40,362 nt of DNA. Source: an uncultured Chloroflexales bacterium. GTDB taxonomy: Bacteria > Chloroflexota > Chloroflexia > Chloroflexales > Chloroflexaceae. Both the position numbers and the translations under genes were made by a program. Each line of letters begins with the position of its first letter. The stretch's first letter is position 1. Shown here piece after piece: positions 1 to 40,362 of this stretch. The notes beneath the pieces were generated by a model that saw only the letters and a program-made list of their open reading frames with translations, searched no databases and had not been told where the DNA came from. The stretch spans positions 1 through 40,362 of the forward strand of contig CAKZSI010000010.1 in the NCBI GenBank assembly GCA_937918935.1, given 5' to 3'.

Positions 1-333
1 AACGCCGTCGAAGCCGGCCCAGCGCAGGCGGGCGGCGGACCAGCCGCCGTGGTGGCTGTCGGTGACGGTGCCGGTGAGGGGGGACTTGGTGACGATGGCC
101 ATGCGCCCGCTCATATTGGCTTCGGTGCCGGTGAGGGGGCCATTCATAAAGCAGAGCAGATTGTCCGGGCCGAGGGGGTCAACCTGGGGGCCGTTCTCGA
201 GCATGTAGCGAACGGCCAGGCCGCGGGCGCCGATGTACTTGCGGGCCCAGGACTCGGGAATGCCGCGGTACTCCACCGTGCCGGCGGAGAGGTCCACGTG
301 GGCGATGCGATTGGCAAAACCGCCGAGGGTCAT
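1..333 (-). CDS. Aldehyde:ferredoxin oxidoreductase (tungsten AOR family), N-terminal part, cut by window edge
   Basis: The 111 visible residues begin MTLGGFANRIAHVDLSAG and contain the AOR N-terminal signatures: an LDPLG-like segment (VDPLGPDNLLCF), GPLTGT, MSGRMAIVTKSPLTG and the DSHHGGWSA region that leads into the tungstopterin-binding part. Family members are about 600 residues, oxidise aldehydes to acids with a tungsten-bis-pterin and a [4Fe-4S] cluster, and pass electrons to ferredoxin. The start at 333 is set by a strong AAGGAGG six bases upstream. The gene lies 109 bp downstream of mftF on the same strand, so it may end the mycofactocin operon and oxidise aldehydes made by the alcohol dehydrogenases of the locus. 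The family call is secure; the substrate and the rest of the gene cannot be seen. Confidence 0.9.
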   Translation of the reverse strand, partial: MTLGGFANRIAHVDLSAGTVEYRGIPESWARKYIGARGLAVRYMLENGPQVDPLGPDNLLCFMNGPLTGTEANMSGRMAIVTKSPLTGTVTDSHHGGWSAARLRWAGFDGV

Positions 334-442
334 GGGTGCCTCCTTGTGTGATTGACGATTGCCGCTATTGGATGACTGCAGGGCAACTTTCAAGTGTGCC
401 TTGCAAGGGAAACCAGCCGGTCAAAGCAGTTTGAACCATCCC

Positions 443-2680
443 TTACACAAGCGCCGGCGCCAGGGGCCGCAGGGTGCGCCGCTCCCGGCAGCCGCGCCAG
501 ACGCCTAGCTGGTAGGCGCCGAGTTCCAGCCAGTACAATCCGACAAATAATGGTAGACTCAGCCGCGGGTGCAGGCGGTAGTAGTCGAGCACGGGCGGGG
601 TGAGGCACAGCAAGAGCAGTGCTGGCAGCATGGGCCGCCAGAGCAGGGCCAGGGCCAGCAGGGGCAGACTGTAGTAGCGGGTGACGTTGGCTCCCAGGTG
701 GTAGAACGCGGCCCGATGTTGCAGCAGCACCGCGGCGCTCACCCGGCCCCAGGGCAGGTGTACGCCGTGTCGCCGCAGTTCGCGCCGCTTACGCCCGACC
801 TCGCGTGCCAGAGCCACGCTGATGCCGATGGCGATCAGCCCGGCCAGGGCCGGGGCGCTCCAGACGGCGATCAGGGCCGCCAGGAACGCCAGGGCCATTG
901 GCGGGAGGGCCATGGTGCGCCGGCCCGCAGGGTGGCGCCGTTGGAGGTCGGCCTCCGAGGAGGCGTAGTCGGCGCGGCGATGCAGCAGCGCCCCCAGGTG
1001 CACGCGGTGGTGATGCACCACCACGCCCTCGGCCACGTAGCGTGCCTGTGCGCCTGTGGCCAGCGCCCGCCAGATCAGGTCAACATCCTCCCCCAGGCGC
1101 ATCGCCGGGTCGAAGCCGCCGATGCGCAATAGCAGACTACGCCGGATCATCAGGTTGCACGAGGGCATGTAGGTAATCGTTTCACCGGGGCCGACCGGCC
1201 CGCTGAGCGGCCCCATGTCCAGCGGCGAGCGCGCGGCCTCGAAGGCCGCCACCGGCCCCTCTGGCGGCGGCGCGAGCACTCGCCCGCCTGCGATCTCGAC
1301 CCCCGGCTCGTCCAGTGCGGCCACGAGTGTACGCAGCCAGCCGGGGGCGGCGACGCAGTCGTTATCCAGAAAGGCCAGCACCTCGCCGCGGGCCAGTTCC
1401 GCCGCGCGGTTGCGGGCCGCCGACTGGCCGATGTTATGGTCCTGGCGCAGCAGGCGGATGGGCAGCCCGGCCAGGGCCGGGGCCAGCGGCGGAGCGGAGG
1501 CGTCGTCAACCACGATCACCTCCAGCAATTCGGCGGGGTAGTCCTGGGCCAGCAGCGACTCCACGCAGGCCCGGGTGGCCTCTGGGCGCCCGTGGGCCGG
1601 GACGATGGCCGTGACGGTGGGCAGGTGCTCCGGTGGCGGAGATTGTTTGATGAGCAGGCGCCGCCGGGCCAGGGAGTCGAGGAAGGTGGTTGTTTCGGAG
1701 AGCGACAACTCTGGACGCGCAGTGACCAGTTCCAGGGCGGTGCTGCCGCCGTTGAGCGCCGCAAGGGTGGCGAAGGCCCGCTGGTTGAGGCGCAGGGCCA
1801 CCAGGGGCCGCATGGAGAGCAGCGTGCCACCGTCTGCGCCGGGGCGCAGTTCCAGTCCCTGGTTGAGCGAATAGCGCGGACCCTGGCCGCGGCGCAGCAG
1901 CAGGTGGGCGTTGCCGCCGCGCTCGATGCGGCTGCCCTCGCCTTCGAGCCAGAGACCGGCAGCCTCCAGGTGGCGCAGGAGGGTGGCCGGCTGACGCCAG
2001 AGGTGCATGGGATGATCCGCGTCGGCGTTGCCGGGCAAGTGGATGAAGAGGGCGCCGCCGGGGCGCAGGGCCGTGGCCAGGGCCGTCAGGGTCGCGCCGG
2101 GATCGGGCAGGTGCTCGAAGACATCCACCGCGCTGATGAAGTCGAAGGCTGCCGCGGGCAGATCCGGCGTGCCGGGGGCCAGGTCAATGACCTGCGCTGG
2201 CAGTCCGCGCCGGGCGAAGCGCCAGCGGGCGTACTCGTTCAGGCGCGGGTTGACGTCGGCCAGGGTTACCTCCAGGCCATAGTAGGCCAGCAGCAGCCCC
2301 AGCGAGCCGATGCCGCTGCCGAAGTCGAGGGCGCTACGGGCGTGGTGGGTCAGGGCCGCTTCCAGGGCCTCGACCTGCACCAGGGCGCTGTGGTCCTCCA
2401 CCAGGGCGTGCCACCAGGTCAGGTCGTAGAGGTAGGTATCGCCGTGGCGATAGAAGCCGGTAATGGCCGCCGGGGTAGCGGGGGCCCGTTCACGCCAGGC
2501 GCGCGCCAGTTCACCGGCGGCACGGCGGCAGCGGGCTTCCACCTCCTCCACCGGCTGCTCCAGGAACGCGGCCAGTTCGGCCACCAGGCTGCGCGCCAGG
2601 TCGGGTTGCCCGGGGAGGGTCAGCGCGTCGGCCCAGCGCTGGCGGCGGTCAGTCCGAAGGGTTGAAGACGGCGTCATCAC
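443..2680 (-). CDS. mftF: Mycofactocin glycosyltransferase MftF with fused N-terminal SAM methyltransferase domain
   Basis: A 745-residue protein with three parts. Residues about 75-265 are a class I SAM methyltransferase (motif I LDFGSGIGSLG at 118-128, acidic AD at 141-142, VDVFEHLPDPG near 185-195). Residues about 268-346 resemble the PqqD/MftB-like peptide-recognition segment found at the start of normal MftF. Residues about 354-575 are a GT2 glycosyltransferase (VTAIVPAHGRPE, VVDDAS at 390-395, DND at 439-441, GEDVDL at 530-535), followed by hydrophobic segments near 590-630 and 670-715 that suggest membrane attachment. MftF adds beta-1,4-glucose units to the mature peptide. Ordinary MftF is about 470 residues and lacks the methyltransferase. 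The start is GTG at 2680 (or ATG one codon later), overlapping the mftE stop, so translation is probably coupled. The MftF call rests on domain order plus context; what the extra domain methylates is unknown. Confidence 0.88.
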   Translation of the reverse strand: MMTPSSTLRTDRRQRWADALTLPGQPDLARSLVAELAAFLEQPVEEVEARCRRAAGELARAWRERAPATPAAITGFYRHGDTYLYDLTWWHALVEDHSALVQVEALEAALTHHARSALDFGSGIGSLGLLLAYYGLEVTLADVNPRLNEYARWRFARRGLPAQVIDLAPGTPDLPAAAFDFISAVDVFEHLPDPGATLTALATALRPGGALFIHLPGNADADHPMHLWRQPATLLRHLEAAGLWLEGEGSRIERGGNAHLLLRRGQGPRYSLNQGLELRPGADGGTLLSMRPLVALRLNQRAFATLAALNGGSTALELVTARPELSLSETTTFLDSLARRRLLIKQSPPPEHLPTVTAIVPAHGRPEATRACVESLLAQDYPAELLEVIVVDDASAPPLAPALAGLPIRLLRQDHNIGQSAARNRAAELARGEVLAFLDNDCVAAPGWLRTLVAALDEPGVEIAGGRVLAPPPEGPVAAFEAARSPLDMGPLSGPVGPGETITYMPSCNLMIRRSLLLRIGGFDPAMRLGEDVDLIWRALATGAQARYVAEGVVVHHHRVHLGALLHRRADYASSEADLQRRHPAGRRTMALPPMALAFLAALIAVWSAPALAGLIAIGISVALAREVGRKRRELRRHGVHLPWGRVSAAVLLQHRAAFYHLGANVTRYYSLPLLALALLWRPMLPALLLLCLTPPVLDYYRLHPRLSLPLFVGLYWLELGAYQLGVWRGCRERRTLRPLAPALV

Positions 2681-3435
2681 GCGAGCAGTTCCTTTGCCAG
2701 CGCGCTGGCCCGGACGTCGAGGTAGCGCTCGCCACGAGCGGCGCAGGCACGCGCCGGGTCGCCAAGCACGCCGTTGGGCGTCACCGCCTTGAGGCCCAGG
2801 CGTTGCAGTGTATCCACAATTGTAACCATATCGCCGCGGTACCCGGCCTCGGCGGCCTCGGCGCGCACCAGGTCGGGGCGCAGCCAGAGCACTTCCGAGG
2901 TCTCGCCCTCGCCGGCGTGCAGACCGAACTCCTCGGGCGCGATCCCCGCTTCGGCGGCCACGGCCAGGACCGCCTCGTCGGGGGCGAGGGTCTCGGCGGG
3001 CAGCCAGACGCGCAGGGTGGGCAGTTCACGGCGCAGGCGTTCGGTCGCCAGGGCCAGGGCCCGCCCGTTGCCGCCGTGGGCCGAGAGCAGTACCAGCCGG
3101 GTGATGCCCCAGGCGGCCATGCGCCGCGCGCAATCCACGATCACCGCGGCGAGGGTGGCGGCGTCAAGGCTCAACAGGCCGGGAAAGCCCGCGTGTTCGT
3201 CGGAGCAGCCGATGGGCAGGACCGGGGCCACCAGCGCCCCCGGCAGCCGTGCCGCCAGGCGTTGGGCCAGGGCCTCGGCCCGAAGCGTATCGGTGCCGAG
3301 GGGCAGGTGCGGCCCGTGCTGCTCGGTGGCCCCCAGGGGCAGAATGAGCGTCGTTGCACCCTCGGCCACAGCGTGGGCCACCTCGGGCCAGGTCAGATCG
3401 GCCAGGTCGGGTTGTTCTGCTATGGATGGAGACAT
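2677..3435 (-). CDS. mftE: Mycofactocin precursor peptide peptidase MftE (creatininase family)
   Basis: A 252-residue creatininase-family metallopeptidase. Metal ligands are visible in GATEQHGPHLPLGTDT (Glu38, His40, Asp49), in SAHGGNGRA (about residue 119) and in GEGETSEVLW (about 178). In the mycofactocin pathway MftE cuts the MftC-modified MftA peptide before the C-terminal Val-Tyr-derived moiety, releasing AHDP. The ATG at 3435 is chosen because the first conserved block starts shortly after it; the open frame runs further upstream through non-conserved, hairpin-containing DNA. The stop overlaps the mftF start by four bases. A 148-bp gap separates it from fixA. Creatininase homologues occur elsewhere, but adjacency to mftF makes MftE the best reading. 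Confidence 0.9.
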   Translation of the reverse strand: MSPSIAEQPDLADLTWPEVAHAVAEGATTLILPLGATEQHGPHLPLGTDTLRAEALAQRLAARLPGALVAPVLPIGCSDEHAGFPGLLSLDAATLAAVIVDCARRMAAWGITRLVLLSAHGGNGRALALATERLRRELPTLRVWLPAETLAPDEAVLAVAAEAGIAPEEFGLHAGEGETSEVLWLRPDLVRAEAAEAGYRGDMVTIVDTLQRLGLKAVTPNGVLGDPARACAARGERYLDVRASALAKELLA

Positions 3436-3517
3436 ACGTTCTTCAGCAGGCCAACCAGAGGATTGTACTACCTCTCCTTTGTCACGTGCCGCGGTTTCCG
3501 CTGTGAGCAGGTTCGGC

Positions 3518-3534
3518 GGGGGCCGCAGGCCCCC
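3518..3534. repeat. GC hairpin GGGGGCC-GCA-GGCCCCC
   Basis: Perfect 7-bp arms around a GCA loop, in the 148-bp gap between fixA and mftE. A shorter copy, GGGCC-GCA-GGCCC, lies at 17777-17789 upstream of the methanol dehydrogenase gene, and both are followed by C-rich runs (GCAACCCCC or CAACCCC). There is no T-tract, so a classical terminator is unlikely. It could be a REP-like unit or an RNA-stabilising hairpin between cistrons. Confidence 0.6.
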
Positions 3535-3583
3535 GCAACCCCCACCAGGGGCAAAAAGCGGAGCAACAGGATTACCCTGCAGA

Positions 3584-4441
3584 TTAAACAAATCCCCTTT
3601 CTCTTAGAAACTCCACCACCACCTCGGCCATCTGATCGGGGGGGCCTTCCAGCACCTTGCCGGATTTGCGGGTCACGCCAGCGGTGATGATCTGCGTAAT
3701 GCGCTCGTGGGCCGGGCGGGTGCTGTCGGGGGTGAAGATCGGGCGCGTACGTGGGCGCGGCGGCGTCACCATGCGCGTGGTGGCGGCGGGGAAGGCCAGG
3801 TCGGCTGGCTCCAGGCCCAGATCGTCGAGTTCGCTGACGGGAATAGCGGCGCGCTCGGCGCGCATCAACCCGGTGAGGCTGGCGTGGCGCAGGCGGGCGA
3901 TGCCGGCTTCGACTGCCAGAACGGCGGGCAGGCGGACCTCCAGTTCCTCGCGCGCCCCGCGGTCGAGGCGTCGCTGCACGCGGGCCAGATCGCCCTCCAG
4001 GGTGATCTGGGTGACATCGCACACCACCGGCCACTCCAGGAACTCGGCGAGGAGGGCCGGAAGCTGGCCACTGCCCTGGTCGCTGCTACGGGTGCCGCAG
4101 AGCACCAGGTCGGGGGCCTCACCGCGCTGCAACCATGCCGCCAGCAGCAGCGCCGTCTGCGCCGGGGCCTGAAGGGGAAGAAACGGCGTCCAGAGCCGCC
4201 GTGCCTCCGTTGCGCCAGCGGCGAGAGCCAGGCGCAACACCGCGTCGGCGGCGGGCGGGCCGACGCACAGCGCGCTGACGTGGCCCTCTGCGCCGGCCAG
4301 TTGCAGGGCCACTTCCAGAGCCGCCGTGTCGGCCGGGCTGGCGATGTAGAGCAGGCGGCGCGTGTCGAGCGCCGCGGTCAGCGGATCAACCTCGACCGTG
4401 GCCGGGTCGGGTACCTGTTTGAGACAGACGGCGATACGCAT
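3584..4441 (-). CDS. fixA: Electron transfer flavoprotein beta subunit (FixA/EtfB)
   Basis: A 285-residue ETF beta chain opening MRIAVCLKQVPDP, the standard EtfB/FixA start, with the AMP/FAD-binding GTRSSDQGSGQLPALLAE block (about 110-130) and a C-terminal tail ending EFLRERGFV. With FixB it forms the soluble ETF heterodimer that collects electrons from dehydrogenases. The ATG at 4441 shares one base with the fixX stop (TAATG) and has GGAGG upstream, showing tight coupling. The gene order fixB-fixC-fixX-fixA differs from the classical fixABCX order. In bifurcating Fix systems this subunit binds the bifurcating FAD and NADH; whether that holds here cannot be decided by reading alone. Confidence 0.92.
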   Translation of the reverse strand: MRIAVCLKQVPDPATVEVDPLTAALDTRRLLYIASPADTAALEVALQLAGAEGHVSALCVGPPAADAVLRLALAAGATEARRLWTPFLPLQAPAQTALLLAAWLQRGEAPDLVLCGTRSSDQGSGQLPALLAEFLEWPVVCDVTQITLEGDLARVQRRLDRGAREELEVRLPAVLAVEAGIARLRHASLTGLMRAERAAIPVSELDDLGLEPADLAFPAATTRMVTPPRPRTRPIFTPDSTRPAHERITQIITAGVTRKSGKVLEGPPDQMAEVVVEFLRERGFV

Positions 4442-4725
4442 TATGCCTCCCGAAAGGTCACCCCATAGCCGCCCCGCGGGTACGACCACTGAATGGCGCC
4501 CTCCTGATTACAGGCGATATAGCAGGTTCCGCACTCAAAGCACTCCTCGTAGTTGAAGAGAATGCCCCCATCGTCCAGCGGCACGAAGAGGTTGGCCGGG
4601 CAGACATAGACGCAGGCTCGCACGGAGCAATTGTTGCACACCGCGGCATTGACCACGATGTGCGGCCGGTCGTCCACTTTGAAGCGCACCGTGCGCATCC
4701 GTTCTTCGAGAGGAATGCTCACCAT
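4441..4725 (-). CDS. fixX: Ferredoxin-like protein FixX
   Basis: A 94-residue ferredoxin-like protein. A canonical [4Fe-4S] motif lies at Cys62-x2-Cys65-x2-Cys68-x3-Cys72 (ECFECGTCYIAC), and a second, looser set at Cys30, Cys33, Cys38 and Cys42 (VCNNCSVRACVYVCP). FixX is the iron-sulfur partner of FixC and corresponds to the Fe-S domain of ETF-quinone oxidoreductase. The ATG at 4725 follows GGGAGG with a nine-base spacing, and the gene overlaps the end of fixC by seven bases. The length matches the usual FixX size of about 95-100 residues. Confidence 0.93.
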   Translation of the reverse strand: MVSIPLEERMRTVRFKVDDRPHIVVNAAVCNNCSVRACVYVCPANLFVPLDDGGILFNYEECFECGTCYIACNQEGAIQWSYPRGGYGVTFREA

Positions 4726-6155
4726 CCGAATGACCTCCCTGCTTGCCAGGCGTCCTGGAGCACATGCACTGGCGAGATATTGGCGCGGCGGAGCGTATCG
4801 AGGGCGATGGGCAGAAGCTTGCGTTTGGGTCCGCCGTTGACGCGGAAGACCTGCTCGGCGCCAGCGGCGATGAGTTCCGGGTACAGGTTCTGTAGCCGCG
4901 GGCTGTTGACCAGCCCCGGCGCGTGGCGGTAGCTGGCAAAATCGGTGAGCACGTGGCGCGCGCGCAGGCGCTCGACGTAGCGGGCCAGCGAACGGGCCGA
5001 AAAGTCACGTTCCTGATGGGCGGCCACAGCCGCTTCACCCGCGGCCATACCTGACTGGATGGCGTAGTTGATGCCTTCAAGGTACAGCCCGGCCACGAAG
5101 CACAACGCCGCCGCGTCGCCCGCCACCAGCATGCCGCCGGTATAGAGCTTCGGCAGCATATTCCAGCCCGCTTCGGGGATGACGTGGGCCGAATACTCGC
5201 GCACCCTGCCGCCCCGTACCAGGGGGGCCACCGAGGGGTGGCGCTTGAAGGTTTCCAGCAACTCGTAGGGGCGGCGCCTGTGCTCGGCCAGCGAGGAGAT
5301 CTGCCCGATGACGCCCAGGGAGAGGCTGTCGCGGTTGGTGTAGAGGAACCCGCCGCCGCTGACCTCTTCAGTGATCGCCCCGATGTACTCGATCGCCAGG
5401 CCGTCGTTGTCGTGGAGGTGAAAGCGTTCGCGAATGGCGCCTTCGTCGAGTTCCAGCACCTCCTTCACCCCGAGCGACATCTCGTGGGCGTGGAACTCGC
5501 GTTGCAGGCCGGCATTCTTGGCCAGGAAGGAATTGGCGCCATCGCAGGCGATCACCACGTCGGCACGCAGGTCGCCCTCGTCGCGGCGCACGCGCACCCC
5601 CACCACCTGGTCGTCCTCCCAGAGCACCTCGTCCACCACTGCGGCGTTGAGCAGGAAGGCGCCGGCAGCGACGGCCTGGTCGGCGAACCAGCGGTCGAAC
5701 TTCGGGCGCAGGATGCTGAAGCCGTTGTAGGGTGGCTCGGCGAAGCGGGTGGTGCGAAAGTCAATCGCCACCGAGGTCTCGGCGGTCATAAAGGCCAGCA
5801 CGCGGCGGGTCAGATAGCGTTCGACGGGGGCCTGTTCCCACCAGTTGGGGATCAGTTCGTTCAGGATGGCGCTGCCGTAGAAGGCCGCGCCGGAGACGTT
5901 TTTGGACCCGGGGTACTCGCCGCGCTCCAGCAGCAGCACCTTCAGCCCGGCGCGGGCGGCCACCAGCGCGGCGGCGCTACCGGCCGGCCCTGCGCCGACG
6001 ACGATCACATCGAAATGCTCGGCGCCCGGGCGTGGCGCGCTACGCTGGCGCCGGGGTTGGGGCGCGCCGTGCGGGGTAGAGCCATTCTTTATGCCGATGA
6101 GGCGGTGCACCCGCTGCACCAGCGCCAGCGAAGCCTCTTTGCTCAAGAAAGCCAT
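4719..6155 (-). CDS. fixC: FAD-dependent ETF:quinone oxidoreductase-like protein FixC
   Basis: A 478-residue flavoprotein with the dinucleotide-binding motif DVIVVGAGPAGSAAAL (about residues 48-63), the GSKNVSGAAFYG segment typical of the ETF-QO family, a second motif VVIACDGANSFLAKNAGL, and the FAD pyrophosphate site GGMLVAGDAAALCFVAGLYLEG. Together with FixX it takes electrons from the FixAB ETF and reduces membrane quinone. The chosen ATG (6155) has AAGGA upstream; it gives a 45-residue basic, proline-rich N-terminal extension before the Rossmann fold, longer than usual, so a later start cannot be excluded. It begins ten bases after the fixB stop. Confidence 0.93.
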   Translation of the reverse strand: MAFLSKEASLALVQRVHRLIGIKNGSTPHGAPQPRRQRSAPRPGAEHFDVIVVGAGPAGSAAALVAARAGLKVLLLERGEYPGSKNVSGAAFYGSAILNELIPNWWEQAPVERYLTRRVLAFMTAETSVAIDFRTTRFAEPPYNGFSILRPKFDRWFADQAVAAGAFLLNAAVVDEVLWEDDQVVGVRVRRDEGDLRADVVIACDGANSFLAKNAGLQREFHAHEMSLGVKEVLELDEGAIRERFHLHDNDGLAIEYIGAITEEVSGGGFLYTNRDSLSLGVIGQISSLAEHRRRPYELLETFKRHPSVAPLVRGGRVREYSAHVIPEAGWNMLPKLYTGGMLVAGDAAALCFVAGLYLEGINYAIQSGMAAGEAAVAAHQERDFSARSLARYVERLRARHVLTDFASYRHAPGLVNSPRLQNLYPELIAAGAEQVFRVNGGPKRKLLPIALDTLRRANISPVHVLQDAWQAGRSFGW

Positions 6156-6165
6156 AGCGCATCCT

Positions 6166-7203
6166 TCAGGCCGCAACCTGGCGGCTGTGGTCGTTGTTCT
6201 TCGTATCTTGCCGCGATTGCGGCGTCAGGCGTTCCAGCAGGGCCGGAATGAGTTGCCGCACGTCGGCCACGATGCCCAGGTCGGCCAGGCCGAAGATGGG
6301 CGCGGTGCGGTCGAGGTTGACGGCGATCACGGTCTCGCTCCCGTTCATACCCGAGGTGTGCTGGCTGGCCCCCGAGATGCCCAGAGCCAGGTAGAGTTTG
6401 GGAGCGACGATCTTGCCGGTCGTGCCGATGAAGCGATCCGCCGGCAGCCAGCCCCGGTCGGAGATGACGCGCGTCCCGCCCACCGCCGCCTGGAGCCGGT
6501 TGCCCAGTTCCCAGAGTTGCGCCACGCCCTCCGGACCGCCCAGCCCCAGGCCGCCGGCGACGATGCGCTCGGCCTCACGCAGGTCAACCGTGCGCGGGTC
6601 GGCGGGGATGGTGCGCACGGGCCGGTCGCGGAGGCGGGCAGTGTCGATGGTGGGGTGGACGTGGCTCACCTGGGGGCGGCGGCGCACGTCGCCCCGCCCG
6701 ATACCACGGGTGTTGGGCGCCAGGGTGGCGCAGATGACCGTCGCCCCCGGGCAGGCCAGGTGCTCGTGGCGCGCCCCGCCGTAGGTGGGGCGCACGAAGA
6801 CGAGGTCTGCGCCGTCCTGGCGCACTTCCAGGCAGTGACTCACCATAGGGGCGTGCAGGCGCAACGCCAGCCGGGGTAGCCATGCGCGCATGTGGCTGGT
6901 GTCGGGGGCCAGGAGTAGCACGCCGCCGTAGGAGCGGTGGCTCAGGGGACGGATGACCGGCTCCAGCGCCGCCAGCCAGGCGTCGGCGCTGGCCCGGGCC
7001 AGGGCCTCGTGTTCGATCAATGTCACCTCGTCGGCGCCGTGCGCCGCGAGGGTAACTGCCTGTTCCTCGAGACCGGCGCCCGGCAGCAGCGCCCGCACCC
7101 GCAGGTCGCGCGCGCTGGCCAGATCGCGGGCCTCTTCGACGCACTCCAGCGTGGGCCGCGTCACGGCCCCGTGCTCGGTCTCAGCGATTACGACGATTTG
7201 CAT
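6166..7203 (-). CDS. fixB: Electron transfer flavoprotein alpha subunit (FixB/EtfA)
   Basis: A 345-residue ETF alpha chain. The C-terminal FAD domain is clear: SDRGWLPADRFIGTTGKIV, then LYLALGISGASQHTSGM and VIAVNLDRTAPIFGLADLGIVAD. The N-terminal half is the ETF alpha/beta nucleotide fold, here shorter and more divergent than in housekeeping EtfA. It pairs with FixA. It is the first fix gene in transcription order, 112 bp after the OYE-type enzyme at 7316-9274, and starts at ATG 7203 after AGGAATC. A basic, asparagine-rich tail (SRQDTKNNDHSRQVAA) ends the protein. Confidence 0.92.
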   Translation of the reverse strand: MQIVVIAETEHGAVTRPTLECVEEARDLASARDLRVRALLPGAGLEEQAVTLAAHGADEVTLIEHEALARASADAWLAALEPVIRPLSHRSYGGVLLLAPDTSHMRAWLPRLALRLHAPMVSHCLEVRQDGADLVFVRPTYGGARHEHLACPGATVICATLAPNTRGIGRGDVRRRPQVSHVHPTIDTARLRDRPVRTIPADPRTVDLREAERIVAGGLGLGGPEGVAQLWELGNRLQAAVGGTRVISDRGWLPADRFIGTTGKIVAPKLYLALGISGASQHTSGMNGSETVIAVNLDRTAPIFGLADLGIVADVRQLIPALLERLTPQSRQDTKNNDHSRQVAA

Positions 7204-7288
7204 AGGTGATTCCTGTCAACGCATCACGACCGAATGGCGACCTCCTGGGAGGGCCAGGGCCGCCAACCCCTGCCCGGGACCGGGGGGT

Positions 7289-7310
7289 GGGGAAACCCGG
7301 TTTCGCCACC
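7289..7310. repeat. Dispersed palindromic unit GGGGAAACC-n-GGTTT (copy 1)
   Basis: GGGGAAACC-C-GGTTTCGCCACC lies between the OYE-type gene and fixB. Related units are at 12441-12461 (GGGGAAACC-A-GGTTTGCCC), 24055-24076 (GGGGAAACC-C-GGCTTGCCC) and, in opposite orientation, 34456-34472. Each contains the small inverted repeat AAACC/GGTTT and each lies outside genes. A flanking GGGGGTGG / CCACCCCC pair makes this copy a larger stem. Confidence 0.6.
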
Positions 7311-7315
7311 CCCTT

Positions 7316-9274
7316 CTACAATGCCCGTCCCACGCGCTCGCCCTCGATGATCGCCGCGTGGGCCCGGCGCGGTGCCAGGGCGTCGCCGATGCGGTGCAAT
7401 TCGGGCACGCGCCCCTTCAGTGCGAAGTACAGCCCGGCGTCGGCCCGCCGCTGCACCGCCAGCACGATCGTGTCTACCGGGTCGAAGGTGATGATCTGCC
7501 CGCTGTAGTTGTGGACCGCGGTGACCAGGCCGTTAGCGGCGTTGAGCACCGAGACGTTCGGCGTGCAGATGATGTTGAGCTGCCGGGCGCGGCGGTACCA
7601 GTTTTCGAGATCCAGGGTGACGCCGAGGTCCTGCCCCACGTAGAGCGTGGGAGTGACGATCTCGACCCGGCAGCCCTGCTCGGCCAGATACTCGGCCACG
7701 CTGGTGGCCTCGTGAAAGCCCAGGCGATCGATGATCATGACCCGCTTGCCCGGGGTGACCCGCCCGGCGAGGATGTCGGTCACATCGGCCACTTCGGGGC
7801 CATCGGCGCCGGGGAAGGCATTGCGGTCAGGTGTGGAGCCGGTAGCGATCACCACTGCGTCGGGTTGCTCGGCCAGCACCATCTCGGCATCGGCGGCCAC
7901 GCCGGTGCGCACCGTCACATCGAGCTGGTGCAGTTCGTGGAGCAGGTTGCGCACCAGGTCACCGAACTCGGCCCGGTTGGTCACCTTGACTGCCAGATTG
8001 ACCTGGCCTCCCAGTTCGGGCTGCCGCTCGTAAAGGGTGACGCGGTGGCCGCGCCGGGCGGCGATGACGGCGGCCTTGAGGCCCGCCGGCCCGCCGCCGA
8101 CCACGGTCACTCGTTTAGGGCGCGGCGCGGGCTTGAGCGTGCCGATGCCCAGTTCCTTCTCGCGACCGGTCGCGGGCGTCTCGATGCAGCCCATCCAGCG
8201 GTTCAGCCCCATGCGCCCGACGCACTCCTGGTTGCACGAGAGGCACAGGCGGATGTCCTCGACGCGGTTCTCGCGCGACTTGCGGGCGAACTCCGGGTCG
8301 GCGATCTGGGCGCGCACGATGCCCACCAGGTCGGCGTGGCCCTCCTGCAACACCCGCTCGGCCTGGATGGGGTCCTTGATGCGCCCCACGCCGATGACCG
8401 GGAGCCGCACCGCCTTGCGGATGGCCGAGGAGATGAACAGGGCGTAGCCCGGTGGGATGTGCATCGAGGCTTCGATCATGTAGAGGGTATGGGTCGCGGT
8501 GCCGATGCTGGTGTTGATGTAGTCAATCAGCCCGTCGGCCTCCAGAATGCGCGCGGCGGCCACGGCCTCGTCGAGCACGATGCCGTCGCGGATCAGTTCG
8601 TCGCCGCAGAGGCGCACGCCGAGGACGTAGTCGCGCCCGACGCGGGCACGAATAGCGGCGATGATCTCGCGCAGCAGGCGCATGCGCTGCTCCAGCCCGC
8701 CGCCGTAGCCATCGGTGCGCAGGTTGTTGTGGCGCGAGAGGAACTGGCGCACAATTGAGGAGTGCGAGCATTGCAGCTCCACCCCGTCGAAGCCGCCGAG
8801 CCGGGTGTGGAAGGCCACCTGGGCATACCCGGCGATGATCTCCTGAATATCTTCCAGTTCGACCGCCTTGGGCACCTCGCGGAACATCGGGTCGGCTACC
8901 GACGAGGGCGCCCAGGCCGGCAGGCGGGTGAACATGCCGCTGCTCTGGCCGCCGTTGTGGTTGATCTGGGCCAGGATAGGGGTGCCCTCGGCATGGACCG
9001 TGGCGGTGATCTGCCGGTAGCCAGGGATGACCGCCGGGTTGAAGGCGTGGATCAGCTTTTCGTAGGGGTGATCGGTGGGATGGGTGGAGTGCTCCTCGGT
9101 AATGATCAGCCCCGCCCCGCCACGCGCCCGTTCACGGTAGTAGTACACGTGGCGCTCGGAGGGCATGTACCCTTCGGCGTAGTTGGTGAGGTGCGCCGAG
9201 AAGACGATCCGGTTGTTGAGCGTCAGGCTGCCGACCTTGATCGGCGTGAACAACAGACGGGCGCCCTGCTTCAT
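7316..9274 (-). CDS. Mycofactocin-system FadH/OYE-family oxidoreductase (paralogue A)
   Basis: A 652-residue enzyme built like 2,4-dienoyl-CoA reductase. The N-terminal FMN-binding Old Yellow Enzyme barrel (about 1-340) is followed by an iron-sulfur motif, Cys-x2-Cys-x3-Cys-x11-Cys (CLSCNQECVGRMGLNRWMGC, about 355-375), then by FAD/NAD-binding Rossmann domains (VTVVGGGPAGLKAAV near 402). Two such FadH/OYE paralogues are a recognised feature of mycofactocin loci in the protein-family literature. Their substrate is not established; reduction of an enone or alkenal, or a step in cofactor maturation, are both possible. Start ATG 9274 lies one base after the stop of the upstream paralogue, with GGAAGGG upstream. 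The mft-linked subfamily assignment comes from context. Confidence 0.85.
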   Translation of the reverse strand: MKQGARLLFTPIKVGSLTLNNRIVFSAHLTNYAEGYMPSERHVYYYRERARGGAGLIITEEHSTHPTDHPYEKLIHAFNPAVIPGYRQITATVHAEGTPILAQINHNGGQSSGMFTRLPAWAPSSVADPMFREVPKAVELEDIQEIIAGYAQVAFHTRLGGFDGVELQCSHSSIVRQFLSRHNNLRTDGYGGGLEQRMRLLREIIAAIRARVGRDYVLGVRLCGDELIRDGIVLDEAVAAARILEADGLIDYINTSIGTATHTLYMIEASMHIPPGYALFISSAIRKAVRLPVIGVGRIKDPIQAERVLQEGHADLVGIVRAQIADPEFARKSRENRVEDIRLCLSCNQECVGRMGLNRWMGCIETPATGREKELGIGTLKPAPRPKRVTVVGGGPAGLKAAVIAARRGHRVTLYERQPELGGQVNLAVKVTNRAEFGDLVRNLLHELHQLDVTVRTGVAADAEMVLAEQPDAVVIATGSTPDRNAFPGADGPEVADVTDILAGRVTPGKRVMIIDRLGFHEATSVAEYLAEQGCRVEIVTPTLYVGQDLGVTLDLENWYRRARQLNIICTPNVSVLNAANGLVTAVHNYSGQIITFDPVDTIVLAVQRRADAGLYFALKGRVPELHRIGDALAPRRAHAAIIEGERVGRAL

Positions 9275-9275
9275 C

Positions 9276-11258
9276 TCACACCGCCCTTCCAGCGCGATAG
9301 CCCTCGAGCACAGCCTGCCCGATCCGCCGCGGGGCCACACAGTCGCCCGCGCGGTACAGGGCGGGCATGCCCTCGCTGCCGAATCCCGCTTCCTTCAGGG
9401 TGAAGTAGAGGGTCTCGTCGGGCCGGTCGTAGGTCACGTCAACGATCAGGTCCACCTGCTCGATGCGCTGCTCCTCACGGCTGAAGCGATCGACCATGAT
9501 CAGCGTCCGGTTAGTGACCCGCACCGCCTCTTGCTGGGGATGGAAGACCACCCCTTTGCTCCAGGCCCGCTGGTTCCAGGCGGTCAGTTCCTGGGTGGCG
9601 GTGAGGCGCTGGCCGCAGAACATGTCGCGGGTGACGATCTCGACCTTCCAGCCTTTCTGCACCAGCCACTCGGCCACGGCCATACCGTCGTGGTCGCCGA
9701 TCTCGTCGAGCACCACGGCCTTGCCGGTGGGGGGCAGGGGTGCGCCGCCGAGCACGTCGCGCTCGTTAAGCACCGGCACGCTGTTGTCGAAGTCCACGCC
9801 GGGATAGAGCACCGGCACGCCGCCGACGGCGACGATCACTGCATCAGGCATCTCGGCGCGCACGGTCTCGAAGGTGGCCGTCACGCCAAGGTGGATCGTC
9901 ACGCCGAGCTTGCGGATCTGTGCTTCGAGCCAGTGGCCGATCAGTTCCAGGCGCTTGCGGCCCGGTTCGGCGGAGGCCAGGAGCAGTGCGCCCCCCAGGG
10001 TCTCACTCTGCTCGTAGAGGGTCACGCGGTGGCCGCGCAGGGCGGCGACACGGGCGGCCTCCATCCCCGCCGGGCCGCCGCCGATGACCATCACCCGTTT
10101 GGGGCGCACTGCGGGGGGCAGGGTGGCGAACTCGGCGTGGGCCTCGTGGCCCGCGGCGGGGTTGATCGAACAGCTCAAGCGCGGATTTTGCACGCTCTGC
10201 ACCACACAATCCTGGTTGCAGAGGATGCACTGGCGCACGTCCTCGGCGCGCCCCTCGCGCACCTTGCGCGGCAGATCGGGGTCGGCGATCAACGCGCGGG
10301 TCATCTTCACTGCGTCAGCCCGGCCCTCCACCAGCACCATCGCCGCCTGCCGCGGGTCCACGATGCTGCCCTGGGCAAAGACCGGGATCTGCACGGCTTC
10401 CTTGATCTCGGCGGCCAGGTGCAGGGCGTAGCCGGGGGGCATATACAGCCCGGCGCGGATCAGGTGCGGGGTGTAGATGCTGCCGCTGACCACGCTAAGG
10501 TAGTCAATCTGGTGTTCGCTGCTGAGGATGCGGGCGATCTCGGCGGCGTCACCGGGCTTGATGCCAGCCCAGGGGGCGTGCTCGTCGCCGCTGAGGCGCA
10601 GGCCCACCACCGCCTCGTCGCCGACGACCCGGCGCACCGCGGCGATCACCTCGCGGGCGAAGCGCAGCCGGTTCTCCAGCGGGCCGCCGTACTCATCCTG
10701 GCGCTGGTTGGTCAGCGGGGAGAGAAACTGGCGCACCAGGCTCTCGGGGCCGGCGTTGATCTCTACCCCGTCGAGACCACCCTCGATGGCGTAGCGGGCC
10801 GCCGTGGCGAAACCGTCAATCACCGCGGCGATGTCCTCCGGCTCCATCTCCTTGGGGACCTCGCGGCTGTTGACCTCGGGGATGGGCGAGGGCGCCCAGA
10901 GGGCGGCCTGGGAGTAGTGGCTGGTGCCCTGCATGCCGCTGTGGGTCAACTGGGCCAGCACCACCGGGCCGTGGGAGCGCAGGGCCTCGGCGATCATGCG
11001 GTAGGTGGGCACGATGCGCTCGTCGTAGCCGAAGATGGCGTACTCATAGGGCCAGTCGGAGGGATGCACCACGCTGCCCTCGAGCACGATCACCCCCGCG
11101 CCGCCGCGGGCGCGCGCCGTGTAGTAGGCGGCGTGGCGCGAGTCGAAGCGATTGTGGCGCGCGAAGTTGGTCTGGTGCGCGGCGAAGACGATCCGCGAGG
11201 GCGCCGTTTTCCGTCCCAGGCGCAGGGGTTGGAACAACGGGGCGAAGGGTTCAGCCAT
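9276..11258 (-). CDS. Mycofactocin-system FadH/OYE-family oxidoreductase (paralogue B)
   Basis: A 660-residue protein with the same layout as its downstream neighbour: OYE barrel (IVFAAHQTNFARHN near the start, LAQLTHSGMQG near 105), Fe-S motif CILCNQDCVVQSVQNPRLSC (about 348-368), and FAD/NAD domains (VMVIGGGPAGMEAARV near 393). The two proteins are clearly homologous but differ throughout, so this is an old duplication rather than a recent one. The ATG at 11258 follows GAGGAG. It is transcribed after mftC across a 99-bp gap. Enzymes of this type normally take electrons from NAD(P)H through FAD and the [4Fe-4S] cluster to FMN. Confidence 0.85.
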   Translation of the reverse strand: MAEPFAPLFQPLRLGRKTAPSRIVFAAHQTNFARHNRFDSRHAAYYTARARGGAGVIVLEGSVVHPSDWPYEYAIFGYDERIVPTYRMIAEALRSHGPVVLAQLTHSGMQGTSHYSQAALWAPSPIPEVNSREVPKEMEPEDIAAVIDGFATAARYAIEGGLDGVEINAGPESLVRQFLSPLTNQRQDEYGGPLENRLRFAREVIAAVRRVVGDEAVVGLRLSGDEHAPWAGIKPGDAAEIARILSSEHQIDYLSVVSGSIYTPHLIRAGLYMPPGYALHLAAEIKEAVQIPVFAQGSIVDPRQAAMVLVEGRADAVKMTRALIADPDLPRKVREGRAEDVRQCILCNQDCVVQSVQNPRLSCSINPAAGHEAHAEFATLPPAVRPKRVMVIGGGPAGMEAARVAALRGHRVTLYEQSETLGGALLLASAEPGRKRLELIGHWLEAQIRKLGVTIHLGVTATFETVRAEMPDAVIVAVGGVPVLYPGVDFDNSVPVLNERDVLGGAPLPPTGKAVVLDEIGDHDGMAVAEWLVQKGWKVEIVTRDMFCGQRLTATQELTAWNQRAWSKGVVFHPQQEAVRVTNRTLIMVDRFSREEQRIEQVDLIVDVTYDRPDETLYFTLKEAGFGSEGMPALYRAGDCVAPRRIGQAVLEGYRAGRAV

Positions 11259-11357
11259 GGTCTCCTCATTTCCAGAAGGCGCCTGCTGGCGTGACAACCT
11301 GTCAGGTGTTTGCGGGGAGGGTGAAGTCCTCCTACGCCCCTTCCTGCTGGTATCCGC

Positions 11358-12410
11358 CTACCACTGCTGCAACGGGATCAACCCCGTGCGCAGCGTCGCC
11401 GGTTCACCGCCGAAGATACAGTCGGGATCGGGGTCGTCGAGCGAGCGTCCGGTGAAGTGTTTGACCGCCATGCAACCGCCGTGGCACAGGGCGTAGGCGT
11501 TGCACTGCTGGCACGTGCCGCCCACCTGCCACTGCCGCAGGTGGTTGAAGAGCGGGGCGTGCCGCCAGATATGGGTGAAGCCCCCCGGCGCGCGCACATT
11601 GCCTGCCGAAAACTCGGGCGCCAGCACGAAGGGACAGGCGTACACCTCACCCACCGGGTCCACGCAGCAGACGATCCGCCCGGCGCCGCACATATTCAGG
11701 CCGTCAATCGGCGTACCGTAGGCCGAGAGGTGGAAGAACGAATCGCCGGTCATTACATCGGGGTGGGCAAGGAGCCACTCGTAGAGGGCGCGGTTCTGAG
11801 CGTGGGTCGGGCGCATGTGCTCCCACACCTCCGCGCCGCGCCCGGAGGGCCGCAGGCGGGTGACGCGCAATTGGGCGCCGTAGTGTTGGGCCAGGGTGTA
11901 GAGATCATCGAGTTGATGGGCATTCTGGCGGGTGACCACAGTGTTGATCTTGAAGGGAAAGCCCTCCGCCGCCAGCAGTTCCATCGCCCGCAGCGCACGC
12001 CGGAAGGCGCCCGTACCGCGTACCGGGTCGTTGGTCTCGGCGGTGGCGCCATCGAGACTGATCTGCAGGTCCAGGTAATCGCGGGCGGCGATCCAGGCCG
12101 CGGCGGCGGGGTCAATCAAGGTGCCGTTGGTGCTGAACTTGACCCCGATACTCCGTTCCAGGCAGTAGTCCATCAACTCGAAGAAATCGGGCCGGCTCAT
12201 CGGCTCGCCGCCGCCCACATTGACATAAAACACCTTCATTGCCGCCCACTCGTCAATCAGGGCGCGCGCTTCGGCGGTGCTCAACTCGCCGGTGTGGGGC
12301 CGGCCCGACGACGAAAGGCAGTGGACGCAGCGCAGGTTGCAGCCGTAGGTCAGCTCCCAGGTCAGGCAGATCGGCGCGTCCAGGCCCTGGCGGAAGATTT
12401 CGTAGCTCAT
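11358..12410 (-). CDS. mftC: Mycofactocin radical SAM maturase MftC
   Basis: A 350-residue radical SAM/SPASM protein. The SAM-cluster cysteines are Cys24, Cys28 and Cys31 (CNLRCVHC), followed by the GGGEP motif, and the C-terminal SPASM domain carries further cysteines including CQQCNAYALCHGGC. MftC oxidatively decarboxylates the C-terminal tyrosine of MftA and then forms a carbon-carbon bond to the neighbouring valine, with MftB presenting the peptide. The ATG at 12410 is preferred over the TTG at 12425 because AAGGA lies seven bases ahead of it. It lies between the MftM-like methyltransferase and the OYE paralogues, about 6.3 kb from mftB. Confidence 0.95.
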   Translation of the reverse strand: MSYEIFRQGLDAPICLTWELTYGCNLRCVHCLSSSGRPHTGELSTAEARALIDEWAAMKVFYVNVGGGEPMSRPDFFELMDYCLERSIGVKFSTNGTLIDPAAAAWIAARDYLDLQISLDGATAETNDPVRGTGAFRRALRAMELLAAEGFPFKINTVVTRQNAHQLDDLYTLAQHYGAQLRVTRLRPSGRGAEVWEHMRPTHAQNRALYEWLLAHPDVMTGDSFFHLSAYGTPIDGLNMCGAGRIVCCVDPVGEVYACPFVLAPEFSAGNVRAPGGFTHIWRHAPLFNHLRQWQVGGTCQQCNAYALCHGGCMAVKHFTGRSLDDPDPDCIFGGEPATLRTGLIPLQQW

Positions 12411-12440
12411 GGTGATCCTTTGCAAGCCTCGTCAGGGTAT

Positions 12441-12461
12441 GGGGAAACCAGGTTTGCCCAT
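12441..12461. repeat. Dispersed palindromic unit GGGGAAACC-n-GGTTT (copy 2)
   Basis: GGGGAAACC-A-GGTTTGCCC followed by AT, 30 bp upstream of mftC, in the 179-bp gap after the MftM-like gene. It has the same core as the copies at 7289, 24055 and 34456. Confidence 0.6.
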
Positions 12462-12540
12462 ATCTCTCCAATGGCTATGTTCACCGTAGGCGCCCATGCG
12501 GCTTCGCCGCACAATCCCGGAATGGTGATGAGTGTTTCCT

Positions 12541-12559
12541 GGGAGGGCCATGCCCTCCC
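12541..12559. repeat. GGGAGGGC hairpin family (copy with CAT loop)
   Basis: Perfect 8-bp arms GGGAGGGC and GCCCTCCC around CAT, between the MftM-like gene and mftC. The same stem recurs with a GAA loop at 20104-20122 and 27317-27335 and with 7-bp arms at 32316-32332. It has no T-run here and lies inside an apparent operon, so a simple terminator role is doubtful. Confidence 0.65.
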
Positions 12560-12589
12560 AAACCCTTCCCTGCGGCGTCCGGGTTCACC

Positions 12590-13531
12590 TCAGCGATCCA
12601 CTACCAACCAGCAGCCGTGCAGTTCAAAGGTCTGGAAGCGGCCCCCGAGTTCGCGGCCCAGGATCGCCAGGCGTTCGGTGGTAAAGGTCTGGCGATGGCC
12701 GAAACGCGGATCGGGCTGTTCTTCGAGGGGCACGGTCACGATCAGACGCCGCGCGGTGAGTTGCCAGAGGGCGCGCAGGGCGGTCAGAGTTTGCTCCGGG
12801 GCCAGGTGCTCCAGCACGTGCACGCAGGTCACCGTGTCGAACTGCCCCAGACGCGCCAGGTCGTCACCGAGCAGGTCGGCGACGGTGAAGCTGACGCTGG
12901 CCAGCCCGGCGCGCCGGGCATAGGCATTGGCGAAGCCGACCAGGGCGGCGTCGAGGTCGCAGCCGACGATCCTGTCCGGCGGGGTGCCGCGACGGGCCAG
13001 GAGCAGGGGCAGGAAGCCGAAACACGTGCCGGCGTCGAGGAGGCTCGCGCCGCGCGCCAGGTCCATCAGCCGGCGGTAGATCGCCCCGAAGGGGCCGATA
13101 AAATCAATGGCTGGCTCGTCGCTCTGCATAGCCCCTTCGAGGGCCGCCAATGAGTTGACATAAAAACGGTGCCAGGCGCGGCCTTCGTTGCTGTCCATCG
13201 AGCGCACAATCGCCCCGACGCAGTGCTCAAAGAGGGTCTGCTGGTCGTGGGCGAAAGGATCATCAGCGGACGACAGTTCGGGCAAACGTCCCCGCGCGGC
13301 GCTCAGCAGGGGCAGCAGTTCATTGGCGACGTAGAAGCCCAGGTTGTTGTCAATCTGCTCAGGACGAAAGGAATGCACCACTACCAGTTCCGGGCCGGCG
13401 GCCGGGGTGTGCGGGGCCGGTTCCAGACGGTAGACCGTAAAATGCTGGCTACCGGCCGTGGCGGGAAGGTTCCCGGCCAGGCATGCGGTAAGGGCGGCGT
13501 GGCGCCAGGGTGACAGTACCAGCGGGACCAT
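12590..13531 (-). CDS. mftM: Class I SAM methyltransferase, probable mycofactocin oligosaccharide methyltransferase MftM
   Basis: A 313-residue protein. The N-terminal half contains a RAWHRFYVNSLAALEG segment and the C-terminal half is a class I SAM methyltransferase (SLLDAGTCFGFLPLLLARRG near 164, VTCVHVLEHLAPEQ near 232, then RRLIVTVPLEEQPDPRFGH). In mycobacteria MftM methylates a glucose of the mycofactocin sugar chain. The WHRFY block and the D-G/A-x-C/S-FGFLPLLLA motif agree with my memory of MftM, and the gene sits in the mft operon, but I could not run a comparison. Its stop-to-start contact with the VWA gene upstream (two-base gap) and a GGAGA ribosome site at the ATG show cotranscription. 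It is distinct from the methyltransferase fused to MftF. Confidence 0.68.
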   Translation of the reverse strand: MVPLVLSPWRHAALTACLAGNLPATAGSQHFTVYRLEPAPHTPAAGPELVVVHSFRPEQIDNNLGFYVANELLPLLSAARGRLPELSSADDPFAHDQQTLFEHCVGAIVRSMDSNEGRAWHRFYVNSLAALEGAMQSDEPAIDFIGPFGAIYRRLMDLARGASLLDAGTCFGFLPLLLARRGTPPDRIVGCDLDAALVGFANAYARRAGLASVSFTVADLLGDDLARLGQFDTVTCVHVLEHLAPEQTLTALRALWQLTARRLIVTVPLEEQPDPRFGHRQTFTTERLAILGRELGGRFQTFELHGCWLVVDR

Positions 13532-13533
13532 GA

Positions 13534-15015
13534 CTATCTCCGATTGGCAAACGAGCTACGCACCAGGTTTTCGGCCACACGCCCCAGTTGATCCAGATTG
13601 CGCACCACTTCGACCTTGTGGCAGATCGGCGCATAGGTAGGCATATCTGACGCACCGAGGCCCCAGCTCCCGCGGGACTCCGGCGTCAGCCAGATCACCT
13701 GTTTGCAGCGCCGGCGCAACTCTTCGAGGATCCAGGCATTAGGCGGGTTGCGATTGCCGCGCCCGTCGCCCAGAATGATCAGCGTGGTGCGGCTGGTGGC
13801 CGCCGAGCGGTAGCGCTCGTAGAAGATCTCCAGCGCCCGGCCGTAATTGCTATTCTCTTCGGTATTGATAATCTCGCCGCTGAAAACGCGGTCGATCGTC
13901 TCCTCCAGGCTGGAGCGCTCGATCTCGGTGCTGATTTCGGCCAGATCGCTCACAAAGACAAAGCTGCGCACCCGGCTGAAGAGCGATTGCAGACTGTAGA
14001 CCAGGTGGAGCATAAAGCGCGCCGTAGTGCGCACCGACAGACTGACGTCGCAGATCACCGTCAGGCGCGGGCGCTCCTCGCGCTGGTTGGAGAGCACCGG
14101 GAAGAAGGGCACCCCGTCGTACTTCAGATTGCCGCGAATGGTGCGCGAGACGTTGATCCGTCCGCGCCGGTTGGCAGTTCGGCGGTAGGAGAGCGCACCG
14201 CGCATCTGCCGACCCAGGCGGCGGATAATCTCGTCCATCTGGCGGCGCTCGTGGTCGCTGAAGCGGTAGCTCCGGCGGGGCCGGGGCGGGGCCGGGGCGG
14301 CGGTGCGGGGGTGCTGCAGGGCAGCCTCACGGGCGCGGTAGCGCCGCAGCAGCTCGGGCAGCCGGGTGAGGCCCCCGGCGAGTCGGGCCTCCAGTTGCTC
14401 CAGCAGGGCCTCGTCCACCTCGAGCGCGCGGAGGTCGGCGAGCAGGGCCTCAACCGCGCCGCCCAGATCAATTTCGTCGCCGGAGTCGCCCAGGCTGAGT
14501 TCCCCGCCGCCGGGCATGCCGGGGTTGTGGCGGGCGTTGACGTGGAAGGTCGGCTTATAGCCGTCCTGGCCGGGATCCTTGCGCTGCTGCAACAGCAGGT
14601 GCTGCCCGAAGAGCGAGAGATCAACGCCTTCATACTCCGGCGTCACCGGGGCGCGGGTGGTGCGATCGGTATCAATCTCGACGGGGGCGATCTCTGCGCG
14701 CGCCCCCTCCGCTGCCGCGGGGACGTCGGCGCCACTCGCGTCGGGCAGGAGGGTGACGGCGGCATCACCGGGCGCTTCTGGTGCAGCCCCATGACTGGGG
14801 GCCGGCAGGCTGAAGTACAGGTCAAACAGCCGGTCAAACTCGGCGATGGCCTGGCACTGCTTCACCAGCGTACTGCGGAGCGTCACGCGCACCGTCTCGC
14901 GGTCATCAACGCCCGCCAGGGCCAGGGCCTGCAGGGCGTCGATCGTCTCGGCGGGCGAAACGGCGATGCCGTGGTGTTTCAGCAGCGCAACGAAGCGCGT
15001 GATCGGGACGTCCAT
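13534..15015 (-). CDS. VWA-domain protein (CoxE-like), partner of the MoxR ATPase
   Basis: A 493-residue protein. Residues about 1-70 form a helical N-terminus, followed by a low-complexity acidic and Ala/Pro-rich middle, an arginine-rich stretch (about 235-290), and a C-terminal von Willebrand A domain with the MIDAS motif DVSLS near 317-321 and the ILGDGRGNRN segment. It resembles CoxE-type VWA proteins that act with a MoxR ATPase to load metals into, or activate, oxidoreductases. No CO dehydrogenase genes are visible, so the client is more likely within this locus: the Mno-type methanol dehydrogenase, encoded just beyond the ATPase gene, or the tungsten AOR. The ATG follows GGAGGAG, two bases after the ATPase stop. 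The family is clear; the client is inferred. Confidence 0.88.
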   Translation of the reverse strand: MDVPITRFVALLKHHGIAVSPAETIDALQALALAGVDDRETVRVTLRSTLVKQCQAIAEFDRLFDLYFSLPAPSHGAAPEAPGDAAVTLLPDASGADVPAAAEGARAEIAPVEIDTDRTTRAPVTPEYEGVDLSLFGQHLLLQQRKDPGQDGYKPTFHVNARHNPGMPGGGELSLGDSGDEIDLGGAVEALLADLRALEVDEALLEQLEARLAGGLTRLPELLRRYRAREAALQHPRTAAPAPPRPRRSYRFSDHERRQMDEIIRRLGRQMRGALSYRRTANRRGRINVSRTIRGNLKYDGVPFFPVLSNQREERPRLTVICDVSLSVRTTARFMLHLVYSLQSLFSRVRSFVFVSDLAEISTEIERSSLEETIDRVFSGEIINTEENSNYGRALEIFYERYRSAATSRTTLIILGDGRGNRNPPNAWILEELRRRCKQVIWLTPESRGSWGLGASDMPTYAPICHKVEVVRNLDQLGRVAENLVRSSFANRR

Positions 15016-15017
15016 GC

Positions 15018-16091
15018 CTACTCCTCCCGACGGGAACTGAAATAGGCCCGTTCGTTGGTGCGGTAGCGTTCCTGCTGCTCGCGCAGATCCATGTTGTCGA
15101 AGGTCAGGCGCGCGGTCCCATTGCCGCTCTCCAGGAGCATCGGCAACTGGGCGCTCACCTGCTGCACATCGCGGTCGTACTTGAGGATCAGTTGCAGCGT
15201 CTCTTCTACCAGTTCGCGGTTCAACTGATCGGCATTGAGCAGCACCAGGGCCTGGGCCCAGTCGAGGGTCTCGCTGATGCTGGGCGCCTTGCGCAGATCC
15301 ATGGCGCGGATGCGGCGGATGAGGCTCACCACCTGGCGGGCCAGGTTCTCGCGCAACTCCGGCACCTTGAGACGAATAATTTCCAGTTCGCGTTCTTCAT
15401 CGGGGTAACCGATCGCCAGGTGCAGGCAGCGCCGTTTCAGCGCGTCGCTCAACTCGCGAGTGTTGTTGCCAGTAATGCACACCAGAGGCGGATGCCGGGC
15501 GACGATGGTGCCGATTTCGGGCACCGTCACCTGGAAATCACTCAACACTTCGAGCAAGAAAGCCTCGAACTGCTCCTCGGCGCGGTCAATTTCATCAATC
15601 AGCAGCACCACCGGCTCCGGCGAGGCAATCGCCTGGAGGATGGGGCGGCGTACCATGAAGTGTTCCGAGAAGAACACATCCTCGTGCTGGCGCAGGTACT
15701 CCACCGCGGCGCGCAGGTCCTCCATCTCGGCGAACAGGCTGCCGATCTTCTCGCGCAGGATCTGCGTGTAGAGCAACTGCTTGCCGTACTCCCACTCATA
15801 CAGCGCCCGGGCCTCGTCGAGGCCCTCGTAGCACTGCAGACGGATGAGCGAGCGGTTCAGCGCCCGCGCCACCGTCTTGGCCAGTTCGGTCTTGCCGACC
15901 CCCGCCGGCCCCTCGATCAGCACCGGCTTATTCATCTTGAGGGCGAGAAAGATCACCGTCGCCAGCTTGCGGTCGCAGATGTAGCGCTGCTGGCGCAGGA
16001 GGGTCACTACCTGGTCGATCGTTTCAAACACTGATGTATGCTCCGTGTGCTGGAGGGCGGCGATGGAGGTGACGAAACGTTCTGGCTGCAT
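15018..16091 (-). CDS. MoxR-family AAA+ ATPase (CoxD-like)
   Basis: A 357-residue AAA+ ATPase with Walker A GPAGVGKT at 61-68, Walker B VVLLIDEIDRA (about 160-170), sensor 1 VCITGNNTREL and arginine finger region ALKRRCLHLAIGYPDEERE, as in the MoxR family. MoxR proteins work with VWA partners to assemble or activate enzyme complexes, the original case being methanol dehydrogenase of methylotrophs. It lies between the methanol dehydrogenase gene (162 bp upstream) and the VWA gene (two-base gap), which favours a role in activating an oxidoreductase of this locus. The annotated ATG at 16091 has GGGCGAG close upstream; a start a few codons later is possible. Confidence 0.9.
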   Translation of the reverse strand: MQPERFVTSIAALQHTEHTSVFETIDQVVTLLRQQRYICDRKLATVIFLALKMNKPVLIEGPAGVGKTELAKTVARALNRSLIRLQCYEGLDEARALYEWEYGKQLLYTQILREKIGSLFAEMEDLRAAVEYLRQHEDVFFSEHFMVRRPILQAIASPEPVVLLIDEIDRAEEQFEAFLLEVLSDFQVTVPEIGTIVARHPPLVCITGNNTRELSDALKRRCLHLAIGYPDEERELEIIRLKVPELRENLARQVVSLIRRIRAMDLRKAPSISETLDWAQALVLLNADQLNRELVEETLQLILKYDRDVQQVSAQLPMLLESGNGTARLTFDNMDLREQQERYRTNERAYFSSRREE

Positions 16092-16209
16092 CTCGCCCGA
16101 CGGCTAATGGTCTTTGAACCCGTATGTCGCTCTCCACCTCGCGCCTGGCAGCTCAAGCCACGTTTCGTCGCACCCGGCGACAATGAGGCCGGTCAGGGTA
16201 CGGAGGGTT

Positions 16210-16232
16210 GGGGAGGGAACGTTGCCCTCCCC
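16210..16232. repeat. Inverted repeat GGGGAGGG / CCCTCCCC
   Basis: Perfect 8-bp arms around a seven-base centre, 22 bp downstream of the methanol dehydrogenase stop codon. No T-tract follows on the minus strand. The position would suit a transcript-end or mRNA-protecting hairpin that lets mno be expressed above the distal genes. Confidence 0.5.
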
Positions 16233-16253
16233 ACGTTCCCCGGAAGCTAGCGC

Positions 16254-17525
16254 CTAGTAGTACGACTCGCGCATGGCGTGGGCCACCACCGGCCAGACCG
16301 ACTCGAAGGTCACTTCGCGCGGGTTGCCGGGGGTCGAGCCATCGCCGAGAACGTGCTTGGAGACGCGGTCCACGTCGTTATCGTCGCCGATGATGCGCGG
16401 GCCGCTCCACTTCTCGTACACGCCCTTGCCCATGCGCGACTTGCTGTACTCGCCGACGCTCTGGAAGTTCGGCGGAATGCCCACATCCTTGGACAGGCGG
16501 ATGGCGGCCTCAACTGCGCGCTCGGCGGCGGACACGTCGCTCAGCCCGTCCACCTTCTCGCCCATGGCGCGCGCGATGTCGCGGTAGCGCCGGTAGTTCG
16601 CGGGCATGTTGAATGCCCAGACCCGCGGCAGGGCGATGGCGTTGTTCAGGCCGTGGTGGCTGTCGTAGTAGGCGCTGACCGCGTGCGAGATCGAGTGGAT
16701 AATGCCCAGACCGCCGCTGTTGAAGGCCTGCGCGCCGATGTACTGCGCCCAGACCATGTTGGCCCAGGCCTCGTAGTTGTTGCGGTTGGCCACCACTTCG
16801 CGCAGGTTCTGGGCCACCAGTTCGATGCACTTCAGCGCGCCGCCGAGGCTGGCGGGGAAGTCAAGCCGCGAGACATACGGCTCCGAGCCGTGGGCCAGCA
16901 CGTCGAAGCCACAGAAGGCGGTCAGGTCCTGCGGCATCGTCTTGAACACGTAGGGGTCGTTGATCCCCAGCGTAACGATGCAGCTATCATCGAAGCCCAG
17001 CCACTTGCGCGGAGCGCGCTCGGAGGTGGTGTCGGTGATCACGAAGGCCCAGCTCGTCTCCGATCCGGTACCGGCGGTGGTGTTAATGGCGATGTGGGGC
17101 GGATTCTTCTGGCGGTCGGGGTCCGACCGGTTGAAGCCGTCGAACTCATTGATGTTGCGCCCGTCGTGGGCGACCACCAGACGCGCGCCCTTGGTGGCGT
17201 CGGTCACGCTTCCGCCACCGACGGACACGAAGCTGTCGCACTTCTCGCGCATGAAGAGGTCGGCGGCCTCCATGCAGTTATAGTCCTTGGGGTTCGACTC
17301 GACCTTATCGTAGATCACCACATCAATGCCCTGGTAGCGGAGCTTGCCCGCGACGTCCTCCACCAGGTCGGTGCCACGGATACCCGAGGTCATCAGCAGG
17401 GTGCGCTTGAAGCCGAGCTTCTTCGCCTCGACGCCAACCATCTCATAGGCCCCTGGACCGATCAGCCCCCGTGGGAACGGGTGGAACTCCTTAATCGGGA
17501 ACTGCCAGAGCTTGTGCGCTTCCAT
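16254..17525 (-). CDS. mno: NDMA-dependent methanol dehydrogenase, iron-containing ADH family (Mno/Mdo-like)
   Basis: A 423-residue group III (iron-containing) alcohol dehydrogenase. It opens WQFPIKEFHPFPRGLIGPGA and contains KLGFKRTLLMT, YDKVESNPKDYN, VSVGGGSVTDATKGAR, NTTAGTGSETSWAFVITDT, FDVLAHGSEPYVSRLDF and HSISHAVSAYYDSHHGLNN; these match, with the same length, the actinobacterial methanol:NDMA oxidoreductases as I remember them. Metal ligands are the Asp and His of FDVLAHG and the histidines of the HSISH and DSHHG segments. These enzymes hold NADH so tightly that an outside acceptor is needed, and mycofactocin fills that role. An AAAGGAG site lies ten bases before the ATG. It begins the second transcriptional block of the locus, after a 525-bp gap. 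Confidence 0.92.
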   Translation of the reverse strand: MEAHKLWQFPIKEFHPFPRGLIGPGAYEMVGVEAKKLGFKRTLLMTSGIRGTDLVEDVAGKLRYQGIDVVIYDKVESNPKDYNCMEAADLFMREKCDSFVSVGGGSVTDATKGARLVVAHDGRNINEFDGFNRSDPDRQKNPPHIAINTTAGTGSETSWAFVITDTTSERAPRKWLGFDDSCIVTLGINDPYVFKTMPQDLTAFCGFDVLAHGSEPYVSRLDFPASLGGALKCIELVAQNLREVVANRNNYEAWANMVWAQYIGAQAFNSGGLGIIHSISHAVSAYYDSHHGLNNAIALPRVWAFNMPANYRRYRDIARAMGEKVDGLSDVSAAERAVEAAIRLSKDVGIPPNFQSVGEYSKSRMGKGVYEKWSGPRIIGDDNDVDRVSKHVLGDGSTPGNPREVTFESVWPVVAHAMRESYY

Positions 17526-17821
17526 TCGTCTTGACTCCTTTGTTCAAGTGACGGTGGGCGAGGCAAGGCGCCTGCCCTGAGACCCCCTCATCGGGACGTC
17601 GCCAGATCTGGCTGCGAACCGGACTCTCCGCACGGATGGACCGAACCCCGGCGCCGGGTGATATCGAACGAGCTCCCGCCGGCCTTGCGGGAGAACGAAA
17701 GGCTTCTGAGATTGCTCCTCTGCGGGGAGGTCTGGACGGGCCAGGCCCCGCCGAAAGAAACATCATGCTACCTCGAGGGCCGCAGGCCCCCAACCCCACG
17801 TGTAGAGCAGTGCAACCTTGC

Positions 17822-17851
17822 GTTATAAGGTCGAGGTCATGGAATTGCGAA
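17822..17851 (-). promoter_or_regulatory. Possible promoter for the mno block
   Basis: On the minus strand TTCGCA (17851-17846) and TATAAC (17827-17822) are separated by 18 bases, matching sigma-70 boxes at four and five of six positions. It lies in the AT-rich part of the gap and points at mno. No extended -10 is present and the leader would be about 290 bases, so this is only a candidate. Confidence 0.35.
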
Positions 17852-17900
17852 CGTTTAACAGGGCGGTTAGAGTATAGTTAATAGTGAAAAGTTTTGCCTA

Positions 17901-17914
17901 CTGCCATATGGCAG
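17901..17914. promoter_or_regulatory. Perfect 14-bp palindrome CTGCCATATGGCAG, operator candidate
   Basis: An uninterrupted palindrome in the AT-rich control region, about 50-80 bp upstream of the possible mno promoter. Dimeric regulators such as NarL/LuxR-type response regulators bind sites of this size. The neighbouring response regulator or the one at 23369-24013 are possible binders, but nothing in the sequence proves it. Confidence 0.4.
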
Positions 17915-18050
17915 GTATTTTGTGATGAAATCTATTTCGCATTGCGTCATAATTGCTGAGACGGGACTTCTTTCGAGGTCGCCATGGACCCGTTCAGGCG
18001 AGGTTACACCTCCCCGTGCCCCTCCAGGCGACGTGGGTCTGAAGCCTGGT

Positions 18051-18719
18051 TTACTCATCAGCCATACGCAGCAGACCCATCTCGACGGCCCGCACCGCGG
18101 CGTGTGTACGCCCGCTGACGTGCAATTTGGCGATAATCTGCTCAACATACGCTTTCACGGTACCGCGGCTCAGGGCCAGGTCGCTGGCGATCTCGGCGTT
18201 GGTTTTGCCCTGCGCCAGCAGGCGCAAGACATCGAGTTCGCGCGGGGTCAACGTCTCCAGTGCAGGCGATGCAGGGTCGTAGATCTGTTTGAGCCGCGAC
18301 GCCTCATCAGGTGCGCTGATCAGCGTCTGGCCCTGGCGCACCTGGCGCACGGCCTCGACCAGGGCAGCGCGGGTGATATTCTTCAGTAACCAGCCATCAA
18401 GTCCGTAGCGGGCCATACGGGTCTGATCCAGACGGTCGCCCTGGGGCGAGAGGACAATCACCCGCGTTCCCATCTGCTTGATCCGTTGGGCCGCTTCGAT
18501 CCCGTTGAGTATCGGCATGCGTTCATCGAGGATGGCCACATCGGGGCGCAGCCGGGCGCAGAGAGCTACTGCTTCCTGACCATCGCTCGCAACCCCCACG
18601 ACGCACAAATCCGGCTCGGCCTTCAATACCGTACACAACCCGATCCGCATGAGTTCAAAGTCATCGGCAATGACAATGCGTGTCGGGGTGTTCGCCTTGT
18701 GAGGATTGGCGTCTTCCAT
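18051..18719 (-). CDS. NarL/LuxR-family response regulator within the mft operon
   Basis: A 222-residue two-component regulator. The receiver domain has Asp19-Asp20, phosphoacceptor Asp65 (AILDERMP) and the Lys of LLKNITRA; the C-terminal LuxR helix-turn-helix reads TPRELDVLRLLAQGKTNAEIASDLALSRGTVKAYVEQI. The usual conserved Thr/Ser before the lysine lies in a divergent VIVLSPQGDR segment, so switching may be unusual. It begins 26 bp after the mftB stop, with GGAGAGGG upstream, so it is probably cotranscribed with mftA, the SDR gene and mftB. No kinase gene is next to it; the kinase at 21874-23193 on the other strand is a possible partner. Its likely target is the control region directly downstream, in front of mno. 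Confidence 0.9.
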   Translation of the reverse strand: MEDANPHKANTPTRIVIADDFELMRIGLCTVLKAEPDLCVVGVASDGQEAVALCARLRPDVAILDERMPILNGIEAAQRIKQMGTRVIVLSPQGDRLDQTRMARYGLDGWLLKNITRAALVEAVRQVRQGQTLISAPDEASRLKQIYDPASPALETLTPRELDVLRLLAQGKTNAEIASDLALSRGTVKAYVEQIIAKLHVSGRTHAAVRAVEMGLLRMADE

Positions 18720-18745
18720 GGCAGCCCTCTCCCGCGAAGCGGCGA

Positions 18746-19066
18746 TCAGGCCGGCGCACTCCCTGCCGCGACGGCGTGTGGAGCAGACGGTTCGGGGGCC
18801 TCTGGTACAACCCTGGTCATGACGCCGAGGCGCTCAAGTTGCGCCAGGGCGTGGATGTAGCGGCCACGGGCTGGCTCGGGCGCGCCCAGGGCATCGAGCG
18901 CCTCACCCAGGGTTATGGCCCCGTCCAGGGTATTCAGCAGGCCGACCAGTTCAGGTGCGTGCAGGAAGTAGAGCCGGCGGTTGTCATAGCGGTAGATCAG
19001 CCCGCCGAAACGCTCGGCGCGGATGGCCGCATAGGGTGCGAGCCGGTAGATCGCGGTGAGTTCCAT
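18746..19066 (-). CDS. mftB: Mycofactocin peptide chaperone MftB
   Basis: A 106-residue RiPP recognition (PqqD-like) protein. The segment YRLAPYAAIRAERFGGLIYRYDNRRLYFLHAPELVGLL is the MftB signature: a Tyr/Pro start, a V/I-R-x-E-x-FG-x-L-x-Y strand and a FL-x-x-PELV helix. MftB binds the MftA leader and hands it to MftC. The C-terminal 20 residues are Ala/Pro-rich and not conserved. It lies 22 bp after the SDR stop; ATG 19066 is preceded by AGGCAGG. In many loci mftB directly follows mftA and precedes mftC; here an SDR gene comes first and mftC lies several kilobases further on. Confidence 0.93.
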   Translation of the reverse strand: MELTAIYRLAPYAAIRAERFGGLIYRYDNRRLYFLHAPELVGLLNTLDGAITLGEALDALGAPEPARGRYIHALAQLERLGVMTRVVPEAPEPSAPHAVAAGSAPA

Positions 19067-19088
19067 TAGTTGCCTGCCTTTTCCCTGG

Positions 19089-19907
19089 CTATGCCGGACA
19101 CCTGAGCATCTGGCCCGCGTCTACCTTCAACTCCAGACCGGTGACGTAACGCGCCTCGTCGGAGACCAGCCACAGGGCCGCGTTGGCAATGTCCTGCGGA
19201 TCCACCAGCGCCACGGGCAACAGGTTATCCTCGCGCAGTTGATCAACCAGTTCCTGGCGCAGCATCCCGGCGGCGCGGGCCATGCCGGTAATCAGCGGCG
19301 TATCCACTCCGGTCGGGTGAATGGTATTGACGGTGATCCCCGCGTGGGCCACTTCGATTGCCAGGCTGCGCGCCAGCCCGACCACGCCCCACTTCGCCGC
19401 GCAGTAGTGGGCCAACCCCGCCATGCCCTTCAGCCCGGCCACCGACGAGGTCATCACAATGCGCCCGCCCTGCCCGCGCTCCAGCATGTGGGGCACAACA
19501 TACTTGACCGCCAGCCAGGCGCCTTTCAGGTTGACATCGAGCATGATGTCCCACCACTCCTCGGTAATGTCCCAGGTGGCGGCCATGTCGGCGATACCGG
19601 CATTGCAGATCAGGATGTCGATATGCCCGAAGGTGTCAATCGTCTGGCGAACGGCCGCCTCCATTTCGGCGGCGTTGCGCACATCGGCGGTCAGGCTCAG
19701 GCAGCGGCGTCCCAGGGCGCGCACCTCTGCGACCGTTATCTCGAGGTCCTCGGCGGCTGCCAGGTGGTAGCGCGGATAGGGCAGATCGTGACAGATGTCC
19801 AGCGCCGCGATGTCAGCCCCGGCGCGGGCCAGGGTCACGGCATGCGCCCGTCCCTGGCCACGCGCTGCTCCGGTGATCAGGGCAACTTTACCTTCGAGTC
19901 GCTGCAT
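19089..19907 (-). CDS. Mycofactocin-coupled short-chain dehydrogenase/reductase
   Basis: A 272-residue SDR with cofactor motif TGAARGQGRAHA (about 12-23), an ALDICHDLPYPRYHLAAAEDLE insertion after the second strand, NAGIADM, the catalytic Ser of MTSSVAG and Tyr/Lys of YCAAKWG. The insertion with a PYP-rich stretch and the RGQGRAHA form of the glycine motif are hallmarks of the mycofactocin-coupled SDR group, whose NAD(H) does not exchange and whose electrons go to mycofactocin. Such enzymes oxidise diverse secondary or primary alcohols; the substrate here is unknown. ATG 19907 follows AAGGAG. It is the second gene after mftA, across a 245-bp gap. Confidence 0.9.
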   Translation of the reverse strand: MQRLEGKVALITGAARGQGRAHAVTLARAGADIAALDICHDLPYPRYHLAAAEDLEITVAEVRALGRRCLSLTADVRNAAEMEAAVRQTIDTFGHIDILICNAGIADMAATWDITEEWWDIMLDVNLKGAWLAVKYVVPHMLERGQGGRIVMTSSVAGLKGMAGLAHYCAAKWGVVGLARSLAIEVAHAGITVNTIHPTGVDTPLITGMARAAGMLRQELVDQLREDNLLPVALVDPQDIANAALWLVSDEARYVTGLELKVDAGQMLRCPA

Positions 19908-20103
19908 TGTTGCTCCTTCGGCGCTGCACGCGCATCACACGGTTTCAGCCATTGTCATCTTCCGCCAATCTGCCCCCTCCCGGTCTCGCCCCCCGCAAGG
20001 GGAGGCGCCCGGCGCCCTCCACGAGCGGGGGCAGTTCGGGGACGAGGCAGAACGCCGTGAATCAGGAAAGTGCTTGCCAACCGGGTGCGAGAAGGGTTCT
20101 CGT

Positions 20104-20122
20104 GGGAGGGCGAAGCCCTCCC
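20104..20122. repeat. GGGAGGGC-GAA-GCCCTCCC hairpin, between mftA and the SDR gene
   Basis: Perfect 8-bp arms, three-base loop, 30 bp downstream of the mftA stop codon. The same unit occurs at 27317-27335 and, shortened, at 32316-32332. At this place it could stabilise or partly end the mftA message so that much more precursor than enzyme is made, a common arrangement in RiPP operons. Confidence 0.65.
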
Positions 20123-20152
20123 GGTCGCTCCCCTAGGCGGCCCGTTTGCGCC

Positions 20153-20326
20153 TCAGTACACGCCGCACATCCCGTCAATGCTCACTTCTTCGACCACCAG
20201 CTCGGCCAGGATCTCCGGTCCGTCCTCGTTCGCCGGAGGCGCTTCGGCCTCATCAACCAGTTCGGTCGCTTCCAGGAGTTCGGCGCCCGCTTCGATCTCC
20301 TCCAGGGCGATGGGGCTGAGTTGCAT
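20153..20326 (-). CDS. mftA: Mycofactocin precursor peptide MftA
   Basis: A 57-residue ribosomal precursor, too short for a 60-residue gene-calling cut-off. The C-terminus is EEVSIDGMCGVY followed directly by TGA; the last Val-Tyr pair is the part that MftC and MftE turn into the redox-active core, and IDGMCGVY is the near-invariant end of this family. The leader is very acidic and Ala/Glu-rich (starts MQLSPIALEEIEAGAELL) and carries an APPANEDGP linker. It is longer than the precursors of about 30-45 residues seen in most species. A near-perfect ribosome site GAAGGAGG lies six bases before the ATG. The gene heads the minus-strand locus and faces the ErcA-like gene across a 388-bp divergent control region. 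Confidence 0.97.
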   Translation of the reverse strand: MQLSPIALEEIEAGAELLEATELVDEAEAPPANEDGPEILAELVVEEVSIDGMCGVY

Positions 20327-20421
20327 ACGGAACCTCCTTCACTCGCGCGCCACACGGCACATGTTGCCCGCGGGCGCTTCATCGAATAACGCTGCACTTG
20401 TGGTAGATCTGGGTAGTTTGC

Positions 20422-20450
20422 AATCTAGCAGAAACAATGGCTCCTGGTAA
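20422..20450 (-). promoter_or_regulatory. Possible mftA promoter
   Basis: On the minus strand TTACCA (20450-20445) and TAGATT (20427-20422) are 17 bases apart, each matching four of six consensus positions. It would start transcription about 90 bases ahead of mftA. This is a weak promoter that may need an activator, for example one of the two response regulators. Confidence 0.35.
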
Positions 20451-20497
20451 CCCCCTGACCGTGCAAAGCTCTCCTGAACGACTGGAGAGAATGGTAT

Positions 20498-20515
20498 CCT
20501 GTCCAACTAGACAGG
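20498..20515. promoter_or_regulatory. Inverted repeat CCTGTC-n6-GACAGG overlapping the -35 box, operator candidate
   Basis: Six-base perfect arms with a six-base centre. The right arm covers most of the -35 box (20508-20513) of the plus-strand promoter. A bound protein here would touch RNA polymerase directly, either blocking it or acting as a class II-type activator. A second inverted repeat, CTCTCC-n9-GGAGAG at 20469-20489, lies just upstream. Confidence 0.45.
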
Positions 20516-20536
20516 GTGAGAGAAAAAACCTATAAT
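20508..20536 (+). promoter_or_regulatory. Sigma-70-type promoter for the ErcA-like gene and two-component genes
   Basis: TAGACA (20508-20513), 17-base spacer, perfect TATAAT (20531-20536). This is one of the two best promoter matches in the window. It gives a leader of about 170 bases before the dehydrogenase start. Confidence 0.65.
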
Positions 20537-20714
20537 CCAGGTTACACCCGGTCAACTTTGCCAACCTACGGAGAGGATGCGCGGTGCCGCGCACACGCGA
20601 TCGTGCTGGGCGATTTCCAGTGAGGGAAGCTGCCACAGTCGGGTCCTCCAGCGACAGGCAGGGCGAGCCTACGCCTGATCGTACCCGGCACGTCGCCTGG
20701 CCAGGATGGCTTGT

Positions 20715-21863
20715 ATGCAGGTTTGCAAGTTTACGCTCCCAGAGATTATCGTAGGCTGCGGTGTGCTTGAGCAGGCGGGCAAGGCCGCGCGGCGGCTCGG
20801 CGCTACCAGGGTGCTGGTCGTGAGCGACCCCGGTGTCATTGCTGCCGGGTGGCTGGAGCAGATGCTCCCGGCCATTGAGCAAGAGGGCCTCGATTTCGCG
20901 ATCTGGACCGGTGTTACGCCAAACCCCAAGGATTACGAGGTCGAAGCGGGAGCCGTCTTCTACCGGGCGCAGCGCTGCGACGCGCTGGTGGTGCTTGGTG
21001 GCGGCAGTTGCATTGACGCCGCCAAGGGCATCGCCGTGCTCAGCACTAACGGTGGCCGCATCCACGACTATGAGGGGATTGACCGCATCACCCGGCCCCT
21101 GCCGCCGCTGGTCGCCATTCCCACCACCGCCGGCACCGGCGCCGATGTTTCCCAGTTCGCGGTGATCACCGACACGCGCCGGCGCATCAAGATGACCCTG
21201 ATCAGCAAGTCGCTCATCCCCGATATCTCCCTCACCGATCCGCTGTTGCTCACCACCAAGGATGCCTGGCTCACCGCCAGCACCGGGATAGACGCCCTCA
21301 CCCACGGTATCGAGTCCTATGTCTCCCTCGCGGCCACCTTTCTCACCGAGGTGCATTCCCTGCGCGCCATCTCCCTGGCGGTCGCCGGGCTGCGGCGCTC
21401 CGTCGCCAGCCAGTCCGATCTGGAGGCGAAGGAGATTATGGCCCGCAGCAGTCTCCACGCCGGCATGGCTTTCTCCAACGCCATTCTTGGCGCGACCCAC
21501 GCCATGGCTCACCAGGTTGGCGGCTTGCTCGACCAGCCCCACGGCGAACTGAACTCCATTCTGTTGCCCACGGTAATGGAGTACAACCTGCCTGCCTGTC
21601 CCGAGCGCTACGCGACTATCGCTGAGGCTATGGGGCTGAACGTCGCGGGTCTGCCGCCAGTGGAGGCCGGCGCCATGGCCATTGAGGCCGTGCGCACCCT
21701 GGTCGCCGACGTGGGTCTGACCAGGCGCCTGGCCGACCTCGGGGTGAAGGAGCGCGATCTGCCCACCCTCAGCGCCAATGCCATGCACGATGCCTGTATG
21801 GCCACTAATCCGCGCGAGGCGAGCGTCGAGGCGGTGATGGAACTGTTCTACGCGGCAATGTGA
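20715..21863 (+). CDS. ercA: Iron-containing alcohol dehydrogenase, ErcA-like
   Basis: A 382-residue group III alcohol dehydrogenase. KFTLPEIIVGCGVLEQAG, VLVVSDPGVIAAGWLEQ, TPNPKDYEVEAGAVFY, VVLGGGSCIDAAKGIA, IPTTAGTGADVSQFAVITD and STGIDALTHGIESYVS follow closely the Pseudomonas ErcA pattern as I recall it. Metal ligands are the Asp and His of GIDALTHG and the histidines in THAMAHQ and QPHGELN. ErcA takes part in controlling ethanol oxidation, probably as part of signal sensing, and lies beside a sensor kinase and response regulator there as it does here. The ATG at 20715 is preferred over 20706 because AGGA lies eight bases ahead. The stop is ten bases from the kinase start. It could instead be an ordinary catalytic dehydrogenase that depends on mycofactocin. 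Confidence 0.85.
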   Translation: MQVCKFTLPEIIVGCGVLEQAGKAARRLGATRVLVVSDPGVIAAGWLEQMLPAIEQEGLDFAIWTGVTPNPKDYEVEAGAVFYRAQRCDALVVLGGGSCIDAAKGIAVLSTNGGRIHDYEGIDRITRPLPPLVAIPTTAGTGADVSQFAVITDTRRRIKMTLISKSLIPDISLTDPLLLTTKDAWLTASTGIDALTHGIESYVSLAATFLTEVHSLRAISLAVAGLRRSVASQSDLEAKEIMARSSLHAGMAFSNAILGATHAMAHQVGGLLDQPHGELNSILLPTVMEYNLPACPERYATIAEAMGLNVAGLPPVEAGAMAIEAVRTLVADVGLTRRLADLGVKERDLPTLSANAMHDACMATNPREASVEAVMELFYAAM

Positions 21864-21873
21864 GGTGCGCCGT

Positions 21874-23193
21874 ATGGAAGATAGCGAGCGCGAGCATCTG
21901 CTGGAGAGCCTGATCGGGGTGAGCGCCTCTCGCCGCACCTACTACAGCGAGTACCGCGAGAACGAACGCCGGCTCGACCGGGCGATCGCCTCGGTGGCGA
22001 TGATCTCGGGCGCCCTTTGCAACACCACCAGCGGCGTCGCCTGCCTGGCCCGGGCTGTGGTCGAGGTGGCGCTGCAACACTTCGACGCCTCACTGGCCGT
22101 GCTGGTGCTCAAAGCCCCTGAGACCGCCCGCTGGGGGATGCGCCGCACCGCCCGCGGTGTCGAGCCGCTTGACGCCGGGGCCAATCTGGGGGAGGTCGAG
22201 GGCGCTATTACCCAGGTGCTCACTCAACACAGGCTGGTGATGCACGACGCCGGGGCCGGGATGAGCGTCCTCGGCGCGCCGATGCTGCTGAGCGACCAGG
22301 TGGTCGGCGCGCTGGTAGTGACGTTGCACGCCGGGTTCACCATGGACGAGCGCGAACTGTCGGTGTTGCGCACCCTGGCCAACCAGGCCGCCGTGGCAGT
22401 GGAGAATGCCCGCCTGTACGAAGAGAGCGAACGTCTGCGCGCGCAGGCTGTGGCGCTCTACGAAGATGCCCTGCGCCAGAAGACCGAACTGGAGGAGAAG
22501 AATCGCCAGCTCGCCAAGGCGCGCCACCGCCTGGCCGCCGCGCGTCAGAACGAGATCCTCAACAGTGAACGCGCCCGCATCGCCCGCGACCTGCATGATA
22601 GCGTCGCCCAGCACCTGATCAGCATCGGCATGAACCTGGAGTGGTGCCGGGTGCAGCTCGATCCGCAATCGCCGGTCTACGAGCGGATCTGCAACGCCAA
22701 AGAGATGGCCCGCAGCGCAGTTACGCGCATGCGTGCGACGATTTTCCAGCTCTCGCCCATCAATGGCTCGCAGTCGAGCCTGGTGGCGGCCCTGCGCGAA
22801 CTGGCGATCGATTTTGAGAAGACCACCAATCTGAGCGTGCAGTTGCACACCGCCGATGTGCCGCCGATGGTGAGCGTGCAGCTTGCCAGCGGCCTGTACT
22901 ACATCGCCCAGGAGGCGCTGTTCAACGCCTACAAGCACGCCCGCGCCCGGCAGATCACTATTACGCTGCACTTCGATCCCGGCGCCGCGCACCTGGTGAT
23001 CGCCGATAATGGGGTGGGTATCGCTGCGGAAGCTCTGCACGCTGCCGCGCCCGAGCCTGGCTCGGCCCATTTCGGCCTGCGCAATATGCGCGAACGGGTC
23101 CAGGAACTGGGTGGTACGCTGGTCATCACGCGGCCCCCGACCGGTGGGACCGAGGTGCGGGTGATGGTCCCGCTTCAGGAGCCGCAGGGGTAG
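21874..23193 (+). CDS. Cytosolic sensor histidine kinase with GAF domain (NarL-type partner)
   Basis: A 439-residue kinase with no transmembrane segment. A GAF domain spans about residues 30-180, a coiled coil about 180-235 (ENARLYEESERLRAQ through NRQLAKARHRLAAARQ), then a HisKA_3 dimerisation domain with the phosphoacceptor His241 in RIARDLHDSVAQHL, and a HATPase domain (EALFNAYKHARARQ, VIADNGVGI, FGLRNMRERVQELGG). It must sense a soluble signal inside the cell. It is ten bases downstream of the ErcA-like gene and upstream of a NarL-type regulator, as in ercS/erbR clusters of alcohol oxidisers. An alternative GTG start lies three codons earlier; AGGTG six bases before the ATG favours 21874. 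Confidence 0.9.
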   Translation: MEDSEREHLLESLIGVSASRRTYYSEYRENERRLDRAIASVAMISGALCNTTSGVACLARAVVEVALQHFDASLAVLVLKAPETARWGMRRTARGVEPLDAGANLGEVEGAITQVLTQHRLVMHDAGAGMSVLGAPMLLSDQVVGALVVTLHAGFTMDERELSVLRTLANQAAVAVENARLYEESERLRAQAVALYEDALRQKTELEEKNRQLAKARHRLAAARQNEILNSERARIARDLHDSVAQHLISIGMNLEWCRVQLDPQSPVYERICNAKEMARSAVTRMRATIFQLSPINGSQSSLVAALRELAIDFEKTTNLSVQLHTADVPPMVSVQLASGLYYIAQEALFNAYKHARARQITITLHFDPGAAHLVIADNGVGIAAEALHAAAPEPGSAHFGLRNMRERVQELGGTLVITRPPTGGTEVRVMVPLQEPQG

Positions 23194-23214
23194 CCCGCGT
23201 CTGATGCCTGGAAA

Positions 23215-23303
23215 GGTGGGGCGCCGCCCCCTCCTCGGAGCGGCAGTGGGGAGGGGCTGCCCGCCTGCGGGGCAGTGGCGTGGGGACAGCGGGGCGCCCC
23301 ACC
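23215..23303. repeat. Long inverted repeat between kinase and regulator genes
   Basis: GGTGGGGCGCC (23215-23225) and its exact complement GGCGCCCCACC (23293-23303) flank a 67-base G-rich centre in the 175-bp gap. The arms would close a large RNA stem between the two coding regions. It could set different expression of kinase and regulator, or be a non-autonomous palindromic element; no target duplication is obvious. Confidence 0.5.
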
Positions 23304-23368
23304 CTCTGCTGATCTTCATGACCATTGAACGTTCATGGTTGTATACAGGGCCGCGCCGGGAGGTGCGT

Positions 23369-24013
23369 ATGAGCAAGCCCATTCGGCTGATGATCGTGGA
23401 CGACCACGCGATTGTGCGCCACGGTCTGCGCTCGATCCTGGAGTTGGAGCCGGGCATTATGGTAGCCGGCGAGGCCGGTGATGCGGCGACGGCGCTAGCC
23501 CTGATCGCCCAGGAGCACCCCGATGTGGTGCTTCTCGACCTCAGCCTCGGCGCGCAGGGGGTTGATGGCGGCCTGGAGTTGTGCCAGACGATCTGCGCCG
23601 ATCATCCACAGACCAACGTGATTGTGCTCACCACCTTCCTCGATGATCAACTGGTCCTGCGCGCCATCCGCAGCGGCGCCCGGGGCTACGTGCTCAAAGA
23701 CGTAGACGCCTTCGACCTGATCAAGAGCGTGCGCGCCGTTCATCGCGGCGAGTCGGCACTCGACACCCGCACCGCCTCGCTGGTGATGAAAAGTCTCTCC
23801 AGTCCGGGCGAACCTCAGGAGACTCTGCTGACCGAACGCGAACATCAGGTCTTGCGCCTGCTGGCCTGCGGCCTCTCCAACCGCGAGATCGGCGAACAGA
23901 TCGCCATCAGCGAAAGTACGGTAAAATTCCACCTGCGGAACACCATGCGCAAGCTGAACGTCCGCCACCGCGCCGAGGTGGTCTACGTCGCCGGGAAACT
24001 CGGGTTGCTGTAG
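23369..24013 (+). CDS. NarL/LuxR-family response regulator paired with the GAF kinase
   Basis: A 214-residue regulator with Asp11-Asp12, phosphoacceptor Asp57 (VVLLDLSLG), conserved Thr of VLTTFLDD, Lys of YVLKDVDA and a C-terminal LuxR helix-turn-helix (LTEREHQVLRLLACGLSNREIGEQIAISESTVKFHLRNTMRKLNV in overlapping blocks). The ATG at 23369 is chosen because GGGAGGTG lies just ahead and the receiver fold begins at once; the open frame continues upstream through the hairpin region without conserved content. Receiver residues are all canonical, unlike the regulator in the mft operon. It is the most likely regulator of the divergent promoters at 20420-20540. Confidence 0.92.
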   Translation: MSKPIRLMIVDDHAIVRHGLRSILELEPGIMVAGEAGDAATALALIAQEHPDVVLLDLSLGAQGVDGGLELCQTICADHPQTNVIVLTTFLDDQLVLRAIRSGARGYVLKDVDAFDLIKSVRAVHRGESALDTRTASLVMKSLSSPGEPQETLLTEREHQVLRLLACGLSNREIGEQIAISESTVKFHLRNTMRKLNVRHRAEVVYVAGKLGLL

Positions 24014-24054
24014 GCTTGTAGTCCTCCCCTCCCCAATACCGGGTGGAGCGGCGC

Positions 24055-24076
24055 GGGGAAACCCGGCTTGCCCATG
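24055..24076. repeat. Dispersed palindromic unit GGGGAAACC-n-GG (copy 3)
   Basis: GGGGAAACC-C-GGCTTGCCC then ATG, in the 85-bp gap between the regulator and the DhaM-HPr gene, with CCTCCCCTCCCC shortly upstream. It has the same core as the copies at 7289 and 12441. Confidence 0.55.
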
Positions 24077-24098
24077 CTCCTGCTGAAAGGGAGCGCAT

Positions 24099-24821
24099 AT
24101 GATCGGAATCCTGATCGTCTCCCATAGCCCGGAAGTGGCCCACGGAGTGAAGGTCCTGGCCGAGCAGATGGCCAGAGGCCGGACGCCTATCGCCGCGGCG
24201 GGCGGCACCCACGACGGCGCGCTGGGCACCTCAGTGGATCTCATCGCCGCGGCGATCGAGGACCTGTGCGGCGTGGAGGGCATCCTGGCCCTGGTGGACC
24301 TCGGCAGCGCGGTGATGAGCACCGACATGGCCCTGGAAGCAACCGGAACCCCGTACATGATCAGCGGGGCGCCGCTGGTCGAAGGGGCCGTGCTGGCGGC
24401 GGTTGAAGCCAGTCGCCCGGGGGTGGACCTGGCCGCCGTGGCTGCCGCGGCCGCCCGGGCCCTCGAAGCCAAGGGCGTGGATGGGACTCCTCCTACAATT
24501 CCAACCGGTGACCCCGCTGCCGTCGTGCCGCCGGATACCCCCGTTGTCGAGGCGATCCTGACTGTTACCAACAAGGTCGGGCTACATATGCGCCCGGCCA
24601 GCGAGTTTGTGCAGACCGCCGCGCGTTTCCCCTGCGCCATCCGCGTGCGTAACCTCGACCGACCCGATCGCCCCGTTGGAGATGCCAGGAGCATCCTCGA
24701 TGTGATGAAACTCGGCGTCCTGTCCGGCCAACGGCTGCATGTATGCGCCGAGGGCCAGGAGGCCCGGGCGGCGATCGCGGCTCTGGCCACACTCGTGGCG
24801 GGCAACTTCGGCGAGGAGTGA
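24099..24821 (+). CDS. dhaM: DhaM-type phosphotransferase subunit fused to HPr
   Basis: A 240-residue two-domain phosphocarrier. Residues 1-125 are an EIIA-mannose-type domain with active His9 (LIVSHSPEVAHG), as in DhaM, which passes phosphate to DhaL for dihydroxyacetone phosphorylation. Residues about 147-240 are HPr with active His163 (NKVGLHMRPASEF) and the regulatory-serine region DARSILDVMKLG. Longer DhaM proteins also carry an enzyme I-like domain, which is absent here. No DhaK, DhaL or enzyme I gene is in the window. AAAGGGAG lies upstream of the ATG. In C1-using organisms dihydroxyacetone can come from formaldehyde fixation, but a link to the methanol genes is only suggestive. Confidence 0.88.
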   Translation: MIGILIVSHSPEVAHGVKVLAEQMARGRTPIAAAGGTHDGALGTSVDLIAAAIEDLCGVEGILALVDLGSAVMSTDMALEATGTPYMISGAPLVEGAVLAAVEASRPGVDLAAVAAAAARALEAKGVDGTPPTIPTGDPAAVVPPDTPVVEAILTVTNKVGLHMRPASEFVQTAARFPCAIRVRNLDRPDRPVGDARSILDVMKLGVLSGQRLHVCAEGQEARAAIAALATLVAGNFGEE

Positions 24822-24937
24822 CGGCCGTCCCCTCATTTGCCGAACCTTTCCCCGGCGTAACGGTTCCTTATCCCGAAGCCATGGAACGGCGCGTTACCAT
24901 AGGCACGGGCACCGTATTCACATGCACGGAGACAACG

Positions 24938-25405
24938 ATGAACCCGCGCGTGCGGCAAATCGCGAAGGGCACGGTGGTGGCCCTGCGCTACGGCTTTGGC
25001 GCCTTCTTCCTCTACGGCGCGTACCACAAGATCAGCCGCGGCTGGTTGACGAGCCCCACAATGCGCGAGCACTTTGTGCAACGTCTCAGTGAGATCGATC
25101 CCCGGTCGTTCTCGGCAGCCTACCTCAAATACTTTGCCATCCCCTGGTACCGTCCGGTGGCCTGGGTGTTGACCCTGGGCCAGGTGAGCGTGGCCCTGGG
25201 CATGCTCCTGGGCTTCGCCGTTCGTCCTAATGCTGCGCTGGCCCTGTTTCTGATCAGCAACATCACCGCCGGTTCCTATTACAACGCCTCGATGCCGCCG
25301 TTTTTTGTCGTCTCGCTTCTGTTGCTCGCCACCCCCTCCGGTCACTGGTTCGGCCTCGATCGCCGGCTCCACGAACGGTTTCCCGATTCGCCGCTGTTTC
25401 GGTAA
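24938..25405 (+). CDS. DoxX-like integral membrane protein
   Basis: A 155-residue membrane protein with about four hydrophobic segments: ALRYGFGAFFLYGAYHKIS near 15-33, PVAWVLTLGQVSVALGMLLG near 75-94, ALALFLISNITAGSYY near 100-115 and FFVVSLLLLATPSG near 120-135. Small arginine/glycine-rich proteins of this kind belong to the DoxX/SURF4-like group, some of which are subunits of quinone-linked oxidoreductases; most are uncharacterised. The ATG at 24938 has GGAG upstream; the open frame runs 65 codons further upstream but overlaps the DhaM gene in another frame and is not membrane-like there. The function is unknown. Confidence 0.7.
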   Translation: MNPRVRQIAKGTVVALRYGFGAFFLYGAYHKISRGWLTSPTMREHFVQRLSEIDPRSFSAAYLKYFAIPWYRPVAWVLTLGQVSVALGMLLGFAVRPNAALALFLISNITAGSYYNASMPPFFVVSLLLLATPSGHWFGLDRRLHERFPDSPLFR

Positions 25406-25482
25406 TATCTGAGCATATTTGTTCAGTCGGGTGTGACGTATATGCCTGCCCGCGCCGCCGCCCGCTAGCCCATCACAGGTGT

Positions 25483-25507
25483 AGGGGCGGCCCTTGTGGC
25501 CGCCCCT
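25483..25507. repeat. Hairpin AGGGGCGGCC-CTTGT-GGCCGCCCCT
   Basis: Ten-base perfect arms, five-base loop, preceded by GT. Units of the form GTAGGGGCG...CGCCCCT are common dispersed intergenic repeats in several bacterial groups, so this is more likely a mobile or REP-like palindrome than a dedicated terminator, though it could serve as one for the DoxX-like gene. Confidence 0.6.
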
Positions 25508-25585
25508 CCGCGTGGCTCACGTGGCTGCCCCTCCCCGAAGTCTGAACGTTACCGGCTCCTCCGCTCTTGCATCCCAACAACGCCG

Positions 25586-25594
25586 TGCTACAAT
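25586..25594 (+). promoter_or_regulatory. Extended -10 promoter for ppk2
   Basis: TGC-TACAAT, an extended -10 box, with a poor -35 (TTGCAT, 16-base spacing). The same TGC-TA(C/T)AAT form precedes the cyclophilin, Gfo/Idh and pgk genes in this window, so it appears to be a common promoter style of this genome. Confidence 0.5.
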
Positions 25595-25719
25595 AAGCGC
25601 AATTCCATCCAGAGTTCTAGCCGAATACGAAGGTTATAAGGGGCGGCAGCCGGGAGGCATTGAGGTCCCTGTTCCTCCCTCTATGGGCCGTTGTCCCTTG
25701 TCGTCGCTGAGAGGCAGCC

Positions 25720-27297
25720 ATGCTCGATCAGATTGACCTCAACCTGGCTTTGAGCAAGCGCGAGTATCGCCAGGCCCTGCCCGAGTTGCAGGCGCGCCTG
25801 TTCGACATGGAGCAGGCGGTGCTGGAGTCGCGCGTTCCCGTGCTGATCATCTTCGAGGGGTGGGCGGGAACGGCCAAGGTTCGCACCATCAGCGTGCTCT
25901 CCAGCCGGCTCGACCCGCGGGGCCTGCGGGTGTACCCGATCACCCCGCCACGCACCTACGAGCAGCAGTACCCCTGGCTCTACCGCTTCTGGCTCAAGCT
26001 CCCCGCCTATGGCGAGATCGCCGTCTTCGACCGCTCATGGTACCGCGAGATGCTCGCCGAGCGTGTGCGCGGCGGCGAGGGGGCGCGCTGGCGGCAGCGC
26101 TGCGAAGACGTGGTGACCATGGAGCGGCAGTTGGCCGACGACGGCGCCGAGATCGTCAAGCTCTGGCTGCACATCTCCAGGAAGGAACAGCGGCGCCGCT
26201 TCGAGCGCCTCACTGCCAACCCGCTGACCGCCTACCAGGTCACCGACGAGGACCGCTGGCAACACCGTCATTACGAGGAGTACGCCGCCGCGGTCGAGGA
26301 CATGCTGGCGCGCACCAACACGCCAGCCGCGCCCTGGCACGTCATTCCCGCCAACAACAAGTACTATGCCCGCGTGGCCATGTTCCAGGCTGTGATCGCC
26401 ACTCTGGAGGCGCGACTTGGGCGGCGCGCCGTGCCCATGGCCCGCACGGCGCAGTCGCAGGGCCCCGATGTTGCCAGCAGCGCCTTTCGCGAACGCAATT
26501 ACCTTGCCCAGCGCGACTCGGCGCCCGATTTGCCGGTGATCTACAACTCGGTACCCATCCAGCAACCTCTGCCCGGTATCCTCAAACGGGTGGACCTCAG
26601 CCTCTGCGTGGACGAGAAACGCTACAGCCGCGACCTCAGGCAACTCCAGGCCCGCCTGCACCTGCTTGGCCTCCAACTCTACCACCAGAAGCGCCCGGCG
26701 GTTATCGTCTTCGAGGGGTGGGACGCCGCCGGCAAGGGCGGCGCCATCCAGCGCCTGACCGCCGAGCTTGATCCACGCAGCTACATCGTCCATTCCATCG
26801 CCGCCCCGACCGGCGAAGACAAGGTGCGGCACTACCTCTACCGCTTCTGGCGGCGCCTGCCGCCGCGTGGGCAGTTCGCCATCTTCGACCGCTCCTGGTA
26901 CGGGCGCGTGCTCGTCGAGCGCGTCGAGGGCTTTGCCCGCCCCGATGAATGGCAGCGGGCCTATGTCGAGATCAACGAGTTCGAGCGCCAGTTGATCGAT
27001 TTTGGCACGATCATCTGCAAGTTCTGGATGCACATCAGCCCCGAGGAGCAACTGCGCCGCTTCGAGGCCCGCCGGAACGTCCCTTACAAGGCCTGGAAGC
27101 TTACCGCCGAGGACTGGCGCAACCGCGAGAAGTGGTCGCTCTACGAAGCCGCCGCCGACGAGATGCTCCTGCGCACCTCCACCCCTGCCGCCCCCTGGAC
27201 GATCGTTGAAGCCGAGGATAAACACTTCGCCCGCATCAAGGTCCTGCGCACCGTCGTGCAACGGTTGGAGAGCGAGCTGGGCAAGATCAGGTTCTGA
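25720..27297 (+). CDS. Two-domain polyphosphate kinase 2 family protein (polyphosphate:AMP phosphotransferase-like)
   Basis: A 525-residue fusion of two PPK2 domains. The C-terminal domain (about 285-525) has intact Walker A FEGWDAAGKGGAI, Walker B FDRSWYGRV and the lid R residues. The N-terminal domain (about 1-250) keeps FEGW and FDRSWYREM but its Walker A reads FEGWAGTAKVRTI, lacking the Asp and the Gly-Lys-Gly context, so it is probably not catalytic. Two-domain PPK2 proteins use polyphosphate to convert AMP to ADP. ATG 25720 follows GAGAGGC. It ends 53 bp from the convergent MFS gene, with a hairpin between them. Confidence 0.9.
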   Translation: MLDQIDLNLALSKREYRQALPELQARLFDMEQAVLESRVPVLIIFEGWAGTAKVRTISVLSSRLDPRGLRVYPITPPRTYEQQYPWLYRFWLKLPAYGEIAVFDRSWYREMLAERVRGGEGARWRQRCEDVVTMERQLADDGAEIVKLWLHISRKEQRRRFERLTANPLTAYQVTDEDRWQHRHYEEYAAAVEDMLARTNTPAAPWHVIPANNKYYARVAMFQAVIATLEARLGRRAVPMARTAQSQGPDVASSAFRERNYLAQRDSAPDLPVIYNSVPIQQPLPGILKRVDLSLCVDEKRYSRDLRQLQARLHLLGLQLYHQKRPAVIVFEGWDAAGKGGAIQRLTAELDPRSYIVHSIAAPTGEDKVRHYLYRFWRRLPPRGQFAIFDRSWYGRVLVERVEGFARPDEWQRAYVEINEFERQLIDFGTIICKFWMHISPEEQLRRFEARRNVPYKAWKLTAEDWRNREKWSLYEAAADEMLLRTSTPAAPWTIVEAEDKHFARIKVLRTVVQRLESELGKIRF

Positions 27298-27316
27298 GGT
27301 GAACGTCAGAGGGTCT

Positions 27317-27335
27317 GGGAGGGCGAAGCCCTCCC
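27317..27335. terminator. Hairpin GGGAGGGC-GAA-GCCCTCCC between convergent genes
   Basis: Perfect 8-bp arms in the 53-bp gap between ppk2 (plus) and the MFS gene (minus). The position fits a bidirectional transcript end, although neither side has a long T-run (only short AAAAG on one side). Copies of the same stem inside or ahead of operons show that the unit is a dispersed repeat as well. Confidence 0.5.
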
Positions 27336-27350
27336 GGGAAAAGAATCTCT

Positions 27351-28757
27351 CTACGACACCCGCTGCCCGGCGGCGATGAGCACCTGCTCCTCGCCGTGGG
27401 GCCGCAGGCCGAGGCTTAGCAGCGTCATCACTGTCGTCACGGCCGCCGAGGTCAGATAGGCCGCGCCCAGGCCCGTCATGCCGCCGCCGAACACATCGGC
27501 TACGAAGCCCAGCACGGCCACTACAAGCAGATTGCCCACGGCAATCGCCACGTTGACCAGGCCCTGGGCCGCCCCGCGCTGCTGGGGGGCCACTTCGTTG
27601 AGCACGATGGTTCGCAGGGTGCCCCCGACCACAATGCCCACCCCGTGCCCGACCAGGAGGGTGGCGATGAGGAACATCCACAGCCCTGCGCCCGACAGGC
27701 TCAGCAGCGCCGAACCCAGGGCCGCGTTACTGAAGCCGATAATCATCACCCGGCGCGAGCCGAGTCGGTTGAGCAGGCGCCCGAAGATCACCGACCCCGC
27801 CGATGAGGCCGCCACCATGGGCATCAGCAGCAGCCCGGCCCGCTCCGGGGTGAAGCCCAGGGCCGCCACCGCCACCGAGGAGACGAAGATCACGCTGCCC
27901 ATGCTGAAGCCCGCCCCCACGCAGAGGATGTAGGTCAGGGCGATCTGCCGCGAGTTGAACAGATCCAGCGGCGCCACCGGGCGCGCGGCGCGCCGCTCGG
28001 CGGCGAGCAGCAGCGGCACGCAGAGCGCCGCTGCGACCAGCAGGTAGGGCCACAGCGTCAGGCCCGTCACCGTATCCAGCACCCGGTTGATGCCCAGGGT
28101 CAGACACGAGAGCATCACGGCGATGATCAGAATCCCGGCCCAGTCGAGGGGCGGCGAGTTGCCTTCGGCGCGGGTCACCGGCAGGTTGCGCAGCCCCAGC
28201 CAGATCACCAGCCCCGCGATGGGCAGGTTGATCAGGAAGATCCAGTGCCAGCTCAACACCACCAGGATCACCGAGGCCACGAGTGGCCCCAGCAGGAAAG
28301 CCATGCCCACTGTCGCGCCGATCAGCCCCAGGGCCTTGCCCCGTTCCGCGGGCGGAAAAATATCCCCCACCACCGCGCTCGCCAGCGGCGACACGCCCCC
28401 GGCGCTGAAGCCCTGGATGGCCCGCCCGATCAGCACCATCCAGTACGTCGGCGCCAGGGCGATCCACAACGAACCCAGGGCGAACCCGGCCACGCACAGC
28501 AGAAAGACGGGCCGGCGCCCGTACCGGTCGCCCAGGCTGGCCATCAGGGTGGTGCTGCTCATGGTGAACAGCACAAACACTATCGTGAGCATCCCGATCT
28601 GGCTATTGTCCACCCCGAAGGCGGCGCGCAGCGCGGGCACGGCGGGCGCGATCACCGCCCCATCCAGGGCCGACATAAATACCCCGACAAACAGCACCAG
28701 GAGGATGCGATTCCGGACACGCGCGTCTATCGCGCTGGCGCTACTGGCGGTCGTCAT
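27351..28757 (-). CDS. MFS drug-efflux-type transporter (DHA2-like)
   Basis: A 468-residue membrane transporter with about 14 hydrophobic segments. Motif A reads LGDRYGRRPVF after the second segment, and SWHWIFLINLPIAGLVIWLGLRNLP is the linker typical of the EmrB/QacA (DHA2) group. The N-terminus has MSALDGAVIAPAVPAL, the motif D1 form of this group. Substrates are normally lipophilic drugs or metabolites exported against protons; none can be named here. The start is ATG 28757. It is transcribed alone, convergent to ppk2, after a repeat-rich gap behind ribA. Confidence 0.88.
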   Translation of the reverse strand: MTTASSASAIDARVRNRILLVLFVGVFMSALDGAVIAPAVPALRAAFGVDNSQIGMLTIVFVLFTMSSTTLMASLGDRYGRRPVFLLCVAGFALGSLWIALAPTYWMVLIGRAIQGFSAGGVSPLASAVVGDIFPPAERGKALGLIGATVGMAFLLGPLVASVILVVLSWHWIFLINLPIAGLVIWLGLRNLPVTRAEGNSPPLDWAGILIIAVMLSCLTLGINRVLDTVTGLTLWPYLLVAAALCVPLLLAAERRAARPVAPLDLFNSRQIALTYILCVGAGFSMGSVIFVSSVAVAALGFTPERAGLLLMPMVAASSAGSVIFGRLLNRLGSRRVMIIGFSNAALGSALLSLSGAGLWMFLIATLLVGHGVGIVVGGTLRTIVLNEVAPQQRGAAQGLVNVAIAVGNLLVVAVLGFVADVFGGGMTGLGAAYLTSAAVTTVMTLLSLGLRPHGEEQVLIAAGQRVS

Positions 28758-28965
28758 AGGTCCCTCCCCTATCGCTGATGGGACATATTATAGCAGTGGA
28801 AGGCCAGGCCCCCGCCGGGGAACGGTGAGTTCGGAGGAGAGCTCGCGCTGCGGAACATTTCGTGCTGAAGCCCGTGCTGAGAGCCTGCAAGCCCCTGCGG
28901 GGCTTCTGGATGTCCTCAGGGAGGGTTTCAGCCCGAAGCCCTTTTCATCACGCCCCACCATCCAA

Positions 28966-28990
28966 AATCTACAATCTACAATCTACAATC
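28966..28990. repeat. Tandem heptamer (AATCTAC), 3.6 copies
   Basis: Three exact copies and a partial fourth of AATCTAC directly next to the ribA stop codon, preceded by CCAAA. A related heptamer-like array lies on the other side of ribA at 29631-29672. Short tandem heptamers of this kind are known as STRR-type repeats in cyanobacteria and occur elsewhere. Confidence 0.75.
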
Positions 28991-28993
28991 GCC

Positions 28994-29593
28994 TCACTCC
29001 AGATGCCCCATCCGCCGCCGCTTCGTCTCCAGGTAGAACTGGTTATGGCAGTTGGGTGTGGCCGGCACCGGCAGGCGCTCCAGTACCAGGATGCCGTGGC
29101 GTTCGAGGCCGCGGATCTTCTGCGGGTTGTTGGTCAGCAGCGTCACGCTGTGAATGCCCAGGTCGCGCAGCATCTCGGCAGCCAGGCGGTAGTCGCGCCG
29201 GTCGGCGGGCAGGCCCAGGGCCAGGTTGGCGTCCACTGTGTCGAGGCCCTGCTCCTGCAAGGCGTAGGCGCGGATCTTGTTCGCCAGCCCGATCCCCCGG
29301 CCCTCCTGCCGCAAATAGAGCAGCGCCCCGCGCCCCGCTTCCTGGAGATGGGCCAGCGTCCATTCCAGTTGCTCGCCGCAGTCGCAGCGTTGCGAAGCGA
29401 ACACGTCGCCAGTGAGGCACTCCGAGTGCAGGCGGGTGAGTACGGGCCGTCCGTCGGCCACCTCGCCGACGGTGAGCGCGACGTGCTCCTGCTCGTCGGC
29501 GTCGTTGTAGACGTGCAGCGTATATTCGCCATAGGTGGTGGGCAGAGTGGCGCTGGCCACGCGCCGCACCGGCGGCTGCTCGAAGCTGATCAT
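28994..29593 (-). CDS. ribA: GTP cyclohydrolase II (stand-alone)
   Basis: A 199-residue enzyme for the first step of riboflavin synthesis, GTP to 2,5-diamino-6-ribosylamino-pyrimidinone phosphate. Zinc ligands Cys59, Cys70 and Cys72 are in CLTGDVFASQRCDCG; the catalytic segment LRQEGRGIGLANKI and LLTNNPQKIRGL are intact. There is no fused RibB domain, unlike many bacterial RibBA proteins. GGAGG lies eight bases before ATG 29593. The locus has many flavoenzymes, but ribA is 8 kb from them on the far side and looks like an independent gene. It is flanked on both sides by short tandem repeats. Confidence 0.95.
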   Translation of the reverse strand: MISFEQPPVRRVASATLPTTYGEYTLHVYNDADEQEHVALTVGEVADGRPVLTRLHSECLTGDVFASQRCDCGEQLEWTLAHLQEAGRGALLYLRQEGRGIGLANKIRAYALQEQGLDTVDANLALGLPADRRDYRLAAEMLRDLGIHSVTLLTNNPQKIRGLERHGILVLERLPVPATPNCHNQFYLETKRRRMGHLE

Positions 29594-29630
29594 GTGAACC
29601 GTCCTCCAGGCGGAGCGGCGCTCCGCGCTA

Positions 29631-29672
29631 TGGATTTTGGATTTTAGATTTTGGATTTTGGATTGCGGATTG
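29631..29672. repeat. Degenerate heptamer/octamer array (GGATTTT-type)
   Basis: About five units of GGATTTT, with AGATTTT and GGATTGC variants, just upstream of ribA. On the opposite strand the units read AAAATCC, close in form to the AATCTAC array at the other end of the gene. A single AATCCAAAATC also lies at about 29786-29796. The stretch is strikingly AT-rich for this genome. Confidence 0.7.
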
Positions 29673-29799
29673 ACCGTGACGGAGGGATGGGGGACCGTGG
29701 TCTACTCGCGTGCCCCACTACCGGTCATGCCAATTTCTGTTCATGACCCTGCGCGCATCACGCCAGGTCTCATTGAGGCGCCAGAAATCCAAAATCGCG

Positions 29800-31023
29800 C
29801 TAGTCCGCCGCGGCGGGCGCGGCGCCTGACGCCGGCGCCAGCCCGACCAGGGCCGCTCCCAGCGCCCCCAGGGCCAGCATCGCCCCGCCGAGGTAGGGCG
29901 CGCCGGGTCCGAAGACGTCAAACAGCACCCCGGCCAGGGCCGGCCCCAGGATGAGCGTCAGGCTCAGCACGGCCTGCATACCCCCCATCACCGCGCCCTG
30001 GCGCCTCTCGCCGGCCAGCCGCGAGACCAGGCTGGTGATCGAGGGCACCGCCAGACCAATGCCCAGGGCCATCAGGCCGACGAGGGGGTAGAGCATCCAG
30101 CCCGCCGGGGCCAGGGCTGCGCCGCCGAGGGTCAGTGCCATCAGCCCCAGGCCGCCGCTCACCAGCCGCCCTTCGCCCAGGCGCGGCAGCAGTTGCCCGA
30201 GGATCAAGCCCTGGGTGATCACCGCGCAGACGCCGACAAAGGCGAAGAAAACGCCGTTCTCCAGCGGCCCCCAGCCGAAGCGGGTGCTGGTGAACAGGGG
30301 CGCATTGCTCTGCAGGCCGGCGAACGCTATGTTGAGCAGGAAGATCGCCAGCAGCAGCGGGCGTGCCGCGCGCACGGTGAAGGCCGCACCGAGTTGTCTT
30401 GCTGCCCCGCCCGGACGCAGCGGCGTCGGTGCGCGGCGCTCCGGCGGCAGCGACTCGGGCAGGGCGCGCAGGGCGAACAGCCCGTTGAGCAGCGCCAGGG
30501 TCGCAGCCAGCAGGGGTGGCACCCCCAGCCCGTAGACGCTTAGCAGGCCGCCCGAGGCCGGGCCGAGCATCAGGCCCAGCCCGAAGGCCGCGCCAATCAG
30601 CCCCAGGCCGCGGGCGCGCTCGGCGGGGGGCAAACTGTCGGCGATGTAGGCCTGCGCCGTGGGGATGCTGGCGCCCGCCGCCCCGCCGAGGGCCACCGCC
30701 AGAAAGACCAGCGGCAGCGCGCCGACGCTGGCCCCCAGGCTCAACGCACTGTAAGCTGCGCTCGAGGCCAGTACCGCGCCGATCAGCACTGGCCGCCGGC
30801 CCACCCGGTCGGATAACGCCCCCAGCACCGGAGCCGCCAGGAACTGCAGCAGCGCGTAGAGCGAACTCAGCAGGCCCACCAGCAGCGCCCGCGTCGAACC
30901 TTCGGGCACCAGGAACGGCAAGAGCGGGACGACCATCCCGTAGCCGATCATGTCCACAAAAACGCAGATAAAGAGAATCGTCAGCGGCGAGCGCCGGGAG
31001 GAATGAACAGGCGGGGTGCTCAT
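29800..31023 (-). CDS. MFS transporter (TetA/DHA1-like)
   Basis: A 407-residue transporter with about 12 hydrophobic segments. ILFICVFVDMIGYGMVVPLLPFL at the start and LGALSDRVGRRPVLIGAV (motif A) after the second segment are characteristic of the TetA/Bmr-type DHA1 group; LGLIGAAFGLGLMLGPASGGLLS is motif C, the antiporter signature. The substrate is unknown. The start ATG shares bases with the stop of the acyltransferase gene (TGATG), with GGGAGG upstream, so the two genes form an operon with acyltransferase first. It could export a lipid-like product, but this pairing may be accidental. Confidence 0.87.
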   Translation of the reverse strand: MSTPPVHSSRRSPLTILFICVFVDMIGYGMVVPLLPFLVPEGSTRALLVGLLSSLYALLQFLAAPVLGALSDRVGRRPVLIGAVLASSAAYSALSLGASVGALPLVFLAVALGGAAGASIPTAQAYIADSLPPAERARGLGLIGAAFGLGLMLGPASGGLLSVYGLGVPPLLAATLALLNGLFALRALPESLPPERRAPTPLRPGGAARQLGAAFTVRAARPLLLAIFLLNIAFAGLQSNAPLFTSTRFGWGPLENGVFFAFVGVCAVITQGLILGQLLPRLGEGRLVSGGLGLMALTLGGAALAPAGWMLYPLVGLMALGIGLAVPSITSLVSRLAGERRQGAVMGGMQAVLSLTLILGPALAGVLFDVFGPGAPYLGGAMLALGALGAALVGLAPASGAAPAAAD

Positions 31024-31844
31024 CACCGGGCCACCTCCCGGATCAGGCGGCGCGCCTCGGCGGCAACGGCGGCGCTTACCGGGGCGCCTGTCGTCGCGAT
31101 GGGTCGCCCGAAATGCACCTGTACGGTGTGACGTTGCAGCCAGGGAAGCATCAGTTGCAGGATCGCCGCCAGCCAGCGGCGATCGTCAGGGTGCTGGCGC
31201 AGGTGCGTGAGGGGATGCTTCACCGCCGCCGGGGTAAGCACGCCGGCCACGATGGCGGGAACCACCGTCACCGCGCCGGCGAGTTGGACGATCTGATCCA
31301 CCCCCTGCGACCAGCTCGCCACTGACTCTGCGGCCCCGGGGAGGCTCAGGGGATCGGGTTCGATCCGCCCGGCGGGGAAGGTGAGCAGGGCGCCCCCGGC
31401 GCGCAGGTGCCGGGCCGCCCGGCGCGCGGCGGCCATGCGCGCGGCGGGGGTGTCGCCCACGGCGAACAATCGCCCGGCAATATGGGGCAGGGACCGCAGA
31501 AAGGGGCGGGTAATCGCCAGCACGCGCAGATCCTCGCGGGGGATGCCGGCGAAGAGCGCAGCGGCGTCGAGCAAGCCCGGGTGATTGGCGACGATCAGCA
31601 CCGGCCCCGTGACGGGCGGGGGTGCACCCCGGACCTCCACCCCCCGGCTGAGCTGCCCGCAGATCCACGCCCCGCCGGCGCGCAGCCCCTCGCGCCCGAC
31701 CAGGGCGTCGAGGGTGAGCACCTGGTGGGCGAAGGCCCGCGCAGGGCCGCGGAAGAGCAGATCGGCCAGCCCTCCGAGCGGCATAGTCGCCGTGATGCCG
31801 AAGGCCAGGCGCAGATCGGCGATGTTGAGCCAGGTAAGATCCAT
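31023..31844 (-). CDS. Lysophospholipid acyltransferase family protein (PlsC-like)
   Basis: A 273-residue protein with the acyltransferase HX4D motif in VANHPGLLDAAALF (about residue 93) and a motif III variant FPAGRIEPDPLS in place of the usual FPEG. A basic, arginine-rich segment (ARMAAARRAARHLR) lies between them. Members transfer acyl groups to glycerol phosphates or to other lipid acceptors at the membrane. The ATG at 31844 is preferred because conserved sequence begins there; the open frame upstream runs through a repeat element and is not protein-like. GAGGG lies close ahead of it. The change from Glu to Ala in motif III means the acceptor may differ from lysophosphatidate. Confidence 0.8.
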   Translation of the reverse strand: MDLTWLNIADLRLAFGITATMPLGGLADLLFRGPARAFAHQVLTLDALVGREGLRAGGAWICGQLSRGVEVRGAPPPVTGPVLIVANHPGLLDAAALFAGIPREDLRVLAITRPFLRSLPHIAGRLFAVGDTPAARMAAARRAARHLRAGGALLTFPAGRIEPDPLSLPGAAESVASWSQGVDQIVQLAGAVTVVPAIVAGVLTPAAVKHPLTHLRQHPDDRRWLAAILQLMLPWLQRHTVQVHFGRPIATTGAPVSAAVAAEARRLIREVAR

Positions 31845-31985
31845 TACCCTCGCGGGACACACGCTCCACGCTTCAGGGCAGGGAGCAGCAAGGTCAGCAT
31901 ACATGGTCGGACGCTCATTGGCTGCGCGCGCAGCACCGAAAGAGGTTTGCCTGAGATCGTGTTTATGTTCGCCAGACACGTACTC

Positions 31986-32051
31986 ACCGCAGAGGGGTGC
32001 CGAGAGGTGCAAAACCTCCATGCTCGTGCGCTTCTCTGCGTACTCTGCGGT
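31986..32051. repeat. Nested inverted-repeat element, ACCGCAGAG ends
   Basis: ACCGCAGAG (31986-31994) and CTCTGCGGT (32043-32051) bracket 48 bases, with an inner pair GAGGT/ACCTC (32004-32018 region) and a second CTCTGCG copy at 32034-32040. Elements with ACCGCAGAG...CTCTGCGGT ends are, to my knowledge, common dispersed intergenic repeats in several phyla. It may be a remnant of a small non-autonomous palindromic element. Confidence 0.55.
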
Positions 32052-32229
32052 AAGTCTAGCCGTGTATGTTCCTGTGAGGGCCAGGTCCCTGCTGTAATCC
32101 GTGCACGTGCACACAATGTATGATAGCACGATACAACGATGGACGAGCGTGGGAGATGACCTCGCGCGCCTATCCGGCGAGCCGGGGCGCCTTTCCGCGC
32201 CCGCTGCGATGCAAACGTGTTCGGTAGAT

Positions 32230-32257
32230 GTGAACATTCGCAACTGACAATGTTCAC
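32230..32257. promoter_or_regulatory. Operator-like inverted repeat GTGAACATT-n10-AATGTTCAC
   Basis: Perfect 9-bp arms with a ten-base centre, lying over the -35 region of the promoter of the Gfo/Idh gene. The centre-to-centre spacing of the arms (19 bp) is nearly two helical turns, as expected for a dimeric repressor bound on one face. I see no matching second copy in the window and no adjacent regulator gene, so the binder is unknown. Confidence 0.6.
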
Positions 32258-32274
32258 CTCAGGTCTGCTACAAT
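32244..32274 (+). promoter_or_regulatory. Promoter for the Gfo/Idh gene
   Basis: CTGACA (32244-32249), 19-base spacer, extended -10 TGC-TACAAT (32266-32274). The -35 box lies within the inverted repeat described at 32230-32257. It gives a leader of about 125 bases that contains the GGAGGGC hairpin. Confidence 0.55.
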
Positions 32275-32315
32275 ACACGTTATTATCCTGGCTGTGACGA
32301 GTTCATTCTTCGTGG

Positions 32316-32332
32316 GGAGGGCGAAGCCCTCC
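32316..32332. repeat. GGAGGGC-GAA-GCCCTCC hairpin in the Gfo/Idh leader
   Basis: Seven-base arms, same GAA loop as at 20104 and 27317. A T-rich run does not follow, and the hairpin lies downstream of the promoter, so it would be transcribed as part of the 5' leader. Confidence 0.6.
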
Positions 32333-32403
32333 TCCGCCCCTTCCCGTTCGTGGAGATGAGGTTCACATCGCGTATTCCCGGTCTTCGGGCGAAGAGGTGC
32401 CGT

Positions 32404-33474
32404 ATGCAGAACCCGCTGCGGATGATTGTTGTCGGGACGGGGGTGATGGGCCGCACCTGGCTGGAGGTGCTCCGCGACGACCCACGCTGGACCATCGCCG
32501 CGCTGGTTGACAGCGCGCCCGATAAGCTCAACGCCGCCGGCGATGCCTTCGGCGTTTCCGAGGAACGCCGCTACGGCAACGCCGACGCCGCCTTTGAACT
32601 GGCGCCGGCTGATGCCGTGCTGGTAGTCACGCCGCCCGAGACCCACCGTGCGATCAGCGTGGCGGCGTTGAACCGCGGCCTGCCGGTGTTTTGCGAAAAG
32701 CCCCTGGCCTCCAGCCTGACCGACGGGGTAGCCGTGCTCCGGGCCGCTCGTCAGAGCGAGGCGCTGCTGATGGTTGGCCAGGGCCGGCGCTGGCTGCCCC
32801 ACATAGTGGCCCTGCGCAATGCCGTTCGCCAGGGGTTGATCGGAGAACTGGGCTACATTACCTGCCAGTTCCGCGTGCCCTTCCGCTTCGGCGGCTGGCG
32901 CGATAGCATGCCCGAAGTGCTTATCGAAGATCTGGCAATTCATCACTTCGACACCATCCGTTTCATCTCTGGACGTAACGGGCAGCGCGTGTTTGCCCAC
33001 AGCTTCCGGCCGTCCTGGAGCTGGTTTCGCGGCAACTCCTGCGCTACGGTGGACCTCCTGCTGGAGGGCGATGTCCCGGTCAGTTACTTCGGAAGCTGGG
33101 TGGCCCGTGGCCCGCGCAGTTCGTGGGACGGCGAGTTGATCGTGGCCGGGTCGGACGGCGCCTTGCTGCTGCGTGAGGACGAAACGGTCTGGCTCTACCG
33201 GGGCGAAAGTGAGACGCCACATCTGCTGGAGTTGCCGCGCCTGGCACCGGTGGGCCTGGCCCGGGGTCTGGACATCTTCACCCGCGCCCTGTGGGGCGAG
33301 GCGGCGCCCGAGCCCGACGCCGAAGACAACATCCACAGCCTGGCCCTGACCTCGGCCGCTGTGGCCTCCTCGCGCACCGGGTTGCGGGTGGACATTGGCG
33401 CCCACCTGCGGGCGGCGGGATGGTCGCCGTCACGGCTGCGCCCGGCGCGCAACGCCTCGCTCCCCCGCGAGTGA
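32404..33474 (+). CDS. Gfo/Idh/MocA-family oxidoreductase
   Basis: A 356-residue NAD(P)-dependent dehydrogenase. The N-terminal Rossmann fold starts MQNPLRMIVVGTGVMGRTWLEV, with LVVTPPETH and the EKPLASS motif (Lys about residue 100) typical of the family; the C-terminal alpha/beta domain follows, with EDLAIHHFDTIRF holding the conserved His pair. Members oxidise or reduce sugars, inositols and related polyols. The chosen ATG (32404) has AGAGGTG upstream. It is followed after 68 bp by a TIM-barrel isomerase, a frequent pairing in inositol or sugar catabolism. The substrate cannot be read from sequence. Confidence 0.88.
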   Translation: MQNPLRMIVVGTGVMGRTWLEVLRDDPRWTIAALVDSAPDKLNAAGDAFGVSEERRYGNADAAFELAPADAVLVVTPPETHRAISVAALNRGLPVFCEKPLASSLTDGVAVLRAARQSEALLMVGQGRRWLPHIVALRNAVRQGLIGELGYITCQFRVPFRFGGWRDSMPEVLIEDLAIHHFDTIRFISGRNGQRVFAHSFRPSWSWFRGNSCATVDLLLEGDVPVSYFGSWVARGPRSSWDGELIVAGSDGALLLREDETVWLYRGESETPHLLELPRLAPVGLARGLDIFTRALWGEAAPEPDAEDNIHSLALTSAAVASSRTGLRVDIGAHLRAAGWSPSRLRPARNASLPRE

Positions 33475-33542
33475 CCGCCCTGTCGCGCCCTGAACAGGAT
33501 CGCGTATAATTGGCGACGAAGTTTCATTCCTGGAACCGCACT

Positions 33543-34367
33543 ATGCAACTCGGCATCTGGATCGACATTCGCCCAGAGCAGGACGTGCCGCATCTCTTCG
33601 AGCAGGTGGCGGAAATGGGCTTCGGGGCGGTGCAGGCGCATTTCCCCGCCGGCTGCGACGCCGTTCTGGCGCGTCGCGTGCGCCGGGCCGCCGCCGGCAG
33701 CGGCGTCGAGATCGTCGCCGTCTCGGGCTACGCCAACCCGCTACGGCCCGGCGACGCGCCCATGGGCTTCACCCAGGCGGCGCTGGCCGATCTGATCGCC
33801 CTGCTGCCCGCCCTCGACACCCGGCGCGTGGTCACGTGGAGCGGCACCTACGCCGCGAGCTTGCTGGAAGAGCACCCCCAGAACCAGAGCGCGGCCGCCT
33901 GGGATGCGCTGCGCCGCGCGGTGGACGATCTCTTTCCCCTCCTCGACGCCAACGACGCCATTCTTGTCTTCGAGCCGTTCTTCGCCCACGTTCTGGATAC
34001 GCCCGAGCGGATCGTGGCCTTTTGTGAAGAAATCGGCTCGCCCTACGTGCGGGTGGTGCTCGATCCGCCCAACCTGCTGACTCCCGGCATGTGGCAGCAA
34101 CAGAGCGAACTGCTGCCGCCCCTCGTCGCCGCCCTGGCGCCCTACACCAGCCTCATCCACCTCAAGGATATGCGCCTGCGCGGCGCGGCCCTCGATCTGC
34201 CCGGCCCGGGCGAAGGCATCCTGGACTATCCGGCCTTCCTGGGCGCAGTCGCCCGCGCCGAGATTAGCGCGCCGCTGCTGATCGAGCACGTCGCCCTGGA
34301 GCGGGCCGCCCGCACCCGGCGCTTCGTGCTTGAGCAGCTTCGGTCGGTGACTGTGCCGGTCGTGTAA
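33543..34367 (+). CDS. Sugar phosphate isomerase/epimerase-like TIM barrel (xylose isomerase-like)
   Basis: A 274-residue protein with the AP-endonuclease-2/xylose isomerase-like barrel pattern: an opening MQLGIWIDIRPEQD, VSGYANPLRPGD near 60, a metal-binding Glu in LVFEPFF, Asp in VVLDPPNLL, His in SLIHLKDMRL and a final Glu in LLIEHVAL. Such proteins bind one divalent metal and isomerise or epimerise sugars, or act on inositol derivatives. A TTG eleven codons upstream is in frame, but ATG 33543 fits the first barrel strand. A TATAAT hexamer at 33505-33510 could drive it separately from the Gfo/Idh gene, though no good -35 is present. Confidence 0.8.
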   Translation: MQLGIWIDIRPEQDVPHLFEQVAEMGFGAVQAHFPAGCDAVLARRVRRAAAGSGVEIVAVSGYANPLRPGDAPMGFTQAALADLIALLPALDTRRVVTWSGTYAASLLEEHPQNQSAAAWDALRRAVDDLFPLLDANDAILVFEPFFAHVLDTPERIVAFCEEIGSPYVRVVLDPPNLLTPGMWQQQSELLPPLVAALAPYTSLIHLKDMRLRGAALDLPGPGEGILDYPAFLGAVARAEISAPLLIEHVALERAARTRRFVLEQLRSVTVPVV

Positions 34368-34455
34368 TACGACGCGGCCTGTGTGTAAGAAGTCCTCCCC
34401 GTGCCCGTCCAGGACGGAAACAGAGATCTGTACCACGCCTGAGGTGACACCAGGA

Positions 34456-34472
34456 GCAAACCAGGTCTCCCC
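34456..34472. repeat. Dispersed palindromic unit, reverse orientation (copy 4)
   Basis: On the minus strand GGGGAGACC-T-GGTTTGC, in the gap before the phosphoribulokinase gene. It differs by one base in the left arm from the copies at 7289 and 12441. Confidence 0.45.
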
Positions 34473-34614
34473 ATGCCCCCACCTACCCTGCCCGACCAGG
34501 TAGGTCGAAACCGCCCCCCGTGCGGTCGTCCCACCCGCGCCAGAGGCGTATACTGAACAGGGAGGACCATGTGATGTTTTGAACGTGGTTCCTTTGAGCG
34601 CAGTGGTGGAGGGT

Positions 34615-35526
34615 ATGCAACAGCGGCCCGTTATCCTGGCAGTGGTCGGTGACAGCGCGGCGGGCAAGACGACGCTCAGCACCGGTATTGCCGCCATTCT
34701 CGGACCTGACCGGGTGACGACCCTCAGCCTCGACGATTACCACCGCTACAGCCGGATGGAGCGAGAGCGCCGCTGTCTGACGCCCCTGCATCCCGATTGC
34801 AACCACATTGACCTGATGGAGGAACACCTCCATCGTCTGGCTAGCGGCCAGTCTATTGTAAAACCGGTATACAACCATGCCACCGGCGAATTTGATGGGC
34901 GTCAGCGGCTGGAGCCGGCGCCCTTTATTATTGCCGAGGGGTTGCTGGGGCTGGCGACACCGCGCCTGCGCGAGCCGTACCACGTCAAGGTCTTTCTTGA
35001 TCCTCCTGAGGAATTGCGCGAACGCTGGAAGATCCAGCGCGACTGTGTGCTGCGCGGCTATACCCCCGAGCAGGTACGCGCCGAGATTGCCCGCAGCCGC
35101 GCCGACGCCGCCGAGTTCATCCAGCCCCAACGGGGCTGGGCCGACATCGTGGTGCGCTTTTACCCGAATGGCGAAGGCCCCGACGGCCACCTCAATGTGC
35201 GTCTCGTGCTCCGGCCGACGCTGACCTACCCCGATCTCGGCCCCGTCCTGGCACGGCAGATCCAGCCTCCAGCCCTGCGGCTGCGGGTTGGCCGCGACGA
35301 GGGAAGGCTCACCGAGATCTTCGAGATCGATGGATCCATCAGCGCCGCGCAGGCTGCCGCGGTTGAAGAAGTGATCTGGGCCAATCTCCCTGCTCTCAGC
35401 TACCTTCGCCCTGAACAGATCGGTCTGTACCTCCACGGCCGCGAGTTGCGCCAGAGCCATGCCCTGGGCCTGGTGCAGTTGTTGATTGCCTACCAGCTCC
35501 TGCTGCGCGCGGACGTCTCCGACTAG
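34615..35526 (+). CDS. prk: Phosphoribulokinase/uridine kinase family protein, probable phosphoribulokinase
   Basis: A 303-residue P-loop kinase with Walker A GDSAAGKTT (residues 12-20), SLDDYHRYSRMERER, the HPDCNHIDLMEEHL block that corresponds to the NNFDLM-type block of cyanobacterial PRK, YNHATGEF and AEGLLGL. The long C-terminal half (about 180-303) matches class II phosphoribulokinases rather than the shorter uridine kinases. PRK makes ribulose-1,5-bisphosphate for the Calvin cycle. No RubisCO gene is in the window, although phosphoglycerate kinase lies 3.4 kb downstream. The ATG at 34615 is preceded by GGTGGA; a TTG at 34579 is an alternative. A TATACT at 34549-34554 may be its -10 box. 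Confidence 0.82.
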   Translation: MQQRPVILAVVGDSAAGKTTLSTGIAAILGPDRVTTLSLDDYHRYSRMERERRCLTPLHPDCNHIDLMEEHLHRLASGQSIVKPVYNHATGEFDGRQRLEPAPFIIAEGLLGLATPRLREPYHVKVFLDPPEELRERWKIQRDCVLRGYTPEQVRAEIARSRADAAEFIQPQRGWADIVVRFYPNGEGPDGHLNVRLVLRPTLTYPDLGPVLARQIQPPALRLRVGRDEGRLTEIFEIDGSISAAQAAAVEEVIWANLPALSYLRPEQIGLYLHGRELRQSHALGLVQLLIAYQLLLRADVSD

Positions 35527-35647
35527 CCCGCGGCGGCAATTCCCGTGGGGGCGATGCCGCTCCGAACCTCGCCGCGAGAGACGGATGGCTCGCCAGCCAT
35601 GCGTGATACCTCAGGGCTGACGCAGCCTCTTCGGGCCAGGCCCCACA

Positions 35648-35733
35648 CCGCCTCTGGCAGCTCAGCCGCCAGACCTGCCGAAAATAGAATCTTCAGGGGA
35701 GCATAGCTCCCTCACACTTCCCGCCAGAGGCGG
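35648..35733. repeat. Long inverted repeat, 11-bp perfect arms
   Basis: Arms CCGCCTCTGGC and GCCAGAGGCGG, total length 86 bp. It may be a small palindromic element or the closing stem of a structured RNA end for the prk transcript. No T-run follows the right arm. Confidence 0.45.
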
Positions 35734-35785
35734 ACGGCGCCCTGGCTCAAGGGATTTCCCCGCGCTACCGCGTGCTTCGAGGGCG

Positions 35786-35794
35786 TGCTATAAT
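35786..35794 (+). promoter_or_regulatory. Extended -10 promoter for the cyclophilin gene
   Basis: TGC-TATAAT, a perfect extended -10, 35 bases before the GTG start. The -35 region is poor, as expected when the extended -10 does the work. Confidence 0.65.
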
Positions 35795-35829
35795 CCAACG
35801 GTCTCGCCACAGCAGGAAAGGAACGCACC

Positions 35830-36318
35830 GTGAGCGCGAAACAGTGGTCCAGCCCGCCGTCAATGCAGATAGATGTCACGAAGACCTACCGGGTCACGAT
35901 GGAGACCAGTAAGGGTACGATCGAACTTGAGTTATACCCCCAGTACGCCCCGATGACGGTGAACAACTTCGTCTTCCTCGCCAACCAGGGCTTCTACGAT
36001 GGCGTGGTCTTCCATCGCGTCATCAAGGACTTTGTCATCCAGGGCGGCGACCCCACCGGAACCGGCACTGGCGGCCCCGGTTACCGCTTCCGCGATGAGA
36101 CGATGGGCAACCCTCTCACCCACGAACGGGGCGTGATCTCCATGGCCAATGCCGGCCCGAACACCAACGGCAGCCAGTTCTTCATCGTCTACGCGCCGCA
36201 ACCCCATCTGAACGGCAGGCATACCGTCTTCGGGCGTGTGATCAGCGGCATGGACGAGGTGTGTGACAAAATCGTGCAGGGCGATCGCATGATCAAGGTC
36301 ACCGCCACGGCAGTGTAG
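35830..36318 (+). CDS. Cyclophilin-type peptidyl-prolyl cis-trans isomerase
   Basis: A 162-residue cyclophilin with the active-site block [64 protein letters not shown], and no signal peptide, so it acts in the cytoplasm on proline isomerisation during folding. A short N-terminal extension ([11 protein letters not shown]) precedes the barrel. The start is GTG at 35830, with AGGAAAGGA upstream. It is a single-gene unit. Confidence 0.95.
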
Positions 36319-36653
36319 GCCCGAGGCCGGGCCATGACGGTCTGTGGAGGTGTGGAGATGTAGAGATGTGAAGCACACCTCCACTCCCCGGTCTGCTGTG
36401 CATCACCTGAACAATCCCTGTGTTGCGGCCTCTCCCATTGACGCAACCATTTCCGGTACTATAATCTGTTCTTAACGAAACCCCTTTCCAGGCAGCGCCT
36501 GCCGGCGGTGTGACCAGAAGAGATGGAAAGGGGACCAGGGTCGGGCATGCCCGTCCCGTATTCCACACCCGCCTGGCGGGTACGGGGCGCGCGCCCCGTG
36601 GAGGCTGGTCACATCATCAAGGCGGCGCGTTGGACACGTCGAGGAGGACAGCC
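36319..36653. other. Promoter and structured leader of the EF-G-like gene
   Basis: The first 120 bp after the cyclophilin gene show no clear terminator. A strong promoter lies at 36438-36465. The transcribed leader of about 180 bases is rich in stems: CCCCTTTCC (36481-36489) with GGAAAGGGG (36525-36533), the palindrome CGGGCATGCCCG (36542-36553), ACCCGCC/GGCGGGT (36567-36581) and an 18-base palindrome at 36582-36599. The open frame extending upstream of 36654 is an artefact of this leader. Confidence 0.65.
36438..36465 (+). promoter_or_regulatory. Strong sigma-70-type promoter for the EF-G-like gene
   Basis: TTGACG (36438-36443), 16-base spacer, perfect TATAAT (36460-36465). Eleven of twelve positions match consensus. 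Confidence 0.8.
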
Positions 36654-38765
36654 ATGCGACCGTACGGACCGGAAAGGATACACAACATCGGCATATTTGG
36701 TCACCTCGGCAGCGGCAAGACAACGCTGGCCGAGGCGATGCTGATGACCGCACACGCCATCCCGCGCATGGGGCGCGTCGAAGATGGGTCAACTGTGAGT
36801 GATTTTGACCCCGACGAGCAACGCCGCGGGATGTCTGTTTCCCTCTCCGTGCTCCCCCTCGAGTGGCATGATGACAAAATCAATCTGATTGACACTCCTG
36901 GCTTCGCCGATTTCGCCGGCGACATCGCCGCGGCGATGCGCGTGGTGGACGGCGCGGTGATTGTGCTTGACGCCGCCGCGGGTGTCGAAGTTGGCACCGA
37001 ACTGGTCTGGGAGATGGCCGTTCAGCAACGGGTGCCGCGCCTCCTGTTTGTCAATAAACTTGACCGCGACAATGCCAATTTCTACCGGGTGATCGAGCAG
37101 GCCCGCGAGCGCCTCGACGCTGCGGTGATTCCAATGCAGATCCCTATTGGCGCCGGTAAAGAGTTCCGGGGTATTATCTCCCTGCGGCAGCAGCGCGCCT
37201 GGATGATCTCGCCCAACCACAATGGCGATTTTATCGAGGCCGATGTGCCCGCCGAACTGGACGCCGTGATGCACGAGTGGCGCACCGCGCTGATTGACCG
37301 CATCGCGGCCACCAACGATGAGTTGATCGAGCGCTACCTGGAGGGCGGCGAGGATGCCCTCACCCGCGAGGAGTTGCTGGTGGGCCTGCGCGCCGGGATT
37401 GCCGATGGCTCGATTGTGCCGGTCTTCTGTGGCTCGGCGCTGGAAGTGGCCGGCATTCAGCAGTTGCTCAATGGCATCGTGGATAGCATTCCCTCCGCCG
37501 CGCGCCAGGAGGTGGTGGCCACCGATCTGGCCAGCGGCGAACTGATCACCCTCCAACCCGCCGCCGATGAGCTGGTTACCGCCCTGGTCTTCAAGACCAT
37601 CGCCGATACCTACGGTAAGATCAGCTATTTCCGCGTCTATTCGGGCCAGGTGCGCGCCAACTCGACCCTGGTCAACAGCCGCACCCGCAAGGAAGAGCGC
37701 GTCGGCCACGTCTACAACGTCTTCGGCAAGGAGCAGCGCGATGTGGAGAGTATTGGCCCCGGTGACATCGGCATGATCACCAAACTCGCCGAAACCTCCA
37801 CCAACGACACCCTCTGCGCTCCAGGCCGCGCCCTCCAACTTGAGCCGATCGCTTTCCCTGCCCCGGCGTTTATCGCCACAGTCAAACCGCGCAGCCGCGC
37901 CGACCTGGATAAGCTCGGCGCCGCTCTGAGCCGCATGGTCGAGGAGGACCCCACCCTGGTCGTCTCCCGCGACCCGCAAACGGGCGAGACCCTGCTCGCC
38001 GGGCTGGGTGAGAGCCATTTGCAGATCGTCGCCGAGCGCATGAAGCGCAAGTTCGACGTGAATATTGACATTGACCTGCCGCGGGTGCCCTACCGCGAGG
38101 CCATCCGTGGCCGGGCCGAGGCCCAGTACCGCCACAAGAAGCAGACCGGCGGCGCCGGGCAGTTCGCCGACGTGTCGCTGCGGGTCGAACCGCTGGAGCC
38201 TGACCCGAACCGCGAGGACCCGCTGGAGTTTGTCAATGAGATTGTCGGCGGGGTGATCTCGAAGGGCTTTATGCCGGCCATCGAGAAGGGCGTGCGCGAG
38301 GCTATGGCCGAGGGCCTGCTCTCAGGCAGCCCGATCAGCAATGTGCGTGTGGCTGTCTTCGATGGCAAGGAGCACCCGGTCGACTCGAAGGAAATCGCCT
38401 TCAAGATCGCTGGCAAGGAGGCCTTCAAACTGGCCGCGCAGAAGGCCGGGGTGTACATTATGGAGCCTGTCTACACCCTGGAGATCGTCGTGCCCGATCA
38501 GTACGCCGGCGACATTATGAGCGACATGAGTTCGCGGCGCGGGCGGGTGCTCGGCATGATGCCCGCAGGTTACGGTCGCACGGTGATCAGCGCCCAGGCT
38601 CCTCTCGCCGAGGTACAGCGTTATGCCACCGACCTCCGGGCGCTGACGCAGGCGCGCGGGCGCTTCTCGATGCGCTTCTCCCACTACGAGGAGGTTCCCG
38701 GGCACCTCGTTGACGCGATCATCGCCCAGCACAAGAAAGAAGTCGAAGCCGCCAACGCCCATTGA
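36654..38765 (+). CDS. Elongation factor G-like translational GTPase (EF-G-2 type)
   Basis: A 703-residue GTPase with all EF-G domains: G domain (P-loop GHLGSGKT at 16-23, DTPGF near 80, NKLD near 136), domain II (about 300-390), and domains III-V with the VPYREAIRGRAEAQYRHKKQTGGAGQFADV segment. The P-loop and the switch I region (DEQRRGMSVSLSVLPLEW instead of the usual ERGITI form) place it with the second EF-G group, such as Thermus EF-G-2, not with canonical FusA. Its role is not settled; some relatives act in translation, ribosome rescue or recycling. The ATG at 36654 has GAGGAGG upstream. A clear intrinsic terminator follows. A separate canonical fusA would be expected elsewhere. Confidence 0.9.
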   Translation: MRPYGPERIHNIGIFGHLGSGKTTLAEAMLMTAHAIPRMGRVEDGSTVSDFDPDEQRRGMSVSLSVLPLEWHDDKINLIDTPGFADFAGDIAAAMRVVDGAVIVLDAAAGVEVGTELVWEMAVQQRVPRLLFVNKLDRDNANFYRVIEQARERLDAAVIPMQIPIGAGKEFRGIISLRQQRAWMISPNHNGDFIEADVPAELDAVMHEWRTALIDRIAATNDELIERYLEGGEDALTREELLVGLRAGIADGSIVPVFCGSALEVAGIQQLLNGIVDSIPSAARQEVVATDLASGELITLQPAADELVTALVFKTIADTYGKISYFRVYSGQVRANSTLVNSRTRKEERVGHVYNVFGKEQRDVESIGPGDIGMITKLAETSTNDTLCAPGRALQLEPIAFPAPAFIATVKPRSRADLDKLGAALSRMVEEDPTLVVSRDPQTGETLLAGLGESHLQIVAERMKRKFDVNIDIDLPRVPYREAIRGRAEAQYRHKKQTGGAGQFADVSLRVEPLEPDPNREDPLEFVNEIVGGVISKGFMPAIEKGVREAMAEGLLSGSPISNVRVAVFDGKEHPVDSKEIAFKIAGKEAFKLAAQKAGVYIMEPVYTLEIVVPDQYAGDIMSDMSSRRGRVLGMMPAGYGRTVISAQAPLAEVQRYATDLRALTQARGRFSMRFSHYEEVPGHLVDAIIAQHKKEVEAANAH

Positions 38766-38786
38766 TGGCTCTCCGGCCTCGTGGAG

Positions 38787-38825
38787 ACCGGGGGCGGACG
38801 AGCCGCCCCCGGTGTTTGTTTTTTT
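38787..38825 (+). terminator. Intrinsic terminator of the EF-G-like gene
   Basis: Perfect 11-bp stem ACCGGGGGCGG/CCGCCCCCGGT with a five-base loop, followed by GTTTG and seven T residues. It is the only textbook Rho-independent terminator in the window. Confidence 0.92.
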
Positions 38826-38841
38826 AGGGCGCTGAATGGTA

Positions 38842-38850
38842 TGCTACAAT
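38842..38850 (+). promoter_or_regulatory. Extended -10 promoter for pgk
   Basis: TGC-TACAAT 40 bases ahead of the pgk start, right after the terminator. The -35 region is T-rich and not close to consensus. Confidence 0.6.
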
Positions 38851-38889
38851 GGTGCGCGCCGGGATAGTTCCGCAGAAGGAGATCCCCCT

Positions 38890-40092
38890 ATGAACAAAAA
38901 GACCATCCGCGACGTCGAGTGGGCCGGCAAGCGCGCTCTGGTGCGCGTTGATTTCAACGTGCCGCAGGATGAGGCGGGGAACGTCACCGACGATACCCGC
39001 ATTCGCGCCGCACTGCCGACAATTCGGTACCTCCTGGAGCATGGCGCCAACGGCGTGGTGCTCATGTCGCACCTCGGTCGTCCCAAGGGCAAGGTAAACC
39101 CCAGGTACAGCATGCGCCCCGTCGTTGAGCGGCTCTTCGAGTTGCTCCCCGAGGCGCACGAGGTGCGCAAGACCGAGGCGATCACCGGCCCCGCCGCCGA
39201 GGCTGCCGTGGCCGATCTCAAGCCCGGGATCGTCTTGATGCTCGAAAATACGCGCTTCGACCCCCGCGAAGAGAAGAACGACCCGGAGATGGCCGCCGAA
39301 CTCGCCCGTCTCGGCGATGTCTTTGTCAATGATGCCTTTGGCGCGGCCCATCGCGCCAATGCTTCCACCGAGGGGGTGGCACACTTCCTGCCTGCTGTCG
39401 CTGGCTTCCTCCTGGAGAAGGAGCTGGAGTTCATCGGCGGGGCGTTGGAGAACCCCAGGCACCCCTTCGTAACGATTATCGGCGGGGCCAAGATCAGCGA
39501 TAAGATCGGCGTGATCGAGAATCTCCTCGGCAAGGTCGATGCGCTGCTCATCGGCGGCGGTATGGCCAATACCTTCCTCCTCGCCCAGGGCAAGGCGGTG
39601 GGCGACTCGCTGGTCGAGCCGGACAGCCTTGAGGTGGCCCGCGATTTGATCGCCAAGGCCCAGGCGGCCAATGTGCGCCTGCTCTTGCCGGTTGATGCGC
39701 TGATCGCCGATGCCTTCAGCGCCGATGCTCAGAAGCGTGTGGTCAGCGTGGATGCCGTGCCCGAGGGCTGGCGTATTCTCGATATTGGCCCCGAAACGGT
39801 GAAGCTCTACAGCGACGAGATCGCCCGGGCGCAACTGGTGATCTGGAACGGGCCGATGGGTGTGTTCGAGATGGAACCGTTCGCCGCCGGCACTCACGCC
39901 ATCGCCCTGGCCATGGCTGCCGCCTCCGAGCGTGGCGCGACCACAATTGTGGGCGGCGGCGACTCAGTGGCCGCAGTCGAGCAGGCCGGCCTGGCGGAGA
40001 AGATGTCCCACGTTTCGACTGGCGGCGGCGCCTCGCTCGAACTGCTCGAAGGCAAGCTGTTGCCCGGCGTGGCCGCACTGCAAGATAGGTAA
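38890..40092 (+). CDS. pgk: Phosphoglycerate kinase
   Basis: A 400-residue enzyme of glycolysis, gluconeogenesis and the Calvin cycle that interconverts 1,3-bisphosphoglycerate + ADP and 3-phosphoglycerate + [48 protein letters not shown] and the nucleotide-site motif [13 protein letters not shown] with [13 protein letters not shown] are all intact, and the length is normal. The ATG at 38890 has AGAAGGAG nine bases ahead. No gap or other glycolytic gene is next to it in the window. Confidence 0.97.
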
Positions 40093-40115
40093 GCGCCACC
40101 GGAACGGTCTCAGCA

Positions 40116-40155
40116 GAACGAGGCGGGGGAAGCTGGCGACCCCGCCTCGCTGTTC
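40116..40155. terminator. Possible terminator hairpin after pgk
   Basis: CGAGGCGGGG (40119-40128) pairs perfectly with CCCCGCCTCG (40140-40149), and GAAC/GTTC can extend the stem across a bulge. There is no T-run, so efficiency as an intrinsic terminator is uncertain. Confidence 0.5.
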
Positions 40156-40362
40156 CGGGTCTCCTCCGTCCGCGACGCTTACGCCAATGATGAGGCGCAC
40201 CTCAGCGGCGGTATGGCCCGCCGCTGCTGCACCCAGACGGCAAAGGTTCCCGGTGAGATGTACAGCAGCAACAGGCGCCGGCAGGAGGTCTGTCTGGCGC
40301 GGGACGCGCCAGGGCGATGGCGAGATAGCGCAGGAAACTGCGCTTCCCGCTGCCGGGATCGC
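40156..40362. other. Right edge, no supported gene
   Basis: Open frames exist on both strands but none is clearly protein-like. A minus-strand frame ending at about 40180 gives a plausible hydrophobic C-terminus (RRLLLLYISPGTFAVW) for only some 20 residues, and a different minus frame gives GSGKRSFLRYLAIALARP. The edge is too close to decide; a gene end or a decayed gene are both possible. Confidence 0.3.

Follow-up and report, generated by a model that had tools for sequence, protein, structure and literature searches.

Probable replacement of MftD by a six-gene flavoprotein chain in mycofactocin loci

In many mycofactocin makers that lack MftD, a six-gene flavoprotein chain probably performs the oxidation otherwise assigned to MftD and passes the electrons to quinones. 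The chain, comprising two FadH/OYE flavoenzymes (OYE1 and OYE2) and fixBCXA, was analysed in a 40,362-nucleotide stretch of DNA (the window) from a Chloroflexota genome of 4.60 Mb in 85 contigs, with a completeness of 99.99%. The replacement of MftD chemistry by an OYE is well supported by comparison of loci and genomes, while the full reading, in which the OYE pair would carry out the oxidative deamination of AHDP and deliver electrons via FixAB and FixCX to quinone, is given a probability of roughly 0.65. In NCBIfam both the OYE and the ETF families already carry mycofactocin-associated names, but no publication describing the substitution of an OYE for MftD was found. If the reading is true, an ETF would couple the making of a peptide-derived cofactor to the quinone pool, and two families so far named by association alone would gain a function.

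The mycofactocin locus of the window

The locus occupies the minus strand and contains the following genes.

20153..20326, minus strand: mftA, 57-residue precursor ending in IDGMCGVY (motif and reading frame; GGAGG upstream)
19089..19907, minus strand: mycofactocin-coupled SDR (TIGR03971, 356.0 bits, cut-off 300)
18746..19066, minus strand: mftB (TIGR03967, 80.3 bits, cut-off 33)
18051..18719, minus strand: LuxR-type response regulator, NarL/MadR-like (best matches below their own cut-offs)
16254..17525, minus strand: NDMA-dependent methanol dehydrogenase, a likely user of the cofactor (TIGR04266, 648.4 bits, cut-off 625)
15018..16091, minus strand: MadB-like AAA ATPase (NF047784, 368.9 bits, below the cut-off of 475)
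13534..15015, minus strand: MadC-like VWA protein (NF047783, 209.7 bits, below the cut-off of 600)
12590..13531, minus strand: MftM-like methyltransferase (NF041255, 167.5 bits, below the cut-off of 200)
11358..12410, minus strand: mftC, radical SAM maturase (TIGR03962, 615.7 bits, cut-off 265)
9276..11258, minus strand: OYE1, FadH/OYE flavoenzyme with 4Fe-4S site and FAD motif kept and NADPH motif lost (TIGR03997, 799.5 bits)
7316..9274, minus strand: OYE2, more conserved FadH/OYE paralogue and proposed AHDP dehydrogenase (TIGR03997, 982.4 bits)
6166..7203, minus strand: fixB, mft-type ETF alpha (best family NF038209 mft_etfA, 176.6 bits, below the cut-off of 240)
4719..6155, minus strand: fixC, ETF-quinone oxidoreductase (T. 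maritima FixC 7koe_C, 268.3 bits)
4441..4725, minus strand: fixX, ferredoxin-like protein (NF011993, 67.6 bits, below the cut-off of 166)
3584..4441, minus strand: fixA, mft-type ETF beta carrying Gln at a position that is Gly in bifurcating ETFs (TIGR04503, 168.1 bits, below the cut-off of 200)
2677..3435, minus strand: mftE (TIGR03964, 182.3 bits, cut-off 172)
443..2677, minus strand: mftF with an N-terminal methyltransferase domain (TIGR03965, 427.8 bits, cut-off 280; PF13489, PF00535)

MftA carries the C-terminal IDGxCGVY motif and MftB, MftC, MftE and MftF score above curated cut-offs, as expected of a mycofactocin biosynthesis locus. The profile scores bear out the gene content previously proposed in a sequence-only reading (mftA, B, C, E and F, two FadH/OYE flavoenzymes and a full fixABCX set). 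The locus shares with mycobacterial mftABCDEFG the precursor motif, MftB, MftC, MftE and MftF, a coupled SDR, an NDMA-type alcohol dehydrogenase and the order A-B-C-(oxidation step)-E-F. In contrast, MftD and MftG were not found, and the mftD slot is filled by six genes that encode a pair of flavoenzymes together with an ETF/ETF-quinone chain, with FixB, FixC, FixX and FixA encoded between OYE2 and MftE. A methanol-dehydrogenase block separates mftB from mftC.

The same reading had proposed that mftD and mftG were absent, and neither was found elsewhere in the genome: the best match to MftD (TIGR03966) reached 23.5 bits, where the cut-off is 470.85, and the MftG search by TIGR03970, a model that stands apart from the smaller MftG families TIGR04542 and NF038210, returned nothing at E<=1e-3. 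Two genomes of the same genus (G094 and G198) gave a similar picture. Some mycofactocin producers without MftD have been known since 2011. According to passages of a study in M. smegmatis, deletion of mftD leaves AHDP in place and abolishes mycofactocins (PMC7491314), so that a replacement for MftD is needed in the window genome if the cofactor is made.

Distribution of MftD and OYE genes

Across 64 distinct mftC-positive genomes, 21 had MftD above cut-off and 33 had the mycofactocin OYE (OYE2) above cut-off, with no genome having both at that level (Fisher p = 1e-9, kinship ignored). These included 16 Chloroflexota genomes (MftD in 3, OYE2 in 11, both in none) and 49 further genomes (18, 23 and none), one of which, G301, is the same genome as G094 and was counted once. 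The mftC loci numbered 61 after four search rows of 25-30% identity (L129-L132) were dropped as not MftC; 50 loci were taken forward and 11 left out, and 49 were searched (L074 being absent). The same exclusion was found in 396 Actinomycetota genomes (MftD in 44, OYE in 9, both in none), again by cut-off. This set overlaps in part with the 64, sharing three of the 49 further genomes (G303, G329 and G349), and is centred by choice on G329, itself OYE-positive. The exclusion names a testable MftD substitute in genomes of the Chloroflexota, Pseudomonadota and Actinomycetota.

On the MftC tree, which was built without L128 (too fragmented), L143 (same genome as L068), G059 and G132 (no region fetched), at least eight switches occurred between the MftD and OYE states. 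A tree-aware pair test that included genomes of neither kind gave five independent pairs on supported branches, of which a mean of 3.7 differed in opposite directions, 1.3 showed no difference and none changed the same way; this is a weak test, and its weakness counts against the explanation, as does the lack of both MftD and OYE2 in G312 and G317. A pair test on MftD and OYE rows alone (4/4 opposite) was set aside because no row has both and the outcome is opposite by construction, and the test was rerun with doubtful rows dropped. G346 was counted as OYE in the pair test through a 577-bit match that may belong to the other OYE group.

Two kinds of possible counter-example were rejected. LldD-like proteins of OYE-positive genomes reached at best 310.5 bits (G341) against 569.9-731.0 for MftD above cut-off, arguing against a hidden MftD. 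OYE-like proteins below the cut-off (about 400-575 bits) also occur in MftD-positive genomes; nine from this band, out of more within it, were fetched from six MftD-positive genomes (G319, G322, G390, G461, G588 and G673) and three others (G502, G572 and G483), and none had a mycofactocin biosynthesis gene nearby. All nine cluster apart from the OYE2 clade, in a group of their own with support of 98.

The next recognised gene after mftC was OYE1 in 23 of 61 mftC loci, mftD in 17, mftE in eight, SDR in two and none in 11, and mftD and OYE1 never occurred together in any locus. When OYE1 came next it lay within 225 bp of mftC in 21/23 cases, while mftD lay within 200 bp and on the same strand in 14/17; OYE1-OYE2-FixBCXA thus often occupies the mftD slot. 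The sequence-only reading had staked its proposal on linkage of fix to mft genes in relatives, which holds in part: in one family (f24; G148, G050 and G068, one contig each) the OYE-Fix block lies about 146-149 kb from mftC (nearest edges), while elsewhere it often follows mftC directly. Even at this distance the OYE and Fix genes stay together.

Features of the OYE and ETF proteins

Both window OYEs exceed the cut-off of TIGR03997 (mycofactocin FadH/OYE oxidoreductase 2; 793.15) and are thus 'OYE 2' by NCBIfam cut-offs, with the upstream protein scoring 576.8 against 627.9 for OYE_1 (TIGR03996). The FAD motif was present in all 59 OYE1 and OYE2 proteins and the 4Fe-4S cysteines were complete in 24/27 OYE1 and 32/32 OYE2, while the NADPH motif GxGxxG was found in 0/26 readable OYE1 and 0/32 OYE2. 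Loss of this motif was rejected as a mycofactocin-specific mark, as 9/9 related proteins without mycofactocin biosynthesis neighbours also lack it, which counts against the explanation. OYE2 is the more conserved paralogue (median pairwise identity 54.5% for 32 OYE2 and 40.8% for 27 OYE1; 51.4% and 34.5% at the same 10 loci), and the two differ in active-site motifs. That two OYEs stand where one MftD sufficed also counts against the explanation.

Full-length fold matches were 2-naphthoyl-CoA reductase (NCR), TMADH, histamine dehydrogenase, DCR and an amine oxidase. NCR is the best match of OYE2 in both sequence (296.6 bits) and fold (Foldseek TM 0.85), and likewise has no NADPH site and a one-electron partner; that the nearest solved relative is a reductase counts against the explanation. 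NCR reduces a CoA ester, whereas OYE2 is encoded in a cofactor-making locus and carries Ser at the position of Tyr166 in E. coli DCR. The amine dehydrogenases TMADH and histamine dehydrogenase share the three-domain OYE fold, the 4Fe-4S cluster, the lack of an NADPH site and a neighbouring ETF. OYE2 differs in having Leu opposite the Cys that binds FMN covalently in histamine dehydrogenase, a further point against the explanation, and its amine substrate, AHDP, is putative. The structure model of OYE2 (mean pLDDT 73.7, several loops under 50) is too uncertain for a reading of pocket residues. Passages of PMC6502838 describe TMADH and histamine dehydrogenase as passing electrons to ETF via the 4Fe-4S cluster; in the window, by comparison, an ETF-quinone oxidoreductase stands in the same gene block as the OYE pair.

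Among the NCBIfam models listed, FixB and FixA match mft_etfA and mft_etfB best, although below the cut-offs, and the model names as shown give no reaction and no mention of MftD. Of the 49 genomes, 16 had an mft-type ETF-beta (at least 145 bits), and in each of these OYE2 scored 764 bits or more. For the 18 MftD-positive genomes the top ETF score among the matches listed was 104. Eight of the 23 OYE2-positive genomes (G310, G311, G314, G338, G342-G344 and G347) had no mft-type ETF-beta at E<=1e-25, which counts against the explanation; fixB and fixC adjoin the OYE in G338, G343 and G344. Fix accompanies the OYE, most simply as its putative electron acceptor.

Proposed reaction and alternatives

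In the known pathway MftA is cyclised by MftB and MftC, and MftE releases the amine AHDP. The OYE pair, most likely OYE2, would then take over from MftD, itself an FMN enzyme, and use FMN to oxidise the C-N bond of AHDP; hydrolysis of the resulting imine would give the keto-amide premycofactocin plus ammonia. The electrons are predicted to run from the 4Fe-4S cluster, through contact with the canonical-type ETF FixAB, to FixC/FixX and quinone, so no oxygen would be needed. MftF would glycosylate the product, which would serve as cofactor for the methanol dehydrogenase and the SDR.

The earlier suggestion that a flavoenzyme replaces MftD agrees with the MftD/OYE exclusion and the shared slot, while its second part, that Fix replaces MftG, does not fit the distribution. 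A block that reoxidises mycofactocinol to quinone, leaving AHDP deamination to an unlinked enzyme or a side activity, is rather improbable. It would supply the quinone route that reoxidation requires, and MftG (TIGR03970) was above cut-off in just one of the 64 genomes, the MftD-positive G339, and in no OYE2-positive genome; passages of PMC11778925 put mftC genomes without MftG at about 25% and treat the substitute as an open question. However, 20 of the 21 MftD-positive genomes also have no MftG above the TIGR03970 cut-off, and these have neither OYE2 above cut-off nor mft-type ETF. MftG absence therefore does not separate OYE-positive from MftD-positive genomes; the module follows MftD loss and occupies the mftD slot, and Fix as a straightforward MftG substitute was rejected as the main reading. 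A special case that overlaps with MftD replacement is tentatively entertained, namely that two mycofactocin maturation systems exist, the second of which has the six-gene block in place of MftD as well as MftG, with one OYE deaminating AHDP, the other reoxidising mycofactocinol, and a shared ETF/FixCX chain tying cofactor making and turnover to the quinone pool without oxygen. Such a division of labour could account for two paralogues of different conservation and active-site motifs and for the absence of both enzymes, and one ETF could serve both. Yet it is just as possible that OYE1 is a partner subunit, and MftD-positive genomes without MftG must have some other means of cofactor reoxidation, so a second function need not be assumed.

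It is unlikely that the cofactor made by OYE loci differs chemically (e.g. with the amine kept or an extra unsaturation) while still serving the same dehydrogenases. Two product types would yield the exclusion and OYE relatives include reductases, but the locus holds the usual cofactor-using families (SDR TIGR03971 and NDMA methanol dehydrogenase) and its MftA ends in the same IDGMCGVY. Less probable still is bifurcation by FixABCX, with NADH yielding low-potential electrons for MftC or a reductive OYE step. All four subunits are present, as in bifurcating FixABCX/EtfABCX, the nearest relative of FixC is T. maritima FixC, and FixB is closer to bifurcating ETFs (163.9 bits to 5ol2 versus 116.7 to the human protein) and, with RPTYGG, keeps the Arg of RPXFGG. 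This Arg in ETF-alpha also occurs in other ETF groups. The motifs of FixA disfavour bifurcation: position 138 of the mechanical frame, equivalent to Gly123 of A. fermentans ETF-beta, is Gln, described in passages of PMC12630350 as a mark of canonical ETFs, and the RXGV motif of bifurcating ETF-beta was not found in the window FixA. Four of 16 aligned FixA homologues, the window protein not among them, keep the Gly, which counts against the preferred reading of a chain from OYE to quinone. The SSDQ of FixA is that of the M. methylotrophus ETF, the partner of TMADH.

The mycofactocin locus and its missing genes

In the accessible text of PMC7491314, AHDP is made by MftC and MftE and deaminated by MftD to premycofactocin (PMFT; PMFT/PMFTH2 potential -255 mV), while in an mftD mutant AHDP builds up and mycofactocins are not formed. 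A whole-genome search of the window's genome (4.60 Mb in 85 contigs, rated 99.99% complete; the window is contig C10) detected no MftD-like or other LldD-family enzyme (best score 23.5 bits against a cut-off of 470.85) and no match to MftG, the protein of mycofactocinol reoxidation, and two genomes of the same genus (G094 and G198) likewise had no MftD/LldD-family or MftG match. The sequence-only reading, which had reported a locus without MftD and MftG but with an OYE pair and fixBCXA, was correct. The genome is taken to belong to Chloroflexota, as the window's MftC and its counterpart in a Chloroflexaceae bacterium share 98% identity. The main features of the window are as follows.

20153-20326, minus strand: mftA, first gene of the locus order
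443-2677, minus strand: mftF, whose N-terminal part holds a methyltransferase domain (PF13489; mechanical-frame residues 115-233)
20706-24821, plus strand, divergent and adjoining mftA: ErcA-like Fe-alcohol dehydrogenase, MadS-like kinase and MadR-like regulator (all three scoring under the cut-offs of their families), together with a DhaM/HPr-like protein
25720-40092, further to the right: PPK2 (matched over two stretches), an MFS transporter, EF-G and phosphoglycerate kinase

After mftA, the minus strand carries an SDR gene, then mftB and genes for a response regulator, a methanol dehydrogenase of the NDMA type, MadB-like and MadC-like proteins and an MftM-like methyltransferase; mftC, OYE1, OYE2, fixB, fixC, fixX, fixA, mftE and mftF follow in that order. 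In profile searches, MftB, MftC, MftE and MftF exceeded their curated cut-offs and both OYE1 and OYE2 passed that of TIGR03997, while the ETF subunits had mycofactocin-associated ETF models as their best models, at scores below cut-off. Rubrobacter marinus (L128) and locus L070 have the same methyltransferase-MftF fusion; at L071, L075 and L077, MftF matches span the glycosyltransferase part only. The divergent genes may control the alcohol/mycofactocin block.

Distribution of MftD, OYE2 and Fix proteins across genomes

The proposal that an OYE replaces MftD chemistry is well supported by other genomes, in which MftD and OYE2 exclude one another and the OYE genes and mftD share a slot. MftC exceeded its cut-off in 16 of 301 genomes of the phylum, with MftD in three (all family f5), OYE2 over cut-off in 11 and both in none; the other two (G036 and G244) carried OYE fragments at contig ends only. 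Of 65 loci recovered by scanning genome contigs with the window's MftC, 61 were true; 50 were taken forward, and among the 49 genomes searched genome-wide MftD was over cut-off in 18, OYE2 in 23 and both in none. The other eight had OYE at 509-787 bits or as a fragment (G302, G308, G333, G336, G337 and G346) or neither MftD nor OYE2 (G312 and G317). No overlap was found in 396 evenly drawn Actinomycetota either (MftD over cut-off in 44, OYE2 in nine; three genomes in common with the 49), a set that alone proves little because only about one overlap was expected by chance. Across 64 distinct mftC genomes (21 with MftD, 33 with OYE2), Fisher's p was 1e-9, kinship ignored. The MftC tree requires at least eight changes between MftD and OYE states, and the swap has therefore happened repeatedly. 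A pair test including genomes of neither kind gave five independent pairs on supported branches (mean 3.7 opposite, 1.3 without difference, none the same way), too few for significance; the version without such genomes, opposite by construction, was left unused.

The gene recognised next after mftC at the 61 loci was OYE1 in 23, mftD in 17 (once on the other strand), mftE in eight, an SDR in two and none in 11, and MftD and OYE never occurred together. The full order mftC-OYE1-OYE2-fixB-fixC-fixX-fixA-mftE/F is found in the window and at L068, L071, L073, L075, L077, L094, L101, L144 and L200, and also at L197, where an SDR gene of opposite orientation separates OYE1 from OYE2.

The sequence-only reading had further suggested that Fix may replace MftG as the route to quinone, which the distribution across genomes does not bear out. 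An mft-type ETF-beta of at least 145 bits occurred in 16 of the 49 genomes, all with OYE2 of at least 764 bits, and the top score in MftD-positive genomes was 104 among the matches listed. The MftD-positive genomes of f5 (L145, L146 and L147) have no MftG over cut-off, no OYE2 and no mft-type ETF. Where OYE2 was over cut-off (23 genomes), the mft-type ETF-beta was present in 15 and absent at E<=1e-25 in eight; in three of these eight (G338, G343 and G344) fixB and fixC adjoin OYE, so FixA may have diverged past the model's reach.

In family f24 (G148, G050 and G068), OYE1, OYE2 and fixBCXA are grouped about 146-149 kb from mftC. When eight Actinomycetota regions were chosen by OYE2 alone and then read for neighbours, fix genes adjoined OYE in six, mft biosynthesis genes were present in five (L194, L195, L197, L199 and L200) and two (L196 and L198) had neither. 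Linkage to mftC is therefore not universal, while OYE and Fix are mostly together.

Proposed mechanism and earlier work

Over its full length, the OYE2 fold predicted by AlphaFold (mean pLDDT 73.7) matches 2-naphthoyl-CoA reductase (NCR), trimethylamine dehydrogenase (TMADH), histamine dehydrogenase, DCR and an amine oxidase, at Z of 41.8-43.3, near ties. According to the accessible text of PMC6502838, NAD(P)H is not used by NCR, and electrons reach ETF by way of 4Fe-4S in TMADH and histamine dehydrogenase. The latter two provide a fold-family precedent for the amine-carbon reaction with an ETF acceptor proposed for OYE2, in which OYE2, with or without OYE1, would deaminate AHDP and the electrons would pass through FixAB-FixCX to quinone.

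The best match of the window's FixC is the T. maritima protein of that name, and FixB is nearer to bifurcating than to canonical ETF-alpha. FixA has Gln at the Gly position of bifurcating ETF-beta and is missing RXGV (criteria as given in the accessible parts of PMC12630350 and PMC10734219), and shares SSDQ with the M. methylotrophus ETF, the partner of TMADH. Gly occurs at this position in 4/16 aligned homologues, so Gln-for-Gly may not hold in every member. With most weight given to FixA, the window's set is predicted, with moderate confidence, to be a canonical ETF plus quinone reductase.

TIGR03966 (MftD) occurs in most, not all, mycofactocin species, in a report whose accessible text mentions neither FadH, old yellow nor electron transfer flavoprotein (Haft 2011, PMC3023750). 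MftG is missing from about 25% of mftC genomes, according to a study that leaves the substitute open (PMC11778925). In literature mostly excluding subscription papers, we found no paper on mycofactocin with fixABCX or electron transfer flavoprotein, and no title or abstract among the matches listed on OYE/Fix substitution for MftD. The OYE and ETF families already carry the mycofactocin association in their names; the present analysis adds the MftD/OYE mutual exclusion, the shared slot and the proposed mechanism.

OYE motifs and the wider family

All 32 OYE2 and 27 OYE1 sequences retain the FAD motif, and the four 4Fe-4S cysteines were complete in all OYE2 and 24/27 OYE1. A further GxGxxG, the one expected to bind NADPH, was missing from every OYE2 and from all 26 OYE1 reaching that stretch. 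In the alignment, the position of Tyr166 of E. coli DCR, a catalytic residue, is Ser in both window proteins. OYE2 is better conserved than OYE1 (median identity 54.5% versus 40.8%; 51.4% versus 34.5% at the same 10 loci). Nine related proteins, none of them near mft biosynthesis genes, group apart; the NADPH motif is gone in all nine and Tyr is retained in 8/9. Loss of this motif was therefore ruled out as an mft-specific mark, being a trait of the wider group, and Ser is the more specific mark.

Loci L201-L209 represent this wider actinobacterial OYE-family group, with no NADPH motif and no mft biosynthesis neighbours, and one of them, L208, lies near FixA/FixB-like genes.
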